The notes under the pieces were generated by a model. It saw only the letters and a list, made by a program, of their open reading frames with translations, was not told where the DNA came from and ran no database searches. Below, piece by piece: positions 1-64,000 of a DNA stretch of 64,000 nucleotides (position 1 is its first letter; each line of letters begins with the position of its first letter). The stretch spans positions 62,001 to 126,000 of the forward strand of contig NZ_LITT01000035.1 in NCBI RefSeq assembly GCF_001636845.1. The letters are read 5' to 3'. The position numbers were made by a program, and so were the translations under genes. The DNA is from Clostridium ljungdahlii (GTDB lineage Bacteria; Bacillota; Clostridia; Clostridiales; Clostridiaceae).

Positions 1-44
1 TTATTGCCAACTTTTGAAGTATCTGATATATAATTTTCAGACAT
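1..44 (-). CDS. Start of an acyltransferase-like gene (partial)
   Basis: Only the first 14 codons are inside the window (MSENYISDTSKVGN), preceded by AAGGAG seven bases before the ATG. A start like this, with an early 'YIS..SKVG' segment, is common in left-handed beta-helix sugar N-acetyltransferases of the WbpD type. The next two genes upstream (Gfo/Idh oxidoreductase and UDP-sugar 6-dehydrogenase) are the partners such an enzyme has in UDP-2,3-diacetamido-uronic acid synthesis. The family is inferred from so few residues mainly through context. Confidence 0.45.
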   Translation of the reverse strand, partial: MSENYISDTSKVGN

Positions 45-70
45 ATATATTCTCCTTTTCCTGCATATTT

Positions 71-107
71 AAGAATTGAGAATGAAAAGCCTCCATTCTC
101 AATTCTT
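71..107. repeat. 14-bp perfect inverted repeat between genes
   Basis: AAGAATTGAGAATG (71-84) pairs perfectly with 94-107 around a nine-base loop. It lies just after the oxidoreductase stop codon on the minus strand. No T-run follows, so it is not a classical terminator. Its arm resembles the TTAAGAATTAAT-type palindromes near 39846 and 59707. Confidence 0.6.
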
Positions 108-112
108 AATTG

Positions 113-1216
113 CTACTTGTTTATTTTTTTCACTCCAACCATATCCATAGTTGAGAAATCTCCCATAGGGAATTTTACAGGCATACCTGTAAGCCTTGAT
201 TTATAAGCCGCCAAAATTATAGACATTCCCTTTTTGCCTTCTTCTCCATCTATAAGAGGCTTTCTATTATTATTTATTGCATCTATCATATCCTTGAAAA
301 GAGGTATATGTCCAAAACCATATACAGTATCAGGATCTCCCTCTTGTGATTTTAATATTTCATCATCTAAATCCTTGTGATCTTCAAAATTCCAGGTTTC
401 TATTTTATTTACTGCAAGTCCACCTATACATACTGTTCCCTTTTCTCCAAAGATGCTTAAAGTTTCTTCTAAGTTTTTAGGGTAAACACAAGCAGTACCT
501 TCAATTATACCTATAGCTCCATTTTTAAATCTTATAACAATAGCTCCAAAGTCTTCAGCTTCTATGTCTCTTAGAAAAGTATCACACTGAGCATAAACAG
601 TGTCTATCTCTCCCCCCATCATCCACTGCAGTAAGTCTATATTATGTATACATTGATTCATCAATGTTCCACCGTCTAGCTTCCAAGTTCCTCTCCAAGG
701 TGCCTGATGATAATATCCCATATTTCTGTTCCATAGTATTCTAGCTGTACCATTCACAAGTCTGCCAAATCTATTTTCCTCCACAGCAGATCTAAGCTGC
801 TGCACTGGTTTATTAAATCTATTTTGATGGCTTACACATAATTTTACATTGTTCTTTTTAGAACAAGCTATCATATCATCTGCATCTTTTATTGAAAGTG
901 CCATAGGCTTTTCACATATTACATGCTTTTTGTTGTTCATACAGTATATTGCTATTTCAGGATGATATCCACTTTCAGTAGCTATAGTAATTACATCTAT
1001 ATCCTGCTCTTCAAGCATTTTCTTATAATCAGTATAAACTGCTACTTTAGCATCTCCAACTTTTTCTATATACTCACTTTTTCTTTGCTCCGCCTTTTCT
1101 TCTACCAAATCACACACTGCAACCAAAACAGCTTCTGCCTTATTAGCTGCTAGAGCTTCTACATGTTTGTAAGAAATTCTTCCGCATCCTAAAATGGCAA
1201 ATTTCAATTTACTCAT
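113..1216 (-). CDS. Gfo/Idh/MocA-family oxidoreductase (UDP-sugar 3-dehydrogenase-like)
   Basis: 367 residues. The N-terminal Rossmann fold has GCGRISYKH at residues 10-18, the family's nucleotide-binding loop, and the CEKP motif with the conserved lysine at 101-104; a C-terminal alpha/beta dimerisation domain follows. Family members oxidise or reduce sugar hydroxyls with NAD(P). Sitting between a UDP-sugar 6-dehydrogenase and an acyltransferase-like gene, it fits a WbpB-type enzyme that oxidises C3 of a UDP-N-acetylhexosaminuronic acid. GAGGTG precedes the ATG. It is the second visible gene from the downstream end of the cluster. Family is certain; the substrate is inferred from neighbours. 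Confidence 0.85.
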   Translation of the reverse strand: MSKLKFAILGCGRISYKHVEALAANKAEAVLVAVCDLVEEKAEQRKSEYIEKVGDAKVAVYTDYKKMLEEQDIDVITIATESGYHPEIAIYCMNNKKHVICEKPMALSIKDADDMIACSKKNNVKLCVSHQNRFNKPVQQLRSAVEENRFGRLVNGTARILWNRNMGYYHQAPWRGTWKLDGGTLMNQCIHNIDLLQWMMGGEIDTVYAQCDTFLRDIEAEDFGAIVIRFKNGAIGIIEGTACVYPKNLEETLSIFGEKGTVCIGGLAVNKIETWNFEDHKDLDDEILKSQEGDPDTVYGFGHIPLFKDMIDAINNNRKPLIDGEEGKKGMSIILAAYKSRLTGMPVKFPMGDFSTMDMVGVKKINK

Positions 1217-1252
1217 AAAAACACCTCTTAAAAAGTAATATTTGTGTACAAT

Positions 1253-2569
1253 TTATAGCTTATGAATTTTTTCTCTGTTATTCTTTACACCTTTAGTTGC
1301 ATTTCTTGTATCGTAAACAATTTTAGCTCTTTCTGCCACAGCTTCATAATCGTAAGAGCTGTGATCTGTAGTTATAATTACTATATCAGATTCATCTATT
1401 ACATCTTCCCATTTTACTGTATGATATACTTTTCCACCGCGTTTGAATTCAGGAATAAATGGATCACTTACAATTACTTCCGCTCCATTTTTCTCCAAGT
1501 GATCTATTACTTTAAGGGCTGGTGACTCTCTTAAATCATCTATATCCTTCTTATAAGCTACTCCAAGAAGAAGTACTTTTGCACCATTCATAGCTTTTTT
1601 ATGTCCATTTAAAAGCTTCATAGCATTGTCAACTACAAATTCTGGCATAAAGTCATTTATTTCTCCAGACGTTTCTATTAATTTTGTATGATAATCATAT
1701 TCTTTTGCTTTCCATGAAAGATAAAATGGATCAAGAGGTATACAATGTCCTCCAAGTCCTGGTCCTGGATAAAAAGCCATAAAGCCATAAGGTTTTGTTT
1801 TGGCTGCATCTATTACTTCCCATACGTCTATTCCCATTCTTTCACAAAGTACAGCCATTTCGTTGGCAAGACCTATGTTTATATTTCTGAAAGTATTTTC
1901 AAGTATCTTCTCCATTTCTGCTACTGCAGGACAAGATACAGTATATATTTCACTTTCCAATATATTTCTATAAAGTGTAGCTGCCACTTCTGTACATTCA
2001 GGAGTACATCCTCCTACTACCTTTGGGGTATTCTTTGTCTTATACTGCTTATTACCTGGATCTACCCTTTCTGGTGAAAATGCAAGGAAAAAGTCTTTTC
2101 CACATTTAAGTCCGCCTTCTTCTAATATAGGCTTCAACACTTCTTCCGTAGTTCCTGGATAAGTAGTACTCTCAAGTACTATGAGCATTCCTCTGTGCAA
2201 ATATTTTGCAACACTTTTAGTAGAACTAACTACATATGATATATCTGGCTGTTTATATAAATCTAATGGAGTAGGCACACATATAGAAACTGCATCCACA
2301 TCTTTTACAAAACTAAAATCTGTAGTAGCTTTAAGTCTTCCTTCCTTAACCAATTTCTCTAAATCTGAATCCACTATATCACCAATATAGTTATGTCCTT
2401 TATTTACCGATTCAACTTTTTTATCCTGAACATCAAACCCAATTACTTCATACCCTGCTTTAGCTTTTTCTACTGCAAGTGGAAGTCCTACATATCCTAA
2501 TCCTACTACTCCTAGCTTAGCTTTCCTATTCTCTAATTTTTGAATTAATTCGTCTCTCAACTGCGACAT
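1253..2569 (-). CDS. UDP-N-acetylhexosamine/UDP-glucose 6-dehydrogenase family protein
   Basis: 438 residues from the ATG at 2569, chosen because TAGGAGGT lies just upstream; an in-frame start 17 codons earlier lacks a site. The NAD loop is GLGYVG at residues 23-28, and the catalytic cysteine lies in GGHCIPLDP (Cys276). Enzymes of this family oxidise the C6 alcohol of a UDP-sugar to a uronic acid in the cytoplasm. The closest pattern is the UDP-GlcNAc/UDP-ManNAc group (WbpA, WecC, TviB), and the neighbouring Gfo/Idh gene and acyltransferase favour a WbpA role, giving UDP-GlcNAcA. The exact substrate cannot be told from motifs. Confidence 0.88.
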   Translation of the reverse strand: MSQLRDELIQKLENRKAKLGVVGLGYVGLPLAVEKAKAGYEVIGFDVQDKKVESVNKGHNYIGDIVDSDLEKLVKEGRLKATTDFSFVKDVDAVSICVPTPLDLYKQPDISYVVSSTKSVAKYLHRGMLIVLESTTYPGTTEEVLKPILEEGGLKCGKDFFLAFSPERVDPGNKQYKTKNTPKVVGGCTPECTEVAATLYRNILESEIYTVSCPAVAEMEKILENTFRNINIGLANEMAVLCERMGIDVWEVIDAAKTKPYGFMAFYPGPGLGGHCIPLDPFYLSWKAKEYDYHTKLIETSGEINDFMPEFVVDNAMKLLNGHKKAMNGAKVLLLGVAYKKDIDDLRESPALKVIDHLEKNGAEVIVSDPFIPEFKRGGKVYHTVKWEDVIDESDIVIITTDHSSYDYEAVAERAKIVYDTRNATKGVKNNREKIHKL

Positions 2570-2650
2570 CTTTTTACCTCCTAGTTTAGCATCATTTCTA
2601 CTTTTTTTATTATAATACAACCCAATTTCTTTGTCATCTTCACATACATA

Positions 2651-3856
2651 TTATTGCTTTTCTTTTACAATAAAATCAAGTATATCCTTTTCTATTTTTT
2701 GTCCACATTCCTTTGGAGTTATCTTTCCAGAAGTAAGCTCTGTCATTACCTTATTTGCATTTTGAAGAGCCTGAACCTCAGATACATTTGGCAGTATTTG
2801 CCCATACTCAGACTGCTGTACAAAAGTTCTTTCCTTAGGGTCATTTTTCACTTCTTTTATGTTGTAATCCACTTTATATGGAGGAATCCTTCCCGTTATT
2901 TTAAAAAGTGGAGTACTAGAATGATTAATGAGATATTTCATAAGACTCCAGTCTTCTTTTTGATGTTGGGATTTAGAACTTACATAACCTACCTGTGCCG
3001 TTACAAAGGATGTCATCTGTTTACCATTGTATTTTGGAAAAGGTACTACAGAATAATTAAGTCCTGATGCATCTAGTTCTTGAAGATCCCAGGATCCACT
3101 TACATAGAAACTTGTTTTCCCATTTTTAAAATTGTTTCTTGCAGTTATACTATCTATATTTTCAGGCATCAACTTATATTTCTGTACCATATCCTGAACC
3201 ATGGTATATCCCCTAATTGCAGCTTCATTATTGAGTCCTATATCTTTTACATTGTAATCTCCATTGTCCTTTTTAAATATGTAAGCACCATTTGCTTGAA
3301 GAATTGGGAAACTTAAATAAAAGTTATTTATATCATACTGAAATCCCTGTTTTTCTCCCATGGAAATCAATTCTTCCAGCGTCTTAGGTACTTTTTTAAC
3401 TTTATCTTTATTATAATAAAGTCCATAGGTTTCTATAGATATAGGTATTCCGTACATCTTATTCTTAAAAGATACAGTTTCAAGTGCCGATGGTATATAT
3501 TTATTTTTATCTATAAGGTTATCTGGAACCTGTGCTAATAATTTTTCATTATGAAGTTTTTCCATTCTATCATGAGATACTCCAAATTCTATATCTGGCT
3601 CCATATTACGTAAGGATGCTTCAATGTAAGCCCTGTTGTCTCCTTTATCTGAATGAATTATCACCTTGTATCCCGAGGTTTTGGACCACTGATCTGCTAA
3701 AGTCCTAAGTTCTGTTATTTCAGGATCTGTGAGATGTGACCAAATTACTATTTCCTTGTCATTTTTACTTGTACCTGCAGTCTGTGCTGTGGTGCAGCCA
3801 GTTAAAAAAAGTGCAGATACTAAAACCACAGATATAAGTTTATAAAATCTTTTCAT
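2651..3856 (-). CDS. Extracellular solute-binding lipoprotein, family 1
   Basis: 401 residues. It has a signal peptide with a lipobox (LTGC, Cys21), so it should be lipid-anchored outside the membrane. The rest resembles sugar-binding proteins of CUT1 ABC importers ('ADQWSKTSGYKV', 'GIPISIETYGLYYNKDKV', 'FYVSGSWDL'). No permease or ATPase gene lies beside it; both neighbours belong to glycan synthesis and export. Either it works with a transporter elsewhere or it has been recruited to the glycan system, for example as a surface sugar sensor. That role is inference; family and location are well supported. Confidence 0.85.
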   Translation of the reverse strand: MKRFYKLISVVLVSALFLTGCTTAQTAGTSKNDKEIVIWSHLTDPEITELRTLADQWSKTSGYKVIIHSDKGDNRAYIEASLRNMEPDIEFGVSHDRMEKLHNEKLLAQVPDNLIDKNKYIPSALETVSFKNKMYGIPISIETYGLYYNKDKVKKVPKTLEELISMGEKQGFQYDINNFYLSFPILQANGAYIFKKDNGDYNVKDIGLNNEAAIRGYTMVQDMVQKYKLMPENIDSITARNNFKNGKTSFYVSGSWDLQELDASGLNYSVVPFPKYNGKQMTSFVTAQVGYVSSKSQHQKEDWSLMKYLINHSSTPLFKITGRIPPYKVDYNIKEVKNDPKERTFVQQSEYGQILPNVSEVQALQNANKVMTELTSGKITPKECGQKIEKDILDFIVKEKQ

Positions 3857-3896
3857 TAGAACTTTCTTCTCCTTTTCACTGCATTAATTAGCAAAT

Positions 3897-5438
3897 TTAT
3901 GCAATTCTTAATTTCTTTTTTATCAAATTTATTATATTAGCAAGCTCCTGTACTTTTAACACAAGCAGCATAATCACATACACTGCGATACCAACTATGA
4001 TGCAAATAAAGAGTGTCAAAAGCTGTCCCTTAAATCCACCTAGTAAATTTCCCAGGAAATTATTTATTAAAAATATACACACTCCCATAGTACCTGCAGC
4101 TGTCATTATCTTTATTCCAACCTTAAACATATTGACTCCATTTATATTCCCAACTCTTTTTCTTAAATCCTTAGCTAAAAGCACACAGCTTACAAATGCA
4201 GAAATTGTTGTAGCTAAAGTAAGCCCTCCTATACCCATCTTTTTCACAAGTACTATGCTCATAACTATATTTACAGCTACACCTAAGGCACCATTTATCA
4301 TAGGTGTAGTAGTATCCTGGATAGCATAAAAAGCTCTGTTGAATACATCTCTTATGCCCCAAAATACCAGTCCAGATACCAAGAAAAGTAATGCATCAGC
4401 AGTCATATTAACTGCCTGCCTATTAAAGGCACCGTGCATGAAAAGTGCACTTATTACAGGAACTCTAAGTATCAACATTCCTACTATAGCCGGTATTACT
4501 ATAATATTGATATTATTTACTGCTGCGCTTATATGTGATTTAAAATCGTCATAATTTTTAAGACTTCCATCCCTGGATAAAGAAGGATATATAACTGTAA
4601 CTATTGCAGATGCAAAAGTGAAATAAACAAGCATATTTAATTTATTGGCATAATCAAGTGCCAATATACTTCCTACTGCAAGAGTAGAAGCCATTCTCTT
4701 TTGAACTACTTCATTTACCTGATTAACACCTGTTCCAATCACAACTGGAGCGATCAATGAAAGCATCTTTCTTATCTTAGGATCTTTTAAATTTATTTTA
4801 GGGCTGTATTTATACTTATTCTTTATGAGCCATGGAATTTGTACCACTATCTGAAGTCCGTTTCCAAGCATAGTAGCTGCTGTGAGCCCTACAATTCCAT
4901 AATGGCTTCCCATTAACACATAAGCTATTATAGGTATGTTCATTGCTATTCCAACTAATGCTGGAGCTGTAAAATCATCTAAAGTTTGAAGCACTGCCGT
5001 ATAGCCGCTGTTTAAACTCAAAAAAAGTATATTTATCATACTCATCTTAGTTAACAATATGGTTAAATTATACCTTTCACCTTTAAAATTAGAGATTACA
5101 TTAACTATATCTGTAGTAAATATCCACCCTAAAACACATAAAAACAGCGAAATAATCATTAGGATGTTCATTATACAATTGGCGAATTTAAACATTTCTT
5201 CTTTACCATGTTTACTATATGTTTCACTGAGTATTGGAATAAAAGTTGTAGTAATTGCAATTCCAAACAAATTAAACATCAAATTTGGTATTGTAAGGGA
5301 CATAGTATAGGCATCTGAACTAGCAGATGCTCCAAATGCACTGGCAATAAGTGCATCCCTTACAAATCCTATTACTCTACTTGCCATTGAAATTACCATT
5401 ACTACACCAGCAGCTTTAACAAGCCCATCTTTCTTCAT
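3897..5438 (-). CDS. murJ: MurJ/MviN-type lipid-linked oligosaccharide flippase
   Basis: 513 residues from the ATG at 5438. A TTG four codons earlier lies inside the GGAGG ribosome site, so it is not the start. The opening 'MASRVIGFVRDALIASAFG' is the MurJ signature, and about 14 membrane segments follow. MurJ moves lipid II across the membrane for peptidoglycan synthesis. Here the gene sits inside a polysaccharide operon that shows no other Wzx-type flippase, so it may carry the repeat unit of this glycan. It could also be a second, redundant MurJ; the genome would have to be searched for another copy. Confidence 0.88.
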   Translation of the reverse strand: MKKDGLVKAAGVVMVISMASRVIGFVRDALIASAFGASASSDAYTMSLTIPNLMFNLFGIAITTTFIPILSETYSKHGKEEMFKFANCIMNILMIISLFLCVLGWIFTTDIVNVISNFKGERYNLTILLTKMSMINILFLSLNSGYTAVLQTLDDFTAPALVGIAMNIPIIAYVLMGSHYGIVGLTAATMLGNGLQIVVQIPWLIKNKYKYSPKINLKDPKIRKMLSLIAPVVIGTGVNQVNEVVQKRMASTLAVGSILALDYANKLNMLVYFTFASAIVTVIYPSLSRDGSLKNYDDFKSHISAAVNNINIIVIPAIVGMLILRVPVISALFMHGAFNRQAVNMTADALLFLVSGLVFWGIRDVFNRAFYAIQDTTTPMINGALGVAVNIVMSIVLVKKMGIGGLTLATTISAFVSCVLLAKDLRKRVGNINGVNMFKVGIKIMTAAGTMGVCIFLINNFLGNLLGGFKGQLLTLFICIIVGIAVYVIMLLVLKVQELANIINLIKKKLRIA

Positions 5439-5481
5439 ATCTTCCTCCAAAATTATCCTACCTGCATCTAAGCACTGCCTA

Positions 5482-5538
5482 AAGCATTTTCAAAGAAATA
5501 ACCAGTTAGTATGCCAGCCTATTTTCTTTCAAATGCCT
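5482..5538 (-). repeat. 57-bp palindromic repeat, copy 1
   Basis: An imperfect hairpin with arms AGCATTTTCAAAGAAATA and TATTTTCTTTCAAATGCCT. It matches the copy at 24824-24880 over its full 57-bp length, with the differences mostly in the apical part. It lies downstream of the minus-strand acyltransferase gene and upstream of murJ. It has no coding capacity. Confidence 0.75.
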
Positions 5539-5618
5539 AATGTGTAAATTATATCTTCAAGTATTTTATCACTAATCAATTTCATATACAACGAATTGAA
5601 AATAGCCTGTTAATATCT

Positions 5619-6602
5619 TTACTTATGTCCTAAAAATACTTTACTTAGTATAGGTATTTTATTAAGTATCCATTTACATATTAAAATAGGTATAAATCCT
5701 ACTAAAATCATTATTACAATTACAAAGCTATAATTTAATTTCAACATTTGATAACATAAAACCCTGGCTCCTGTTTGTGAAAACCAGGACAAGAGGTAAA
5801 TATCATAGCTGTATCTTCCTACTTTTCTAAACAATTCTCCACCTGAAGTATTTATTATGAGTTGGGATACCATTAAAAATATACTACTTCCGAGAAGAGA
5901 TGTAACTAGGTTGTAGTAAGGATACGCTTCCTTTCCCACATCAAATACATTCATAGCCATAAGAACTATAGAAAATACTAAAACTATGGCGTACTTATTT
6001 TTAATACTCTTCCATTTATCGTAAGTATTTTTTAAATATACTCCGAAGAAAAAGTAAAACAAATAATGAATTACACCATACACATAAAATAAACCTATTT
6101 GCTTTGTAAACAACAGATTTAAGAGCAAAGCTATTACTAAAGTCAAATTTATAGGCAATTTTTTAAAAATTGGTGCGACTGCAAATATGAAAAATAATGT
6201 ATATATAAACCAAAAATATTGTATTGGAATATCTAAAGGATAAATCAATATATTCGTTATGAGACTGTTTAGCTTTACCGGTCTCGCAGCATAGTTATTC
6301 ATATACAATTTTATGGGCACCGCCACTAGTGACACTGCAAAATATGGAACCATAAGCCTTTTAAATTTTCCATAAACAAAGCTTCCATAATCTCTTAAAG
6401 TGTTTATACTATATATCTTATAGGCAAAAAAACCTGATATAACGAAAAAGAAAGGCATATGGAATGAATATATGAGTTTATATATATAGGCATAAAACAC
6501 ACTGCCATTAAACTGTGAATCAGGAAACGAATGTCCTAGCACTACTAAAAATATACCTATTCCTCTAGCTATATCCATATCCTTATAATACTTCTTCATC
6601 AC
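5619..6602 (-). CDS. Membrane acyltransferase, family 3 (O-acetyltransferase)
   Basis: 327 residues with about ten hydrophobic segments. The opening 'YKDMDIARGIGIFLVVLGHS' holds the R/H signature of acyltransferase 3 proteins (OafA, NolL, fucose 4-O-acetylase group), and 'YSFHMPFFFVISGFF' is the next conserved block. Such proteins add acetyl or similar groups to exported sugars. The start is either GTG at 6602 or the adjacent ATG at 6599; both follow GGAGGAG. Its place among glycosyltransferases suggests it modifies the cluster's polysaccharide. The acceptor sugar is unknown. Confidence 0.85.
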   Translation of the reverse strand: MMKKYYKDMDIARGIGIFLVVLGHSFPDSQFNGSVFYAYIYKLIYSFHMPFFFVISGFFAYKIYSINTLRDYGSFVYGKFKRLMVPYFAVSLVAVPIKLYMNNYAARPVKLNSLITNILIYPLDIPIQYFWFIYTLFFIFAVAPIFKKLPINLTLVIALLLNLLFTKQIGLFYVYGVIHYLFYFFFGVYLKNTYDKWKSIKNKYAIVLVFSIVLMAMNVFDVGKEAYPYYNLVTSLLGSSIFLMVSQLIINTSGGELFRKVGRYSYDIYLLSWFSQTGARVLCYQMLKLNYSFVIVIMILVGFIPILICKWILNKIPILSKVFLGHK

Positions 6603-6650
6603 TCTTTACTCCTCCACAAACAATCAATACTAAAAATTTAGCAAAATTAA

Positions 6651-7940
6651 TTATATTTCCTTAGGCAGCAAATATGCCAAGAGTAATCCAAGACCCAATC
6701 CACTAGTAAGCAATGTAGTAAGTATAGGTCCGTTAAATAATGCCATTATACCTCCAAAAAGAAGAGTTGATACTAAAAGTATATTTTTATCTTCTACAGA
6801 TCTTATAATTATCATTATAAAATAGAGCAATATGGCAAATAAAACTATGCCTATAATTCCAAAATTCATATATGCATCTCCATACCAGGTTACATTTAAT
6901 CTCATGTCTGGCCTTCCATAGTAAACTGTAGCCATATAAAAATTAGGATCCATATTGTATATATTTTTAAAGAAATGTCCTAGTATGCCTTGAGCTAACT
7001 TCATCTTAGGGTACATAGAGAAGAAATCAAAATACTCTAGTGCTATAAGTGAAGGCCATAAAAATACTCTTATTATTATAAGTAAATATATTGATAATTT
7101 TTTCAAATACAATGATATAATTCCTACTGCTACAGCAGCAGCCATTATTTTCTCTATAAAACTTCTCTTTATTCCATATCTCAATATCATTCCAAAAAAC
7201 GGTGCTAAAAGTAGAACTGCAAATTGAGTCTTATATGCAGCATATCCATATAACACAAGCTGCAGCACAAAAGGTATAAATACAAGTTTATATTTTCTCT
7301 TGTATATTAAAAATGCAAGTATAAATGGATTTATTATATTCCCAAGCCACTGTACAAAGTAATCTACAAATCTTCCTGCATGGTCCCTGTAATCCAGTCT
7401 TACTGAATATACATCTTTAAAAGCCTGAATTATTTTAGTAGGCATTCCAAGCTTATAGATTATGTATCCATAACCAACTACCATAAATGCTATTAAGCCT
7501 ATCCAGAAAGTTTTAGGACTAATATTTATTTGAGGTATTTTAAAATCAAACTTACTAGTAAGCAAAACCCCTATTAAGCCTACTGCAGCTATTGTATATA
7601 TAAATACTGGTGAATTTTTACTATCTCCAAGTCCGCTCATAATATATACTATTAGAAGTGGCGTAGTACTTAAAATTAAAAACAAAAGCCAATACAAACT
7701 TGTCAGTTCCTCAATTCTATGAGGCAGTAAAAAAACAGCCGTATATATTATAACTACAAACAAAGGCAGCATAATAAGTGACCTTTTCAAAATACCCTGA
7801 TTTATTATAAAATTAAAAGATTTATAGTACTCTATTGAATGTATGTATCCAAATGTTAGTGCAGCTATTATAAATAAATATAAGATAATAGATAATATCT
7901 TGCTATCCTTATCTATCATATTGTAAATTTTATGTATCAT
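6651..7940 (-). CDS. Multi-spanning membrane protein, Wzy/O-antigen polymerase-like
   Basis: 429 residues from the ATG at 7940, chosen for AGGAGG upstream; an in-frame start seven codons earlier has none. There are about 11-12 hydrophobic segments and a large extracytoplasmic loop around residues 290-360. This topology, and the position among glycosyltransferases and a flippase, are typical of Wzy-like polymerases, which join repeat units outside the membrane. Sequence is poorly conserved in this class, so the call rests on topology and context. Confidence 0.6.
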   Translation of the reverse strand: MIHKIYNMIDKDSKILSIILYLFIIAALTFGYIHSIEYYKSFNFIINQGILKRSLIMLPLFVVIIYTAVFLLPHRIEELTSLYWLLFLILSTTPLLIVYIMSGLGDSKNSPVFIYTIAAVGLIGVLLTSKFDFKIPQINISPKTFWIGLIAFMVVGYGYIIYKLGMPTKIIQAFKDVYSVRLDYRDHAGRFVDYFVQWLGNIINPFILAFLIYKRKYKLVFIPFVLQLVLYGYAAYKTQFAVLLLAPFFGMILRYGIKRSFIEKIMAAAVAVGIISLYLKKLSIYLLIIIRVFLWPSLIALEYFDFFSMYPKMKLAQGILGHFFKNIYNMDPNFYMATVYYGRPDMRLNVTWYGDAYMNFGIIGIVLFAILLYFIMIIIRSVEDKNILLVSTLLFGGIMALFNGPILTTLLTSGLGLGLLLAYLLPKEI

Positions 7941-7978
7941 CCAGAAACCTCCTATTTTCACTGATCACTTATGGCTTA

Positions 7979-8980
7979 TCATTTAGATCTACCAAGCACA
8001 AGTGATTTAAAAAATCCAACTGCAGTTCCTGCGCCATATGCAATATGCAGTAGGAAAAATAATATAAACATAAGTGGCATATACTTTATACCATTCTTTG
8101 AACCTATCTTTATACATTCCAGTATATCTATAAGGAAATAACTCCCCAGTGCTAAAATTTCTATAACTTTGCTGAGTAAGAATAATCTATATGTTGCACC
8201 AAACAGCAGTATGGTAAGAAGAAAAATTAAAGGTACAAGATGCCTTATTCTAACTATTTCCCTATTTGTAATTAAAGAACCTCCTATTTCCTTCCCATTT
8301 GCAAAATTTTGAGATATTATCTTTTTTATACTGCTTCTTGGTTTATAATAGGATATTATGTCTTTATTCTGGTATATTTTATATCCAGCTTTTAATATTC
8401 TATTATTCATATCATTGTCTTCACTTCTAGCTAAACTTTCATTGTAAAATCCTACTTTATCAAATACCCATCTCCAGAAAGCTCCATTCCAAACTGTATC
8501 TACAAATCCTTGGTAATCCTTCTGCCTAAATTTAGCTACACCTATCCCAAATTTACTTTCGTGTAAAAATACAATACAATTTTCTATATAGGATTTTGAT
8601 GTTAAAAGATAAGTAGGGCCTCCTACATTTACTACATTTTGTGGTTTTAATTTATTTAAAGTACTTACACATTCACTTACATAGTTTTTGTCATAAAGTG
8701 CATGACCATCTACTCTGACAACTATATCTCCTTCTGCCATTTTTATTCCCTTATTTAAGCCTGCAGATTGTATTTTTTTAGGATTATCTATTATTTTAAT
8801 CTTCTCATTTTCAAATTTTCCTATTATATCTCTAGTTGAATCAGTAGACATACCATCTAAAACCAATATTTCAATAATATTATCATAGGTTTGATTTATT
8901 ATGGAATTAAGGCACTTTTCTATATGTATTTCTTCATTGTACACAGGAATTATTATTGAAACTGTATCCTTACTATACAT
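7979..8980 (-). CDS. Family 2 glycosyltransferase, ExoA-like
   Basis: 333 residues. The N-terminal GT-A domain starts 'VSIIIPVYNEEIHIEKCL'. It has the nucleotide-binding aspartate in 'VLDGMSTDS', a DxD-like 'VRVDGHALYD', and the catalytic 'RSEDNDMN'. Two to three hydrophobic segments at the C-terminus (about residues 245-325) anchor it in the membrane, as in succinoglycan ExoA. It would add a sugar from a nucleotide donor to a lipid-linked repeat unit on the cytoplasmic face. Donor and acceptor are not predictable. Confidence 0.85.
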   Translation of the reverse strand: MYSKDTVSIIIPVYNEEIHIEKCLNSIINQTYDNIIEILVLDGMSTDSTRDIIGKFENEKIKIIDNPKKIQSAGLNKGIKMAEGDIVVRVDGHALYDKNYVSECVSTLNKLKPQNVVNVGGPTYLLTSKSYIENCIVFLHESKFGIGVAKFRQKDYQGFVDTVWNGAFWRWVFDKVGFYNESLARSEDNDMNNRILKAGYKIYQNKDIISYYKPRSSIKKIISQNFANGKEIGGSLITNREIVRIRHLVPLIFLLTILLFGATYRLFLLSKVIEILALGSYFLIDILECIKIGSKNGIKYMPLMFILFFLLHIAYGAGTAVGFFKSLVLGRSK

Positions 8981-9012
8981 ACAAATCTCCCTTTCAGTTT
9001 TCTGGAAGTAGT

Positions 9013-10125
9013 TTACTTTTCATATATTTTACTTAATATCGGTTCATTGGCTTCCCAGAAATAATTATTCTTCAATCTTTTCATATTGTCTACTATACTC
9101 TTCTTTTCTTCCCGATCTTCTATGAGTTTTCCTATGATATGCTCTAGTGTATTCTTAAGATTACCTCCATCTATTCCATATCCAAAATTATTTTTGCAAA
9201 CTTCATATCCAAATTCTGTAACCTTATTTGCAATAACGGGGGTTTCAGTTATTATGCTTTCATAAAACTTATTTGGCATAGATATAGTAGCCGTATCTCC
9301 TGGATAAAAGGCATAAGTTATATCTATGTTCCTGTAAAGTTCTTCTAATTGATCTATATGATAAGCTCCTCTTATATCTACATTTGAAAACTTTTTTGAA
9401 TATTCAGCAAGCTTTTCAGAATATATTCCCCTTCCACAAACAACTATTTGCACAAACTTGCTATATTTTTGAGAAGCATCAATTAATGCTTTCATTTCAT
9501 CATAATATCTGACAGATCCTATAAAACCAATTCTAAGTTTATCACTTGGAGTTTTTTCTATATTATTAAATAGATTTTTATAAGGAGCATTGTTCACTAT
9601 GTAAATATTTTTACTTATTTTACTGTAAACTTCCTTCATTTTTGGTGTAACTACTATATGAATATCTACTTTTCTTAACATATGTCTTTCCATTAAAATT
9701 ATTAAATTATAGATACATTTGTTTAAAAATCCTTTTCTGTTATAAAAGTACATATAAAAAAGATCATGTTCATCATATATTAATTTCAACTTAAGTTTTT
9801 TATTTATACCAAAACCTATGAAAAGTCCATCAAAGTCATGGCAGTGGAGTACCTGAAAATCTTTATTTTTTAAATAGTTGTATACATCTCTTTTAAAATT
9901 TAAAAATTTAAAAGCCTGCTTATATCCACTTCCGTACTGAGCATTTCCAAAAAATCTTACTATTTTTATGCCATCCAAATTTTCTTCAGGCTTATCAATA
10001 TAGGTTCCTTCCCTGTCCCAGCATAATATAGTAATTTTATGGCCAAGTTTTGTCAAAGACTTCGCCTCTTTATATACCCTGGGGTCAGGATCAAATCCAT
10101 TTGTAAGTATCATTGCAATATTCAA
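9013..10125 (-). CDS. Family 4 glycosyltransferase
   Basis: 370 residues, GT-B fold. 'NGFDPDPRVYKEAKSLTKLGH' near the N-terminus is typical of GT4 enzymes, as is the donor-site region 'GFIGSVRYYDEMKALIDA', and 'MPNKFYESIITETPVIANK' holds an E-x-type donor motif. The start is a TTG at 10125, eight or nine bases after GAGGTGA. That ribosome site overlaps the end of the preceding glycosyltransferase gene, which suggests coupled translation. It is soluble or peripheral, acting at the cytoplasmic membrane face. Specificity unknown. Confidence 0.85.
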   Translation of the reverse strand: MNIAMILTNGFDPDPRVYKEAKSLTKLGHKITILCWDREGTYIDKPEENLDGIKIVRFFGNAQYGSGYKQAFKFLNFKRDVYNYLKNKDFQVLHCHDFDGLFIGFGINKKLKLKLIYDEHDLFYMYFYNRKGFLNKCIYNLIILMERHMLRKVDIHIVVTPKMKEVYSKISKNIYIVNNAPYKNLFNNIEKTPSDKLRIGFIGSVRYYDEMKALIDASQKYSKFVQIVVCGRGIYSEKLAEYSKKFSNVDIRGAYHIDQLEELYRNIDITYAFYPGDTATISMPNKFYESIITETPVIANKVTEFGYEVCKNNFGYGIDGGNLKNTLEHIIGKLIEDREEKKSIVDNMKRLKNNYFWEANEPILSKIYEK

Positions 10126-10132
10126 TATTCTT

Positions 10133-11314
10133 TCACCTCATAATCTCATTGTATATATGAATAGTTTTTTGAGCATTTCTAAGCCAGGTAAATTCACTTA
10201 ATACTGTTTTCTTCCCATTTTCGCCTACAATCTTAGCCTTATCCTTATGACTCAATATGTAATCTATAGTACAAACTAAATCATCTAAATCATGAGGTTC
10301 AACCAAAAATCCATTTTTTTTATCCACAATAACATCCTCTATTCCCTGGCCTTTAACACCTATAACGGGTATACCACTATTCATTGCTTCTATATACACT
10401 ATTCCAAAACCTTCCTGCCAACTTGGAAGTGCAAATACGTCACATTTTGGGGACATATATTTTATTACTTGAGAATGAGGTAACTTTCCTAGAAAAATCA
10501 CATTTTTATTTAAACTCAAATTATCTACAAGCCTTTTTAAGTTCCTATATTCCTCTCCATCGCCAATTACGTAATATTTTATAGTAGGATATATATTTAC
10601 AAGCTTCGAAACAGCTCTTATATTCAAATCTATTCCCTTTGTCTTTATTAAAGCAGACACACTGAGCATTACATAATCTCCCTCTAGCTCAACCTGCTTA
10701 TCTGCCACATATTCTTCTGGGTTAATTCCATTATTTATTACTACTGTTTTATCTAGAAGTTCCTTCTTTTCTATAATATTTCTCAGTTTATTACTTACAG
10801 TTATTATTTTGTTTGCATTTTTCAAAACTTTAGTCACATTTTTTCTACACATATTATTCTTTTTTATAGTATATTGAAAATCCTGCCCATGAATTGTCAC
10901 TACAAAAGGCACTTTATACTTTTTACTAAGCCTTATACTTGCAAATCCTACAGGTATAGCTGTATGTGCATGTATTACATCGAATTTAAACTTTTTATAC
11001 AATTTGCTTATAACTTTTCTTATGCCTAAGTACATAAAAAATCCTGAGTATTGAAGGAATAACCCTCCCGGAAATTCTATATATCTAGGATAAAAAACTT
11101 CTACACCATCAAGTACCATTTTAGATGGAATATCAATGTAGGATTTATACTTCTTTATGTTCCCTAAAAAAGCTGGTACATAGGGAACAGGGCACACAAC
11201 CTTTACCCTACAGCCTTCATTTATGAGTTTTTGCACTTGTTTGTGGACAAAAATACCTAAAACACTGTTAGAAGATGAGGGATACATATGTGAAATAACT
11301 AGTACATTCTTCAT
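10133..11314 (-). CDS. Family 4 glycosyltransferase
   Basis: 393 residues from the ATG at 11314. An ATG four codons earlier directly abuts the AAAAGG ribosome site and cannot be used. GT-B fold: 'AHTAIPVGFASIRLSKKY' and 'VTIHGQDFQ' in the acceptor half, and the EGFGIVYIE (E-x7-E) donor motif with 'SGIPVIGVKGQG' in the C-terminal half. It resembles mannosyl/galactosyl-type GT4 enzymes of exopolysaccharide clusters. Seven bases separate it from the downstream glycosyltransferase and about 20 from the upstream dehydratase gene, so one transcript is likely. Confidence 0.87.
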   Translation of the reverse strand: MKNVLVISHMYPSSSNSVLGIFVHKQVQKLINEGCRVKVVCPVPYVPAFLGNIKKYKSYIDIPSKMVLDGVEVFYPRYIEFPGGLFLQYSGFFMYLGIRKVISKLYKKFKFDVIHAHTAIPVGFASIRLSKKYKVPFVVTIHGQDFQYTIKKNNMCRKNVTKVLKNANKIITVSNKLRNIIEKKELLDKTVVINNGINPEEYVADKQVELEGDYVMLSVSALIKTKGIDLNIRAVSKLVNIYPTIKYYVIGDGEEYRNLKRLVDNLSLNKNVIFLGKLPHSQVIKYMSPKCDVFALPSWQEGFGIVYIEAMNSGIPVIGVKGQGIEDVIVDKKNGFLVEPHDLDDLVCTIDYILSHKDKAKIVGENGKKTVLSEFTWLRNAQKTIHIYNEIMR

Positions 11315-11333
11315 GGCTTTATTCATCCTTTTG

Positions 11334-13172
11334 CTATTTTTTTCTCTTATAGGTTGGCACTTTTTCCTCTATAAGTTTGATTATTTCCTCTTTATCTTCA
11401 TTTACCACTTCTCTAAACTGTTTTATAGACTCCTCCACAAAAGTCATATCTATTTTAGCTGGTTTTTCAACAAATATCTTATCGTGTTCCGTGGAAGTTA
11501 AAGCTACTTCATTCATAAGAAGTTCCTCATATAATTTCTCTCCCGGTCTTAAACCTGTATATTCTATTTTTATATCCACATCAGGTTCATATCCAGATAA
11601 AGTTATAAGATCTTTAGCCAGATCTACTATTTTTACGGGTTTTCCCATATCAAGTACAAAAATTTCTCCACCATGGGCTATGGCACCTGCCTGAATTACA
11701 AGCTGTGCTGCTTCAGGTATAGTCATAAAAAATCTATTTATTTCAGGATGGGTTACCGTAACAGGTCCCCCATGGGCTATTTGCTTTTTAAAAAGTGGGA
11801 TTACCGAACCATTACTTCCTAAAACATTTCCGAATCTTACAGCTACATACTCAGTCTCACTAACTTCATCAAAAGCCTGCACCATAATTTCACAAAATCT
11901 CTTTGAAGCTCCCATAACATTAGTTGGATTAACTGCCTTATCCGTACTTATTTGAACAAACTTATTCACTTTAAATTCATCACAACATTTTAATACATTA
12001 TAGGTACCAATTATATTATTCTTCACGGCTTCTGCCGGATTACCCTCCATAAGTGGAACGTGCTTATGAGCAGCTGCATGAAAAACTACTTCAGGTCTAT
12101 ATTTGTCAAATATACTTCTTAATCTGTCTTCATCCCTTATAGAAGCTATAATTATGGCTTTATTTAATTTTGAATAATTATAGTTTAATTCCATCTGCAC
12201 ATCATAAACGTTATTTTCATATATGTCTAGTATCAAAAGTTGTTTTGGACCAAATCTAGCTATCTGCCTGCATAATTCAGATCCTATAGATCCTCCACCA
12301 CCTGTGACCATTATAACCTTATCCTTTATGTACTTATTTATATTTTCATTGTTAAGCTTAACTTCGTCTCTTCCAAGAAGATCTTCTATGTTTACATCTC
12401 TTAATTTGCTCATATTTAAATTTCCATCTATCATTTCATATATGCCAGGCAAAGTTTTAAGCTTGCATTTTGTACTTTTGCATATATTTATGATTTCCCT
12501 TTTAGTCTTTATATCTGCAGAAGGCATTGCAATTATTATTTCTTCTATATTTCTTTCTTTGCATATTCTTGGTATGTCATTTCTTCCTCCTAAAACTTTT
12601 ATACCATTAATCAATTTTTTTCTTTTTGTCTCATCATCATCTATAAGTCCAACTACATCATAATCAAAATTTCTATTTTTCTTTATCTCCTTTATAAGTA
12701 CTGCCGATGCATCTCCTGCACCAATTATAAGAAGCCTTTTATTTCTTATTTTTTTATATTGTCCTACACTTTTATCTTGGAGTAACCTGTATATAAATCT
12801 TATTCCGCCTAATGCTAATACAGATAATATCCAAAAAATTATATGTACGGTATATGGAAATCTATAATACCTATTTTCAAGAAACTTATAATTTATAAAA
12901 TAGCTGTAAATTACAAATATAATATTGGATACAGAAACAGAATATACAATAGAAATTAACTCTTCTACCGATGCATATTTCCATATACTATCGTATAAAT
13001 TAAAAACTTTGTTAAATACTAAAGTTATAATCACCATAGGAATAACTGAAATTTTAAAAAATATTATATATTCCGGCTGTATATTAAAATCAAATTTAAG
13101 TAATAGGGCAAAATATAAGGAACCTATAAGAAATAATATATCGTATACTATGAGTTTTTTGTCTTTTTGCAT
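11334..13172 (-). CDS. Membrane nucleotide-sugar dehydratase/epimerase, CapD/WbpM/PglF type
   Basis: 612 residues. About four to five N-terminal membrane segments (residues 8-125) and a first Rossmann-like domain (146-260) precede the extended SDR domain, whose NAD loop is GGGGSIGSEL (291-300). The catalytic region reads STDKAVNPTNVMGASK (409-424): Met420 stands where most SDR enzymes have tyrosine, four residues before Lys424, as in PglF/WbpM UDP-GlcNAc 4,6-dehydratases. The product, a UDP-4-keto-6-deoxy-hexose, would feed a rare amino sugar into the glycan. First gene of the minus-strand cluster, preceded by AGGAAGTG and a promoter-like sequence. Confidence 0.9.
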   Translation of the reverse strand: MQKDKKLIVYDILFLIGSLYFALLLKFDFNIQPEYIIFFKISVIPMVIITLVFNKVFNLYDSIWKYASVEELISIVYSVSVSNIIFVIYSYFINYKFLENRYYRFPYTVHIIFWILSVLALGGIRFIYRLLQDKSVGQYKKIRNKRLLIIGAGDASAVLIKEIKKNRNFDYDVVGLIDDDETKRKKLINGIKVLGGRNDIPRICKERNIEEIIIAMPSADIKTKREIINICKSTKCKLKTLPGIYEMIDGNLNMSKLRDVNIEDLLGRDEVKLNNENINKYIKDKVIMVTGGGGSIGSELCRQIARFGPKQLLILDIYENNVYDVQMELNYNYSKLNKAIIIASIRDEDRLRSIFDKYRPEVVFHAAAHKHVPLMEGNPAEAVKNNIIGTYNVLKCCDEFKVNKFVQISTDKAVNPTNVMGASKRFCEIMVQAFDEVSETEYVAVRFGNVLGSNGSVIPLFKKQIAHGGPVTVTHPEINRFFMTIPEAAQLVIQAGAIAHGGEIFVLDMGKPVKIVDLAKDLITLSGYEPDVDIKIEYTGLRPGEKLYEELLMNEVALTSTEHDKIFVEKPAKIDMTFVEESIKQFREVVNEDKEEIIKLIEEKVPTYKRKK

Positions 13173-13225
13173 TTCAACACTTCCTAAATTATTGTAAAAA
13201 TTTTATATAAAAACTCCCTTTATCT

Positions 13226-13253
13226 ATTTTACATCATAAACAAAATTATTCAA
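13226..13253 (-). promoter_or_regulatory. Candidate sigma-A promoter of the glycan cluster
   Basis: On the minus strand TTGAAT (13248-13253), a 16-base spacer and TAAAAT (13226-13231) lie about 55 bases before the start of the CapD-like gene, the first gene of the cluster. Confidence 0.55.
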
Positions 13254-13292
13254 CATATTTTTTAACAGGTAATGTCACGTATCACACAATTT

Positions 13293-13323
13293 AATACTGC
13301 TGTTCTATTTCACCAGCAGTATT
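13293..13323. other. 10-bp perfect hairpin upstream of the glycan promoter
   Basis: AATACTGCTG (13293-13302) pairs with 13314-13323 around 11 bases. There is no T-run on either side, so a terminator is uncertain. It lies between the galU terminator and the glycan-cluster promoter and could be an operator or a transcript end. Confidence 0.4.
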
Positions 13324-13359
13324 GATAAATTAGTTAATTTTTTGTTACTAAATAAATTT

Positions 13360-13398
13360 GCATCTATAATTTCACATAAATTCTAAAATTATAGATGC
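13360..13398 (-). terminator. Terminator-like hairpin after galU
   Basis: GCATCTATAATTT (13360-13372) pairs perfectly with 13386-13398 around a 13-base loop, followed on the minus strand by AAATTTATTT. It starts about 15 bases after the galU stop codon. The T content after the stem is weak. Confidence 0.55.
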
Positions 13399-13412
13399 AG
13401 CTTTATTAAACT

Positions 13413-14330
13413 CTATTTGTTCTGAGAATTAGAAGTTATATCATCATAAACTTCTTTAAATAGTTTTTGTTCTTTTAGTCCCAAAAGATATTTCATAAAA
13501 GGTTTTTTTAATTCATCCCTCTTCAAGGCATATTCCACAGTAGCTTGTAAAAATCCAAGTTTGTCTCCCACATCATACCTTCTTCCCTCAAAATTATATG
13601 CATACATAGCTTCATTTTGAGCTAAGGTTCTAAGGGCATCTGTAAGTTGAATTTCTCCTCCCTTTCCCGGGGTAGTGTTATCTAATATTTCAAATATGGA
13701 AGGTGTTATTATATATCTTCCAAGTATGGCTATATTAGATGGAGCCTCTTCCACTTTAGGTTTTTCTATTAAATCTTTAACTTTATATACCCTATCTTCT
13801 ATATACATTCCTTTTACTATGCCATATCTATCTACGTATTTTTTAGGAACCTCCTGTACACCTATAATTGAAGTTTTATATTCATCATAGCATTTTATAA
13901 GCTGTTTTAGGCAAGGTTCTTTACTATCTACCACATCATCTCCGAGCATTACCGCAAAAGGTTGATTTCCAACAAAAGTTTTTGCGCAACTTATTGCATG
14001 TCCAAGGCCTTTAGGTTCCTTCTGTCTTATGTAATATATATCTGCCATATTTGATATATCCTTTACCATTTTTAAAAGGTCCTTCTTGTCTTTACTTTCC
14101 AGCTCCTGTTCCAATTCTACGGATTTATCAAAGTGATCTTCTATTGCCCTTTTATTTTTTCCTGTTATTATTAAAATTTCTTCTATTCCAGACGCTACTG
14201 CTTCTTCTATAATATATTGGATGGTAGGTTTATCTACTATAGGAAGCATTTCCTTAGGTTGAGCCTTCGTGGCCGGCAAAAATCTTGTTCCAAGACCAGC
14301 AGCTGGTATTATAGCCTTTTTTACATTCAC
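13413..14330 (-). CDS. galU: UTP-glucose-1-phosphate uridylyltransferase
   Basis: 305 residues from GTG at 14330, chosen because AAAGGAG lies eight bases upstream; an ATG eight codons earlier lacks a good site. It has 'KKAIIPAAGLGTRFLPATK' (the nucleotidyltransferase G-x-G-T-R loop) and 'QPKEMLPIVDKP', both diagnostic of GalU. It makes UDP-glucose from UTP and glucose-1-phosphate. Two genes upstream, pgcA supplies the glucose-1-phosphate, and the UDP-sugars can feed the neighbouring glycan cluster. Confidence 0.96.
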   Translation of the reverse strand: MNVKKAIIPAAGLGTRFLPATKAQPKEMLPIVDKPTIQYIIEEAVASGIEEILIITGKNKRAIEDHFDKSVELEQELESKDKKDLLKMVKDISNMADIYYIRQKEPKGLGHAISCAKTFVGNQPFAVMLGDDVVDSKEPCLKQLIKCYDEYKTSIIGVQEVPKKYVDRYGIVKGMYIEDRVYKVKDLIEKPKVEEAPSNIAILGRYIITPSIFEILDNTTPGKGGEIQLTDALRTLAQNEAMYAYNFEGRRYDVGDKLGFLQATVEYALKRDELKKPFMKYLLGLKEQKLFKEVYDDITSNSQNK

Positions 14331-14365
14331 CTTAAAATCTCCTTTCACATTCATGTTACATAGGA

Positions 14366-15448
14366 TTACTTTTTTTCAAGCTTCTTAATAAAGTTATCTA
14401 TTTCAATAACAACTTCATCTTTAGGATCTATTTTCTTTGCAATTTCCAGATGTTTTTTTGCATCTTGTAAATTTCCAGAGTCCAAATAGCACATTATAAG
14501 ATTAGTGCATATTTCTACTGATCTGGTGGCTTCAAATGCTTTTCTCAAATAAGCTATAGCCTTTTCATAGTCTCCAATAGATGCATAATTTATACCCATT
14601 TCGTTTACAATTTCTACTATACTGCTATCTATATTAAGTGCATCATTTAAGTAATAAATTGCCTTTTCATAATTTTCTAGTTTTCTATATCCAACTGCTA
14701 TGTAGTAATACAAAGAAGCATTATCTCCAAAGGTATCCATAAGAGGTATTAACAATTTTAATGCTTCTTCAGGATTATCTTCTAAAAGCTCTTTTCCTCT
14801 GTCATAGTGTACAATAGATTTAAGCTCTTCTTTCATATCTGTTATCTCTAAGGTTTCTTTTCCACCTTTTCCTACATAGTTATTTATATAAAACAATGCT
14901 TTTTCATAATCTCCCTCTTCTCTTTTAATAAGAGATTCATAAAGATATGGTAGTGCATAATTTTCTTTGGATTCGGCTTTTTTTAATATTTGCAATTCCT
15001 CTTCCTTATATATTTTATTGGTTTTTCTAATCTCATCTACCATGGCTATAAGTTTGTCATATATTTCTGTAGAATCTTCCATAGTAGATAACCCTTTTAA
15101 CAATATATAGGCATCTTCATACTCTTTATTTTTAACATTCTTTGCTATTATGCCTTTTATAAATCTAATGTATTCATTATTTCCGGCTATTATGCTTTTA
15201 TACTGCTTGCTAAACTTAAAATTTTCATCTGCACCTAATACGTAAAACATGCCTTCAATAAAATACCCTATTGGTATTCTATCCATATTGTTTCTAATTT
15301 TAACATTGTCAACTATATTTTTAGAATTTAAAGGCAAATATATATCTCCTGGGAAAGTAACTTTAAATATTTTTTCTAAACTTTTTTCATTTACTTCTAC
15401 AAATAATAATTTAGATAATTTTTCCGCAAAATGTGATTTTATATCCAT
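14366..15448 (-). CDS. Tetratricopeptide-repeat protein
   Basis: 360 residues from the ATG at 15448 (AGGTGG upstream). No signal peptide or membrane segment. Helical repeats with the TPR pattern are clear in the C-terminal half: 'ASLYYYIAVGYRKLENYEKA', 'VEIVNEMGINYASIGDYEKA' and a following 'ICTNLIMCYLDSGNLQDA' unit. The N-terminal 120 residues match nothing I recognise. Lodged between pgcA and galU with short gaps, it is probably co-transcribed and may be a protein-interaction scaffold. No specific function can be given. Confidence 0.8.
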   Translation of the reverse strand: MDIKSHFAEKLSKLLFVEVNEKSLEKIFKVTFPGDIYLPLNSKNIVDNVKIRNNMDRIPIGYFIEGMFYVLGADENFKFSKQYKSIIAGNNEYIRFIKGIIAKNVKNKEYEDAYILLKGLSTMEDSTEIYDKLIAMVDEIRKTNKIYKEEELQILKKAESKENYALPYLYESLIKREEGDYEKALFYINNYVGKGGKETLEITDMKEELKSIVHYDRGKELLEDNPEEALKLLIPLMDTFGDNASLYYYIAVGYRKLENYEKAIYYLNDALNIDSSIVEIVNEMGINYASIGDYEKAIAYLRKAFEATRSVEICTNLIMCYLDSGNLQDAKKHLEIAKKIDPKDEVVIEIDNFIKKLEKK

Positions 15449-15471
15449 TAATTTACCACCTACACAATTTA

Positions 15472-17199
15472 TTAGCAATTTACATCGTCTATTATTTTCA
15501 TAACTCTTTTCTCAAATACATTCATTTTTTCTTCAGCATCTTTCAAGCTGTTTCCTATTATTGAGAGATAAATTTTTATTTTAGGTTCCGTTCCTGAAGG
15601 CCTAACTACAAACCAAGATTTATCTTCCATAATAAATTTCAACACATTTGACTTAGGTAAATCTATTTTACTTTCATTTATATTTATTAAATCTTTTTCT
15701 ACACTTAACTTATAATCTAACTTTTTAACTATTTTTGCATCGCCAAGTGTTCTTTTCATGGAATGCCTCATATACTGAAGAATATTTTCTATTTTTTCAT
15801 GACCTTCTCTTCCTTTAAGTTCTACTGAAATCAACTTTTCTTTATAAAATCCATATTTTTTATAAAGCTCTAGTAAAGCTTCGTAAAGACTTATGCCCTT
15901 CATTTTATAGTATAGCGTCATTTCACATATAAGAGTAGATGCAATTACAGCATCCTTGTCTCTTACAAAATCTCCTGCCAGGTAGCCGTAGCTTTCTTCA
16001 AATCCAAATATATAATCTTTATTTCCCTTACTTTTAAATTCTTTTATTTTTTCTCCTATATATTTAAATCCAGTTAAAACATTTACCAATTCTACTCCAT
16101 ATTCTTTTGCTATATCTTGAGCCATCTCCGTAGTCACTATAGTCTTTACCACAACACCATTTTGGGGTAATTTATCAGTTTCCTTTAAGGATGAAAGAAT
16201 ATAATGGGTTAAAAGAACACCTACTTGATTTCCAGTAAGTGTTTTATACTGGCCTTCTACATTTTTCACTACTATCCCTATTCTATCACAATCTGGATCT
16301 GTTCCAAATATTATATCTGGCTTTATAGTCTGTGCCATATCTAAAGCCAGTTCAAAAACTCTAGGATCTTCAGGATTAGGGTATTCTGCTGTTGGGAAGC
16401 TTCCATCTGGGCTTTCCTGCTCTTTTACTATATTCACATTTTCATATCCAAGTTCTTTAAGCGCCCTTCTAACTGGAATATTACCAGTTCCATGCAGCGG
16501 AGTATATATTATTTTTAAATCTTTTGCATGTGCTTTTATAAGATCTTTCCTTATAGCCAGGCTTTTTACTTTCTCTATATAGGATTTATCTATATCTTCT
16601 CCCAACATATTGAGTATACCTTCGTTTTCAGCTTCTTTTAGATCCATATGCTTTATTTCTGAAAAATCACTAATACTTTCTATACAAGATAGTATTGCAT
16701 TTGCAAAATCATCTGTTACCTGTCCCCCATCTTCCCCATATACCTTATATCCATTATATTGCTTTGGGTTATGAGATGCTGTTATAACAATACCTGCCTT
16801 ACTTTTAAGTTCTCTTACTGCATAGGAGAGCATTGGTGTTGGATGAAGAGTTTTAAAAAGATTTACTTCTATACCATTTGCACATAAATTACTTGCAGCG
16901 GCCTCTGCAAATTCCTTGGACATTATTCTACAGTCATAAGCTATGCATACGGAAATATTTGTATTATATTTCTTTATAAGATATTTTGATAATCCTTCTG
17001 TGGCTTTTCCCACAGTATATATATTCATTCTATTGGTACCTATACCTATTACACCTCTAAGACCTCCTGTACCAAATTCCAAATCCTTATAAAATCTATC
17101 TTCTATTTCCTTTTCATCTTCTATATTTTTTAGTTCCATTTTTCCATCCTGATCCACATAAGGTGAACTCAACCAATATTCATATTTTTCTCTATACAT
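15472..17199 (-). CDS. pgcA: Alpha-phosphoglucomutase / phosphomannomutase
   Basis: 575 residues from the ATG at 17199 (TAGGAGGT upstream). All four alpha-D-phosphohexomutase features are seen: FGTGGLRG (42-49), the phosphoserine loop TASHNP (140-145, Ser142), the metal loop DPDCDR near residue 300, and the phosphate-binding 'RPSGTEPKIK' near the C-terminus. Length fits the Bacillus PgcA group. It interconverts glucose-6-phosphate and glucose-1-phosphate, feeding galU downstream. The three genes pgcA-TPR-galU look like one operon. Confidence 0.93.
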   Translation of the reverse strand: MYREKYEYWLSSPYVDQDGKMELKNIEDEKEIEDRFYKDLEFGTGGLRGVIGIGTNRMNIYTVGKATEGLSKYLIKKYNTNISVCIAYDCRIMSKEFAEAAASNLCANGIEVNLFKTLHPTPMLSYAVRELKSKAGIVITASHNPKQYNGYKVYGEDGGQVTDDFANAILSCIESISDFSEIKHMDLKEAENEGILNMLGEDIDKSYIEKVKSLAIRKDLIKAHAKDLKIIYTPLHGTGNIPVRRALKELGYENVNIVKEQESPDGSFPTAEYPNPEDPRVFELALDMAQTIKPDIIFGTDPDCDRIGIVVKNVEGQYKTLTGNQVGVLLTHYILSSLKETDKLPQNGVVVKTIVTTEMAQDIAKEYGVELVNVLTGFKYIGEKIKEFKSKGNKDYIFGFEESYGYLAGDFVRDKDAVIASTLICEMTLYYKMKGISLYEALLELYKKYGFYKEKLISVELKGREGHEKIENILQYMRHSMKRTLGDAKIVKKLDYKLSVEKDLININESKIDLPKSNVLKFIMEDKSWFVVRPSGTEPKIKIYLSIIGNSLKDAEEKMNVFEKRVMKIIDDVNC

Positions 17200-17235
17200 A
17201 TCTTTACCTCCTATATGCAATATTTAACATTTACT

Positions 17236-17241
17236 ATTATA
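17236..17241 (-). promoter_or_regulatory. Possible -10 box for the pgcA operon
   Basis: TATAAT on the minus strand about 37 bases before the pgcA start codon. No convincing -35 box is seen at the right distance, so this is tentative. Confidence 0.3.
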
Positions 17242-17350
17242 CTATAAACTATATCTAAAAACATGTATACAACCATATTTTTACCTCATAATATATATAT
17301 ATAACTTATTTCTTAATTTTAGGTTAATTTATTTATATAAATTGGTATTA

Positions 17351-17379
17351 TTGAATCTCTACATGAATTAACATATAAT
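17351..17379 (+). promoter_or_regulatory. Sigma-A promoter of the decarboxylase gene
   Basis: TTGAAT (17351-17356), an exact 17-base spacer, and TATAAT (17374-17379). Transcription should start near 17386 and give a leader of about 75 bases. Confidence 0.75.
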
Positions 17380-17403
17380 GATATTAGTTTTTACTAAGTA
17401 TGA

Positions 17404-17442
17404 TTATCCCTTTAATTCCAAGAGTTAAAGGGTATCTTTTTT
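17404..17442 (+). terminator. Intrinsic terminator inside the decarboxylase leader (attenuator-like)
   Basis: CCCTTTAA (17408-17415) pairs with TTAAAGGG (17425-17432) and is followed by CTTTTTT. The T-run ends one base before the ribosome site GAAGGAAGG of the decarboxylase. No other gene is upstream on this strand, so it sits in the decarboxylase's own 5' leader. Confidence 0.65.
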
Positions 17443-17462
17443 GAAGGAAGGTGTTTATCAAG

Positions 17463-18923
17463 GTGTATAAATTAGATCAAAGTGAAACTCCACTGTTTGA
17501 CGCATTAATGGAATACGTAAATAGGAATACCATTCCTTTTCATGTGCCAGGTCATAAAAAAGGGAACGGTATAGACGAAGAGTTTAAAAATTTTATGGGA
17601 GAAAACCCCTTTAAAATTGACGTTACTGTATTTAAATTAGTGGATAGTCTTCACCATCCTACTGGTCCAATAAAAAGGGCACAGCAATTAGCTGCAGATG
17701 CCTATGGCTCTGATGCCGCTTTTTTTTCAATACATGGAACATCTGGTGCTATACAAACCATGATCATGTCTGTAGTGAATTCAGGAGATAAAATAATAAT
17801 TCCAAGAAACGTGCACAAATCCGTTACTGCTGGAATTATATTAAGTGGTGCAATACCCGTATATATGCAGCCTGAACTAGATAAAACAATAGGAATTGCC
17901 CATGGTGTTACTTCTGAAACCGTAGAAAATACTTTAAAACAAAATCCTGATGCAAAAGCTGTTTTAATTATAAATCCTACCTATTACGGAGTAGCTGCAG
18001 ACATTAAAAAAATATCAGATATAGTACACAGTTATGATATTCCTTTAATTGTAGACGAGGCCCATGGACCACACCTTGGTTTTAACGATAATTTACCAAT
18101 ATCAGCTATGCAAGCTGGTGCCGATATGTGTTCCCAAAGTACTCATAAAATAATAGGTGCTATGACCCAATGTTCGCTGCTTCACATTCGTTCAGAGCGT
18201 ATTGATATACACAAGGTTCAACAAGTTTTATCTCTACTGCAAACAACTTCACCTTCTTACGTCTTAATGGCTTCGCTGGATTGCGCTAGAAGACAAATAG
18301 CTCTCCATGGGAAAGAACTGCTGAATAAAGCTATTGACCTGTCAAGTTATGCCAGGTATAAAATCAACAATATCCCAGGATTCTACTGTTTTGGTGAAGA
18401 AATAGTTGGTAACCCTGGTGTAGTGTCCCTTGATCCTACCAAAATAACCATAACCTGTAGGGATTTGGGTATTACAGGCTATGACTTAGATATGATTTTA
18501 TCAAATAAGTATCATATACAAATGGAACTCTCTGACTTATATAATATTTTAGCTGTTGGTTCTTTTGGAGATACTAAAGAAAATATAGATGCTCTTATAA
18601 ATGCACTAGAGGAAGTAAGCACAGAATACTATGGGAGAGGAAATAGAAAATCAGATTTTCTGGATATACCTCCTATACCAAGACAATTAGAAATTCCGCG
18701 AGATGCCTTTAATTCTGAAAAAACACCGGTGCTGTTAAAAAATAGCATAGGTATGATAAGTGGAGAATTTTTAATGGCATATCCTCCTGGAATACCAGTA
18801 CTTTGCCCGGGCGAGGAAATAACAAAAGAAATTGTAGACTATGTACAAGAACTAAAAGACACTGGATTGTATGTTCAAGGTACAGAAGATCCTGAAGTAG
18901 AATATATCAAAGTAGTAAAATAA
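17463..18923 (+). CDS. speA: Orn/Lys/Arg decarboxylase (PLP-dependent, SpeA-like)
   Basis: 486 residues from GTG at 17463. An in-frame GTG at 17451 is part of the AGGAAGGTG ribosome site. Fold-type I PLP enzyme: 'PFHVPGHKKG' near the N-terminus is the family's signature, VDEAH holds the PLP-ring aspartate (Asp198), and SQSTHK places the Schiff-base lysine at 229. Length fits the short Bacillus SpeA/YaaO/Cad group without the N-terminal wing domain of the E. coli inducible enzymes. It makes agmatine or cadaverine; arginine is the likeliest substrate but lysine cannot be excluded. A terminator-like hairpin in its leader suggests attenuation. Confidence 0.85.
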   Translation: MYKLDQSETPLFDALMEYVNRNTIPFHVPGHKKGNGIDEEFKNFMGENPFKIDVTVFKLVDSLHHPTGPIKRAQQLAADAYGSDAAFFSIHGTSGAIQTMIMSVVNSGDKIIIPRNVHKSVTAGIILSGAIPVYMQPELDKTIGIAHGVTSETVENTLKQNPDAKAVLIINPTYYGVAADIKKISDIVHSYDIPLIVDEAHGPHLGFNDNLPISAMQAGADMCSQSTHKIIGAMTQCSLLHIRSERIDIHKVQQVLSLLQTTSPSYVLMASLDCARRQIALHGKELLNKAIDLSSYARYKINNIPGFYCFGEEIVGNPGVVSLDPTKITITCRDLGITGYDLDMILSNKYHIQMELSDLYNILAVGSFGDTKENIDALINALEEVSTEYYGRGNRKSDFLDIPPIPRQLEIPRDAFNSEKTPVLLKNSIGMISGEFLMAYPPGIPVLCPGEEITKEIVDYVQELKDTGLYVQGTEDPEVEYIKVVK

Positions 18924-19016
18924 TATATTTCTCAAACAAAAAATTGAAATATTATTTTAGCTCTTATAGATAATATTTTAGGCATAAACTACCTATAAAT
19001 ATATTATACAATGATC

Positions 19017-19256
19017 TCTAACTTAAAAATCAACTTATACGCAGGCATATTTTTACAATAATGAAGTTCTTTTAAATATTTTGCGTATAGGTCTTAGGAA
19101 AAAATTCGTAAAAACTTAGAACTTTTGAATTGTCTGAGGTACGAGTTTTCAAAAGTTCTTAGCTTTTTTAGAATTTTTTACTTAGACTTATCAAAATATT
19201 TAATGAACTGAAGGTTGTAAAAAATATCCGTAGTATAAGTTGATTTTTTACTTAGA
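19017..19256 (-). repeat. 240-bp palindromic element, subfamily A, copy 1
   Basis: Terminal inverted repeats of 24 bp (19017-19040 and 19233-19256, core AAAAATCAACTTATAC) bound two ~115-bp arms that pair almost throughout. The centre on the plus strand is GAGGTACGAG (19136-19145). It starts 19 bp after the tyrS stop codon. It matches 23482-23720 and, inverted, 54280-54519. No open reading frame. It fills most of the 350-bp gap after the decarboxylase gene; similarity with copy 2 seems to run about 35 bp further left. Confidence 0.9.
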
Positions 19257-19275
19257 CCCCCATGTATAGATATTA

Positions 19276-20499
19276 CTAAACATTCTTTACCTTAACAAAC
19301 CTGGACTTTCCAACCTGAATAACAAAACTATTACCTGGATTTTGTATTAGAAAATTATTATATCTTTTACCATTTACTTTTATAGCATTTTGAGTTATAA
19401 GACGCTTAGCCTCACTATTACTAGCTGCAATTCCACTTCTTGTAATAATTTTTACTAAATTCACCTCGTCATTTGATGCAAGGCAATCTTGAGACAAAAT
19501 AAATTCGTCAATATCATTTGGAATGAGATTTTTTTGAAATACAGTCTTAAAATGCTCTTCAGCAGATTCTGCTTCACTTACTCCACAATATAAGGTTGTT
19601 ATTTCTTTTGCAAGCTGCATTTTAATGTCCCGGGGGTTTGTTTCTGTATTATTAAGCTTTAACTTAATTGCTTCAACTTCATCTGGATGAATATCTGTTG
19701 CAAGTTCAAAGTATTTAATAATAAGATTATCTGGGATAGTCATTGTCTTTTGGTAAATTGAAATGGCATCCTCACATATTCCAATATAATTTTCTAAACT
19801 TTTACTCATTTTTTCAACACCATCTGTGCCTTCAAGTAAAGGCATAAATAAAGCTATTTGGCTTTCCTGGCTGTAATCACCTTGTAATGTACGCCCCATT
19901 AAAACATTGAAGGTTTGATCTGTACCACCCATTTCAATATCTGCCTTTACCGCCACAGAGTCATACGCCTGCATTAACGGATAAAAAAATTCATGTAATC
20001 CTATAGGTTTATTGTTTTTATATCTTTTCTCAAAATCATCTCTTTCTAGTATTCTTGCAACAGTAACTTTTCCAGCAAGCTTTAACACATCTTCAAAATT
20101 GAGCTTAGATAACCATTCGCTATTAAACCTAACTTCTGTTTTATCTCTATCAAGTATTTTAAATACCTGTTTTTCATAAGTCCTAGCATTTTTAATCACC
20201 TGCTCCGTTGTCAATTGTCTGCGGGTTTTGCTCTTGCCTGAAGGATCACCAATTTTGCCAGTGAAATCACCAATTATGATTACTGCTTGATGTCCTAAAT
20301 CTTGCATTTGTTTGATTTTTCTAAGTACAACTGCATGACCAAGGTGTATATCTGGTGCAGAAGGATCAAGTCCAAGTTTAATCCTAAGGGGGATTCCTAA
20401 GGACACACTTCTCTCCAGCTTTTGCTTTAAATTTTTTTCGCTCACAACCTGACTTACACCTTTCATAATAATTTTAAACTGTTCTTCAACATCTTTCAT
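19276..20499 (-). CDS. tyrS: Tyrosyl-tRNA synthetase
   Basis: 407 residues from the ATG at 20499; an ATG three codons earlier overlaps the AAAGGATG ribosome site. Class I features: HLGH at 53-56 (HIGH motif) and KMSKS at 230-234. 'GLDPSAPDIHLGH' and the C-terminal S4 domain ('SGIAASNSEAKRLITQNAIKVNG') identify TyrRS, of the TyrZ-like group. It charges tRNA-Tyr. Expression is under a T-box leader at 20530-20821. Confidence 0.96.
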   Translation of the reverse strand: MKDVEEQFKIIMKGVSQVVSEKNLKQKLERSVSLGIPLRIKLGLDPSAPDIHLGHAVVLRKIKQMQDLGHQAVIIIGDFTGKIGDPSGKSKTRRQLTTEQVIKNARTYEKQVFKILDRDKTEVRFNSEWLSKLNFEDVLKLAGKVTVARILERDDFEKRYKNNKPIGLHEFFYPLMQAYDSVAVKADIEMGGTDQTFNVLMGRTLQGDYSQESQIALFMPLLEGTDGVEKMSKSLENYIGICEDAISIYQKTMTIPDNLIIKYFELATDIHPDEVEAIKLKLNNTETNPRDIKMQLAKEITTLYCGVSEAESAEEHFKTVFQKNLIPNDIDEFILSQDCLASNDEVNLVKIITRSGIAASNSEAKRLITQNAIKVNGKRYNNFLIQNPGNSFVIQVGKSRFVKVKNV

Positions 20500-20529
20500 T
20501 TCTGTCATCCTTTCTTATAAACAAAAATA

Positions 20530-20821
20530 AAAAACTCCCGTCCGCTGCATTACGCAAAGGACGGGAGTTTTACTCACGTGTTACCACCTCAAAATTTATT
20601 TATACATCACTGTATAAACCTCATTAGGTACGGCACAAAAGGCTTATACCCTAGCGATGTAACGGTCGCACCCGGCAACAGCCTACTAAGATATAAATCC
20701 TTTCAGTGTACCACTCAGAGATGTATTTCAAAATCTGTTTTCTACCCCTCTCATCAACCGGTAGCTTTCTGTTGAAAACTTATGATTTCTACTTCTTCTC
20801 ATCGCAGTTTTTAAATATATA
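20530..20821 (-). ncRNA. T-box riboswitch leader of tyrS
   Basis: On the minus strand the leader carries the T-box core GGTGGTAACACGTG (20575-20588), which pairs with uncharged tRNA-Tyr. A strong terminator follows: CTCCCGTCC at 535-543 with its complement at 559-567, then a T-run at 20531. Stem I elements (AGTAGA-like bulge, 'GGTTGATGAGAGGGG') lie at 20740-20800. Tyr codons UAC occur at 20708-20710 and 20723-20725; either could be the specifier. Confidence 0.9.
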
Positions 20822-20827
20822 GCTCAC

Positions 20828-20857
20828 ATTATATCACTTAAATCTAATACAAGTCAA
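20828..20857 (-). promoter_or_regulatory. Sigma-A promoter of tyrS
   Basis: Minus strand TTGACT (20852-20857), 18-base spacer, TATAAT (20828-20833) with a TG just before the -10 box. Start would be near 20821, the upstream edge of the T-box. Confidence 0.7.
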
Positions 20858-20972
20858 TTTTTACTATAGACAAGCTTTCACTTGAGGGTCAGCAAATTTA
20901 TCTATTTTAGAAATGATAAAATTATTAAATTCAACTTTATTATGGACATAACATTTAGAAAAGATAACCAAA

Positions 20973-21006
20973 AACACCACAAAATTCAAATGAATAATGT
21001 GGTGTT
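20973..21006 (-). terminator. Terminator-like hairpin in a gene-poor region
   Basis: AACACCACA (20973-20981) pairs perfectly with 20998-21006 around 16 bases. On the minus strand TTTGGTTATCTTTT follows. It lies 47 bases after a possible 11-codon reading frame. The rest of 20860-21470 shows no convincing gene. Confidence 0.5.
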
Positions 21007-21053
21007 CTAAAAAATTGTTAATTTTTTTAATTTTTATTTAAACCAGCTAATTA

Positions 21054-21089
21054 TTATTTTGTTTTAACTGTAATACTCTTATCCTTCAT
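21054..21089 (-). CDS. Possible 11-residue peptide gene
   Basis: ATG at 21089 follows AGAGGAA at a normal distance and reads MKDKSITVKTK, ending in TAA. A terminator-like hairpin lies 47 bases downstream, so the unit has a ribosome site, a short frame and an end. Chance is a real alternative in AT-rich DNA, and no promoter stands out. Function unknown. Confidence 0.2.
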   Translation of the reverse strand: MKDKSITVKTK

Positions 21090-21474
21090 AGTGTTATTCC
21101 TCTTTTAAATTATTTAAGAAATTTCTATTTTGATTTATATTTATAATTATTAGTTTCTATCTTAAAACCTTATAAAATATTCCCCTTTCCACCAATATGA
21201 ATTGAATTATTCCTAAAAACAATAAATCATTAGATCTCATACCTTCTAAAAATAGCAAAGCCTTGGATTATCATATTTAAAATATGCTGTCACAGCATGT
21301 ATAATAATATGTTTAAGTACCGTTGCAATAAGTAATCCTATCTTAGCTGTTAATATTACGCAAATAGCTGACTTAAACGGTAACTGGGAATTCAATATAA
21401 AAGTAGATAAAAATGAAATAGAAACTAAGTACAAATATAACACAATATAATATTATTTAAATTAAGTCATCTAT

Positions 21475-21505
21475 AAGTATACTTGTCGTTTTGACAAGTA
21501 TACTT
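21475..21505. promoter_or_regulatory. Double operator of the Xre regulator
   Basis: The palindrome AAGTATACTT occurs at 21475-21484 and 21496-21505, exactly 21 bp apart (two helical turns), overlapping the promoter of the regulator gene. This layout is typical of an autorepressor that binds as two dimers. Confidence 0.6.
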
Positions 21506-21532
21506 GACATGTATATTTCCATATGATAACAT
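21504..21532 (+). promoter_or_regulatory. Promoter of the Xre regulator
   Basis: TTGACA (21504-21509), 17-base spacer, TAACAT (21527-21532). A second TTGACA at 21491-21496 pairs less well with a -10 box. Confidence 0.55.
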
Positions 21533-21553
21533 CTATTTAATGGGGGTGTTACC

Positions 21554-21772
21554 TTGGACAATAAAACAAAATTAAATAATCATTTAAAAGTCGCACGTGC
21601 TGAACTTAATATTTCTCAAGAGCAACTTGCCAATATTGCCGGAGTAAGCCGCCAAACAATAAGTTCCATAGAAACTGGTCAATACTGCCCAACTGCTAAA
21701 TTAGCACTAATTCTTTCAAAGTGTTTGCAAAAAAAATTTGAAGATTTATTCTATTTAGAGGAGGAGGAATAA
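21554..21772 (+). CDS. Small Xre/Cro-family transcriptional regulator
   Basis: 72 residues, start TTG at 21554 after GGGGGTG. A single helix-turn-helix domain fills the protein: 'LNISQEQLANIAGVSRQTIS' is the recognition region, and 'YCPTAKLALILSKCLQKKFEDLF' completes the five-helix fold. It resembles the YozG-like regulators that pair with a small membrane protein. Two palindromes in its promoter suggest autoregulation. The following gene starts three bases after its stop, so they form an operon. Confidence 0.88.
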   Translation: MDNKTKLNNHLKVARAELNISQEQLANIAGVSRQTISSIETGQYCPTAKLALILSKCLQKKFEDLFYLEEEE

Positions 21773-21775
21773 AAA

Positions 21776-22117
21776 ATGTTTAAAAAAAGTAACAAACAAA
21801 ATAAAGTTACTCCTATTTATGGCATTATAGATGAAAGGACAAGAGCTATTGTATATAAAGGTGATGCTTATGCTGGCAGATTTATGTTGTTTGCAGTTCT
21901 CATAGATGGATTTATAAGAGGACTACATTTAAGTAGTCCTCTTATAAAATCAAATGGAGATTTACTGTTAATTGTAATAATTGGAGGTTTAATATCAACA
22001 GCTTATCAGATTAAAAATAAGGTTGTTTCTCATCATTCTTTTGTTCGTAGTTTTATTTTTATTGCGTTATTTACCGCATTTATTGCATTCTTAGTAACAT
22101 CTCTCTTTTTAAAATAA
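21776..22117 (+). CDS. Small membrane protein partnered with the Xre regulator
   Basis: 113 residues with three hydrophobic segments (about 36-50, 62-76, 90-110) after a soluble N-terminus ('VTPIYGIIDERTRAIVYKGDA'). GGAGGAG precedes it and it overlaps the regulator's operon. I recognise the gene pair as common in Firmicutes, but the membrane protein has no established function. It may be a membrane sensor or the regulator's sole target. Confidence 0.75.
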   Translation: MFKKSNKQNKVTPIYGIIDERTRAIVYKGDAYAGRFMLFAVLIDGFIRGLHLSSPLIKSNGDLLLIVIIGGLISTAYQIKNKVVSHHSFVRSFIFIALFTAFIAFLVTSLFLK

Positions 22118-22130
22118 TTGTTGGTTTTAT

Positions 22131-22170
22131 GGCTGTGTTTATTAAAATAAAATCTTCACGGCCTTTTTTT
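22131..22170 (+). terminator. Terminator of the Xre/membrane-protein operon
   Basis: GGCTGTG (22131-22137) pairs with CACGGCC (22157-22163, one G-U pair), followed by seven Ts. Confidence 0.8.
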
Positions 22171-22197
22171 AATTAAATTCTGAATTCACATTTAAGT

Positions 22198-22653
22198 CAC
22201 TGCATCTGCTAATTTTAATCCAGGTAAAATTTCATCCCTATATCTATCCCAAATTCTTTTAACTCTGCACTACTTGTATTCCATCAGAGCCTTCTGCATC
22301 GAATGGCTCAAGTTGTGATAATAATTCATCTTCTCTCTTTAAGACAATATGTTCTGGTGTATTATATCCTCCATAAGACTCTACTACAAGCAAAAAATTT
22401 GTGTTTGGAATAACTTTTTCAATAAAATCAATTACAATATCTAACATTATATTCAAATTTACAATCCAATTCTCAGGCTTTGTTTTTCCCATACCTGGTA
22501 AGTCAATATATATTCTTTTATACTCCTCTCTATTCTTAAATACAGGTTCCATGCATCCCTTCATTAATCTATGATCTACATGAGATCAATGTAACATAAT
22601 AATCGGTTTGCCATTACCTATTATTTCATAATTAATAGATATATTTTTTATCT
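22198..22653 (-). pseudogene. Decayed alpha/beta hydrolase gene
   Basis: Reading along the minus strand, 'YEIIGNGKPIIMLH' is followed by TGA (22586-22588) where the family has the HG glycine, then 'SHVDHRLMKGCMEP', 'IYIDLPGMGKT' and 'LLVVESYGGY'. The nucleophile elbow G-x-S-x-G has valine before E-S. After 22259 the likely C-terminal continuation ('VKRIWDRYRDEILPG') lies in another frame and stops early, well short of a normal hydrolase. One nonsense codon, one frameshift and a deletion mark it as non-functional. No ATG with a ribosome site precedes it. Confidence 0.8.
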
Positions 22654-22883
22654 TACACTAGTCTCTAACTTAAAAATATAATTACATAACTCAACTTTCA
22701 CACATACAAAATTTTTACTTAAATATAAGAAGAAAATCTATCTATCATAAATTTATAATACATCAACATAATTTTTGTTTTACGAACATAAAAACGCCGT
22801 AAAATTTTTTTAAATAATATGGGGTTTCAGTAAATTATTGACTTTTAAATTGTTATATTAAATAAGAATATTAAGAAATAACT

Positions 22884-23189
22884 TTATTTGTTTAAATTAT
22901 TTTTTATTCTTAAAAAAACCCCTAAACGAATTACAGTTATAACATCTATGATAGCAATTATAGATGTTAAGATTACCATAATTAATAAATTTGATTCTAA
23001 ATAAGCAAGCAGAAATAAAAACATTAAGTTTAAACCAATAACTATATTATTATATTTAATTTGCCTTTTTTCCAAATCTTTACTAAAAGTAAATTTATTA
23101 ATTTTATACTTACTATATTTACTTATAATTAGCTTTATTATCCCCATTACAACTATAAAGTTAATTATAATTAATAAAATTTCAGGCAT
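22884..23189 (-). CDS. Small hypothetical membrane protein
   Basis: 101 residues from the ATG at 23189 (GGAG six bases upstream); a TTG four codons earlier overlaps that site. Three hydrophobic segments: residues 3-22, about 48-63 and 67-88. The basic loop between the first two ('KYSKYKINKFTFSKDLEKRQIK') should be cytoplasmic. I recognise no family. An extended -10 (TGATATAAT on the minus strand, 23268-23276) could drive it. A real but lineage-specific gene is likely. Confidence 0.55.
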   Translation of the reverse strand: MPEILLIIINFIVVMGIIKLIISKYSKYKINKFTFSKDLEKRQIKYNNIVIGLNLMFLFLLAYLESNLLIMVILTSIIAIIDVITVIRLGVFLRIKNNLNK

Positions 23190-23386
23190 CTTTATCTCCA
23201 ATCTAATAAATATAAATTTTTATAGTTACACCTTGATATCTTACGATTCTGACTATATCATAGAAGAATTATATCACACTTTTATGTTATATATCACCAC
23301 TTATGTAAAATAAGCTTATTTTTGGCACCGCATTATTCAATTTTCAAAGATCATTTTTCATATTTCAAATAGATTTATATAATTAA

Positions 23387-23445
23387 GAGTTGACTTATAT
23401 TCGGAAAATATGATGACAAAATTGAAATCACGTTTAAAAACTTTA
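23387..23445 (+). repeat. Truncated subfamily-B element
   Basis: Matches the left end of the element at 54545, for example the shared ATGACAAAATTGAAA (23411-23425) and TTTAAAAACTTT, but stops before the palindrome centre. It lies directly left of the A element at 23482, the same neighbours as in the 54280-54787 pair. Confidence 0.6.
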
Positions 23446-23481
23446 GAAATGAACTGTTTATAAGTATACTATACAATAATC

Positions 23482-23720
23482 TCTAACTTAAAAATCAACT
23501 TATACGCAGGCACATTTTTACAATAATGAAGCTCTTTTAAATATTTTGCATATAAGTCTTAGGAAAAAATTCGTAAAAACTTAGAACTTTTGAATTGTCT
23601 GAGGTACGAGTTTTCAAAAGTTCTTAGCTTTTTTAGAATTTTTTACTTAGACTTATCAAAATATTTAATGAACTGAATGTTGTAAAAATATTCGTAGTAT
23701 AAGTTGATTTTTTGCTTAGA
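23482..23720 (-). repeat. 239-bp palindromic element, subfamily A, copy 2
   Basis: Terminal repeats at 23482-23505 and 23697-23720; centre GAGGTACGAG at 23601-23610 on the plus strand. It begins two bases after the stop codon of the FMN oxidase gene and is nearly identical to copy 1. The similarity with copy 1 continues about 35 bp to the left. Confidence 0.9.
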
Positions 23721-23722
23721 TT

Positions 23723-24739
23723 CTATTTATAAAGTATTCTACCATCTATATTTTTAACAGACTTACATCCTGTCAAAACCATAGCTGATTTTAGTTCACT
23801 CTTCAAATTTTCTACATAAACCTTTACTCCTTCTCTTTGTCCTCCAAAGGATGCAGTTACAAAAGGTCTTCCTATAAGTACGGCATCTGCACCTAAAGCT
23901 AACATTTTAAGTACATCCACACCAGTTCTCACGCCACCATCTGCAAGTATTGTAACCTTGCCTTTAACTGCCTTCGCTATCTCTGGAAGTACCTCTGCCA
24001 CTCCAGGAGTTTGATCTAAAACTCTTCCACCATGGTTTGAAACAACTATGGCACTTACTCCAGCTTTAACTGCAAGTTCTGCTTCGTCTGGGGTCATTAT
24101 TCCCTTTAATATAAAAGGAAGTTTTGTACTTTCTACAACTTCTTTTATTTCTTCTAAAGTCTTAGGTCCTACAGGTTTTCCATGAAGTGCTAAGGTTATT
24201 AATCCTGCAGCATCTATATCCATTCCTACTGCAAAAGCTCCTGCTTTTTCAGCAAGTTTTATTTTACTTATAACATTTTTATTTTCCCAAGGTTTTATTA
24301 CAGCTATGCCTTCTCCATTAAATTCTTTAAGCTTTTCAAGATTAGTTATAAGAAAAGAATCTACTGCTGTATCTCCTACCATAGGATATATTCCTGCATC
24401 CAGACATCCTCCTATAACTGAAGAAATGTACTCTTCCTCAGTAAACTTTCCACCCATATTCAAAGTAGTTCCTGATACAGGTGCTGCAAAAACAGGTATG
24501 TCCATCTTTTTTCCAAATAACTCTATTGAGGTGTCAGGATCTTTAGCATCATGTATAACTCTCATATTCAATTTACATTTGCTTAGTGAATTAAAATTTT
24601 CTTTAAAAGAGTCTCCTGTTCCCTTTCCTCCCATGCCTGGTACTTCTCCAGCACATGCGTTTCCATTACAGGCAGGACATACCCTGCAGCTTCCATTTAA
24701 ATTTTCCCTTGCATTTTTTAATACATCTTTATAGTTCAT
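23723..24739 (-). CDS. FMN-dependent alpha-hydroxy-acid oxidising protein
   Basis: 338 residues, TIM barrel of the lactate/glycolate oxidase and dehydrogenase family. FMN and substrate motifs: SNHGGR (234-239, with the catalytic histidine), DGGVRTG (267-273) and IGRPF near 290. It is predicted cytoplasmic and would oxidise an L-2-hydroxyacid such as lactate. Odd is the N-terminus: Cys18, 21, 24 and 29 in 'CRVCPACNGNACAG', absent from aerobic family members, which could hold a metal or an iron-sulfur cluster. The ribosome site is weak. Confidence 0.85.
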   Translation of the reverse strand: MNYKDVLKNARENLNGSCRVCPACNGNACAGEVPGMGGKGTGDSFKENFNSLSKCKLNMRVIHDAKDPDTSIELFGKKMDIPVFAAPVSGTTLNMGGKFTEEEYISSVIGGCLDAGIYPMVGDTAVDSFLITNLEKLKEFNGEGIAVIKPWENKNVISKIKLAEKAGAFAVGMDIDAAGLITLALHGKPVGPKTLEEIKEVVESTKLPFILKGIMTPDEAELAVKAGVSAIVVSNHGGRVLDQTPGVAEVLPEIAKAVKGKVTILADGGVRTGVDVLKMLALGADAVLIGRPFVTASFGGQREGVKVYVENLKSELKSAMVLTGCKSVKNIDGRILYK

Positions 24740-24823
24740 AATAATGCCGCCAAATATTAAATTTCTTAATATTTAACAGTTCTTCACCCCTTTCAAGTAA
24801 CATTTTATTTAAATATTGAATTT

Positions 24824-24880
24824 AGGCATTTTCAGAGAAATAACTAATCCATATACCAGCCTATTTTCTTTCAAATGCCT
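24824..24880 (-). repeat. 57-bp palindromic repeat, copy 2
   Basis: Arms AGGCATTTTCAGAGAAATA and TATTTTCTTTCAAATGCCT; same length and orientation as 5482-5538. Its right arm overlaps the last codons and stop of the DUF523 gene. Confidence 0.8.
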
Positions 24881-25325
24881 TATTAAAATCATCTTCTCCA
24901 TATATCTTTATATGGTTTTTGCTTAAAAGTTCTGCTGTTATTCCGGCACCTTCAATAATGTTTCCATTAAAACTTCCATCATATATTTTACCAAAACCAC
25001 AGGATGGACTTTTAGACTTTAGAACAGCTTCTTTTATATTACATGCCTTAGCTACTTTTAGAGTTTCATAGGCTCCCTTTAAAAATTCACTTGTACAATT
25101 TTCTCCAGTAGAACTCATTACAGCAGCTTTTCCATCTATCACATCTTTACCTGTACCACCACATATTTCGCAAGGATTTCTAGGAGTCTTAAGTCCACCT
25201 AACTGTTCTGGACATAAGGGCAGCGCCTTTCCTTCTTTCACGAGACTTAGTATTTTCTCGCAAAGATTATTTCCTCCATTATATTTAGTATCAATACCAC
25301 ACAAGCATGCACTTACTAATATCAC
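24861..25325 (-). CDS. DUF523 family protein
   Basis: 154 residues from GTG at 25325, which gives the usual family start 'ILVSACLCG'; a GTG three codons earlier lies one base from AAGGAG. Conserved features: SACLCG (Cys residues 7 and 9), 'LPLCPEQLGGLKTPR', 'CEICGG' and 'LKSKSPSCG'. The many cysteines suggest metal binding; the function is unknown, and some relatives are fused to or confused with DUF1722 proteins. The final KAFERK and stop codon are encoded by the 57-bp repeat at 24824-24880. It starts 14 bases after mutS2 ends, so both are probably co-transcribed. Confidence 0.85.
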   Translation of the reverse strand: MILVSACLCGIDTKYNGGNNLCEKILSLVKEGKALPLCPEQLGGLKTPRNPCEICGGTGKDVIDGKAAVMSSTGENCTSEFLKGAYETLKVAKACNIKEAVLKSKSPSCGFGKIYDGSFNGNIIEGAGITAELLSKNHIKIYGEDDFNKAFERK

Positions 25326-25339
25326 TCCAGCCACACTCC

Positions 25340-27700
25340 TTATTTCAATTCAACTATTGTAACTCCTGTGCCACCTTCACCATATTCTCCAAGCCTGTGA
25401 TTCTTTACATGAGAATGCTTCTTTAACATATCAGTTATAGAATTTCTGAGTACTCCGGTACCCTTACCGTGTATTATGGTAACTTCTTTAAGTCCTCCCA
25501 TGTATGCATCATCTAAATATTTATCTACAGTATAGGTTGCCTCTATAGAATCCATTCCCCTTAAATCAACTGAACTTGAAACATTTCTTAAATTTAATTT
25601 GGCTTCTCTTTTTAACTTCTTCTTTTCACTTTTTGAATTACCACTAGAAGCTCTCAATTCTTTCAACTTCACACTTATTTTCATGATTCCTGCTTGAACC
25701 TGTACTTCCCCCTTACTGTCAGGTTTTGATAATACCACTGCTTTTTGATTTAATGAAGGTATGAATACTTCCTGTCCTTCTTTTACAGATTTAAGCTCTT
25801 CTCCAACATCACTTTTATTATCATATAACTTTTCTTCAGTTTTCTCTAATCTATCCTTGAGTTTTTTTCTGTTTTCCTCTAATTTATGTCTTACAGAAGA
25901 AGTGTATCCCATTCTTTCCAGTTCTCGCATATCCTTTAGAATTTTATCTGCTTCTTCTTTAGAACTTCTTATTATTTCCTTTGCCTCTCTCTGTGCTCCA
26001 ATAATAGCCTTATCTCTTATATTTTGAAGTTTACTTGCTTTTTCTTCATATTTTTCTTTGATTTTAGCTGCCTCACTTTTTAGTATTTCTGCTTCTCTAG
26101 CAAAAGTTTCAGCTTTTGATTTCTTTTCCTGAAGGCTTTGAATTAAATCTTCAAATTGTAAGGCATCGCTAGCTATATTTTCTCTAGCATCTTCTATTAT
26201 AAACTCTGGTAGTCCAAGTCTTTTGGATATTTCAAAGGCATTAGACTTTCCCGGTACTCCTATCATAAGCCTATAAGTAGGTCTCAAAGTTTCTACATCA
26301 AATTCTACAGATGCATTTTCCACTCCCTCATTTTTTAAAGCATATACTTTTAATTCACTGTAATGAGTTGTAGCCACTATAGTGCATCCTCTTTTTCTTA
26401 AATTTTCAAGTATGGATACAGCAAGAGCTGCACCTTCTGTAGGGTCAGTACCTGCACCTAATTCATCAAACAACACAAGAGATTTTTCATCAAACTTTTC
26501 AATAATATTTACTATATTAGTCATATGTGATGAAAATGTAGATAAGTTCTGCTCTATACTCTGCTCATCTCCAATATCTGCAAATACCTCTGTAAAAAAT
26601 CCTACAGTAGAATTCTCCCTGGCAGGTATCATAAGTCCACTTAGTGCCATGATGTGCAAAAGTCCTATAGTTTTAAGAGTTACAGTTTTTCCTCCTGTAT
26701 TAGGTCCTGTTATAACCAAACAGCTAAAATTTCTACCTATATATACATCCATAGGTACTACTGTTTTTTTATTTATAAGTGGATGCCTTCCTTCTATAAT
26801 ATTGACTACTCCATTTTCACTTACATTTGGAATATTTCCATTTAACTCACTGCCAAATTTAGCTTTGGCAAATATAAAATCAAGTTCCCATATTATATCT
26901 GCATCTCTTTCAACTACTGTTATATTGTCATATATTTGCTGAGATAGTTCAGCTAATATCCTATCTATCTCTGCTTTTTCCTTTAATTTTAGTTCCTTTA
27001 TTTCGTTGTTCAAATTTACAAGTCCCATAGGTTCTATGTAAAGGGTTGCCCCACTTGAACTTTGATCATGGACAAGTCCTGGTACGGATGACTTATTTTC
27101 CGCTTTTACAGGAAGCACATACCTGTCTCCCCTCATAGTATATAAGTTATCCTGCAGGTAATCAGAATAACTTCTTATAAGTGAATTTACCCTATCCCTC
27201 ACTGAAGCATTTTTATCTTTTAAACTTTTTCTGATATTATAGAGAAGAGAACTTGCCTCATCAGATATTTCATCTTCACTTTCTATAGCCATAAAAATTT
27301 CATCTTCTAAATTTTTTAAAGGCACAATACCTGCACATATGTCTTCTATAATTTTAAAGTGCTCTTCATCTTCTGTCACAGTTATATACTTCTGAATTCT
27401 CCTAGCAGCCCTGAGTATTGCTCCTATTTTAAGAATTTGCCCTGCCATTAAAGTAGAACCTTTCCCTGCCATTTTTATACCCTGTCTTACATCATAGACC
27501 CCTTCAAAAGGAGGGTTGCCTTTGGTTACAAGAAGTTTTAAAGCCTCTTTTGTTTCCTGTAAATGTTCCCTCACTTCATACAGATTGTCATAAGGGCTTA
27601 ATTTTTCTATTAAATCTTTAGCTGCTCCAGTATTTGCATAACCTTTTAATTTTTCCTTTATTTTATAAAATTCTAAAACCTTTAATGATTTTTCGTTCAT
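25340..27700 (-). CDS. mutS2: MutS2 / RqcU ribosome-associated ATPase
   Basis: 786 residues. MutS-like ABC ATPase with Walker A GPNTGGKT at 332-339 and 'SLVLFDELGAGTDP' as Walker B/D-loop, followed by a long coiled coil (about 510-640), a KOW-like segment, and a C-terminal Smr nuclease-like domain ('SSVDLRGMDSIEAT', 'HGKGTGVLR'). It lacks the MutS mismatch-binding domain. Family members rescue collided ribosomes or suppress recombination. Its ribosome site is weak (AAGGGA about 15 bases upstream). Confidence 0.95.
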   Translation of the reverse strand: MNEKSLKVLEFYKIKEKLKGYANTGAAKDLIEKLSPYDNLYEVREHLQETKEALKLLVTKGNPPFEGVYDVRQGIKMAGKGSTLMAGQILKIGAILRAARRIQKYITVTEDEEHFKIIEDICAGIVPLKNLEDEIFMAIESEDEISDEASSLLYNIRKSLKDKNASVRDRVNSLIRSYSDYLQDNLYTMRGDRYVLPVKAENKSSVPGLVHDQSSSGATLYIEPMGLVNLNNEIKELKLKEKAEIDRILAELSQQIYDNITVVERDADIIWELDFIFAKAKFGSELNGNIPNVSENGVVNIIEGRHPLINKKTVVPMDVYIGRNFSCLVITGPNTGGKTVTLKTIGLLHIMALSGLMIPARENSTVGFFTEVFADIGDEQSIEQNLSTFSSHMTNIVNIIEKFDEKSLVLFDELGAGTDPTEGAALAVSILENLRKRGCTIVATTHYSELKVYALKNEGVENASVEFDVETLRPTYRLMIGVPGKSNAFEISKRLGLPEFIIEDARENIASDALQFEDLIQSLQEKKSKAETFAREAEILKSEAAKIKEKYEEKASKLQNIRDKAIIGAQREAKEIIRSSKEEADKILKDMRELERMGYTSSVRHKLEENRKKLKDRLEKTEEKLYDNKSDVGEELKSVKEGQEVFIPSLNQKAVVLSKPDSKGEVQVQAGIMKISVKLKELRASSGNSKSEKKKLKREAKLNLRNVSSSVDLRGMDSIEATYTVDKYLDDAYMGGLKEVTIIHGKGTGVLRNSITDMLKKHSHVKNHRLGEYGEGGTGVTIVELK

Positions 27701-27756
27701 TTAAATTTATCAATCCCTTCAGATCAAATGACTTTAATTTTGTGTTACCCATAATC

Positions 27757-30126
27757 TTACTCTATACTGTTTTTATAATGTCCTCTGGTAAACTCACTAA
27801 AATCACCATGAAATTCTTCTTTTTCAAAGCATTCTAATATTTTTTTAGTCTTGCTATAATCTTCATCAATAAAATCTACCCTAAAACTGTCAATTTCTAT
27901 ATTCCTAAGTTCTTCTATATGTGGTATAAGGTTAGTTGCAACAGAATTATATATGTAGCTTCTGCAAAATTCATCCGTATTTAATGGAAACTCTTTTTTC
28001 TTTCTGTCTATAAGAAAGAACTCCCCTTCTTTACAAGCACCTTTACAATTTTTAGAAGTAGCTTTGCCTCCAAAAGTGCTTCCTATAGCACAGTACTCAC
28101 TTACCATAAGTTCCACTTTCCCATATACAAACATTTGAGCTTTAAAATTACTATTTCTAATTAGCTCATTTATCTCATGTTTACTTAGTTCCACACTTAA
28201 ACAAGATCCATTCATAACTTTGCTATAAAAATCCAGTGCACAGCTGTTTGTTATGTTTAACTTATAGTCACCTAGTATATTTAGCTTATTTCTAAACTTA
28301 CTTATTATACCTAAATTTGCAGTAACTATGCCTTCAATTTTATCTAAGTTTTTATCTATAAATTTCTCTATATAATTAAATTCGTTTTTAACTATATTAG
28401 GAACTTTAATATATATTTTTTTAGATTCAATATTATTTAAATTATTTATTTTAATTTGTTTAAACGGATTTATACATACATATTCAAAACTTGATTCCAT
28501 CACTGCCTTCAATTGCTCATTAGTATTTACAAATACCATTTTAGGTGGTAAATATACTTTATTAAAGTTATTTTTCAGCACAGGTACTTCATATACTTTT
28601 TTGCTTGAAATACTACTTTTTTTATTTTTATTTAGTATATATTGCTTGATTTCATCTAAAATTCTTCTTCTAATTTCATTTAAATCAGATATAGGCAAAA
28701 ATCCAGGTTGAAATATTTCAAATTCTATGCTGTCAAACTTAAATATATTATTTCCAGTTTTATTTAAACTTTTATATATTCTCTCTTTGCTCAAAGGCTG
28801 CTTTAAAGCCTCTTCTACTATTTGGCCTTCCACCTTAAAATCATTTTTATCATAATGACATTGTAAAACAACTGGCTTTCCAACTTCAAATTGTATTTTT
28901 AAACATAAGTTAATTTTCTTGCCATAATGGTCTTCATATATCTTTTCTAACTTTTGAAGCTGAATTAAGTCAGCAGTTTTATATACCCTGTCTCCTGCTT
29001 TATAATTTGCTGGAAAGATTTTAACTTTTTCCCCCTTATAAGCCTTTTCAGTTTCTTTTCCGGACTTCACCAGTTTAGAAATAGTAAAACCACTAGTTCC
29101 AATTCTAACTCCATCTCCTTCTGATATATCTTCAGTAAGTAGAATGCTTTTTTCATTATCTACTTTACCTATTTCTATACCTGTATTCTTAGGGAAAGAA
29201 TACGCCATCATATCTTTTCCAGTATTTTTGTGTAAGTAAGCCTTTGAAAATCCCTGCCTGTTAAACAATTGCAAAAGTCTTTTTTTACTACCTTCTATAT
29301 AAGATAAATCCTTTAATTTTTTACCTTCTTGGTAGAAATCATCAATGGCATTTCTATATTCAGATACAACTCCTGCCACATATTCCGGTCTTTTCATTCT
29401 TCCTTCTATTTTCAAGGAACTTGCTCCACTTTCTATTATTTCCTTAATATTTTCAATAGTACACATGTCTTTCGGACTTAAAATGTAACCTTTATATTTG
29501 CTTTTGTCTTTCTTATTTACAATTTCGTAAGGAAGCCTGCAGGGCTGGGCACATCTTCCCCTATTTCCACTTCTTCCTCCAATCATACTGCTCATAAGAC
29601 ACTGTCCGGAATAGCAAATGCATAGCGCCCCATGTATAAATACTTCCGTTTCTATATCAAGATTTTTAGATATATACTCTATTTCTTTTAATGAAAGTTC
29701 TCTAGAAAGCACTATTCTTTTAAAACCTAGTTTGCTTAAAGACAAGGCAGCTTCTCCATTATGTACTGTCATTTGAGTAGAAGCATGCAGTTCAAGTTCA
29801 GGAAGCTTTTCTCCTAAAAGAGATGCCAATCCTATATCCTGTATTATAAGGGCATCTACCCCTACATTATACAAAAATTCAGCATATTTACAAGCTTCTT
29901 TTAATTCCTTTTCTTTCATTATAGTATTTATAGTAACATATACCTTTACATTATATAGATGGCAATATTCCACTGCCTCTTTCATAGTTCTATCATCAAA
30001 GTTAGAAGCATAAGCCCTTGCAGAAAACTTATTTCCTCCAAGATAAACAGCATCTGCCCCTGCTTGAACTGCCGCATATAAACTTTCTAAATTTCCTGCT
30101 GGAGCTAATAATTCTACTTTTTCCAT
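27757..30126 (-). CDS. U32 peptidase-family protein (RlhA/YhbU-like) with DUF3656 region
   Basis: 789 residues. The N-terminal half is a U32 domain: 'ELLAPAGNLESLYAAVQAGADAVYLGG' opens it, and the diagnostic 'CYSGQCLMSS' with 'GRSGNRGRCAQPCR' gives cysteines 169/171, 176, 192 and 196, the [4Fe-4S] ligands in RlhA-type enzymes. The second half corresponds to DUF3656 and a repeated partial U32-like domain. Family members hydroxylate 23S rRNA C2501 or modify tRNA; protease activity is doubtful. It sits between zapA and mutS2, a common clostridial arrangement. Confidence 0.9.
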   Translation of the reverse strand: MEKVELLAPAGNLESLYAAVQAGADAVYLGGNKFSARAYASNFDDRTMKEAVEYCHLYNVKVYVTINTIMKEKELKEACKYAEFLYNVGVDALIIQDIGLASLLGEKLPELELHASTQMTVHNGEAALSLSKLGFKRIVLSRELSLKEIEYISKNLDIETEVFIHGALCICYSGQCLMSSMIGGRSGNRGRCAQPCRLPYEIVNKKDKSKYKGYILSPKDMCTIENIKEIIESGASSLKIEGRMKRPEYVAGVVSEYRNAIDDFYQEGKKLKDLSYIEGSKKRLLQLFNRQGFSKAYLHKNTGKDMMAYSFPKNTGIEIGKVDNEKSILLTEDISEGDGVRIGTSGFTISKLVKSGKETEKAYKGEKVKIFPANYKAGDRVYKTADLIQLQKLEKIYEDHYGKKINLCLKIQFEVGKPVVLQCHYDKNDFKVEGQIVEEALKQPLSKERIYKSLNKTGNNIFKFDSIEFEIFQPGFLPISDLNEIRRRILDEIKQYILNKNKKSSISSKKVYEVPVLKNNFNKVYLPPKMVFVNTNEQLKAVMESSFEYVCINPFKQIKINNLNNIESKKIYIKVPNIVKNEFNYIEKFIDKNLDKIEGIVTANLGIISKFRNKLNILGDYKLNITNSCALDFYSKVMNGSCLSVELSKHEINELIRNSNFKAQMFVYGKVELMVSEYCAIGSTFGGKATSKNCKGACKEGEFFLIDRKKKEFPLNTDEFCRSYIYNSVATNLIPHIEELRNIEIDSFRVDFIDEDYSKTKKILECFEKEEFHGDFSEFTRGHYKNSIE

Positions 30127-30171
30127 TATTCCATCTTCTCCTGTTTAAATATTTAAATTTATTCACTCACT

Positions 30172-30213
30172 AATAAAATCCGAACCAAGACCATCGTCAG
30201 TTCGGATTTTATT
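30172..30213 (-). terminator. Terminator overlapping the zapA stop codon
   Basis: AATAAAATCCGAAC (30172-30185) pairs perfectly with 30200-30213. The zapA stop codon (30209-30211) is inside the stem. On the minus strand the stem ends in TTTTATT. Confidence 0.75.
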
Positions 30214-30808
30214 TTACTCCATTATTTAAAAGAGCATTTTTCTTTTTTCTCTCTTTTGCCAGACTTATCTGGTTTTCTTCTAGCTTATGTTGAAGATCTA
30301 TTATTTTATACTTACCCGATTGTACTTGAAATTTCAGTTCCTTATTTTGTGCCGTCATTTTAGTATTTTCATTCATATACTTTTGAGCTGCTTCTTTTAT
30401 AATTTTTATTTCTTCTTCCAATTTCTTTATTTCTTCATCTTTTTCTTTTAAAGCCTCACCACTACTGCTATTCTTTAATTTTATTTTAAATTCAGCATTG
30501 AGCTCCTCCGTATACCTAAGCTGCTTTCTCAAAGATTTAATCTGATCCTCGTATACTTTTCCTACTCTTTCTAGCTCATCCACTCTTCCCGACAACTGGT
30601 CTTCTTTTTCCTGAGCTTTTAACATATCGTCTGCTACATTAAGTGCGGATAAAACAGCTGCTGAGGAAGTGCTTAATTTGCTATTATTTTTTATAATACT
30701 CTTAACTTTTTTATCCACATAACTTGCTACCTTATGTAGATATTCTTCTTGCTCATCACCTTTTAAATTATATTCAACTCCATTTATAAAAACCGTCACC
30801 ATACTCAT
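30209..30808 (-). CDS. zapA: Cell-division protein ZapA, extended form
   Basis: 199 residues. The first ~85 are the ZapA domain ('VTVFINGVEYNLKGDEQEEYLHKVASYVDKKV', 'SAAVLSALNVADDMLKAQ'), which binds and bundles FtsZ. A long charged coiled coil (about 90-195) makes it twice the length of Bacillus ZapA, as is usual in clostridia. GAGGGTG precedes the ATG. The stop codon is embedded in its terminator. Confidence 0.9.
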   Translation of the reverse strand: MSMVTVFINGVEYNLKGDEQEEYLHKVASYVDKKVKSIIKNNSKLSTSSAAVLSALNVADDMLKAQEKEDQLSGRVDELERVGKVYEDQIKSLRKQLRYTEELNAEFKIKLKNSSSGEALKEKDEEIKKLEEEIKIIKEAAQKYMNENTKMTAQNKELKFQVQSGKYKIIDLQHKLEENQISLAKERKKKNALLNNGVK

Positions 30809-30921
30809 TTAAACACCCTCTTAGATCATGCTGTTTCCAATTCTTTATAACAACATTCTATCACAAATTCTCCACATATGAAATATTTTATTTTACCTTA
30901 AAGAGCTAAAGCATCATAAAA

Positions 30922-30954
30922 TAGGCTGGATGAACATTAAATTCATCCAGCCTT
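30922..30954 (-). terminator. Terminator after pheT
   Basis: GGCTGGATGAA (30924-30934) pairs with 30942-30952 around seven bases, followed on the minus strand by TATTTTAT. It ends the pheST transcript before zapA. Confidence 0.85.
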
Positions 30955-30970
30955 ATTGATCAATGAATCC

Positions 30971-33352
30971 TTACTTTCTAAGTTGTGCTCCTAAATTATG
31001 CTCTAGTGATCTTATTATTTTGCTATGAACTTTATTAACTTCTTTATCTGTAAGAGTTTTATTTTCAGCTCTATAAGATATTGAATAAGCTATGCTCTTC
31101 TTTCCACTTTCTATCTGTTTTCCTCTATAAACATCAAACAACTTAACTTTCTCCAGGATGTTTCCTCCCTGTTTTCTTATAATGTCCTCCACTTCCTGTA
31201 CCATTATATTGTCATCCACTAAAACTGCAAGGTCTCTAGAAACTGCAGGGAATTTAGGCAGAGGTCTATATTTCTTATCTGAATCAGCATGTTCATACAA
31301 AACATCTAAGTTTAATTCAGCAATATAACATCTTTCGTCTATACCATAATTTTCGCATACAGTTGGGTGGATTTCTCCAAGCACTCCTGTTAACTTTCTA
31401 TTTACATAAAGGGCAGCTGTTCTTCCAGGATGGAAAGTTGGATTATCGCTTTCTCTCTTAAAAGAAAACTTCTCTATTCCTAAGGTATCTAATATGTTTT
31501 CCACTATACCTTTTAAATTGAAGTAATCACATTCACCATACATTCCAATGGTTACAATATTGTCTTCTTCAGGTAAAGTATCACCATTTTCTAGTGGAAG
31601 ATACACTCTTCCAATTTCAAATAACCTTACGATTTCATTTTTTCTTGAATAGTTTCTACCTAAGCATTCCATCATAGACGGTAATGTAGTTGTTCTCATT
31701 ATGCTGTAGTCTTCTCCCAAAGGATTTTTTATAGCTACAGCATTTCTAAGTTTGCTATCTTCAGGTAAAAGTATTTTGTCAAATACTTTTCTACTTACAA
31801 AAGAGTAACTTATAGATTGATTTAGTCCGCTTGAAATAAGTGTTTCTACCAATTTATCATCAAGTTTCTGCTTTGGATTCTTTCCGCCTTTTGTACTTAC
31901 ACTTCTTATTACAGTAGTAGGTACATTGTTGTATCCATATATTCTAGCTACTTCTTCTGCCACATCTTCTCTTATATTTATATCTCCCCTAAAAGTAGGA
32001 ACATCTATATGTAAAATGACTCCTTTAAGCTGAGTTTTTAATTCCAGTCTATTTAAATAATCTACCATATCCTCCTTAAGTATCTCAGTACCCAAAAATT
32101 TATTTACCCAGTTGGAATCAACGTCTACGCTGTGAGGTTCAACTTTTTCATCATATACATCAATTGTACCTTCCATAACTTTTCCTGCTTTTAGCATTTC
32201 AACTAAATTGCAAGCTCTGTTCATAGCAATTTCAGCTAAATTAGGATCAAGATCCTTTTCAAATCTACCTGAAGCTTCTGTTCTAAGTGCAAGCTTTTGT
32301 GAAGAAACTCTTATATTAGTACCATCAAAGTTAGCACACTCAAATACTATAGAAGAAGTATCATCTCTTATCTCAGAATTAAGTCCTCCCATTATTCCTG
32401 CAAGTCCGATAGTTCTGTCTCCGTCCTTAATGGTAAGCATATTCTGATCTAATTGCCTTTCCTCTTCATCAAGAGTAGTAAATTTTTCTCCATCTCTAGC
32501 TTTATCTACAACTATAGTACCAGATTTTATCTCCCTTATATCATAAGCATGCATAGGTTCTCCAATTTCAAGCATTACAAAATTAGTTATATCAACTATA
32601 TTGTTTATTGGCCTTACACCTGCTTCTAAAAGTCTCTCCTGCATCCATGAAGGTGATGGCTCTATTTTTACATCTTTTATACCCCTTGCCATATACCTTT
32701 TGCAAAGCTCATCTTTTATTTCTACTTTTAATGTGTTTTGAATATTTTCGCTGCAGGAAGGCTTATAATCTAATTCCGGCATTTTGTAGCTTTCATTTAA
32801 AGTTGCAGCAGTTTCCCTTGCCATTCCTATAATGCTAAGACAATCAGGTCTATTTGAAGTTATCTCAAAATCCAGTATAGTACTTGTCATATCAAGTACT
32901 TCCTTTATGTCCTTGCCAATTGGCGTATCTTCTTTTAAAATCATAAGTCCATATACAGTTTTATCTCCTGCTATGCCAAGTTCTTCCTCAGAGCAAAACA
33001 TTCCATTTGACATAAGACCTCTTAATTTTCCTTTTTTTATCTTTACTCCACCATGAAGTGTAGAGTCATGAAGCGCTACAGGAACTATATCTTGTTCTTT
33101 CATATTAGTAGCAGCTGTTATAATTTGAATAGGTTCTTCTTTTCCTATATCCACCTGACATACAACAAGCTTATCTGCCTGAGGATGACTTTCTATCTTC
33201 ATTATTTTACCTGTAACTACATTTTGGATTTCATCCCCAGTTACAATTGCTTCTTCAAGTTTTGAACCACTTAAAGTCAATCTATCTCCTAATTCTTTTC
33301 CTGGAATATCTATTTTAACATAATCCTTTAACCATTTTACTGGAACTTTCAT
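30971..33352 (-). CDS. pheT: Phenylalanyl-tRNA synthetase beta subunit
   Basis: 793 residues from the ATG at 33352 (AAAGGAG upstream). Domain order is standard: N-terminal tRNA-binding OB domain (about 40-150, '[19 protein letters not shown]'), B3/B4 editing domain ('[17 protein letters not shown]'), B5 ('[25 protein letters not shown]'), and the ferredoxin-fold anticodon-binding domain at the end ('[16 protein letters not shown]'). It forms an alpha2-beta2 enzyme with PheS. The gap to pheS is unusually long, about 280 bases, because a palindromic element lies between. Confidence 0.97.
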
Positions 33353-33390
33353 ACAAAAATCTCCTTTCAAATTTTTAATCTTGATACACT

Positions 33391-33628
33391 TTCTAGTTAA
33401 AAATAAAATTATTCTCCGATATATTTTTACAACCTTCAGCTCGTTAAATATTTTGATAAGTCTTAGTGAGATATTTTAGGAAATCTTAGAAGCTTAGATA
33501 TGTTTGAGGTACGAGTTTAGCTAAGCTCCTTAGATTTTCAAAATATCGAACTTTAGACTTATTAAAAGTTTTTATGGTGATGAAATTTGTTATCATATTC
33601 AGCGTATATGTCAATTTCAATTTAGAAA
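33391..33628 (-). repeat. 238-bp palindromic element, A/B chimera, between pheS and pheT
   Basis: The left arm (33391-33470) matches subfamily A, for example ACAACCTTCAG and TTAAATATTTTGATAAGTC; the right arm matches subfamily B at 54675-54787. The centre GAGGTACGAG is at 33506-33515. It begins five bases after the pheS stop codon. Confidence 0.85.
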
Positions 33629-33633
33629 CTCTA

Positions 33634-34647
33634 TTAAAATTGATTTAAAAATCTCATGTCACTTTCATACATGTTTCTTATATCATCTATTCCGTATTTT
33701 AACATAACCATTCTGTCTACACCCATTCCAAAAGCAAATCCACTGTAAATTTCAGGATCTATTCCACAGTTTCTAAGTACCTGTGGATGAACCATTCCAC
33801 ATCCTAAAAGTTCTATCCATCCTTCGCCTTTACATACCCTGCAGCCTTTTCCATGGCATACAAAGCAACTGGCATCCATTTCTGCAGAAGGTTCTGTAAA
33901 AGGGAAATGATGAGGTCTGAATTTTGTACGTATGTCATTTCCGAATAACTTTTTAGCAAATAACTCAAGAGTACCCTTTAAATTTGCAAAAGTTATACCT
34001 TTGTCAACTACTAGACCTTCCATTTGATAAAATATAGGTGAATGAGTGGCATCCACTGAATCTGAACGATAAACTTTACCTGGAGATATCATCTTTATTG
34101 GAGGTTTTTGTTTTTCCATAGTTCTTACCTGTATTGGAGAAGTTTGAGTTCTAAGCACTACATTGTCATTTATATAAAAGGTATCCTGTTCACCCCTTGC
34201 TGGATGATTTTTAGGTATGTTAAGTGCTTCAAAGTTATAATAATCCTTCTCTACTTCAGGACCTTCTTCTATAGTAAATCCCATAGAAATAAATATCTGT
34301 TTCATCTCTTCTAGTGTTTGTTCTAGCGGATGGCGCTTTCCTACAGTTTGCTTTATGCCAGGCATAGTAATATCAATGGTTTCATTCTGTAGCTTTGCTT
34401 GTGTAGCACTTGATTTTATCTTTTTTGATGCCTCTTCTATAGCATTTTCCAGTGTACTCCTCACTTCATTGGCAAGCTTACCAATTGCAGGTCTTTCTTC
34501 TTTGGAAAGATCCTTCATGCCCCTGAGTATTTTTGTAAGTTCTCCCTTTTTACCTAAATATTTAACTCTTATATCCTCTATATCTAACTTTTTATTTTTT
34601 AATTCGCTAAAGGCATTTTCCTTTATCTGTTTTAATTCTTCTTTCAT
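33634..34647 (-). CDS. pheS: Phenylalanyl-tRNA synthetase alpha subunit
   Basis: 337 residues from the ATG at 34647 (AAAGGAGAG upstream). A coiled-coil N-terminus (1-80) precedes the class II core: '[19 protein letters not shown]' (motif 1 region), '[17 protein letters not shown]', '[22 protein letters not shown]' region (motif 2) and '[18 protein letters not shown]' (motif 3). Expression is controlled by the T-box upstream. Confidence 0.97.
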
Positions 34648-34694
34648 TTTAAACTCTCCTTTCATTACAATCTTTTTAATTTAAAACAAAAATA

Positions 34695-34960
34695 AAAAGC
34701 CCATCCCTCTAAGGGACGAACTTTGATCCGCGTTACCACCCAAATTGATACTATTAGAAAATAATATCCTCTTTGTATATTTTAACGATAATTAACCGCT
34801 GACTGCTAATTATAATTTCACAGCCAGTACTCCAGGAGGAACTTCAATATATAATGTTTTTAAAAAAGCTTCCAGCCCTGACTTTTTTTCTCTGATAAAA
34901 ATCATATATCTACTTTCTCTTTCACAGTAAATATCCTTATTCAATTTTTATTGTTTATAT
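34695..34960 (-). ncRNA. T-box riboswitch leader of pheST
   Basis: Minus-strand T-box core GGTGGTAACGCGG (34728-34740). The terminator is formed by GTTCGTCCCT and AGGGATGGGC (34699-34722, with G-U pairs) followed by TTTTTATTTTT. The antiterminator would form with uncharged tRNA-Phe. I did not resolve the UUC specifier loop. Confidence 0.88.
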
Positions 34961-34966
34961 CTTTAA

Positions 34967-34995
34967 ATTTTACATATATATTTACATATTGTCAA
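34967..34995 (-). promoter_or_regulatory. Sigma-A promoter of pheST
   Basis: Minus strand TTGACA (34990-34995), 17-base spacer, TAAAAT (34967-34972). Confidence 0.8.
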
Positions 34996-34997
34996 CA

Positions 34998-35780
34998 TTA
35001 AATTGAATTTTGTCTAACTGCTTCGAACATCATTATAGAAGCTGCTGCAGATACATTTAATGATTCAGCACCACCTGGCATCGGTATCTTTACCTTTATA
35101 TCAGAAATATCCTGTATGGTTTTGCTAAGACCATTTCCTTCATTTCCCACTGCAATTATAACTTTTCCCTTTAAATTTGCACTATAAAAGTTAATATCCG
35201 TGTCCAGGGAACTTCCTATCAACTTAAATCCACTTTTCCTGAGAAGTTCTACTTTTTTCAAGTCCTCATCATAGATTACAGGTACATGAAATATAGAGCC
35301 CATTGTTGATCTCAACGTCTTCTCATTGTATATATCTACCGTTCCCTTTGTAATTATAACCCCTAAAGCTCCAGAAGCATGTGCACTTCTTATTATAGTA
35401 CCCATATTGCCTGGATCTTGAATCTTATCTGCCAGTATATAAAATCCTTCTTTGTTTGGGGCTTTCAATTCTCTATTTTCCACTACCGCAGCTATTCCCT
35501 GAGGATTTTCAGTATTCACCATAGCCTTAAATACACCTTTTTCCATAAAATATACAGGAAAATCACATTCAAAGTTTTCTTTTGGTAAAAGTTTTTCCCA
35601 CTTATCCTCAAAGTCATTGCTTAAGAAAATTGAAGATATTTTGAAATCAGAATAAAGAGCCTCTCTTACAAACCTAAAACCTTCTATTAAAAACTTGCCC
35701 TTTTGAGTCCTATATTTCTTTTCCTTTAACTTTTTCACTTCTTTTATATGTGCATTATCTTTACTTTTAATTATATCCAT
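34998..35780 (-). CDS. SpoU-family RNA 2'-O-methyltransferase
   Basis: 260 residues. An N-terminal substrate-binding domain ('GKFLIEGFRFVREAL') is followed by a knotted SPOUT domain with 'ADKIQDPGNMGTIIRSAHASGA', 'AVGNEGNGLS' and 'IPMPGGAESLNVSAAASIMMFE', the three SpoU motifs. It methylates the ribose of an rRNA or tRNA nucleotide; relatives are YsgA/RlmB-like. In Bacillus the relative is also beside pheST. AAGGTGG precedes the ATG. Target nucleotide unknown. Confidence 0.9.
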   Translation of the reverse strand: MDIIKSKDNAHIKEVKKLKEKKYRTQKGKFLIEGFRFVREALYSDFKISSIFLSNDFEDKWEKLLPKENFECDFPVYFMEKGVFKAMVNTENPQGIAAVVENRELKAPNKEGFYILADKIQDPGNMGTIIRSAHASGALGVIITKGTVDIYNEKTLRSTMGSIFHVPVIYDEDLKKVELLRKSGFKLIGSSLDTDINFYSANLKGKVIIAVGNEGNGLSKTIQDISDIKVKIPMPGGAESLNVSAAASIMMFEAVRQNSI

Positions 35781-35813
35781 AATAGTCCACCTTATTATGA
35801 TAATTTGCCTATA

Positions 35814-35845
35814 AAAAAGTACAGCATAATTATGCTGTACTTTTT
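35814..35845. terminator. Bidirectional-looking terminator after rplT
   Basis: A perfect palindrome, AAAAAGTACAGCATAA and its complement, ending in five Ts on either strand. It closes the infC-rpmI-rplT operon on the minus strand. Confidence 0.9.
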
Positions 35846-35858
35846 ATGTAATATAATA

Positions 35859-36218
35859 TTATGCATTTAGTTGTTTTTTAGCTACTTCAACTAATTCAGT
35901 AAATCCTTTAGGATCATTTATTGCTATTTCTGAAAGCATCTTTCTATTCATATTAATGCCTGCAGTCTTTATTCCATTTATAAACTTGGAATATGAAAGT
36001 CCATTCATTCTAGTTGCAGCATTTATTCTAGCTATCCATAATTTTCTAAAGTCCCTCTTCTTTAATCTTCTTCCTACATATGAATATCTTAGAGCCCTTA
36101 AAACTGTTTCGTTAGCAGTTCTAAATAATCTACTTTTTCCGCCGTAATAACCTTTTGCAAGCTTTAATATTTTTTTATGATGTTTATGAGCGTTCACTGC
36201 TCTTTTTACTCTTGCCAT
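35859..36218 (-). CDS. rplT: Ribosomal protein L20
   Basis: 119 residues of the usual length, with '[24 protein letters not shown]' (the long basic N-terminal tail) and '[18 protein letters not shown]'. L20 binds 23S rRNA early in large-subunit assembly and in Firmicutes represses its own operon through the infC leader. AAAAGGAGG precedes the ATG; last gene of infC-rpmI-rplT. Confidence 0.98.
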
Positions 36219-36246
36219 AGTAAAACCTCCTTTTAGAATCCTTCAA

Positions 36247-36444
36247 TTATACGTAAGGCATTAATTTTTTCATGATTTTTTCTTGAGTTTCTGAAACAAG
36301 TCCTGCTTTTCTTAAATTTCTTTTAGTCTTTGCACTTTTCTTTGTAAGTATATGACTCTTAAAAGCTTTTGATCTCTTTAACTTACCAGTTCCTGTAATC
36401 TTAAATCTTTTTGCTACACTTCTTTTAGTTTTCATTTTTGGCAT
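36247..36444 (-). CDS. rpmI: Ribosomal protein L35
   Basis: 65 residues, starting '[20 protein letters not shown]', the normal L35 opening, and rich in lysine. It is a late-assembling large-subunit protein. GAGGAGG precedes the ATG. It lies between infC and rplT with short gaps. Confidence 0.97.
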
Positions 36445-36463
36445 AATAAATTCCTCCTCTCAA

Positions 36464-36976
36464 TTATGCTTTCTTTGCTGATAAAAACATTATCATGTTT
36501 CTTCCTTCAAGCTTAGGTTGCCTTTCTATTACACAAACATCCTGAAGTTTAGAATGAAATATATCTAAAATTTTTTTACCTATAAAGGAATAATCAGCTT
36601 CCCTTCCTCTAAATCTTACAGTAACTTTAACTTTATCTCCTGCAAGTAAAAATTTTCTTGCATTTTTAGCTTTAATGGAAATATCATGTTCTTCTATTTT
36701 AGGGCTAAATCTAACTTCTTTTATATTAACAACTTTCTGTTTTTTTCTAGCCTCTTTATCTTTTTTAACCTGATCATACATAAATTTCCCATAATTCATG
36801 ATTTTACAAACTGGTGGCTTTGCATTTGGAGATATCATAACCAAATCCAATTCCTTTTCTTCTGCAAATCTTAATGCTTCTTTTGATGATATAATTCCCA
36901 TTTGACTTCCATCATCTGAAATAACTCTTACTTCTTTTTCTACTATATCCTGATTTATAAGAAAATTTTTATTAAT
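36464..36976 (-). CDS. infC: Translation initiation factor IF-3, probable AUU start
   Basis: 170 residues. The reading frame opens with GTG AAA ATC ATT, but that GTG is part of the AGGAGGTGA ribosome site. The ATT at 36976 lies eight bases after GGAGG and gives the family's usual N-terminus '(M)[18 protein letters not shown]'. The two IF-3 domains are present ('[20 protein letters not shown]', '[14 protein letters not shown]', 'RFRGREA'). IF-3 checks start codons and itself starts with AUU in several bacteria, a known feedback device. The operon is also controlled by the L20-type leader. Confidence 0.93.
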
Positions 36977-36984
36977 GATTTTCA

Positions 36985-37136
36985 CCTCCTAGGTGGAATT
37001 TAACAAAGCATATAAAAAAGGACAGCTACCGCCGTCCTTTGAATACATCAATAATAAAGAATCCTTTTAATTAAGAAATCTTCATAACCTTACTGGCTGT
37101 GCCGTAAGGTGAGAAACGGCTAGTTTCTTCTTAACG
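36985..37136 (-). ncRNA. infC operon leader with attenuator (L20-leader type)
   Basis: A leader of about 150 bases contains the terminator AAAGGAC/GTCCTTT (37017-37040) followed on the minus strand by six Ts, 35 bases before the infC ribosome site. Upstream, paired segments at 37085-37130 (AGCCGTTT..., CCTTACGG...) could form the L20-binding fold. The family assignment rests on position and the attenuator. Confidence 0.75.
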
Positions 37137-37142
37137 AATTAC

Positions 37143-37171
37143 ATTATACTATTGTTATAGCTTATAGTCAA
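37143..37171 (-). promoter_or_regulatory. Sigma-A promoter of infC-rpmI-rplT
   Basis: Minus strand TTGACT (37166-37171), 17-base spacer, TATAAT (37143-37148); it directly follows the end of thrS. Confidence 0.85.
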
Positions 37172-37184
37172 TATATAATTTTAA

Positions 37185-39098
37185 TTATATATCACTTATT
37201 TTTTTATCTATTTCATCTTTAAGTTTTGAAATGAAGTCATCTAGTGCCATAGTTCCCATATCTCCGCCTTTTCTGCTTCTTACAGATATAGTTTTATCTT
37301 TCATTTCTTTTTCTCCTAGTACAATCATATAAGGAACTTTCTGCATTTGAGCTTCTCTTATCTTATATCCTATCTTTTCATTTCTCATATCTGATTCTAC
37401 TCTTATATCATTTTCCTTTAACTTTTCAACTACTTCATTTACGTAGTCATCCTGAGCATCAGTAATATTCATTACTTCAACTTGTACTGGTGCAAGCCAA
37501 GCTGGAAATGCTCCTGCGTAGTTCTCTATCAAAATTCCTATAAATCTTTCTATAGATCCAAATACAACTCTGTGAACCATAACTGGTCTGTGCTTTTCCC
37601 CATCTGCTCCAACATAAGTTAAATCAAATCTTTCTGGCATCTGGAAATCCAATTGAACAGTTCCACACTGCCAAGTTCTTCCTATGGAATCTTTTAAGTG
37701 GAAATCTATCTTAGGTCCGTAGAAAGCTCCATCTCCTTCATTTACTTTATAATCAAGTCCTACTGCTTTTAATGCATCTTTAAGTCCTTCAGTTGCAGCT
37801 TCCCAGTCTTCATCACTTCCCATAGAATCTTCAGGTCTTGTTGATAATTCAACGAAATACTCAAATTTAAATACTTTATAGAAACTGTCTATAAGTTTTA
37901 TTACCTTTACTATTTCATCTTTCATATTATCTTTAGTCATAAATATGTGGGCATCATCTTGAGTGAAGCATCTTACCCTCATGAGTCCATGAAGAGCTCC
38001 AGATTTTTCATGTCTATGAACAATTCCCATTTCACCATATCTTATAGGAAGGTCTCTATAAGAATGTATTTTGTTCTTATAAACAAGTATAGAACCAGGG
38101 CAGTTCATTGGCTTTATAGCATAATCTTCATCATCTATTTTTGTGAAATACATATTTTCTTTGTAGTGATCCCAATGTCCTGATTGATGCCACAATTCTT
38201 CATTTAATATAATAGGAGTCATTATCTCATCATATCCTGCTTTATGGTGAACTTGTCTCCAGTAATTTTGAAGTTCATTTCTTATGATCATTCCATTTGG
38301 ATGGAAGAATGGGAATCCAGGTCCTTCTTCGTGTATACTGAAAAGATCAAGTTCTTTTCCAAGTTTTCTGTGATCTCTCTTTTTAGCCTCTTCCATCATT
38401 GTTAAATAATCTTTAAGGTCATTCTTTTTTTCAAAGGCAGTACCATATATTCTCTGGAGCATCTTGTTCTTTTCATTTCCTCTCCAATAAGCTCCTGCAA
38501 TTGAAAGAAGTTTTACAACTTTAACTTTACCTGTTGATGGTACATGAGGTCCTGCACATAAATCTACAAAATCTCCCTGTTTATAAAAAGATATAACTTC
38601 ATCTTCAGGCAAATCTTTTATAAGTTGAACTTTATAAGGCTCATTCTTTTCTTCCATTAATTTTATAGCTTCATCTCTTGGAAGTTCAAATCTCTCCAAT
38701 TTTTCATTTTCTTTTATTATCTTATTCATTTCAACTTCAATTTTTTCAAGCAATTCCGGTGTAAATGAAAAATCAGCATCCATATCATAGTAAAATCCAT
38801 CATCTATAGAAGGTCCTATAGCTAATTTCACTCCTGGATACAATCTTTTAACTGCCTGTGCAAGTATGTGAGATCCAGTATGTCTCAATATCCTTTTTCC
38901 ATCTTCATCTTCAAATGTCAAAATTTCAAGTTTGCAATCTTCATTAATTTCCTTGTTAAGTTCTTCTACTTTACCATTTATTTTAGCTCCTAGAGCCTTT
39001 TTACCAAGTGAAGTGCTTAATTTTGCTGCAATATCAGCTACTTTTGATCCTTTTTCTACTTCAAGTTCTTTTCCATCTTTTAAGATTATCTTTATCAT
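37185..39098 (-). CDS. thrS: Threonyl-tRNA synthetase
   Basis: 637 residues, standard length. TGS domain (1-62), editing domain with HTGSHILAQAVK (H-x3-H) and 'CAGPHVPSTGKV' (C-x-x-x-H), class II core with 'MNCPGSILVYKN' and 'RYGEMGIVHRHEKSGALHGL' (motif 2), zinc ligands, motif 3 'HRVVFGSIERFIGIL', and the C-terminal anticodon domain. GAGGAGG precedes the ATG. T-box regulated. Confidence 0.98.
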   Translation of the reverse strand: MIKIILKDGKELEVEKGSKVADIAAKLSTSLGKKALGAKINGKVEELNKEINEDCKLEILTFEDEDGKRILRHTGSHILAQAVKRLYPGVKLAIGPSIDDGFYYDMDADFSFTPELLEKIEVEMNKIIKENEKLERFELPRDEAIKLMEEKNEPYKVQLIKDLPEDEVISFYKQGDFVDLCAGPHVPSTGKVKVVKLLSIAGAYWRGNEKNKMLQRIYGTAFEKKNDLKDYLTMMEEAKKRDHRKLGKELDLFSIHEEGPGFPFFHPNGMIIRNELQNYWRQVHHKAGYDEIMTPIILNEELWHQSGHWDHYKENMYFTKIDDEDYAIKPMNCPGSILVYKNKIHSYRDLPIRYGEMGIVHRHEKSGALHGLMRVRCFTQDDAHIFMTKDNMKDEIVKVIKLIDSFYKVFKFEYFVELSTRPEDSMGSDEDWEAATEGLKDALKAVGLDYKVNEGDGAFYGPKIDFHLKDSIGRTWQCGTVQLDFQMPERFDLTYVGADGEKHRPVMVHRVVFGSIERFIGILIENYAGAFPAWLAPVQVEVMNITDAQDDYVNEVVEKLKENDIRVESDMRNEKIGYKIREAQMQKVPYMIVLGEKEMKDKTISVRSRKGGDMGTMALDDFISKLKDEIDKKISDI

Positions 39099-39206
39099 AT
39101 TTACTCCTCCTCATATAATTAGTTTTATACTGAATTTATCCGATGACTACCTGCTCTAATACTCCCAGAGTAAAGAACAGATACGTCCCTGGATAACAAT
39201 TTCTAA

Positions 39207-39238
39207 GCATCAGGTGGAGTTAAAACTCCACCTGATGC
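39207..39238. other. 15-bp perfect hairpin in the thrS 5' region
   Basis: GCATCAGGTGGAGTT (39207-39221) pairs with 39224-39238 around two bases. It lies after the T-box terminator and about 110 bases before the thrS start. No T-run follows, so it should not terminate. A related CAGCTGGAG hairpin lies at 41002-41042. Confidence 0.6.
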
Positions 39239-39288
39239 CAAGAACTTTGTTTATCTTCAAACAGTACTTGAAACTTAAAATTAAGCAA

Positions 39289-39655
39289 TAAAAAAACTCT
39301 CCCACAAAATGGGGCGAGTATTATCACGGTTCCACCCAAATTAATAGCATTAATCTTTTATAAAACAAATAAATATACTGCAAAAAAATCATACTTACAT
39401 ATTATATGTAAATTAAAACTTTTTTCACAATTACTTATAAGATTAAGCTGTCTGCTTTAATTAAAAAATTAAAAGCAACATGCTATTATCTTTGAATCCA
39501 TAACGCAGATTAGCGGGAAATACTTACTTAATTTCAGTATACAACTCAAAGGTGGTATTCAATAAATCTTGCCTAAAGGATATTCCAGCTTAAAATCCTT
39601 CTCTCTTAAGGTAATTGATTTACTTACTTTTCCTTTTCATGGTCTTTATCCTATT
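39289..39655 (-). ncRNA. T-box riboswitch leader of thrS
   Basis: Minus-strand T-box core GGTGGAACCGTG (39325-39336). The terminator uses ACTCGCCCC and GGGAGAGT with a seven-T run (39291-39321). The leader is long, about 365 bases. A Thr codon ACC occurs in 'AATACCACC' near 39550, a plausible specifier in Stem I. Confidence 0.88.
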
Positions 39656-39662
39656 TGAGCTT

Positions 39663-39691
39663 ATTATATTATTCTGCAATGGGTATGTCAA
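39663..39691 (-). promoter_or_regulatory. Sigma-A promoter of thrS
   Basis: Minus strand TTGACA (39686-39691), 17-base spacer, TATAAT (39663-39668): perfect consensus. Confidence 0.9.
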
Positions 39692-39825
39692 TATAAGAAT
39701 GTAAATTTTTTTATTCAATAGTTGTCCAATTCTATAACATATGAAGGCTTCTACGCAAAAATTAAATCATACTCTAAATAATTAACTTCCGAACATATGA
39801 AATTTTGACTTAATATAAAAATAAT

Positions 39826-39842
39826 GCGAAGCTTTGCTTCGC
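39826..39842 (-). terminator. Terminator-like hairpin downstream of ytxC
   Basis: GCGAAGC (39826-39832) pairs with 39836-39842 around three bases, followed on the minus strand by ATTATTTTTAT. A palindromic repeat lies between it and ytxC. Confidence 0.6.
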
Positions 39843-39845
39843 AAG

Positions 39846-39956
39846 TTAAGAATTAATAATGAAAAATGAATAGTAGAAATCTTAATCAAAGGTTTTTTGT
39901 AGTGCGTAGTGTAACGAAAAAATCCACATTAACTATTAATTCTTCATTATTAACTA
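39846..39956. repeat. AT-rich palindromic repeat
   Basis: TTAATAATGAA (39853-39863) pairs with 39943-39953, with further AATAGT/ACTATT pairing inside. It shares TTAAGAATTAAT words with 59707-59751 and with the hairpin at 71-107. Non-coding. Confidence 0.5.
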
Positions 39957-39970
39957 TTAATTAAAAATAT

Positions 39971-40861
39971 CTACACCCTGTTTAAACTATTTTTTATAGT
40001 CTTGCAAATACCACAATTGTTACAAAATTGTACCTTATGAGTAAACACTTTTTTAATAGTATCAATAAGTTCTGTATTTTTACAATTTTCCACACAATGA
40101 ATAACTATTCTTTCAGGCGAATTAGTTATAAGTGCACTTATTAAAATATCATCGGAATAAGCATCGCTGCCATATCTTAATTCCGTTAAATCTCTAAAAA
40201 AATTATCTGTTATTTCTTCTCCTTTTTTATTTTTTATAATATAGCTTCCATCATTATCAATAATTATATTCACATAATCTATTTTGCTCTCTTGGATATC
40301 CACAAAATACTTTAAAAGTTTTATAAATTCATCGTATTCTTTTTCTACCATATATTTTTCCACTACTTTATCAACTATAACTTCTAAATCATTGAAAATC
40401 TCTTTTCTCCTAAAAGTTATGAAACCATCTACGTTTATTTCCTTATTTTCAGCCATACAATCTGATATTTTATTCAAGATATCGTTCTTTTTATTTATAC
40501 AGTAAATGGAGTTTTCATCTATAATTGTGGTTCTTCCCTTTAATACTTCCATGCTCTTTTCTCCAATTTTCTCTAAATCTTCATATTTTAAAAAGAAATA
40601 CGTATCTGATAGAAAAATCATAGCATCTTTTTCATAAAATTCATCTACCAATATATTATAAATTATATTTGAAACACACATATTAAATATATTCATAAGT
40701 TTATTGTTAATTTCCCCATCACAAAATACCTTAAGGAAGTGAGTACCTTTTTCAATATTTTCATATATTCCAATAAGCACATTTTTATTTTTAAAATATT
40801 CTTTTAAATCTCTTATTCCCTGGATTATACACTCTCTTTCTTTACTATATACCATAGTCAA
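39971..40861 (-). CDS. ytxC: YtxC-like sporulation protein
   Basis: About 296 residues. Start is TTG at 40861, six bases after GAGAGGTG; ATG at 40855 is the alternative. The protein resembles the YtxC family ('DGFITFRRKEIFNDLEVIVDKVVEKYMVEKEYDEFIKLLKYFVD' region, by pattern) and lies just upstream of thrS, as ytxC does in Bacillus. The family is tied to sporulation but its action is unknown. The C-terminus is unusual in having 'CNNCGIC', a possible metal site. Confidence 0.75.
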   Translation of the reverse strand: MTMVYSKERECIIQGIRDLKEYFKNKNVLIGIYENIEKGTHFLKVFCDGEINNKLMNIFNMCVSNIIYNILVDEFYEKDAMIFLSDTYFFLKYEDLEKIGEKSMEVLKGRTTIIDENSIYCINKKNDILNKISDCMAENKEINVDGFITFRRKEIFNDLEVIVDKVVEKYMVEKEYDEFIKLLKYFVDIQESKIDYVNIIIDNDGSYIIKNKKGEEITDNFFRDLTELRYGSDAYSDDILISALITNSPERIVIHCVENCKNTELIDTIKKVFTHKVQFCNNCGICKTIKNSLNRV

Positions 40862-41001
40862 TAACAGCACCTCTCAACACTCCCTTCCAAAATAGTATGT
40901 GTCTAAAATAAATCTATATTCAAATTTCTATTGTCAAATATCGACAGCGAAATTCTCCAAAAATACCCAATAAAAATTAATTTAGCAAGTGATTCTTAGG
41001 C

Positions 41002-41042
41002 TCAGCTGGAGTTTACTCATAAGGATGACTTTCTCCAGCTGA
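41002..41042. other. 10-bp hairpin between ytxC and the tRNA genes
   Basis: TCAGCTGGAG (41002-41011) pairs perfectly with 41033-41042. It lies outside any gene and before the tRNA promoter. Its stem resembles the thrS hairpin at 39207. The rest of 40862-41127 shows no gene. Confidence 0.5.
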
Positions 41043-41127
41043 ACTTTATTAATAGTATAGAAAAGACATAGGTGTTAGTAATGGGAGCGATCGAATAAAA
41101 TTATTACAAATATTTAATGCACAAGTA

Positions 41128-41156
41128 TTGACAATATACATATACCAAGATATAAT
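41128..41156 (+). promoter_or_regulatory. Sigma-A promoter of the tRNA operon
   Basis: TTGACA (41128-41133), 17-base spacer, TATAAT (41151-41156): perfect consensus, as expected for a stable-RNA operon. Confidence 0.9.
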
Positions 41157-41184
41157 ATTAACTGTTGTGACAATATTGTCGTAA

Positions 41185-41260
41185 GGGCGCATAGCTCAGC
41201 TGGGAGAGCATCTGCCTTACAAGCAGAGGGTCACAGGTTCGAGCCCTGTTGTGCCCACCA
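41185..41260 (+). tRNA. tRNA-Val (UAC)
   Basis: 76 bases with encoded CCA. Acceptor GGGCGCA/TGTGCCC, GTTCGAG T-loop region, anticodon TAC in CCTTACAA. Decodes GUN valine codons. Confidence 0.97.
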
Positions 41261-41323
41261 ATTTATATACTATTACTTCTTTAAAGTGTAGTTTGTAAAT
41301 ATTCGAGGTAATACATTGTCTTT

Positions 41324-41399
<76 letters not shown>

Positions 41400-41411
41400 G
41401 ATTCAAAATAT

Positions 41412-41486
41412 GCGGGAGTGGCTCAGTGGTAGAGCGTCACCTTGCCAAGGTGAACGTCGCGAGTTCGAATCTCGTCTTCCGCTCCA
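41412..41486 (+). tRNA. tRNA-Gly (GCC)
   Basis: 75 bases with encoded CCA. Acceptor GCGGGAG/CTTCCGC, anticodon GCC in CTTGCCAAG. Confidence 0.97.
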
Positions 41487-41491
41487 ATAAT

Positions 41492-41565
<74 letters not shown>

Positions 41566-41566
41566 T

Positions 41567-41600
41567 AAAAAAGTAGTCTATTCAATGGGCTGCTTTTTTT
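41567..41600 (+). terminator. Terminator of the tRNA operon
   Basis: AAAAAAGTAGTC (41567-41578) pairs with GGCTGCTTTTTT (41588-41599), with two G-U pairs; the T-run is part of the stem and its tail. Confidence 0.85.
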
Positions 41601-41704
41601 ATTGTATGAAGAGTATTGTTAATACAGCTAAAAGTCAATTACTTATGTGCACAAAATATATCACAAATAATAAGCCTATGTAATAGTAGTTATTATTGTG
41701 CAAA

Positions 41705-42367
41705 TTAGTCCATCAATATTATTCTAAGCTTTTTATAAAAATTCTTATCCACATCATGACTTTCCGGAAGTTTATTATCCCTTCTAAATTTCATCACACA
41801 TTTTTTCATACTTTCTCCATAGATACCATCCATACTTCCGCAGTAGTATCCTGCATCTTTTAACCTTCTCTGTATTTCATACACATCTGCTCCCCGAACT
41901 CCAGGAGTTAATGTTCTCAATCCTTTTCCAAAAGAGCCATATGGGCCGCCGTAAACAGCTACAATCATACCGTAATAAACGTAATTATATAAATCTTCTA
42001 CATCGCTGTTAAGCATTCTTATACATCCATGAGAAGCCTGCCCGCCTATACTATGCGGTTTATTTGTACCATGTATTCCAAATTTACCCCAGGGAACATT
42101 TAGTCCTATCCATCTTGTACCAAAGCCTCCGCTCCAAGAAGCCATACTGACAACCTTCCAAGTTCCTATAGGTGAAGGTGTTTCAGATTTACCGCTAGCC
42201 ACAGGATATTTTTTTATAATTGTGTTTTTATCTTCATCAATAAGATACAGCATTTCTTCTGTAATATCTACTAGTATCCCAAGGTTTTTCCTGGATTCCT
42301 TAGCTCTAATTATCGATGCATTAGGGAAAAACAAAATTAGCAATAGTATAAAAGATATTTTTCTCAA
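41705..42367 (-). CDS. L,D-transpeptidase (YkuD) with peptidoglycan-binding domain
   Basis: 220 residues, start TTG at 42367, seven bases after GGAGG. A signal peptide or anchor (5-22) precedes a YkuD domain with His99 (FGIHGT), His113 and Cys115 (SHGCIRM), the catalytic set. A PG_binding_1 domain closes it ('GADVYEIQRRLKDAGYYCG', 'MKFRRDNKLP'). It acts outside the membrane and forms 3-3 cross-links or attaches proteins to peptidoglycan. The order catalytic-then-binding domain is usual in clostridial spore or wall enzymes. It is single and has no operon partner. Confidence 0.93.
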   Translation of the reverse strand: MRKISFILLLILFFPNASIIRAKESRKNLGILVDITEEMLYLIDEDKNTIIKKYPVASGKSETPSPIGTWKVVSMASWSGGFGTRWIGLNVPWGKFGIHGTNKPHSIGGQASHGCIRMLNSDVEDLYNYVYYGMIVAVYGGPYGSFGKGLRTLTPGVRGADVYEIQRRLKDAGYYCGSMDGIYGESMKKCVMKFRRDNKLPESHDVDKNFYKKLRIILMD

Positions 42368-42494
42368 AAATTACACCTCCATTTTACTAGTGTTTTATTT
42401 CATAATAAAAATATACATATATATAAAAAGTGGAATAATTTTATGAATTAGAGTACAATTCAAATAAATAAATATATAGATTGGAAGTGAAAAT

Positions 42495-43646
42495 TTGAAT
42501 AGTATATCAAAAAATGTTAGTTCTATAGAACTTTCAGGTATTAGAAAATTTTATAACAAATTAGTTAACTACCCAGATGCCATATCTTTAACCTTAGGTC
42601 AGCCTGATTTTAATGTACCTAAAAAAATTAAGGCAGCCATGATACAATCTATTGAAGAAAATAAAACTGGATATACCTCAAATGCTGGAATTATAGAGCT
42701 GCGAGAAGAAATATCAAAATATCTTGCAAATTTAAACATACATTATACTGCAAAAGAAACCTGTATTACCATAGGTGGAAGCGAAGCTTTAATGGATGTA
42801 TTTGCAACTCTTGTAAATACAGGTGATAAAGTATTGATACCAACTCCTGCCTATCCTGCTTATGAAAGCTGTGTAAAAATTTTAGGTGGAAGTATAATAA
42901 ACTACAGTTTAAACGATGACTTTTCCATTAATTTTGACAGATTAAAAAAAATATTAGAGAAAGAAAAACCTAAATTAATAGTTCTCTCCTATCCTTGTAA
43001 TCCAACAGGTGCTATTTTATCTAAAGAAGACAGCACTAATTTATTTAATTTATTGAAAGCAAATGATGTATTAGTGTTAAGTGACGAAATATATGCTTCA
43101 TTATGCTTTGAAAAAGATTATTACTCTATTGCACAATACAAAGAAATAAAGGATAAAGTTATTTTAATAGGTGGTTTTTCCAAAATGTTCTCAATGACAG
43201 GCCTTAGAATAGGATATGTATGTGCAAACACATACTTTATGAATGAGATAATAAAAGTGCACCAATACAATGTATCCTGTGCTCCTTCCATTTCTCAATG
43301 GGGAGCTTATGAAGGTTTAAAAAGCTGTATGGAAGATGTAAACTACATGAAGTCTAAATTTATGGAAAGAAGAGATTATGTTTTCAACAGGTTAAAATCC
43401 CTGGGATTCGAGGTAAACCTACCCAAAGGTGCTTTTTACATATTCCCATCAATAAAAAAATTTGGCATGAACAGCAATGATTTCTGCGAAAAACTCCTAA
43501 AAGAAGGTGGTGTAGCCATCGTACCAGGTTCAGCTTTTGGATCAGGTGGAGAAGATCATGTGAGAATATCCTATGCCTATAGTATGGAAGAACTTAAATT
43601 GTCCCTATCAAAAATAGAGAAATGGTTAGACACTTTAAATATATAA
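42495..43646 (+). CDS. patA: Aminotransferase class I/II, probable N-acetyl-LL-diaminopimelate aminotransferase
   Basis: 383 residues, start TTG at 42495 after GGAAGTG. Fold-type I PLP enzyme: NPTG at 169-172, 'SDEIYASL' with the PLP aspartate, and the Schiff-base Lys230 in GGFSKMFS; 'GLRIGY' follows. In Bacillus PatA performs the transamination step of the acetyl branch of lysine synthesis, and the products of dapA, dapB, asd and dapH encoded nearby complete that branch. Family members also act on aspartate or aromatic amino acids, so the specific call rests on context. Confidence 0.75.
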   Translation: MNSISKNVSSIELSGIRKFYNKLVNYPDAISLTLGQPDFNVPKKIKAAMIQSIEENKTGYTSNAGIIELREEISKYLANLNIHYTAKETCITIGGSEALMDVFATLVNTGDKVLIPTPAYPAYESCVKILGGSIINYSLNDDFSINFDRLKKILEKEKPKLIVLSYPCNPTGAILSKEDSTNLFNLLKANDVLVLSDEIYASLCFEKDYYSIAQYKEIKDKVILIGGFSKMFSMTGLRIGYVCANTYFMNEIIKVHQYNVSCAPSISQWGAYEGLKSCMEDVNYMKSKFMERRDYVFNRLKSLGFEVNLPKGAFYIFPSIKKFGMNSNDFCEKLLKEGGVAIVPGSAFGSGGEDHVRISYAYSMEELKLSLSKIEKWLDTLNI

Positions 43647-43679
43647 AGAAATCATCCATACCCTTCCACTATGAATTTA

Positions 43680-43718
43680 AAAGGGCTGACACACTAATTA
43701 ATTAGCGAACAGCCCTTT
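43680..43718. terminator. Shared terminator between patA and dapB
   Basis: AAAGGGCTG (43680-43688) pairs with 43710-43718 between two convergent genes. The stem is flanked by A and T residues and could serve both strands. Confidence 0.75.
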
Positions 43719-43721
43719 GTA

Positions 43722-44474
43722 TTATTTACCATTAATTACATTTTTCATTGAATAAAAGCCTTTTTCTCTCTTATACATAAACTCACAAGCATGAAGTGCT
43801 CCTACAGCAAAGACCTCTCTTGAAATAGCAGTATGCTTTATCTCAATAGTCTCACCCTGGCCTGCAAATATAACCTCATGTTCTCCTACTATAGTTCCAC
43901 CTCTTACGGCATGAATACCTATTTCATTATGAACTCTCTTTCTAATTCCTTCTCTTCCATTTACATAGTCAATCTTTTCTGGTATAGAATCTTTTATTGT
44001 ATCTGCTAAAAGTAATGCTGTTCCACTTGGAGCATCTACTTTTTGATTATGATGTTTTTCTATTATCTCTATATCAAAGTTTTTATATAAAAGAGCACTT
44101 ACATCTTTTAATACCTTATTTATGACATTTATACCTATAGACATATTGGCAGATCTAAAAATTGGAATAAACTTTGAGGCTTCCTGAATTTTTTTAATTT
44201 GTTCTTCACTATATCCTGTAGTGCAAAATATAATTCCTATATTATGTTTCTTACCATATTGTAGAAGTGAATCCAATGAATCAGGTCTTGAAAAGTCTAA
44301 TATTACGTCTCCTTCTACATTACATTCTAATATATTGGTAAACACAGGAAATGCTGATTTTTCATCCTTCTTATCTATTCCTGCACATATGGATAAGTCC
44401 GGGAAATCCTCTACTAAATTGGTTATTACTTTTCCCATTTTGCCATTACATCCACTTAGTATAATTTTAATCAT
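43722..44474 (-). CDS. dapB: 4-hydroxy-tetrahydrodipicolinate reductase
   Basis: 250 residues with the N-terminal GCNGKMGK nucleotide loop, '[20 protein letters not shown]' (the DapB signature with the catalytic His-His and Lys) and '[18 protein letters not shown]'. It makes tetrahydrodipicolinate from the dapA product with NAD(P)H. GAGGAGAGG precedes the ATG. Last gene of asd-dapA-dapB. Confidence 0.96.
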
Positions 44475-44528
44475 TTAAACCTCTCCTCAAATTATTTAAT
44501 AATCATTAATTACAAAGTCACATATTGA

Positions 44529-44562
44529 TTTAACGTGAAAGAAATAAATCTTTCACGTTAAA
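44529..44562 (-). other. Strong hairpin between dapA and dapB
   Basis: TTTAACGTGAAAG (44529-44541) pairs with 44550-44562, and a second palindrome GAAAGCTAGCTTTC follows at 44568-44581. The 140-base gap between two operon genes is long. No T-run follows on the minus strand, so RNA processing or partial termination is more likely than a full stop. Confidence 0.6.
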
Positions 44563-44613
44563 TTAAAGAAAGCTAGCTTTCGTTTTACACAATAATTTAA
44601 ATAAACTTGTTTT

Positions 44614-45495
44614 TTATTTTAAAAGTCCATAGTTTTTAAGCTCTGATTTTAAAACATCCAAATTTTCCTTAGACATATCACAAAGTGGAAGTCTTAAATT
44701 TCCAACATTCATATTCAAAACATTCATAGCAGTTTTTATAGGTATAGGATTTGTTTCTATGAACATAGTATTCATAAGTGTAAGAGCCTTTAATTGCATC
44801 TTTAGTGCTTCTTTTACATTTCCCTCTAAAAATAATTTACACATATCATGCATATCTTTAGGAATAATATTTGCAAGAACAGATATAACTCCAAGCCCTC
44901 CTAAAGACATTATAGGGACTGTCTGATCATCATTTCCAGAATATAAATCAATATCATCCCCGCATAGAGCTTTCATTTTAGCAATTTGACTTATATTTCC
45001 ACTGGCTTCTTTAACAGCTACCACATTATCTAATTTGCATAATTCTTTTAAAGTTTTAGGCTGTATATTTAATCCTGTTCTTCCTGGTACATTATATACT
45101 ACAATAGGAGTTTTTATAGCTGAAGACACTGCCTTAAAATGCTCTATCAATCCCTTTTGTGTAGTTTTATTATAGTAAGGTGTGATTACAAGGACTCCAT
45201 CTACTCCTATACTTTCTGCCCATTTGCTCATGTTTACGGCAGATTGTGTACAATTACTGCCTGTACCTGCAATAACTGGTATCCTCTTATTAACAGTATC
45301 TACTGTAAATTTTATTGTATCTTTTCTTTCCTTTTCAGTCATAGTGGAAGCTTCACCTGTAGTCCCACAAATTATTATTGCATCTGTACCTGATTTTATT
45401 TGCCACTCAAGCAATTCTTTTAATTTATCAAAGTCCACCCCATTATCATTAAATGGGGTAATAATAGCTACCCCTGAACCTTTAAATAAGCTCAT
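44614..45495 (-). CDS. dapA: 4-hydroxy-tetrahydrodipicolinate synthase
   Basis: 293 residues from the ATG at 45495 (AAGGGGTG upstream; a GTG three codons earlier is part of that site). TIM barrel with '[14 protein letters not shown]' (substrate pocket), '[11 protein letters not shown]' with the catalytic tyrosine, and the Schiff-base lysine in 'VAVKEASGN'. Condenses aspartate semialdehyde with pyruvate. 56 bases after asd. Confidence 0.97.
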
Positions 45496-45551
45496 TAAAA
45501 GCACCCCTTCTCAATTCAAATTTAATATGCCTATCATCTTAAATTATATTG

Positions 45552-46544
45552 TTATTTATCCTTAACTATGCATTCTGCTATTTGAACAGCATTAGTAGCA
45601 GCACCTTTTCTTATGTTATCTGCTACAACCCATAGATTTAATCCATTGTCTACGCTAAAGTCCCTTCTTATTCTTCCTACAAATACTTCATCTTTTCCTG
45701 CTGCCTCTATTGGCATTGGATATACTAAATTGTCCACATCATCTTTTAACACTACTCCAGCAGCATTCTTGTACAATTCAAAAATATCCTCTATTTTAAA
45801 GTCTTTTTTAAGCTCTACATTTATACTTTCACTATGAGAATAAGTTACTGGTACTCTTGCTGTAGTAGCTGTAACTCTCAAAGTATCGTCATGTAATATT
45901 TTTCTTGTTTCGTTTACCATTTTCATTTCTTCTTTAGTGTATCCATTTTCCAAAAATACATCTATATGAGGAAGTATATTTCCTGCTATTGGATATGGAA
46001 ACTTCTTAGGTGCATTTCCCTTATATCCTTCTAGTAAATCATTATATCCTCCCATTCCAGCGCCAGATACAGCCTGGTATGTAGAATATACAATTCTTTC
46101 TACTCCATATTTATCATAAAGAGGTTTAATTGCTACTATTGCTTGTATAGTTGAACAATTAGGATTTGCAATTATACCTTTATTCCATTTTATATCCTCT
46201 GGATTTACTTCAGGAACTACCAAAGGTACCTCTTTATCCATTCTCCAAGCACTACTATTATCTATAACTACTGCACCATATTTTGAAAATATAGGTGCAA
46301 ATTTAAGGCTTACACTTCCACCTGCTGAGAAAAGAGCAATATCTATCTTTTTATTTTTTATGTTATCTTCTTTTAATTCCTCTACAGTATAATCTTTATC
46401 TTTAAATTTTAATATTTTTCCACTTGATTTAGCAGATGCAAACAAATACAATTTTTCTATTGGAAAATCTCTTTCTTCCAGCACCTCTATAAATTTTCTT
46501 CCTACCATTCCAGTACACCCAACTACTGCCACATTACAACTCAT
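45552..46544 (-). CDS. asd: Aspartate-semialdehyde dehydrogenase
   Basis: 330 residues from the ATG at 46544 (TTAGGAGG upstream); a longer frame to 46625 has no ribosome site. NADP loop GCTGMVG (9-15), catalytic Cys130 in NPNCSTIQ, and the later 'RVPVTYSHSESI' block. It makes the precursor of lysine, threonine and methionine. First gene of asd-dapA-dapB. Confidence 0.96.
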   Translation of the reverse strand: MSCNVAVVGCTGMVGRKFIEVLEERDFPIEKLYLFASAKSSGKILKFKDKDYTVEELKEDNIKNKKIDIALFSAGGSVSLKFAPIFSKYGAVVIDNSSAWRMDKEVPLVVPEVNPEDIKWNKGIIANPNCSTIQAIVAIKPLYDKYGVERIVYSTYQAVSGAGMGGYNDLLEGYKGNAPKKFPYPIAGNILPHIDVFLENGYTKEEMKMVNETRKILHDDTLRVTATTARVPVTYSHSESINVELKKDFKIEDIFELYKNAAGVVLKDDVDNLVYPMPIEAAGKDEVFVGRIRRDFSVDNGLNLWVVADNIRKGAATNAVQIAECIVKDK

Positions 46545-46923
46545 TTTAATATTCCTCCTAAAAATTTTATAATATAAATTGATTAAATATTTAAGTTTAA
46601 GATCTATTATTAAATATAATACCATGATATCTTAATAAAGATAACCTATTTAATTTTAAATATATCTTACTAAATATTTTACACTAAACTTTTGAAATAT
46701 GTTCATAGAAATAAATATTATTGGGAATTAAAAATAACGCATACTTCATACTGCTTAATGTATTATATGCAATGTATAATGCACTTTAGAATAAAATTAA
46801 TTGTTTCCGTTCAAAAGCCAAATAATAATTCTACTTGGAAAGCTTATTTAATTACCATAATATTCCTGTAGCTACGTGCATGTCATTTAGATTGCTGCTT
46901 TAAATGTATATTATATTTAAAAT

Positions 46924-46948
46924 ATATACTATAATTATTATAGTATAT
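46924..46948. promoter_or_regulatory. 25-base AT palindrome upstream of asd and the spore-protein gene
   Basis: A perfect palindrome centred at 46936 (ATATACTATAAT / ATTATAGTATAT). It lies in the 490-base region between divergent genes; ATTATAGTAT recurs at 46969. It could be an operator. The rest of 46545-46920 shows no gene and no lysine riboswitch. Confidence 0.4.
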
Positions 46949-46978
46949 TATGTATTTATTCTACAGCAATTATAGTAT

Positions 46979-47007
46979 GTATAAATCTCGCTTTTGGGGT
47001 AAAAATA
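46979..47007 (+). promoter_or_regulatory. Candidate forespore (sigma-F/sigma-G) promoter
   Basis: GTATA (46979-46983), 14-base spacer, GGTAAAAATA (46998-47007), which fits the known sigma-F pattern GYATA...GGNNANANTR. It lies 31 bases before a spore-protein start codon. Confidence 0.5.
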
Positions 47008-47037
47008 ATCTATAGTAAAAGTGGGAGGATGGTATCT

Positions 47038-47307
47038 ATGTCAAAAACTCCATTAAAAAAAATCATAAAAGCAAAATTGAAATCAAACAGAGAGCTTACA
47101 GAAGCTGAAAAACTTAGAGAAAAATTAAAATATGAAATAGCTGAAGAACTAGGATTAAAAGAGAAAGTTAATTCATTTGGCTGGAGCAGTTTAACAGCTG
47201 AAGAAACTGGAAGAATTGGTGGCATGATGACTAAGAGAAAAAAGGAATTAAATATACCTAAAAATGAAAGTCTAGTAAACCATAGTAAAAACAAAGATAA
47301 ACAATAA
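47038..47307 (+). CDS. Alpha/beta-type small acid-soluble spore protein
   Basis: 89 residues from the ATG at 47038 (GGGAGGATG upstream; an ATG three codons earlier is part of it). 'EIAEELGLKEKV' includes the germination-protease cut site region, and 'GWSSLTAEETGRIGGMM' is the second conserved block of alpha/beta SASPs. These proteins coat spore DNA and protect it. The N-terminal 35 residues are more basic than in major SASPs, so it is probably a minor form. Confidence 0.88.
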   Translation: MSKTPLKKIIKAKLKSNRELTEAEKLREKLKYEIAEELGLKEKVNSFGWSSLTAEETGRIGGMMTKRKKELNIPKNESLVNHSKNKDKQ

Positions 47308-47443
47308 ATTTGACTTATACCTCAAAAATATATAATATTAATTGATAAATACAATTTTACCTTTTTTAACTTTAAACACCTATAAAAATACCTGTAAGAA
47401 GGGAGTTAAAGACCGTTATGAAAATTTGATAACGGAAATAAAA

Positions 47444-48184
47444 ATGAACTGCTATGGAAAATTTGCTCATATATATGACAATCTAATAAACAGCGATATA
47501 GATTACAGCACATGGGCTAAAAAAATTATAAACATATGTGAAAAATTAAATATAGACAGAGAAAATTATCTGGATTTAGCCTGTGGTACGGGTAATATGA
47601 CAGAAAAGTTGGCACTTTATTTTAAAAATACCTGGGCAGTAGATTTATCCAGTGAAATGCTATCAGAAGCAGATATAAAGCTTAGGAACAGTGGATTAAA
47701 AGTAAACTTTATATGTCAAGACATAACTAATTTCGAGTTAAACAGGAAATTCAATCTCATAACTTGCTGTCTTGATTCTACAAACTATATATTAAAAGAA
47801 TCAGAATTACAAAGTTACTTTAAAAGTGTGTTCAATCATTTAGAAAGCAATGGAATATTCCTATTTGATATAAATTCCTATTACAAAATTACAAATATAC
47901 TAGGTAATAATACCTATACTTACGACGATGAAAATATTACGTATATGTGGGAAAATTATTTAGAAGATGACATTGTGGACATGTACCTCACATTTTTTAT
48001 ACGTCATGAGGATTTTTATAAACGATTTGATGAAAACCATCGCGAAAGGGCTTATACTTGCGAATATATAGAATCCACATTGAAAAATTGTGGGTTTAGA
48101 ATTGTAAATAAATTGGACAACTACAGTGATAAAACTGTAACTGATACTTCTGAAAGAATATCATATATAGTAACTAAACTTTAA
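47444..48184 (+). CDS. Class I SAM-dependent methyltransferase
   Basis: 246 residues from the ATG at 47444, where homology begins ('YGKFAHIYDNLI'); the upstream frame lacks a ribosome site. The AdoMet loop is LDLACGTGNM, followed by 'AVDLSSEML' (motif II) and 'LITCCLDSTNYI'. Relatives of the YodH/YqeM kind methylate small molecules, but the substrate is unknown. It precedes hslO by 29 bases and may be co-transcribed. Confidence 0.82.
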   Translation: MNCYGKFAHIYDNLINSDIDYSTWAKKIINICEKLNIDRENYLDLACGTGNMTEKLALYFKNTWAVDLSSEMLSEADIKLRNSGLKVNFICQDITNFELNRKFNLITCCLDSTNYILKESELQSYFKSVFNHLESNGIFLFDINSYYKITNILGNNTYTYDDENITYMWENYLEDDIVDMYLTFFIRHEDFYKRFDENHRERAYTCEYIESTLKNCGFRIVNKLDNYSDKTVTDTSERISYIVTKL

Positions 48185-48213
48185 TACACGTATGATTAGG
48201 AGATGGAAATTAA

Positions 48214-49104
48214 ATGATAGATAAATTAATAAGAGCCACAGCTAAAGATGATAACATTCGAATAATAGCAGCCTCTACTACAAATCTAGTAAATGAAGCT
48301 GTTAAAATTCATGAATGTGCTCCTACAGCTGCAGCAGCCTTTGGAAGGATGCTCACGGCAGGAAGCCTTATGGGGGCAATGTTAAAATCACCTAAAGATA
48401 GCTTATCCCTTATAATTTCTGGAGGCGGTGAAGCTAAAGGAATATCTGTAACTTCCTATGCTGACTGCCATGTAAAAGGATATATAGGAAACCCACTTGC
48501 AAATTTGCCACCAAATAGTAAAGGAAAACTTGACGTAGGTGGAATCATAGGAACTAATGGAAATTTAACCGTAGTAAGAAATATGGGACTTAGAGAACCT
48601 TACTCCAGCAAAATTCCTATACAAACTGGGGAAATAGGAGATGATCTAGCTTACTACTTTACAGTTTCAGAGCAAACTCCATCTGCAGTAGCCCTTGGAG
48701 TTCTCGTAGATGTAGATTTAAGTATAAAGGCCTCAGGAGGATTCATCATTCAGATGCTTCCTGGAGCAGAAGATCTCCTTGCAGACTTAGTTACCTATAG
48801 GTTACAGGAACTTCCATCTATATCAAATATGCTAGCTAAGGGCATGAGTATTTCACAAATATTAAATGATATCTTTAAGGATATGGGATTAAAGATATTA
48901 GATGAATTAACACCTACTTATAAATGCGATTGTTCAAGGGAAAGAGTTGAAAAGGCTCTTATAAGCATAGGTGCAAAAGATTTAGAGGAAATTTATAATG
49001 AAGGAAAAACTGAAGAATTAAAATGTAACTTTTGTAAGACATCTTATAAATTTACCCATGAGCAAATAGGTGAAATACTTAAAAACTCCACAAAAAAATC
49101 CTGA
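48214..49104 (+). CDS. hslO: Redox-regulated chaperone Hsp33
   Basis: 296 residues. The N-terminal domain has '[15 protein letters not shown]' and '[15 protein letters not shown]'. The C-terminal redox switch has CDC and CNFC, four cysteines that bind zinc when reduced. Oxidation and unfolding turn it into a holdase. AGGAGATGG precedes the ATG. Confidence 0.97.
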
Positions 49105-49142
49105 TATTAAGTACAAATTATCTACATACTTAAACTTTTATA

Positions 49143-49151
49143 TGTTATAAT
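49143..49151 (+). promoter_or_regulatory. Extended -10 promoter of dapH
   Basis: TGTTATAAT (TG-n-TATAAT) about 90 bases before the dapH start. The -35 region is weak, as expected for an extended -10 promoter. Confidence 0.45.
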
Positions 49152-49238
49152 TTGCTTAAAAAACTAAAAACGTAGTTATGCTTACTATAAAAGACTAAAA
49201 TTTATTCATTATAAATAAAATGGAAAGGATGATTTAAA

Positions 49239-49955
49239 ATGGAAGCAAAATATGACCTTACAGATCCATATCAAATAGCAAAGTATATAAAAGAGGCTAA
49301 AAAATCTACTCCAGTTAAAGTTTACCTTAAAGGTGACATATCAAATTGTGATTTAGGCAGTATAGAAAATTATAATAGTGGTGATTTTTACATTCTCTTT
49401 GGAGAAAGCGATGAAATATCAAAATTTTTAGAAGAAAACAAAGATAAGATCAAGCAATTTAGAATAGAACAGGACAGAAGAAACTCAGCCATTCCCCTTG
49501 CTGATTTGACAAACATGAATGCCAGAATTGAACCTGGTGCTATTATAAGAGATAAAGTTAAAATAGACAAAAATGCAGTAGTAATGATGGGGGCAGTTAT
49601 AAACATAGGTGCAGAAATAGGTGAAGGCACTATGATAGATATGAATGCAGTAGTAGGTGCTAGAGGAAAACTTGGTAAAAATGTTCACTTAGGTGCTGGA
49701 GCTGTAGTAGCTGGAGTTTTAGAACCACCTAGTAAATCACCTTGTGAGATAGGTGACAATGTACTTATAGGAGCTAACTCCGTAATCTTAGAAGGAGTAA
49801 AAATTGGAACTGGCTCTGTAATTGCAGCAGGTTCAGTAGTAACAGAAGATATACCTGAAGGAGTTGTAGCTGCTGGAAGCCCTGCAAAAATAGTAAAGTC
49901 AGTAGATGATAAAACTAAAGGCAAAACTAAAATTTTATCAGATTTAAGGAAATAA
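49239..49955 (+). CDS. dapH: Tetrahydrodipicolinate N-acetyltransferase
   Basis: 238 residues. The N-terminal DapH domain ('[22 protein letters not shown]') is followed by left-handed beta-helix hexapeptide repeats ('[19 protein letters not shown]', '[16 protein letters not shown]', '[21 protein letters not shown]'). It acetylates tetrahydrodipicolinate, opening the branch completed by patA. That it is DapH and not the succinylase DapD shows in length and opening. A separate unit about 5.6 kb from patA. Confidence 0.95.
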
Positions 49956-49968
49956 TTCATCTAGAAAA

Positions 49969-50017
49969 TACAGGGTATAACCTCCTTAAAATTCAAGGAC
50001 AAGGCCTATACCCTGTA
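49969..50017. terminator. Terminator after dapH
   Basis: TACAGGGTATA (49969-49979) pairs perfectly with 50007-50017 around 27 bases, between the convergent dapH and SSB-like genes. There is no strong T-run. Confidence 0.6.
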
Positions 50018-50031
50018 AATACAGATTCTGT

Positions 50032-50760
50032 TTATGATATACGCTTATCGCCTATGTTATCCCCTAAGCTATTTTCATCTTCATTTTTAGGTTGTTCTTT
50101 TTCCTCTTCTTCGTTTTCTTCCTCCATTTTTTCTTTATCTCTGTTAACTTTTTCCATTTTAGATATAGAAACTTCATAAGCTATTTTCCTTACAGTTTCA
50201 GTATCTGATATCTTTTTTTGATATTCTCTACTCTGTAATCTTCCCCAAACCCTTATATTGTCACTTACTTTTAATGACTTACAAAACCTAGAATTTCTTC
50301 CCCAAGCAATGGTAGGTATGTAATCAGACTTATTATAAGCTCTGTTTACAGCTAGAAGCATATCTGAGATTTCTCTACCAAAGGGAGTTGTCCTATAAAC
50401 TGGCTCCTTGCATATAAATCCATCAAGAAAAATTTGATTTGGATTTTTACTCCTTTCAGTGCAAAAATCTATATTTCTTGCAAATACAGTTAATATCAAT
50501 CTATTTGCCCCATCCACAAATTTATTGTAGGACCTAAGCTGTCCTTCTATTATTACATCAGTTCCAACTTTGATATCCATTCCACCTATAAGTCTCTCTG
50601 AAATTGTAATGAATAGTATATCCTTACTTTCACTTAATCTAGGAACCTCAACATTAAAGGTGTAAAAACCCTCTCCATACATTTCGTGGCTAAATTGTAA
50701 TTCTGAAGCTACTGTACCTTCAAGATAGATCTTATTGTTTAACATTAAATTGTCCATCAT
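50032..50760 (-). CDS. Two-OB-fold SSB-like protein
   Basis: 242 residues. The first OB fold (about 8-100, 'IYLEGTVASELQFSHEMYG') and the second (about 107-205, 'IFLDGFICKEPVYRTTPFGREIS', 'IPTIAWGRNSRFCK', 'VWGRLQSREYQ') are both SSB-like; the second is closer to the canonical form. The tail (209-242) is acidic but lacks the DDIPF-type tip of housekeeping SSB. It may bind single-stranded DNA as a special-purpose protein. The gene for an unknown 165-residue protein lies 77 bases upstream on the same strand. Confidence 0.8.
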   Translation of the reverse strand: MMDNLMLNNKIYLEGTVASELQFSHEMYGEGFYTFNVEVPRLSESKDILFITISERLIGGMDIKVGTDVIIEGQLRSYNKFVDGANRLILTVFARNIDFCTERSKNPNQIFLDGFICKEPVYRTTPFGREISDMLLAVNRAYNKSDYIPTIAWGRNSRFCKSLKVSDNIRVWGRLQSREYQKKISDTETVRKIAYEVSISKMEKVNRDKEKMEEENEEEEKEQPKNEDENSLGDNIGDKRIS

Positions 50761-50837
50761 AAACCCCTCTTTCCCTTAGTTTTAAATGTTTCACTATCAT
50801 ATAGTTATTCATCAAAAAACAAAAATATACTTATAAT

Positions 50838-51335
50838 TTAGCTTAAAGTCATAAATGTTTTATTTTTGATCAAATCATAAATGCACTTGTCTTCCATAAG
50901 ACCTATAGTTATAGCTACTACAGCTGCGTAAAGTTCATCAATATCTTTGAGTGCCATATTAACTGGAATTTCCTGAGCCTCAATCACCCTTTTTCCCTCA
51001 TATATAATATCTCTTTGGAGGCAATATACAAATCCGCTAGAATAGTCTAAGCTCGATATAGTAACCGTATTCTTATTTCCCAGTCCATAGGTTATGATGC
51101 AACCGGATATATCTACATTATTTTTCTTTTTACATATTAAATCCATATTTACAAAACAATAATCTCCATCCAGAACTTTGTACCTTTTGTCTATAGAATT
51201 TAGCACTACATAATTTATCCTTCTACTAGCATCATTGCTTGTAAACGTACAGTAGTCTAAATTCATTAAATCAAAAAGCTCTACCAAATATCTCTTAAAC
51301 TGGGCATTAGTTTCAATAACTTCTATAGATTGCAT
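50838..51335 (-). CDS. Hypothetical protein
   Basis: 165 residues, start ATG after GGGAGG. I recognise no family. It is soluble, alpha+beta in pattern, with 'GCIITYGLGNKNTVTISSLD' and 'EAQEIPVNMALKDIDELYAAVVAITIGLMEDK' as the most ordered stretches. Probably co-transcribed with the SSB-like gene, which hints at a nucleic-acid role, but this is only context. Confidence 0.65.
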   Translation of the reverse strand: MQSIEVIETNAQFKRYLVELFDLMNLDYCTFTSNDASRRINYVVLNSIDKRYKVLDGDYCFVNMDLICKKKNNVDISGCIITYGLGNKNTVTISSLDYSSGFVYCLQRDIIYEGKRVIEAQEIPVNMALKDIDELYAAVVAITIGLMEDKCIYDLIKNKTFMTLS

Positions 51336-51498
51336 CTTTATTACCTCCCGCTAAAATATATGTTTTAAAATTATTTTAAACAGGATATGTTTTTTTATAC
51401 TATTTTCTAAATTGTAATCCAATCATTGATGCTTGCCCTCATTGCCATTATAATACATATTTATTGTGTTTTTCAATAATTGTTTAATATAAGTTATA

Positions 51499-52251
51499 TT
51501 AATTTCTCATCTGCTTTCCGTCATAGTCCATTTTATAGTTATCTTTATATATCAAATCTCCTACCTTAACAAACTTGTATCCTTTTTCCTTTAAGTTTAC
51601 TATTACCCTTTCTAAATTAGATGGTGTATACTTTGCACTATTATGAAATAGTAATATAGAACCAGGTTTTGTACTTTTTATAACCCTGTTGTATTCAAGA
51701 TCTGCCCCCTGCTCTTTCCAGTCTATACTATCTACATCCCATTGAATGCAGTAATATCCTGAATTCTTTACTGTATCTATTACATCGTCATTATAAGACC
51801 CTTCAGGACATCTAAACAGTTTTGTTCCACTTCCTGTTATACTTCTTATTTTAGCTTCATTTATGTTTATATCTTCAATAATTTTATCTCTAGATATTTT
51901 CGTCATATTAGGGTGCCTATTTGAATGATTTCCTATTTCGTGTCCTTTATTATATATCTCTTTTAGTTTATCGGGATTTCTATCAACCCAGTCCCCTACT
52001 ACAAAGAATGTAGCTTTTATATTATGTTTATCCAGTACATTTAATATCTCATCAATGTATTCATCTCCTAGACTAACATCAAAAGTTATAGCAACTTTTT
52101 TATCTTTTGTGTCAACACAATAAATAGGTAATTTCCTATTTACTCTTGCAAATGCCCCTTCATATCTATAATTTGCAAATAATGATACGCCAATAGCTAT
52201 AAGCAATAATATGGACACCATAAATATTTTTTTTATACATCTTGATTTCAA
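51499..52251 (-). CDS. Polysaccharide deacetylase, PdaB-like
   Basis: 250 residues, start TTG at 52251 after GGAGG. An N-terminal membrane anchor (9-27) precedes a NodB domain: 'VAITFDVSLGDEYIDEIL' (motif 1), HSNRHPNM (motif 2, H-x3-H), 'LFRCPEGSYND' (motif 3) and 'GSILLFHNSA' (motif 5). Motif 1 has one aspartate in place of the usual pair (TFDV for TFDD), as in PdaB spore proteins. It probably acts on spore peptidoglycan, outside the membrane. Confidence 0.88.
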   Translation of the reverse strand: MKSRCIKKIFMVSILLLIAIGVSLFANYRYEGAFARVNRKLPIYCVDTKDKKVAITFDVSLGDEYIDEILNVLDKHNIKATFFVVGDWVDRNPDKLKEIYNKGHEIGNHSNRHPNMTKISRDKIIEDININEAKIRSITGSGTKLFRCPEGSYNDDVIDTVKNSGYYCIQWDVDSIDWKEQGADLEYNRVIKSTKPGSILLFHNSAKYTPSNLERVIVNLKEKGYKFVKVGDLIYKDNYKMDYDGKQMRN

Positions 52252-52383
52252 TTTTTACCTCCACAATATATTTATTTCATAATTTTATATAGTATTTTAT
52301 AACAACAAATATTACAAAATTCAAAAAATTTATTTTAGATATATTACATTCAAAAATATGCATTCAAATATTTTATACAACTA

Positions 52384-52392
52384 TGCTATAAT
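52384..52392 (+). promoter_or_regulatory. Extended -10 promoter of the DUF4364 gene
   Basis: TGCTATAAT (TG-n-TATAAT) about 50 bases before the start codon at 52442; no clear -35 box. Confidence 0.5.
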
Positions 52393-52441
52393 ATACATAT
52401 ATATTATTTTAGTATTCTTAATTCAATGGAGAGGATTTTAA

Positions 52442-52969
52442 ATGTTTGAAAACACTTTAGAACTAGCAGAAAATAAATTACTTCTGCTTTACATATTTAA
52501 GAAAATCAAGTTTCCTATTTCCAATAATCAAATAACTGAAGTCATACTGGAAAATGACTTCATAAATTATTTTACTCTTCAACAATATTTAAATGAGCTT
52601 CTATCTTCTAATTTTATCAAGCAGATAGATTCTCAAAGTAACCATAAATTTATAATTACAAAAAAAGGCATAAAGGTGTTGTCCCTCTTCGGAAATAGAA
52701 TTTCCAAAGATAAAATAGATATATTAGACAACTATATAGATGAGCGTTTTAATGACATAAAAAGTAAAATCTCAGTAAATGCCAACTATACAGCTAAACA
52801 TAAAAACAGTTTTATGGTAAATTTAAAAATATCAGAAAGTAATTCCACCTTAATGAATTTGAAGCTAAATGTGGACTCTAAAAAAACTGCCCAAGGTCTA
52901 TGTGAAAAGTGGGAAAAAAACTTTTCAGAAATTTATTATAAAATAGTTGAATTACTTATGGAAGATTAA
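52442..52969 (+). CDS. DUF4364 family protein (winged-helix-like)
   Basis: 175 residues. The N-terminal part ('LAENKLLLLYIFKKIKFPISNNQITEVIL', 'LQQYLNELLSSNFI') has the shape of a winged helix, and 'ITKKGIKVLSLFGNRI' closes that domain. The C-terminal part is a beta-rich region. It matches the pattern of DUF4364 proteins of clostridia, whose role is unknown but presumed regulatory. GGAGAGGA precedes the ATG. It ends five bases before the convergent propeller gene. Confidence 0.8.
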   Translation: MFENTLELAENKLLLLYIFKKIKFPISNNQITEVILENDFINYFTLQQYLNELLSSNFIKQIDSQSNHKFIITKKGIKVLSLFGNRISKDKIDILDNYIDERFNDIKSKISVNANYTAKHKNSFMVNLKISESNSTLMNLKLNVDSKKTAQGLCEKWEKNFSEIYYKIVELLMED

Positions 52970-52973
52970 AGAT

Positions 52974-53864
52974 TTATTTCACAACCATACCTGTAGGTTC
53001 TCCACCTATAGGTATATATTTTTTATTTTCATCTTTTAAATTTACCTTTATCAATAAATTGTTATAGTTATCACCCACGTATAAACTTCCCCTTCGTTTT
53101 AATACACTTGCAGGCATACCCCCTACAATCAACCTCTTTTTCTCCTTATAGTTATTTATATCCAAAACACTTATTGTGCCATCTCCAAAATTAGATACAA
53201 AACAGTATCTACTGCTGCAGTATATGTCTACTGGCGAATTTCCCACAATAATTCTATTTATAATTTTATAGTTTTTAAGTGATAATATGGCTATACTTCC
53301 CCTAAACTCCGATCCTATATTGCTTTCACAGATAAGTATATGCTGTCCATCCACTGCAAACACAGCCTTAGTAGGATAGTATCCTACCCTTATGTTAGCT
53401 ATACGTTCATTTTTTTTGCAGTCTATTAATGTTATGCTATCGTCTTCCATATTAGATATTACTAGCAACTTTTTTTCCTTATTCAAACATATACTATAAG
53501 GAAGATTTCCACAGGGAACTTCTTCAACCACTTTTCTCATGCTAAGATCAAAAACAAGTAAGCTGTTTAAATCACTGCATATTATATATGCATTATTTTT
53601 ATAGGTAATAATATCATTGCAGCATGCCCCAACGTAATAAGTTTCTTCCTGAATTTCATTTTTTATATCTATTATAGATATGCTGTTATTATATTTATTT
53701 GCTGTTATAAGTTTAGAATCACTTAAACATACACCATGGGGTCCAACTCTATAGGTCATGTCCTCAGATTTTAAATGTATTCTAGTTTCTTCATGAAAAT
53801 CATCCAGATTCACCTTTGATACCGTATCAGAAGAAGTGCTACATATATAAAGATACTCCAACAC
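52974..53864 (-). CDS. YncE-like beta-propeller protein
   Basis: 296 residues, start GTG at 53864 after GGGGG. Seven propeller-like repeats are visible, each with a pattern such as 'NSISIIDIKN', 'DSITLIDCKKN', 'GTISVLDINNYKEKKRLIVGG'. No signal peptide, so it should be cytoplasmic, unusual for this type, which is often exported. Function unknown. Confidence 0.8.
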   Translation of the reverse strand: MLEYLYICSTSSDTVSKVNLDDFHEETRIHLKSEDMTYRVGPHGVCLSDSKLITANKYNNSISIIDIKNEIQEETYYVGACCNDIITYKNNAYIICSDLNSLLVFDLSMRKVVEEVPCGNLPYSICLNKEKKLLVISNMEDDSITLIDCKKNERIANIRVGYYPTKAVFAVDGQHILICESNIGSEFRGSIAILSLKNYKIINRIIVGNSPVDIYCSSRYCFVSNFGDGTISVLDINNYKEKKRLIVGGMPASVLKRRGSLYVGDNYNNLLIKVNLKDENKKYIPIGGEPTGMVVK

Positions 53865-53932
53865 ACCATCGCCCCCTTACAACTATAATATGAAGGTTAG
53901 CTAAAATAGGTAATACTAATTAATTTATTTTG

Positions 53933-53961
53933 TTGTATATTAACTTTATATTCTATATAAT
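53933..53961 (+). promoter_or_regulatory. Promoter of the TSCPD gene
   Basis: TTGTAT (53933-53938), 17-base spacer, TATAAT (53956-53961). Confidence 0.7.
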
Positions 53962-54003
53962 TATTTTGTTACTACATTATTTTATATGAAACAAGGTGAT
54001 GAA

Positions 54004-54255
54004 ATGTACAGTTATATAACAAAAGGAGTTTGTTCAAGTCAAATAAATTTTGATGTTGTAGAAAACAAAATTAGAAATGTAAATTTTGTAGGAGGATGTA
54101 ATGGGAACTTACAAGGTATATCAAAATTAGTAGAAGGAATGGATGTAGCTGAAGCTGTCGAAAAATTAGAGGGAATTTCCTGCAGTGGAAAAGGGACTTC
54201 CTGTCCTGATCAATTTGCAACTGCCCTTAAAAAATTAGTTTTAAACCGTAAGTAA
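54004..54255 (+). CDS. TSCPD-domain protein (TIGR03905 type)
   Basis: 83 residues from the ATG at 54004 (AAGGTGAT upstream); an earlier ATG lies before the site. 'YITKGVCSSQINFDV' and 'VGGCNGNLQGISKL' open it, and 'GTSCPDQFATAL' is the TSCPD motif. The domain is shared with the C-terminus of class II ribonucleotide reductases; the free-standing form has no proven function. A palindromic element begins 24 bases after its stop. Confidence 0.88.
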   Translation: MYSYITKGVCSSQINFDVVENKIRNVNFVGGCNGNLQGISKLVEGMDVAEAVEKLEGISCSGKGTSCPDQFATALKKLVLNRK

Positions 54256-54279
54256 AAAATTTATCTAACATATAGATCT

Positions 54280-54519
54280 TCTAAGCAAAAAATCAACTTA
54301 TTCTACGGATATCTTTTACAACCTTCAGTTCATTAAATATTTTGATAAGTCTAAGTAAAAAATTCTAAAAAAGCTAAGAACTTTTGAAAACTCGTACCTC
54401 AGACAATTCAAAAGTTCTAAGTTTTTACGAATTTTTTTCTAAGACTTATATGCAAAATATTTAAAAGAACTTCATTATTGTAAAAATATACCTGCGTATA
54501 AGTTGATTTTTAAGTTAGA
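54280..54519 (+). repeat. 240-bp palindromic element, subfamily A, copy 3 (inverted)
   Basis: The inverse of 19017-19256, with terminal repeats at 54280-54301 and 54496-54519. The centre on the plus strand is CTCGTACCTC (54391-54400). Downstream of a plus-strand gene, so its orientation relative to the upstream gene is the same as in the other copies. Confidence 0.9.
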
Positions 54520-54544
54520 ATACCCATATAAATCTATATAGGGC

Positions 54545-54787
54545 TTCTAATTGAAATTTAAACTTATACATAAAATGTAATGACAAAATTGAAAGCACCT
54601 TTAAAAACTTTTCCATAAGTCTTAGCGAGGCATTTTAGAAAATCTTAGGAGCTTAGATATGTTTGAGGTACGAGTTTATCTAAGGTTCTTAGATTTTCAA
54701 AATACCGAGCTTTAGACTTGTCAAAAGTTTTTATGGTGCTAAAATTTGTCATTACATGCTTTGTATAAGTTAACTTTCAATCTAGAA
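54545..54787 (-). repeat. 243-bp palindromic element, subfamily B
   Basis: Terminal repeats 54545-54569 and 54763-54787 (core TTGAAA...AACTTATAC). The centre GAGGTACGAG is at 54665-54674. Arms differ from subfamily A but fold the same way. It begins 12 bases after the folC stop. With copy A3 it fills the gap between the convergent TSCPD and folC genes. Confidence 0.88.
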
Positions 54788-54799
54788 ACTTTATAGTGG

Positions 54800-56146
54800 T
54801 TATTTGCTGTTATTGTGCTTTCTTATAATTTTCCTCATGTCGCCTATCATATAAAGAGAACCCGATATCAATAAGATATCATCTTCGCTGCAGTAAGAAA
54901 GTGCCTTTTCGTAAGCCTCTTCATAACTATCCAAAGCTTCACATTTAGAGTTATATTTTTCTATGACACCTTTTAATTCTTTTGAATTTTCAGCTCTTGT
55001 ATTGTTTGGAGTAACAGCTATTACTCTCTCCGCTAAAGGAACAATAGTTTTTACCATTACTTCAACTTCTTTATCTGCCAATATACCAAGTATAAGTATC
55101 ATCTTATTGTAGTTAAAATAGGTACACAAGTTTTTCCTCAGCATGGAAATTCCTTCTCTATTGTGTGCCCCATCTATTACAACCAGTGGCTTTCGGTGCA
55201 TTACTTCAAGTCTTCCAATCCATTTCACATTAGAAAGTGCTTTTAATATAGTCTGCTTATCTATATCAAATCCATATCTAGACAGTTCCTCTATAGCAAA
55301 TAGGGCACAAGCACAATTTGTAAGCTGATGTCTACCTAAAAGGGATAATTTAATATGGTAATCTTCTTTTTTTGTATGTACCTTTATCTTTTGCACATAT
55401 TCTTTGCTGTTATTGTTCACCTTTTCCTGATCTTCAGGCTCTACACAATCACAAGGAACCTTTATAAGTGTGCTTCCCCTTTCACTGCATACTTTTTCTA
55501 TAGCTTCTTCTGCTTCTTTTTCTTCAGGATAAAGTATTACGGATATACCAGGCTTAACTATTCCTGCCTTTTCATGAGCTATCTCAGCTAAGGTATCTCC
55601 TAGTATCTGCATGTGGTCATAGCTTATAGAAGCAATTATGCTAAGTAATACTCCTCCATCTTCTTCTTTTGAAAATGGTGCCATAACATTTGTGGCATCA
55701 AGTCTTCCCCCAAGTCCAACTTCAACTACAGCTATATCAACTTTCTTCTCATAGAAATAATAGAACATAGTACAGGTAATTATCTCAAATTCGGTAGGGT
55801 TTTCATACCCGAGTTCAATAACTTTTTTAACAACTTCTGCCACCTTTGTTACTACCCTACTCAAATCATCCTTAGGTATATTGACACCATTTATCTGAAT
55901 TCTCTCTTCAAATACTTCTAAATAAGGTGAAGTATACATACCTACCTTAAATCCTGCTTCCATTAGTATTCTATTTATCATTGCCGTAATAGAACCTTTT
56001 CCATTGGTACCCGCTACATGTATTGTCTTTATTTTCTTCTGTGGGTTACCTAAAAGCTCCAACATCTTTTCTGTCCTATCAAGTCCATAGTTACTTCCAA
56101 ATTTAGCAGTAGTTTCTATATATTCAACTGTTTCATTGTAATTCAT
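54800..56146 (-). CDS. folC: Folylpolyglutamate synthase / dihydrofolate synthase
   Basis: 448 residues from the ATG at 56146 (GGGGATG upstream). Mur-ligase fold: 'HVAGTNGKGS' P-loop, 'YTSPYLEVFEERIQING' and 'VGLGGRLDATNV' are FolC signatures, with the C-terminal 'IDGAHNREGI'. Adds glutamate to folates. 23 bases after valS on the same strand, so the T-box of valS may drive both. Confidence 0.95.
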   Translation of the reverse strand: MNYNETVEYIETTAKFGSNYGLDRTEKMLELLGNPQKKIKTIHVAGTNGKGSITAMINRILMEAGFKVGMYTSPYLEVFEERIQINGVNIPKDDLSRVVTKVAEVVKKVIELGYENPTEFEIITCTMFYYFYEKKVDIAVVEVGLGGRLDATNVMAPFSKEEDGGVLLSIIASISYDHMQILGDTLAEIAHEKAGIVKPGISVILYPEEKEAEEAIEKVCSERGSTLIKVPCDCVEPEDQEKVNNNSKEYVQKIKVHTKKEDYHIKLSLLGRHQLTNCACALFAIEELSRYGFDIDKQTILKALSNVKWIGRLEVMHRKPLVVIDGAHNREGISMLRKNLCTYFNYNKMILILGILADKEVEVMVKTIVPLAERVIAVTPNNTRAENSKELKGVIEKYNSKCEALDSYEEAYEKALSYCSEDDILLISGSLYMIGDMRKIIRKHNNSK

Positions 56147-56169
56147 AGTAACACATCCCCACATTTTGT

Positions 56170-58818
56170 TTATTTTATATTCTGCAATCTTTCAATTACA
56201 GTATTCAGCATTTCTCTGTACTTATCTCCTTTTTCTCTTTCTGCATTTACCACAGCTTCCGGTGCCTTGGAAACAAATTTTTCATTTGAAAGTTTGTTTT
56301 CTACTCTCTTTATTTCTCCCTCTAGTTTTTCCTTTTCCTTATTAAGTCTTTCAATTTCCTTATCCATATCTACCAGATCAAAAAGTGGAATAAATAATTC
56401 TGCTCCTCTAGTTACTGCCGATACTATATTTTTTGGTGCATCATTTTTATCTTTTAAAAATTCAACCTCACTAGCAGAAGCTAATTTTTTGAAATAATCT
56501 TCTCCATTTTGAAAAGCTTCATATGCACCTTTTTCAGCTACATGAACCATAATTTTTGCTTTTCTAGAAAATGGTACATTCATTTCTGTTCTAATATTTC
56601 TTATTTCTCTAATAGCCTCTATAATATATTCCATATCTTTTTCTGCCTTTAAATCCTTCAGGCTTTCATCATATTCTGGCCATTTCGATATAGTTATGGA
56701 TTCATACTCTGTATAAAGATGAGTATATATTTCTTCAGTTATGAAAGGCATTACAGGATGTAATAGCTGCAAACTTGTGGATAATACATTGTTTAATACA
56801 TTGTATGCCACACCCTTAGCTTTTTCGTCCTCACCATACATAACAGGTTTAACAAGTTCTATATACCAATCACATAATTCTCCCCATATAAAATCATATA
56901 ATTTCTGAGAAGCTATTCCAAGTTCAAATTTTTCTATATTATCTGTAACTTCTTTTACAAGAGTATTTAATTTAGACATTATCCATCTATCTGCACCACT
57001 GTAATCTTTGCAGTCTTTATACTTATTCATCAAATCTTCATCTATGTTCATAAGTACAAATCTTGAAGCATTCCATATTTTGTTTGCAAAATTTCTAGAT
57101 GCTTCAACTCTTTCTGGATAATACCTTATGTCATTTCCTGGTGCATTTCCTGTAATAAGAGTAAATCTAAGAGCATCTGCTCCATACTCATCTATTACCT
57201 CTATTGGATCTACACCATTTCCAAGTGATTTTGACATTTTTCTTCCTTGAGAATCCCTTACGATACCGTGTATAAGTACATTTTCAAAAGGAATATCATC
57301 CATACAGTAAAGACCTGAGAATATCATCCTTGCAACCCAGAAGAATATTATGTCGTATCCTGTAACAAGAGTATTGTTAGGGTAGAAGCATTTCAAATCC
57401 TCTGTCTTATCTGGCCATCCAAGTGTTGAGAAAGGCCATAGTGCAGAACTAAACCAAGTATCCAGTACATCTTTATCCTGCTCTAAGTTAGTTGAACCGC
57501 ACTTTGGACATTTTAAAGCTTCTCCATCTGTTACTATAACTTCACCACAATCCTTGCAGTACCAAACAGGAATTCTATGTCCCCACCAGAGCTGTCTTGA
57601 AATACACCAATCCTGAATATTTTCCATCCAGTTGAAGTAAGTTTTTTCAAATCTTTCAGGTACAAATTTAACCTTTTTATCTCTTACAACCTTAATAGCA
57701 GGTTCTGCTAGTGATTTCATCTTTACAAACCACTGCTTTGAAAGCATAGGTTCGATAGTAGTACCACATCTGTCATGACATCCTACATTATGTGCATGTT
57801 CTTTGATTTTAACCAAATATCCCTGCTTATCTAAATCTTCTACTACTAACTTTCTAGCTTCATATCTATCAAGTCCATCATATTTTGTTCCAGGTAATTT
57901 TATAGTTCCATCTTCGTTCATTATTATTATTTCAGGAAGGTTATGTCTTTTTCCTACATGATAGTCATTAGGGTCATGCGCTGGTGTTATCTTAACTGCT
58001 CCTGTACCAAACTCCATGTCTACATAGTCATCGGAAACTATAGGTATTTCCCTATTTATAATTGGAAGTATAGCTTTCTTTCCTACTAAATGCTTATATC
58101 TTTCATCCTTAGGATTAACTGCAATGGCTGTATCTCCAAACATTGTTTCAGGCCTTGTCGTTGCAATTTCAAGGTATTCGTCACTACCTACAATCTTATA
58201 TTTTATGTGCCAAAAATGTCCCTGCTGCTCTTCATACTCGATTTCCGCATCGGATATAGCTGTCTGACATTTAGGACACCAGTTTATTATCCTGTTTCCC
58301 TGATATATAAGGCCATCATTATATAGTTTTACAAAGAACTTTTTTACTGCCTTATTGAGGCCTTCATCCATAGTAAATCGCTCTCTTGTAAAATCTGCAG
58401 AACAACCAAGCTTCTTTACCTGGTTTCTTATTCTTCCTCTGTATTCATTACTCCAATCCCATGTTTTTTCAAGGAATTTTTCTCTTCCTATTTTCTTTTT
58501 TTCTATTCCATCTTTTAGAAGTTCTTTTTCAACTTTTACCTCAGTTGCAATACTTGCATGATCTTCACCCGGAAGCCATAGTGTACTGTAGCCTTGCATT
58601 CTCTTTGTTCTTATTATTATGTCCTGTATAGTATCATCTAGCGCGTGTCCAAGGTGCAATTTTCCCGTAATATTTGGAGGTGGTATTACTATTGTATAGG
58701 ATTTTTTATTTTTATCTGCTTTGGGTGTAAAGTATCCTTTTTCTTGCCAAAGATCATAAAGTCTGTCTTCAAATTCTTTTGGGTTATAAGTAGTTGCCAT
58801 TTCTTTCTTTTGTGCCAT
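56170..58818 (-). CDS. valS: Valyl-tRNA synthetase
   Basis: 882 residues from the ATG at 58818; a TTG one codon earlier is less likely. GGAGGAGAT precedes. Class [13 protein letters not shown] (HIGH) and '[10 protein letters not shown]' (KMSKS), the CP1 editing domain between, a zinc-like 'CKDCG...CPKCG' set, and a C-terminal coiled-coil tRNA-binding arm ('[20 protein letters not shown]'). T-box regulated. Confidence 0.98.
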
Positions 58819-58885
58819 CAAATCTCCTCCTAATTATTAGATATTCTAATATTAATACCAATTCAAGTATTTACATTCTTAAATC

Positions 58886-59128
58886 AAAAAAAGCCTTCAT
58901 CCATAAAGGACGAAGACCCGCGTTACCACCTTTTTTCCTGTAAATACAGGCTCTTAAAAAATAACGATTAAGAAAACCGTCTTTACCTACTGTTATTTCA
59001 GCAAAGAAACTCCAAAGCTACCTTCAAGATAATACATATAGAAAACCTCTCAACTAACAAGTTTTCCTCTCTTTATACTCCATTATCTCTAATCCTCTTT
59101 TTCACAGTTAACAAATTCAAATTTATAT
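58886..59128 (-). ncRNA. T-box riboswitch leader of valS
   Basis: Minus-strand T-box core GGTGGTAACGCGGG (58918-58931). The terminator is CTTCGTCC with its partner and a T-run at 58887-58917. The region of Stem I is compact, about 240 bases in total. The valine specifier was not resolved. Confidence 0.88.
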
Positions 59129-59134
59129 AGTTCT

Positions 59135-59162
59135 ATTATAACGTTATTTTTCAACCTGTCAA
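59135..59162 (-). promoter_or_regulatory. Sigma-A promoter of valS
   Basis: Minus strand TTGACA (59157-59162), 16-base spacer, TATAAT (59135-59140). Confidence 0.85.
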
Positions 59163-59204
59163 GAATTTTTATAGTAAATCCCTATATGCATTAATCTTAT
59201 ACAA

Positions 59205-59609
59205 CTAGTATTTTTTAAACATATTTCCTGGCGAATCATTCAATAATTTTACACACAATCTATATTTATAGTGTATCATAGAAAGGTATTCTTCTTCCGA
59301 TAATACATCTTGAAAATCATCTTCATCTACAAGACCATATTTAGGATGAAATATAATAGCTCTATAATTTATCCCACCATTTCTTACACCTATAAAAAAT
59401 ATAGCAATAAATTTTTTATTATCTGCATTTAATAACGTTCCTGGAATATATACTTCATCCATTTCATTATACGAAACTCCATATAGATCTTCAAATTTCA
59501 TACTTATGTCTCTATACACTTTTTCAAAATAAAATGGATTTTCTCCTATTTTCTTAAAATCAACCTTTCGAGCATAATCTTCTATATAATCTAAATATTC
59601 ATCATTCAA
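59205..59609 (-). CDS. Hypothetical protein
   Basis: About 134 residues. The likely start is a TTG at 59609, eight bases after AGGTGG; in-frame GTGs at 59618 and 59621 overlap that site. It is soluble, acidic, with 'DEVYIPGTLLNADNKKFIAIFFIGVRNGGINYRAIIFHPKYGL' as a clear beta-rich core. I recognise no family. Confidence 0.6.
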   Translation of the reverse strand: MNDEYLDYIEDYARKVDFKKIGENPFYFEKVYRDISMKFEDLYGVSYNEMDEVYIPGTLLNADNKKFIAIFFIGVRNGGINYRAIIFHPKYGLVDEDDFQDVLSEEEYLSMIHYKYRLCVKLLNDSPGNMFKKY

Positions 59610-59706
59610 AATATACACCACCTACCATTCATACAGCAAAAAGACTTTAATTGTATTTTATTCCATTATATCAAAATTTATGTGTAGACAGAACTTAAAT
59701 TTAAAA

Positions 59707-59751
59707 TTAATAGTTAAGAATTAATAGTTATGGTTAATTCTTAACTATTAA
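59707..59751. repeat. AT-rich 18-bp perfect palindromic repeat
   Basis: TTAATAGTTAAGAATTAA (59707-59724) pairs perfectly with 59734-59751 around nine bases; TTAAGAATTAAT words relate it to 39846-39956. Non-coding, between the truncated binding-protein gene and the hypothetical gene. Confidence 0.6.
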
Positions 59752-59831
59752 TTCTTAACTTAAATGTAATTTTCAATTACTAACAGTCTGTTGATGTATT
59801 CAAGTTTATTTCTATTTTGAAATACTATAAG

Positions 59832-60632
59832 CTATTTAATAGCTTTTTCTGCAAAAGAGTTATTAACTATCTTGTTAAAGTCTGGTCTTGAAGGTATTAA
59901 ACTAGGTTTATAGTTTTGTATTATATCCACAAGTCTGTTTAAATCCTGCTCTTTTATAACTGGAGTAGTCGCATAGGCATTTATAGATCTATAATTTTTC
60001 ACTACAGAAATCAAGATACCTTCATCTGTTCCAGGGAAAAATGATTTTATAGCTTCAGCTACTTCTGTGTCATTGTGTTTTTGAACCCATATTTGTCCTT
60101 GATGAATTGCATCAGTGAATTTTTGTATAGTCTGTGGATTCTTTTCCATATAGGATTTAGTTGAAAAATAACATGTGTATGGAAGTACACCAGCAGATTT
60201 GCCTACTGAAGCAACTACGTATCCATTTTTATCTTTTTCAAGCATACTAGCTGTTGGTTCAAAAAGTGCAACATAGTCACCTGTTTTCGATTTAAAAGCT
60301 CCTCCTGTTGCAGTATAAGCAATATTAGTTATCAAGTTAACGTCTTTTCCAGGTTGAATTCCATTTTTCTGCAATACATACTCCAGAGCCATTTCGGGAA
60401 CTCCGCCAGGTCTTCCTCCAATTATACTTTTACCTTTTACAGATTTCCAATCAAAGTTTTTTTCCGCTTTTCTACCAACTAAAAAAGAACCATCTGTAGT
60501 TGTAAGTTGTGCAAAAAGTACGGGGTAATCCCTTCTCTTCTGGTTATATATATATATTGTCTGCTCCGGCCCACAAAATCCAATATCACAACTTTTACTA
60601 AGTACCTGCTGCATAGTTTTATCTGCTACCAT
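59832..60632 (-). pseudogene. N-terminally truncated SsuA/THI5-like ABC binding protein
   Basis: 266 residues of a substrate-binding protein of the nitrate/sulfonate/taurine type ('ADKTMQQVLSKSCDIGFCGPEQTIYIYNQ' region, 'RPGGVPEMALEYVLQKNGI', 'NPQTIQKFTDAI'). The signal peptide, lipobox and first lobe strand of a normal ~330-residue protein are missing. The first ATG has no ribosome site, and an in-frame stop lies about 27 bases further upstream. The C-terminus is complete. The 30 bases between it and surE look like a deletion junction. No permease or ATPase is nearby. Probably not expressed. Confidence 0.75.
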
Positions 60633-60662
60633 TACAAAAACACAAGTTTTTATCCATTTTTA

Positions 60663-61412
60663 TTAATTAAAAATTTTATCAACCTGTTTAAGCAGTTTAA
60701 AATTAGTAAGATCATAGTGAAGTGGCGTTAAAGTAGCATAACCTTGTTTCATAAAATATCCATCTGTGTCATTAGCATAGGAATCACTCATCTTACCTTT
60801 TAATTGAAAAGTCTTTCCCTCATCTTTAGAATCCACCTCTATAAAATAACCAGTATATCCTCTTTCACCAATTTTACACACTTTAATTCCTTTTTTTATT
60901 TTCATAGGCATATTTAAATTAAATACAACATCATCTTTCATATATTTATCTTCAAGCTTTTCCAGTACTTCTGAAACACATTTTGCTGCATCCTCATATT
61001 CTCCTTCTACTCCATCTTCCACTTCCATAGATGCAGCCAGTGAAGGTATTTTATTGATGGCAGCCTCAATAGCTGCAGAAACCGTACCAGAATACAACAC
61101 GTCCAATCCAATATTCAATCCATTATTTATTCCAGATAAGACCATATCTATATTTCCATCTACAATTTTATCTATTGCAATCTTTACACAATCTGCAGGT
61201 GTACCAGTGACGCTGTAGGCTTTTGATTTTATTCCTTCAAGCTTCACTTGTTTGACAAATAAAGGATCTCTTACTGTTATTGAATGACTGCTGGCACTTT
61301 TTTCAACATCCGGCGCAACAATTATCAATTCATGCTTTTTTTCTAATTCCTTGGCTAATGCATATATTCCCTTTGCATTAACTCCATCGTCGTTGGTCAA
61401 TAATAATTTCAT
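60663..61412 (-). CDS. surE: 5'/3'-nucleotidase SurE
   Basis: 249 residues. 'LLTNDDGVNAKGI' holds the metal-binding Asp-Asp, 'VAPDVEKSASSHSITVRDPL' follows, and 'VLSGINNGLNIGLDVLYSGTVSAAIEA' is the second diagnostic block. It removes phosphate from nucleoside monophosphates and polyphosphate. GGAGG precedes the ATG. Confidence 0.96.
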   Translation of the reverse strand: MKLLLTNDDGVNAKGIYALAKELEKKHELIIVAPDVEKSASSHSITVRDPLFVKQVKLEGIKSKAYSVTGTPADCVKIAIDKIVDGNIDMVLSGINNGLNIGLDVLYSGTVSAAIEAAINKIPSLAASMEVEDGVEGEYEDAAKCVSEVLEKLEDKYMKDDVVFNLNMPMKIKKGIKVCKIGERGYTGYFIEVDSKDEGKTFQLKGKMSDSYANDTDGYFMKQGYATLTPLHYDLTNFKLLKQVDKIFN

Positions 61413-61524
61413 AAATTAGCCTCCACACTTATAAATTGATCATTTAAAACTATTCTACTACAAATACAGAAAATTAAATGTAGAAATAAATAAAAAATAA
61501 TAATTTAAAACTATTTTATATCTG

Positions 61525-61553
61525 TTGACACATATATCATTAAATGATATAGT
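61525..61553 (+). promoter_or_regulatory. Promoter of the PadR regulator gene
   Basis: TTGACA (61525-61530), 17-base spacer, TATAGT (61548-61553). Confidence 0.8.
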
Positions 61554-61582
61554 ATATTAAATCATATGTCATTTAATGATAT
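61534..61582. promoter_or_regulatory. Double operator of the PadR regulator
   Basis: A 17-bp palindrome (61534-61550, ATATCATT A AATGATAT) covers the promoter spacer and part of the -10 box. A second copy with one mismatch lies at 61566-61582, with centres 32 bp apart. Both are expected sites for autorepression by the PadR protein. Confidence 0.65.
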
Positions 61583-61595
61583 ATAGGAGGTAAAA

Positions 61596-61928
61596 ATGGC
61601 TAGAAATAATTCTTTAGAAATGGGTGAACTTACAGACACCTACTATTATATTTTGCTATCTTTAATAAAACCTAAACATGGCTATTTGATTATGAAATCA
61701 GTTGAAAAAATGTCAAAAGGCAAGTTTTCAATAGGTCCTGCATCTTTGTATACAAGTATAAAAAAACTTCTTGATGCAAAACTCATAAAACTTACAGAGG
61801 AATCAGATCAAAAAAAAGTTTACATTGCTACAGATAAAGGAATTCAATTTTTAAAAAATGAAGTTGAAAGAAAACGTAAGATGGTTCAAATTGCAGAAGA
61901 AATATTTAATAATGAGGAGATGTTATAG
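61596..61928 (+). CDS. PadR-family transcriptional regulator
   Basis: 110 residues. Winged helix with 'YYILLSLIKPKHGYLIMKSVEKMSKGKFSIGPASLYTSIKKLLDAKLI', the PadR-N pattern, then a short C-terminal dimerisation helix. GGAGG precedes the ATG. It forms an operon with the next gene, a DUF2812 protein, a common PadR arrangement. Confidence 0.93.
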   Translation: MARNNSLEMGELTDTYYYILLSLIKPKHGYLIMKSVEKMSKGKFSIGPASLYTSIKKLLDAKLIKLTEESDQKKVYIATDKGIQFLKNEVERKRKMVQIAEEIFNNEEML

Positions 61929-61931
61929 TAT

Positions 61932-62681
61932 ATGTCCAACACAAAATATGTCATGAGCAAAGGAGTAGCTTTTGGAGAAGAGGAAGAAATGGAAATGCTC
62001 TCTGATTATGCAAGCAAAGGCTGGATTTTATATAAATTTAGCTTTATGGGGTATAAACTCAAAAAAGCTAAACCTGAAAAACTGCAATATTCTCTAGATT
62101 ATAGATATAATGCAGATGAAGAGTATTTTTCATACTTCAAAGAAGCAGGATGGAATCATGTATGTTCCATATCAAATGCAATACATATATTCAGTGCCCC
62201 TGAAGACACAAAACCAATTTATACAGACAGTTATACCAAATCAGAAAAATATATAAGCCAGTATAAATTAACTAAAAAAATCGCAGTGCCATCATTTTTA
62301 TTCCTTATTGTATGCTCTATTTTATTTATTATTTTATTATCACTTGCTAAATATAATTATATACCTTACATATATATAAAAATTTTTGGTATTATTTTAA
62401 TACCTACATTAATAATAACATTAGTAATAACTATTTTTACAGGATTACCTTGTATATCTTATTACACTACATTAAATAGAATTAAGGAGGGTTCTTTAAC
62501 TCATAAAAATCATAAAGCATTAAAAAAATTATTAGATACATTATCAACAATTGCATCTATATTAGTAATATCTTTGTTCCTTTTAAGTCTATTTAACATT
62601 ATAATTATAAGCAAAGCAGCGTTTTTTTCAATTTGTCTAATTGCTATCATAACTTGTCTATTCAGTATGTTCATGAAATGA
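61932..62681 (+). CDS. DUF2812 membrane protein
   Basis: 249 residues. The soluble N-terminal DUF2812 domain (about 1-105) has 'EMEMLSDYASKGWILYKFSFMGYKLKK' and 'DYRYNADEEYFSYFKEAGWNHV'. Four hydrophobic segments follow (about 118-138, 147-172, 205-225, 229-248). The start ATG lies three bases after the PadR stop and 12 bases after GAGGAG. These proteins are usually the target of the neighbouring PadR regulator; their action is unknown. Confidence 0.85.
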   Translation: MSNTKYVMSKGVAFGEEEEMEMLSDYASKGWILYKFSFMGYKLKKAKPEKLQYSLDYRYNADEEYFSYFKEAGWNHVCSISNAIHIFSAPEDTKPIYTDSYTKSEKYISQYKLTKKIAVPSFLFLIVCSILFIILLSLAKYNYIPYIYIKIFGIILIPTLIITLVITIFTGLPCISYYTTLNRIKEGSLTHKNHKALKKLLDTLSTIASILVISLFLLSLFNIIIISKAAFFSICLIAIITCLFSMFMK

Positions 62682-62693
62682 AAAATAAGCTAA

Positions 62694-62735
62694 ATAAAAG
62701 GTGACCAAATATAAAACTGGACACCTTTTATTTTA
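62694..62735. terminator. Terminator between the DUF2812 gene and the permease genes
   Basis: ATAAAAGGTG (62694-62703) pairs with CACCTTTTAT (62722-62731), extended inside by CC/GG, and is followed by TTTTATTTT on the plus strand; convergent genes share it. Confidence 0.85.
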
Positions 62736-62759
62736 CCCTAACTTTAAATATAAAACTCA

Positions 62760-63767
62760 TCAGCTTATAACAACCTTTTTCTTTTCTTCCCTAATAACAA
62801 TAATTCTCTGCAGTGCAATAAATATAAATAGCAGCATTCCTACTGCAATCTTTGTCCACCAAGAATTAAGATTTCCCTGAAACATTATAAGGCTTTGAAT
62901 TATACCCATAGTTAAGACACCAAATACAGGTCCTATAGGATATCCTGATCCTCCTGTTAGTAATATTCCTCCTATTACACAAGCTGCAATGGCATCCATC
63001 TCCGTCCCCAAGCAATGTAAACCATAACCGGATAGTGTATATAAAGTAAATAACAGTCCCGCTAAAGAAGAACAAAAACCAGATACAGTATAAACAAGAA
63101 TTTTAACTTTTCCAGTATTTAAACCCATAAGCATAGCTGAATTTTCATTTCCACCAATTGCATATACGGTTCTACCAAACCTTGTATACTTTAATACAAA
63201 TATAGCAACTGCCGCTACTATTAAACTAACAATTACATTAATAGATATAGCTACACCTGGCCCAATGGGTATTCTAAAACCTGAAATAGCAGTAAATACC
63301 GGATTTTTAATGCTTATAGTATTTATACTTATAACATAACTTGAGCCTCGTGCAAAAAACATACCTGCTAATGTTACAATCCATGGGTGAAGATCAAATT
63401 TTTCTACTAATATCCCCTGAACTGTTCCAAATACAATACCTACAATTAAAACAAAAATCATAACCAAAAACGGATTAACTCCATTTTGCAATAGGCTTGC
63501 AGTAATCATACTTATAAAAGCTATCATAGAACCTACAGAAAGATCTATTCCACCTGTAATAATAACAAAAGTTTGACCAATAGCTAAAACTATTAAATAA
63601 GCATTATCTATAAAAAGATTTGCTAATACTTGTCCTGAAAAAAATCCACTAAACATAACAGATCCAATTAAAAATAATACTATAAACAAACCAATTGTAG
63701 CGTAAATCGAAATAAATGATGGATTTAATTTAAAAATTTTCTTCTTATTAGTTAACCCTTTTATCAT
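62760..63767 (-). CDS. Sugar ABC transporter permease, YjfF/RbsC-like
   Basis: 335 residues with about 8-10 membrane segments, BPD_transp_2 family. 'VLAIGQTFVIITGGIDLSVGSMIAF' is the conserved permease block of ribose/galactofuranose-type importers, and 'GGSGYPIGPVFGVL' is another. YjfF is the second permease of the galactofuranose importer (YtfQRT-YjfF). The start ATG overlaps the upstream gene's stop as ATGA, so both permeases are co-translated. Confidence 0.9.
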   Translation of the reverse strand: MIKGLTNKKKIFKLNPSFISIYATIGLFIVLFLIGSVMFSGFFSGQVLANLFIDNAYLIVLAIGQTFVIITGGIDLSVGSMIAFISMITASLLQNGVNPFLVMIFVLIVGIVFGTVQGILVEKFDLHPWIVTLAGMFFARGSSYVISINTISIKNPVFTAISGFRIPIGPGVAISINVIVSLIVAAVAIFVLKYTRFGRTVYAIGGNENSAMLMGLNTGKVKILVYTVSGFCSSLAGLLFTLYTLSGYGLHCLGTEMDAIAACVIGGILLTGGSGYPIGPVFGVLTMGIIQSLIMFQGNLNSWWTKIAVGMLLFIFIALQRIIVIREEKKKVVIS

Positions 63768-64000
63768 ACACGAGCCACCTCTTTTTCAGGTTTACTTTTA
63801 GTTGTATTATTTTTTGATTTCTTTCTTACTAGCATTTTTCTAAATGCCTCAGATTGTATAATACAAACTATTATAACTACTATGGCTTTAACTACAAGAG
63901 TAATTTCTGGAGCCACTCCCATACTATAAATGGTTGTTGTTAATGCTTGTATAAATATTGCTCCTACTACTGTCCCTCCTAAATAAAATCTACCACCTGC
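63764..64000 (-). CDS. Sugar ABC transporter permease, YtfT-like (C-terminal part)
   Basis: 78 codons up to TGA at 63764; the rest is outside the window. The visible part has 'GGRFYLGGTVVGAIFIQALTTTI' and a last membrane segment ('LVVKAIVVIIVCIIQ'), then a basic tail. It overlaps the next permease by four bases (ATGA). Two such permeases in a row match the YtfT-YjfF pair of sugar importers. Confidence 0.85.
   Translation of the reverse strand, partial: AGGRFYLGGTVVGAIFIQALTTTIYSMGVAPEITLVVKAIVVIIVCIIQSEAFRKMLVRKKSKNNTTKSKPEKEVARV

What the first reader, a model, noticed from the sequence alone, without database searches (positions are those of the whole stretch)
19017..54787. Family of ~240-bp near-palindromic elements, each placed just after a stop codon
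Five full copies (19017-19256, 23482-23720, 33391-33628, 54280-54519, 54545-54787) have terminal inverted repeats and arms that pair along most of their length. Each starts 2-24 bp after the stop codon of a different gene: 19 bp (tyrS), 2 bp (FMN oxidase), 5 bp (pheS), 24 bp (TSCPD), 12 bp (folC). None codes for protein. Fixed length, clear ends and 3'-end placement recall REP/BIME elements of enterobacteria, but the sequence is not one I know.
Basis: partly seen in the sequence, partly recalled or inferred. Interest (0 to 1): 0.85.

Follow-up and report, generated by a model that had tools for sequence, protein, structure and literature searches.

The report
Orientation-locked hairpin repeats after stop codons
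Some clostridial genomes carry many scattered DNA hairpins of about 240 bases with a nearly invariant tip, which usually sit just past the end of a gene and point the same way; they look like an undescribed family of mobile elements.

Summary
The five copies are real and belong to a larger family. The window's genome has about 90 full copies, in two subfamilies (A, B). The conserved ends lie about 13 bp further out. The 3'-end rule holds and is stronger than claimed: in stretches of three sister species the same end of the element faces a stop codon within 60 bp in 157 of 199 copies (null 14.5%). Read in the gene's sense, the apical loop is AAACTCGTACCTCARAC. Adjacent copies are back to back, one A and one B, in 44 of 45 cases. 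At 8 of 14 orthologous loci the pair order is reversed between species; at two or three the same unit looks inverted in place, at others it was replaced. In other genera the arms diverge, in one beyond recognition, yet still pair, and the loop core persists (wide pattern in 64 of 225 genomes of the order, some by chance). In one genus the hairpin ends a 1.1-1.8 kb element with terminal inverted repeats and no ORF over 53 aa. No Rfam family, no paper found in the open library, no mobilising enzyme found. Most likely: a non-autonomous foldback element inserting with fixed polarity at gene 3' ends, perhaps into terminators.

The parts
19017..19256 (-). Type A hairpin, single, 19 bp after the tyrS stop; strand given is the sense of the host gene
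19132..19148 (-). Apical loop, AAACTCGTACCTCAGAC in host-gene sense
   Evidence: G000:C24:81132-81148
23482..23720 (-). Type A hairpin, 2 bp after the stop of the FMN-dependent lactate dehydrogenase/oxidase-like gene
23393..23444 (.). B-type piece beside the A copy (84.6% to copy 54545 over 52 bp), probably a decayed partner
33391..33628 (-). Chimeric copy (A-type left arm, B-type right arm) between pheS and pheT, 5 bp after the pheS stop
33502..33518 (-). Apical loop of the pheS-pheT copy, AAACTCGTACCTCAAAC in sense
54280..54519 (+). Type A hairpin of an <A B> pair, 24 bp after the TSCPD gene stop
54520..54544 (.). Spacer of the pair; nearly identical to the spacer of the G003 pair at C1:3869206 and close to that of the own pair at C24:218799
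54545..54787 (-). Type B hairpin of the pair, 12 bp after the folC stop
18928..18943 (+). TTTCTCAAACAAAAAA: apparent left-end remnant of the element that G003 and G005 still carry after this + gene

Best explanation
A family of non-autonomous foldback mobile elements of Clostridiales. Each unit is a hairpin of about 240-265 bp whose arms drift in sequence but keep pairing, capped by a nearly invariant apical loop (AAACTCG-N(2-6)-CTCARAC in gene sense) and ended by terminal inverted repeats (TIRs) that differ between lineages. Units occur singly or as back-to-back pairs of two diverged types, A and B. Shown: dispersal; polarity and 3'-end placement in several genera; paired arms of differing sequence; the A/B pairing rule; replacement of members or whole pairs at one site; the same unit in opposite order at two or three loci; and, in G019, a 1.1-1.8 kb version with TIRs and no ORF over 53 aa. 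Inferred: a transposase acting in trans on the TIRs moves the unit; insertion is targeted with fixed polarity to the gene 3' end, probably the intrinsic terminator hairpin; the hairpin is then copied into the mRNA as a 3'-UTR or intercistronic stem, and is unlikely to be an absolute terminator because it lies between pheS and pheT.
For: Placement and polarity: 157 of 199 within 60 bp of a stop with the same end; single copies 82 of 95 facing and 11 of 95 backing a stop, 8 of these both. Other genomes, gene in front points at the element: G205 35 of 43 rows, 25 within 60 bp (one copy counted twice), G019 7 of 7, G061 5 of 7, G202 5 of 7, G211/G212 2 of 4, G161/G141 21 of 21, 10 of them within 200 nt loop to stop. 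Arms: own-arm pairing 87-92 of 110 on average, A with B arms 77-79, G212 with other lineages 40-58, shuffled 60. Mobility: near-identical G019 copies with different upstream flanks, 97% over 1.65 kb between two, TIRs at both ends of 3 of 5 re-fetched G019 copies and of L211; patchy presence, exact loop in 9 of 206 family genomes. In-place inversion: C12:265902 (A .944, B .979, both rank 1) and C1:291557 (B .969 rank 1, A .931 rank 4), with matching spacers and swapped flanks. Terminator target: L249 lies inside a 20-nt perfect inverted repeat and L270 inside a 12-nt one followed by a T run; complementary flank runs of 9 or more in 7 of 41 copies against 1.9 on average (max 5) with flanks swapped.
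Against: No clean empty site and no target-site duplication was found. No transposase with matching ends was found; of 10 ORFs around G019/G061 TIR sites none matches a DDE transposase in Pfam, but most transposase families were not searched genome-wide. Recognition by TIRs does not explain why the loop is the most conserved part or why TIRs differ between lineages. Of the 7 copies with complementary flanks only L249 and L270 look like terminators; the others are AT-rich or lie off the ends. In the three sister species the flank signal is small (about 7.5 against 7.05 of 16, sd 0.11). My terminator scans were too insensitive to decide. At several reversed loci the copies are not orthologous, so replacement or independent insertion is simpler there. 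42 of 199 copies break the 60-bp rule; 28 of these have a partner or piece of one at their back. In G211/G212 only 2 of 4 fit.
Confidence: 0.55

Rival explanations
1. A cis-acting RNA element: transcribed into mRNA 3' ends, the long stem and its fixed loop are bound by a protein or RNA and stabilise, process (for example by RNase III) or regulate the message; position and polarity are kept by selection.
For: Loop nearly invariant and polarity fixed relative to transcription across genera; arms vary but stay paired; copies between pheS and pheT in three species; 3 of 22 facing single copies in G003 follow genes on the presumed lagging strand (origin and terminus assumed), so polarity seems to track the gene.
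Against: Selection on a sense-RNA stem should favour G.U over A.C deviations; it does not (A 364 vs 422, B 217 vs 212 at majority Watson-Crick pairs; all aligned mismatches 338 vs 542, where fixed mismatches may add to A.C). No Rfam family. Copies spread within species (97% alike in G019).
Confidence: 0.2
2. Portable transcription terminators (as recalled for E. faecalis efar): the hairpin followed by T tracts ends transcription, so copies persist at transcript ends and between convergent genes.
For: Element in 71 of 200 convergent gaps, 51 of 400 (++), 41 of 482 (--) and 5 of 196 divergent gaps; the inner stem is followed by T tracts on both strands; a scan finds terminator-like hairpins inside in the antisense direction in 37 of 82 copies at dG -6.
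Against: In sense, the direction in which the host gene enters, the same scans find 0 of 82 and 4 of 82, though the scans are weak; pheT starts 20-40 bp behind a copy in an operon; a near-symmetric terminator needs no fixed polarity.
Confidence: 0.12
3. Giant REP/BIME-like repeats moved by a Y1 (HUH) transposase that recognises the folded single strand.
For: A/B dimers in opposite orientation at gene 3' ends resemble BIMEs; fixed loop and A.A mismatches resemble hairpin recognition marks; PF01797 occurs in 7 of the 9 loop-bearing genomes.
Against: PF01797 not detected in G003 or G019, the latter with recently copied elements, and present in 8 of 11 loop-free or loop-poor relatives searched; no GTAG/GGAG foot seen; long TIRs.
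Confidence: 0.06

Closest known systems
REP / BIME / REPIN of enterobacteria and Pseudomonas (PMC12306157, PMC3733652: passages read)
   Same: Dispersed, palindromic, non-coding, often 3' of genes (PMC12306157: 446 of 4,072 predicted E. coli REPs within 15 nt of a stop); dimers in opposite orientation; unidirectional and convergent gaps preferred (PMC3733652)
   Different: 20-40 bp against 240-265 bp; here the loop is conserved and the arms drift; Y1 transposase not detected in two loop-bearing genomes; single copies have fixed polarity
Efa elements of Enterococcus faecalis and Ype of Yersinia (PMC1590033: passages read)
   Same: Larger-than-REP hairpin repeats, one of them in a Firmicute, inserted preferentially near CDS 3' ends; the authors mention mRNA stabilisation
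   Different: The passages read describe families of one species each and mention no conserved loop, polarity, A/B pairing or exchange; sequences not compared here
MITEs (non-autonomous DNA transposon derivatives; recalled)
   Same: Short, no long ORF, TIRs, high copy, intergenic
   Different: Most conserved part is the centre, not the ends; TIRs differ between lineages; TSD and parent IS not found
Integron attC sites (recalled)
   Same: Imperfect hairpins with drifting arms, conserved unpaired features and fixed polarity after a gene's stop
   Different: attC conserves boxes at the stem foot; here ordinary housekeeping genes; integrase not searched
Group IIC introns (recalled)
   Same: Insert with polarity at terminators downstream of genes
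   Different: No intron match in Rfam scans; RVT_1 not detected in G003, G019, G061, G205, G212

Membership tests
REP/BIME | 20-40 bp palindrome with a GTAG/GGAG/CGTC tag | tested here: not met
   240-265 bp, ends TATAGAGTTTCTAA
REP/BIME | Cognate Y1 (RAYT) transposase in the genome | tested here: not met
   PF01797: 0 matches in G003 and G019; 1-3 in each of the other 7 loop-bearing genomes, 3 in the own
REP/BIME | Preference for gene 3' ends and inverted dimers | tested here: met
MITE | No long coding region, many copies | tested here: met
   no ORF of 100 aa or more inside the window copies; longest ORF 42-53 aa in four G019 units; copy number
MITE | Terminal inverted repeats | tested here: met
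   29 and 26 of 30 bases identical in L255 and L256, shorter but clear in L257 and L211; TATAGAGTTTCTA in the window's genome
MITE | Target-site duplication | tested here: inconclusive
   No clean empty site; none obvious in G019
MITE | Parent transposase with matching TIRs | tested here: inconclusive
   22 TIR places in G019/G061; 10 ORFs near some of them gave no DDE transposase; rest not searched
Known structured RNA (Rfam 15) | Covariance-model match to the element | tested here: not met
   Searches (window, gathering; 14 loci, E-value mode): only miRNA-precursor scores far below gathering, and a T-box elsewhere in L307
Group II intron | Intron RNA or reverse transcriptase | tested here: not met
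   RVT_1 not detected in G003 and G019
Integron attC | R/L boxes at the stem foot and an integron integrase | not tested
   boxes and integrase not searched
efar/Efa (E. faecalis) | Sequence relationship | not tested
   Efa sequences not held here
efar/Efa (E. faecalis) | Terminator activity (recalled) | tested here: inconclusive

The most novel reading that the evidence does not exclude
A categorically new, order-wide class of genetic element defined by its tip and not by its ends or arms: a folded strand carrying AAACTCG-N-CTCARAC is recognised by an unknown machinery that inserts, inverts and exchanges such cassettes with fixed polarity at gene 3' ends (attC-like logic outside integrons), while terminal repeats and arm sequences are free to change.
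Probability: 0.3. Interest if true: 0.93.

Novelty: new variant of a known kind. Interest (0 to 1): 0.78.

Why it matters
Some seventy gene ends of this genome, among them those of pheS, tyrS and folC, carry a 240-bp hairpin of fixed polarity, yet I found no description in Rfam or the open-access library. Strong polarity, a nearly invariant loop on arms that diverge until unrecognisable, and cassette-like reversal and replacement at fixed sites ask directly what recognises the tip and how an insertion can sense gene direction.

Tried and rejected
Chance palindromes: rejected. REP/RAYT and reverse-transcriptase mobilisation: not supported, since both enzymes were not detected in G003 and G019. 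Known RNA: no match. Phage or plasmid origin: no blastn match of window 54250-54800 in the phage and plasmid collections and no exact loop in viral contigs. Composite transposon at tyrS in G003: the 5 kb between holds what look like ordinary genes, judged by eye. Clean empty sites: none, only deletion remnants or unalignable gaps; G004/G009 have a 44-bp pheS-pheT gap too diverged to place the junction. Terminator scans: the detectors recover only 24 of 250 and 39 of 200 control gene ends (upstream controls 14 of 250 and 31 of 200), so I draw no conclusion; within elements they give 0 of 82 sense and 2 of 82 antisense, 4 of 82 sense and 37 of 82 antisense at dG -6, and 10 of 82 beyond the element. 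Replication polarity instead of gene polarity: 3 of 22 facing singles in G003 follow presumed lagging-strand genes against 121 of 514 genes; compatible with following genes, small numbers. Wobble test: G.U not above A.C, against an RNA reading. RNAalifold on the cross-genus alignment gave only 7 pairs because MAFFT misplaced arm indels; replaced by the arm-swap test.

Limits of counts: stretches of G000, G003 and G005 were mostly chosen around copies, so occupancy of orthologous loci is biased; in the one contiguous stretch (300 kb of G003) my reading is that 9 of 11 full-length loci of contig C24 are occupied. For G161 I fetched 17 of 25 wide-pattern matches, for G141 4 of 9. Distances use an approximate element edge. 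The pattern is nearly mirror-symmetric, so its control is not independent and is high in genus g24; some single matches are chance: of 30 loci five (L297, L301-L304) do not show the hairpin clearly.
Full report
Observation. The five copies exist at the stated coordinates and distances; gene names are supported by NCBIfam except the loosely named FMN enzyme, which matches below cut-off. Each is a long imperfect foldback. Copy 54280 reads in the opposite direction to the other four because its host gene is on the other strand; relative to the host gene all five have the same polarity.

Genome. A loop pattern with up to 3 mismatches gives 47 + 54 places in the own genome against 6 + 10 for the reversed control. 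In 609 kb of stretches fetched around hits, nhmmer keeps 108 hits: 87 longer than 180 bp and 21 pieces. With stretches of two sister species (G003, 4,630,065 bp, by size C. ljungdahlii, recalled; G005 = C. ragsdalei P11 by matching contig lengths) there are 199 long copies: 87, 57 and 55. They fall into two subfamilies, A (133) and B (66), about 15% different within and 36% between.

Placement. The end of the element at the 5' side of the sense-read loop (AAACTCGTACCTCARAC) abuts a gene 3' end in 161 of 199 copies and lies within 60 bp of a stop codon in 157. Random placement in the same intergenic space gives 14.5%. Single copies alone: 82 of 95 face and 11 of 95 back a stop codon within 60 bp, 8 of these both. 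Element-bearing gaps (168 of 1278): 71 of 200 convergent, 51 of 400 (++), 41 of 482 (--), 5 of 196 divergent. Of the 42 exceptions, 28 have a partner, or a piece of one, at their back.

Pairs, reversal, exchange. Of 45 neighbouring pairs (gap under 450 bp), 44 are back to back and one A with one B; the other is A and B in tandem; none is AA or BB. A likely reason is that a back-to-back pair of one type would be a long near-perfect palindrome and unstable (inference). Orthologous loci were found for 44 of 81 element clusters. At 14 loci at least two species keep a full pair; by my tally the order A/B is reversed at 8 and the same at 6. At C12:265902 and C1:291557 the reversed copies are the same unit: B is the best match (A rank 1 and rank 4), the spacer is conserved, and left and right flanks are swapped at TATAGAG/CTCTATA. 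At pheS-pheT B is also the best match (.920) but A is not (rank 10). At C24:116283 (folC) and C12:272390 both members, and at C47:214837 the B member, are unlike their positional counterparts although the outer end sequences that I compared are kept, so members or whole pairs were replaced; the folC pair of the window has the spacer seen in the pair at G003 C1:3869206. C19:7818 and C5:102041 are mixed or low. Loci with the same order are mostly .94-.996 identical and rank 1 (exception: A at C24:218799.917, rank 9). Pairs also decay to singles or chimeras, as at pheS in the window.

Other lineages. The exact loop occurs in 9 of 206 family genomes and in 2 of 391 genomes sampled from the class, both of the same family. 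The wider pattern AAACTCG-N(2-6)-CTCARAC has at least one match in 64 of 225 genomes of the order, 21 of 56 genera (some are chance, and the control is high in one genus because the pattern is nearly mirror-symmetric). In one locus per genome for 30 genomes, 25 show paired arms (64-78 of 90, shuffles 31-57) and five do not clearly (44-55); 19 of the 30, or 18 of the 25, follow a stop in sense within 220 nt of the loop, 9 do not and 2 were called in a gene. In G161 and G141 the front gene is in sense in 21 of 21, 10 within 200 nt of the loop; G161 left arms pair with A right arms of the own genome at 70 of 100, against 84 with their own and 61 for shuffles. From: G019 7 of 7, G061 5 of 7, G202 5 of 7 (one 954 nt away; two rows are copies of one sequence), G211/G212 2 of 4.

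Structure. Within a copy the arms pair at 87-92 of 110 positions on average; A arms with B arms 77-79; A with G061, G202 or C. thailandense about 74-77; G212 with the others 40-58, not above shuffles (60). Own arms beat the mean of other copies of the same subfamily in 130 of 133 (A) and 62 of 66 (B). So pairing is kept while sequence changes. Two CTAAG/CTAAG segments facing each other with an A.A mismatch recur in many rows of the alignment. G.U is not commoner than A.C, which speaks against selection on the sense RNA stem and for upkeep at the DNA level, for instance by templated repair between arms or folding of either DNA strand.

Mobile form. In G019 three copies share the hairpin and more than 300 bp behind it but not what lies in front. 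Four units (L255, L256, L257, L211) are 1.1-1.8 kb, bounded by inverted repeats of roughly 20-30 bp, with no ORF over 53 aa; two (L256, L211) have near the far end an inverted loop variant GTTTGAGCAAAGCGAGTTT. With the copy L253 they start about 0-35 bp behind an ORF's stop codon. Other TIR-bounded stretches of G019/G061 carry loop variants and ORFs up to 95 aa; of 10 ORFs in or near them searched in Pfam none is a DDE transposase. PF01797 and RVT_1 were not detected in G019 and G003.

Target. In C. thailandense copy L249 sits exactly between the arms of a 20-nt inverted repeat that ends in CCCCTTT, and L270 between 12-nt arms followed by TTCCCTTTTTTT; L237, L267 and L271 look alike with shorter matches. 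Among 41 distinct copies of C. thailandense and G202, own flanks have a complementary run of 9 or more in 7, against 1.9 on average and 5 at most when flanks are swapped; only L249 and L270 of the 7 look like terminators. In the three sister species the excess is small. This suggests, but does not prove, insertion into terminator hairpins.

Reading. I commit to a non-autonomous foldback element with polarised insertion at gene 3' ends (0.55). An RNA-level role of loop and stem is possible and may coexist. What recognises the loop is unknown; that is the open question.

Literature. Searches found no paper on this family; most subscription papers are not held. I read passages of PMC1590033, PMC12306157, PMC3733652 and PMC4022347, and only search listings of the rest.

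Noticed in passing
window 20554-20814, 34709-34934, 58903-59114 (all -): Three T-box leaders, lying before tyrS, pheS and a third minus-strand gene (56170-58821).
   Followed up: no
window 41185-41562 (+): Cluster of four tRNA genes.
   Followed up: no
G005 folC locus (L128) and pair at G005 C25:17051 (L164); C. thailandense L106; G202 L222: Other short structured insertions (roughly 70-180 bp) lie inside arms or spacers of these hairpins; they look like further small mobile repeats, possibly IS605-type ends (guess).
   Followed up: no
G003:C1 about 3742670-3747973: At the tyrS locus G003 has about 5 kb with several ORFs (by eye a sigma factor and a PadR-like regulator among them, no family search) between a type A copy and a right-end remnant; the window's genome does not.
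   Followed up: partly
loop of the copies: The loop is nearly a mirror repeat, AAACTC-GTAC-CTCAAA; in other genera the tip is often GC-N-GC, which could pair.
   Followed up: no
G161 loci L325-L340: Copies in this genome are very alike, and many seem to begin with an extra module, the loop lying 123-322 nt behind the stop.
   Followed up: no
G061 L280 2046-2546 (-): Piece of a TnpB-like protein (Cas12f1-like TNB domain) about 0.5 kb beyond a TIR-bounded stretch.
   Followed up: no
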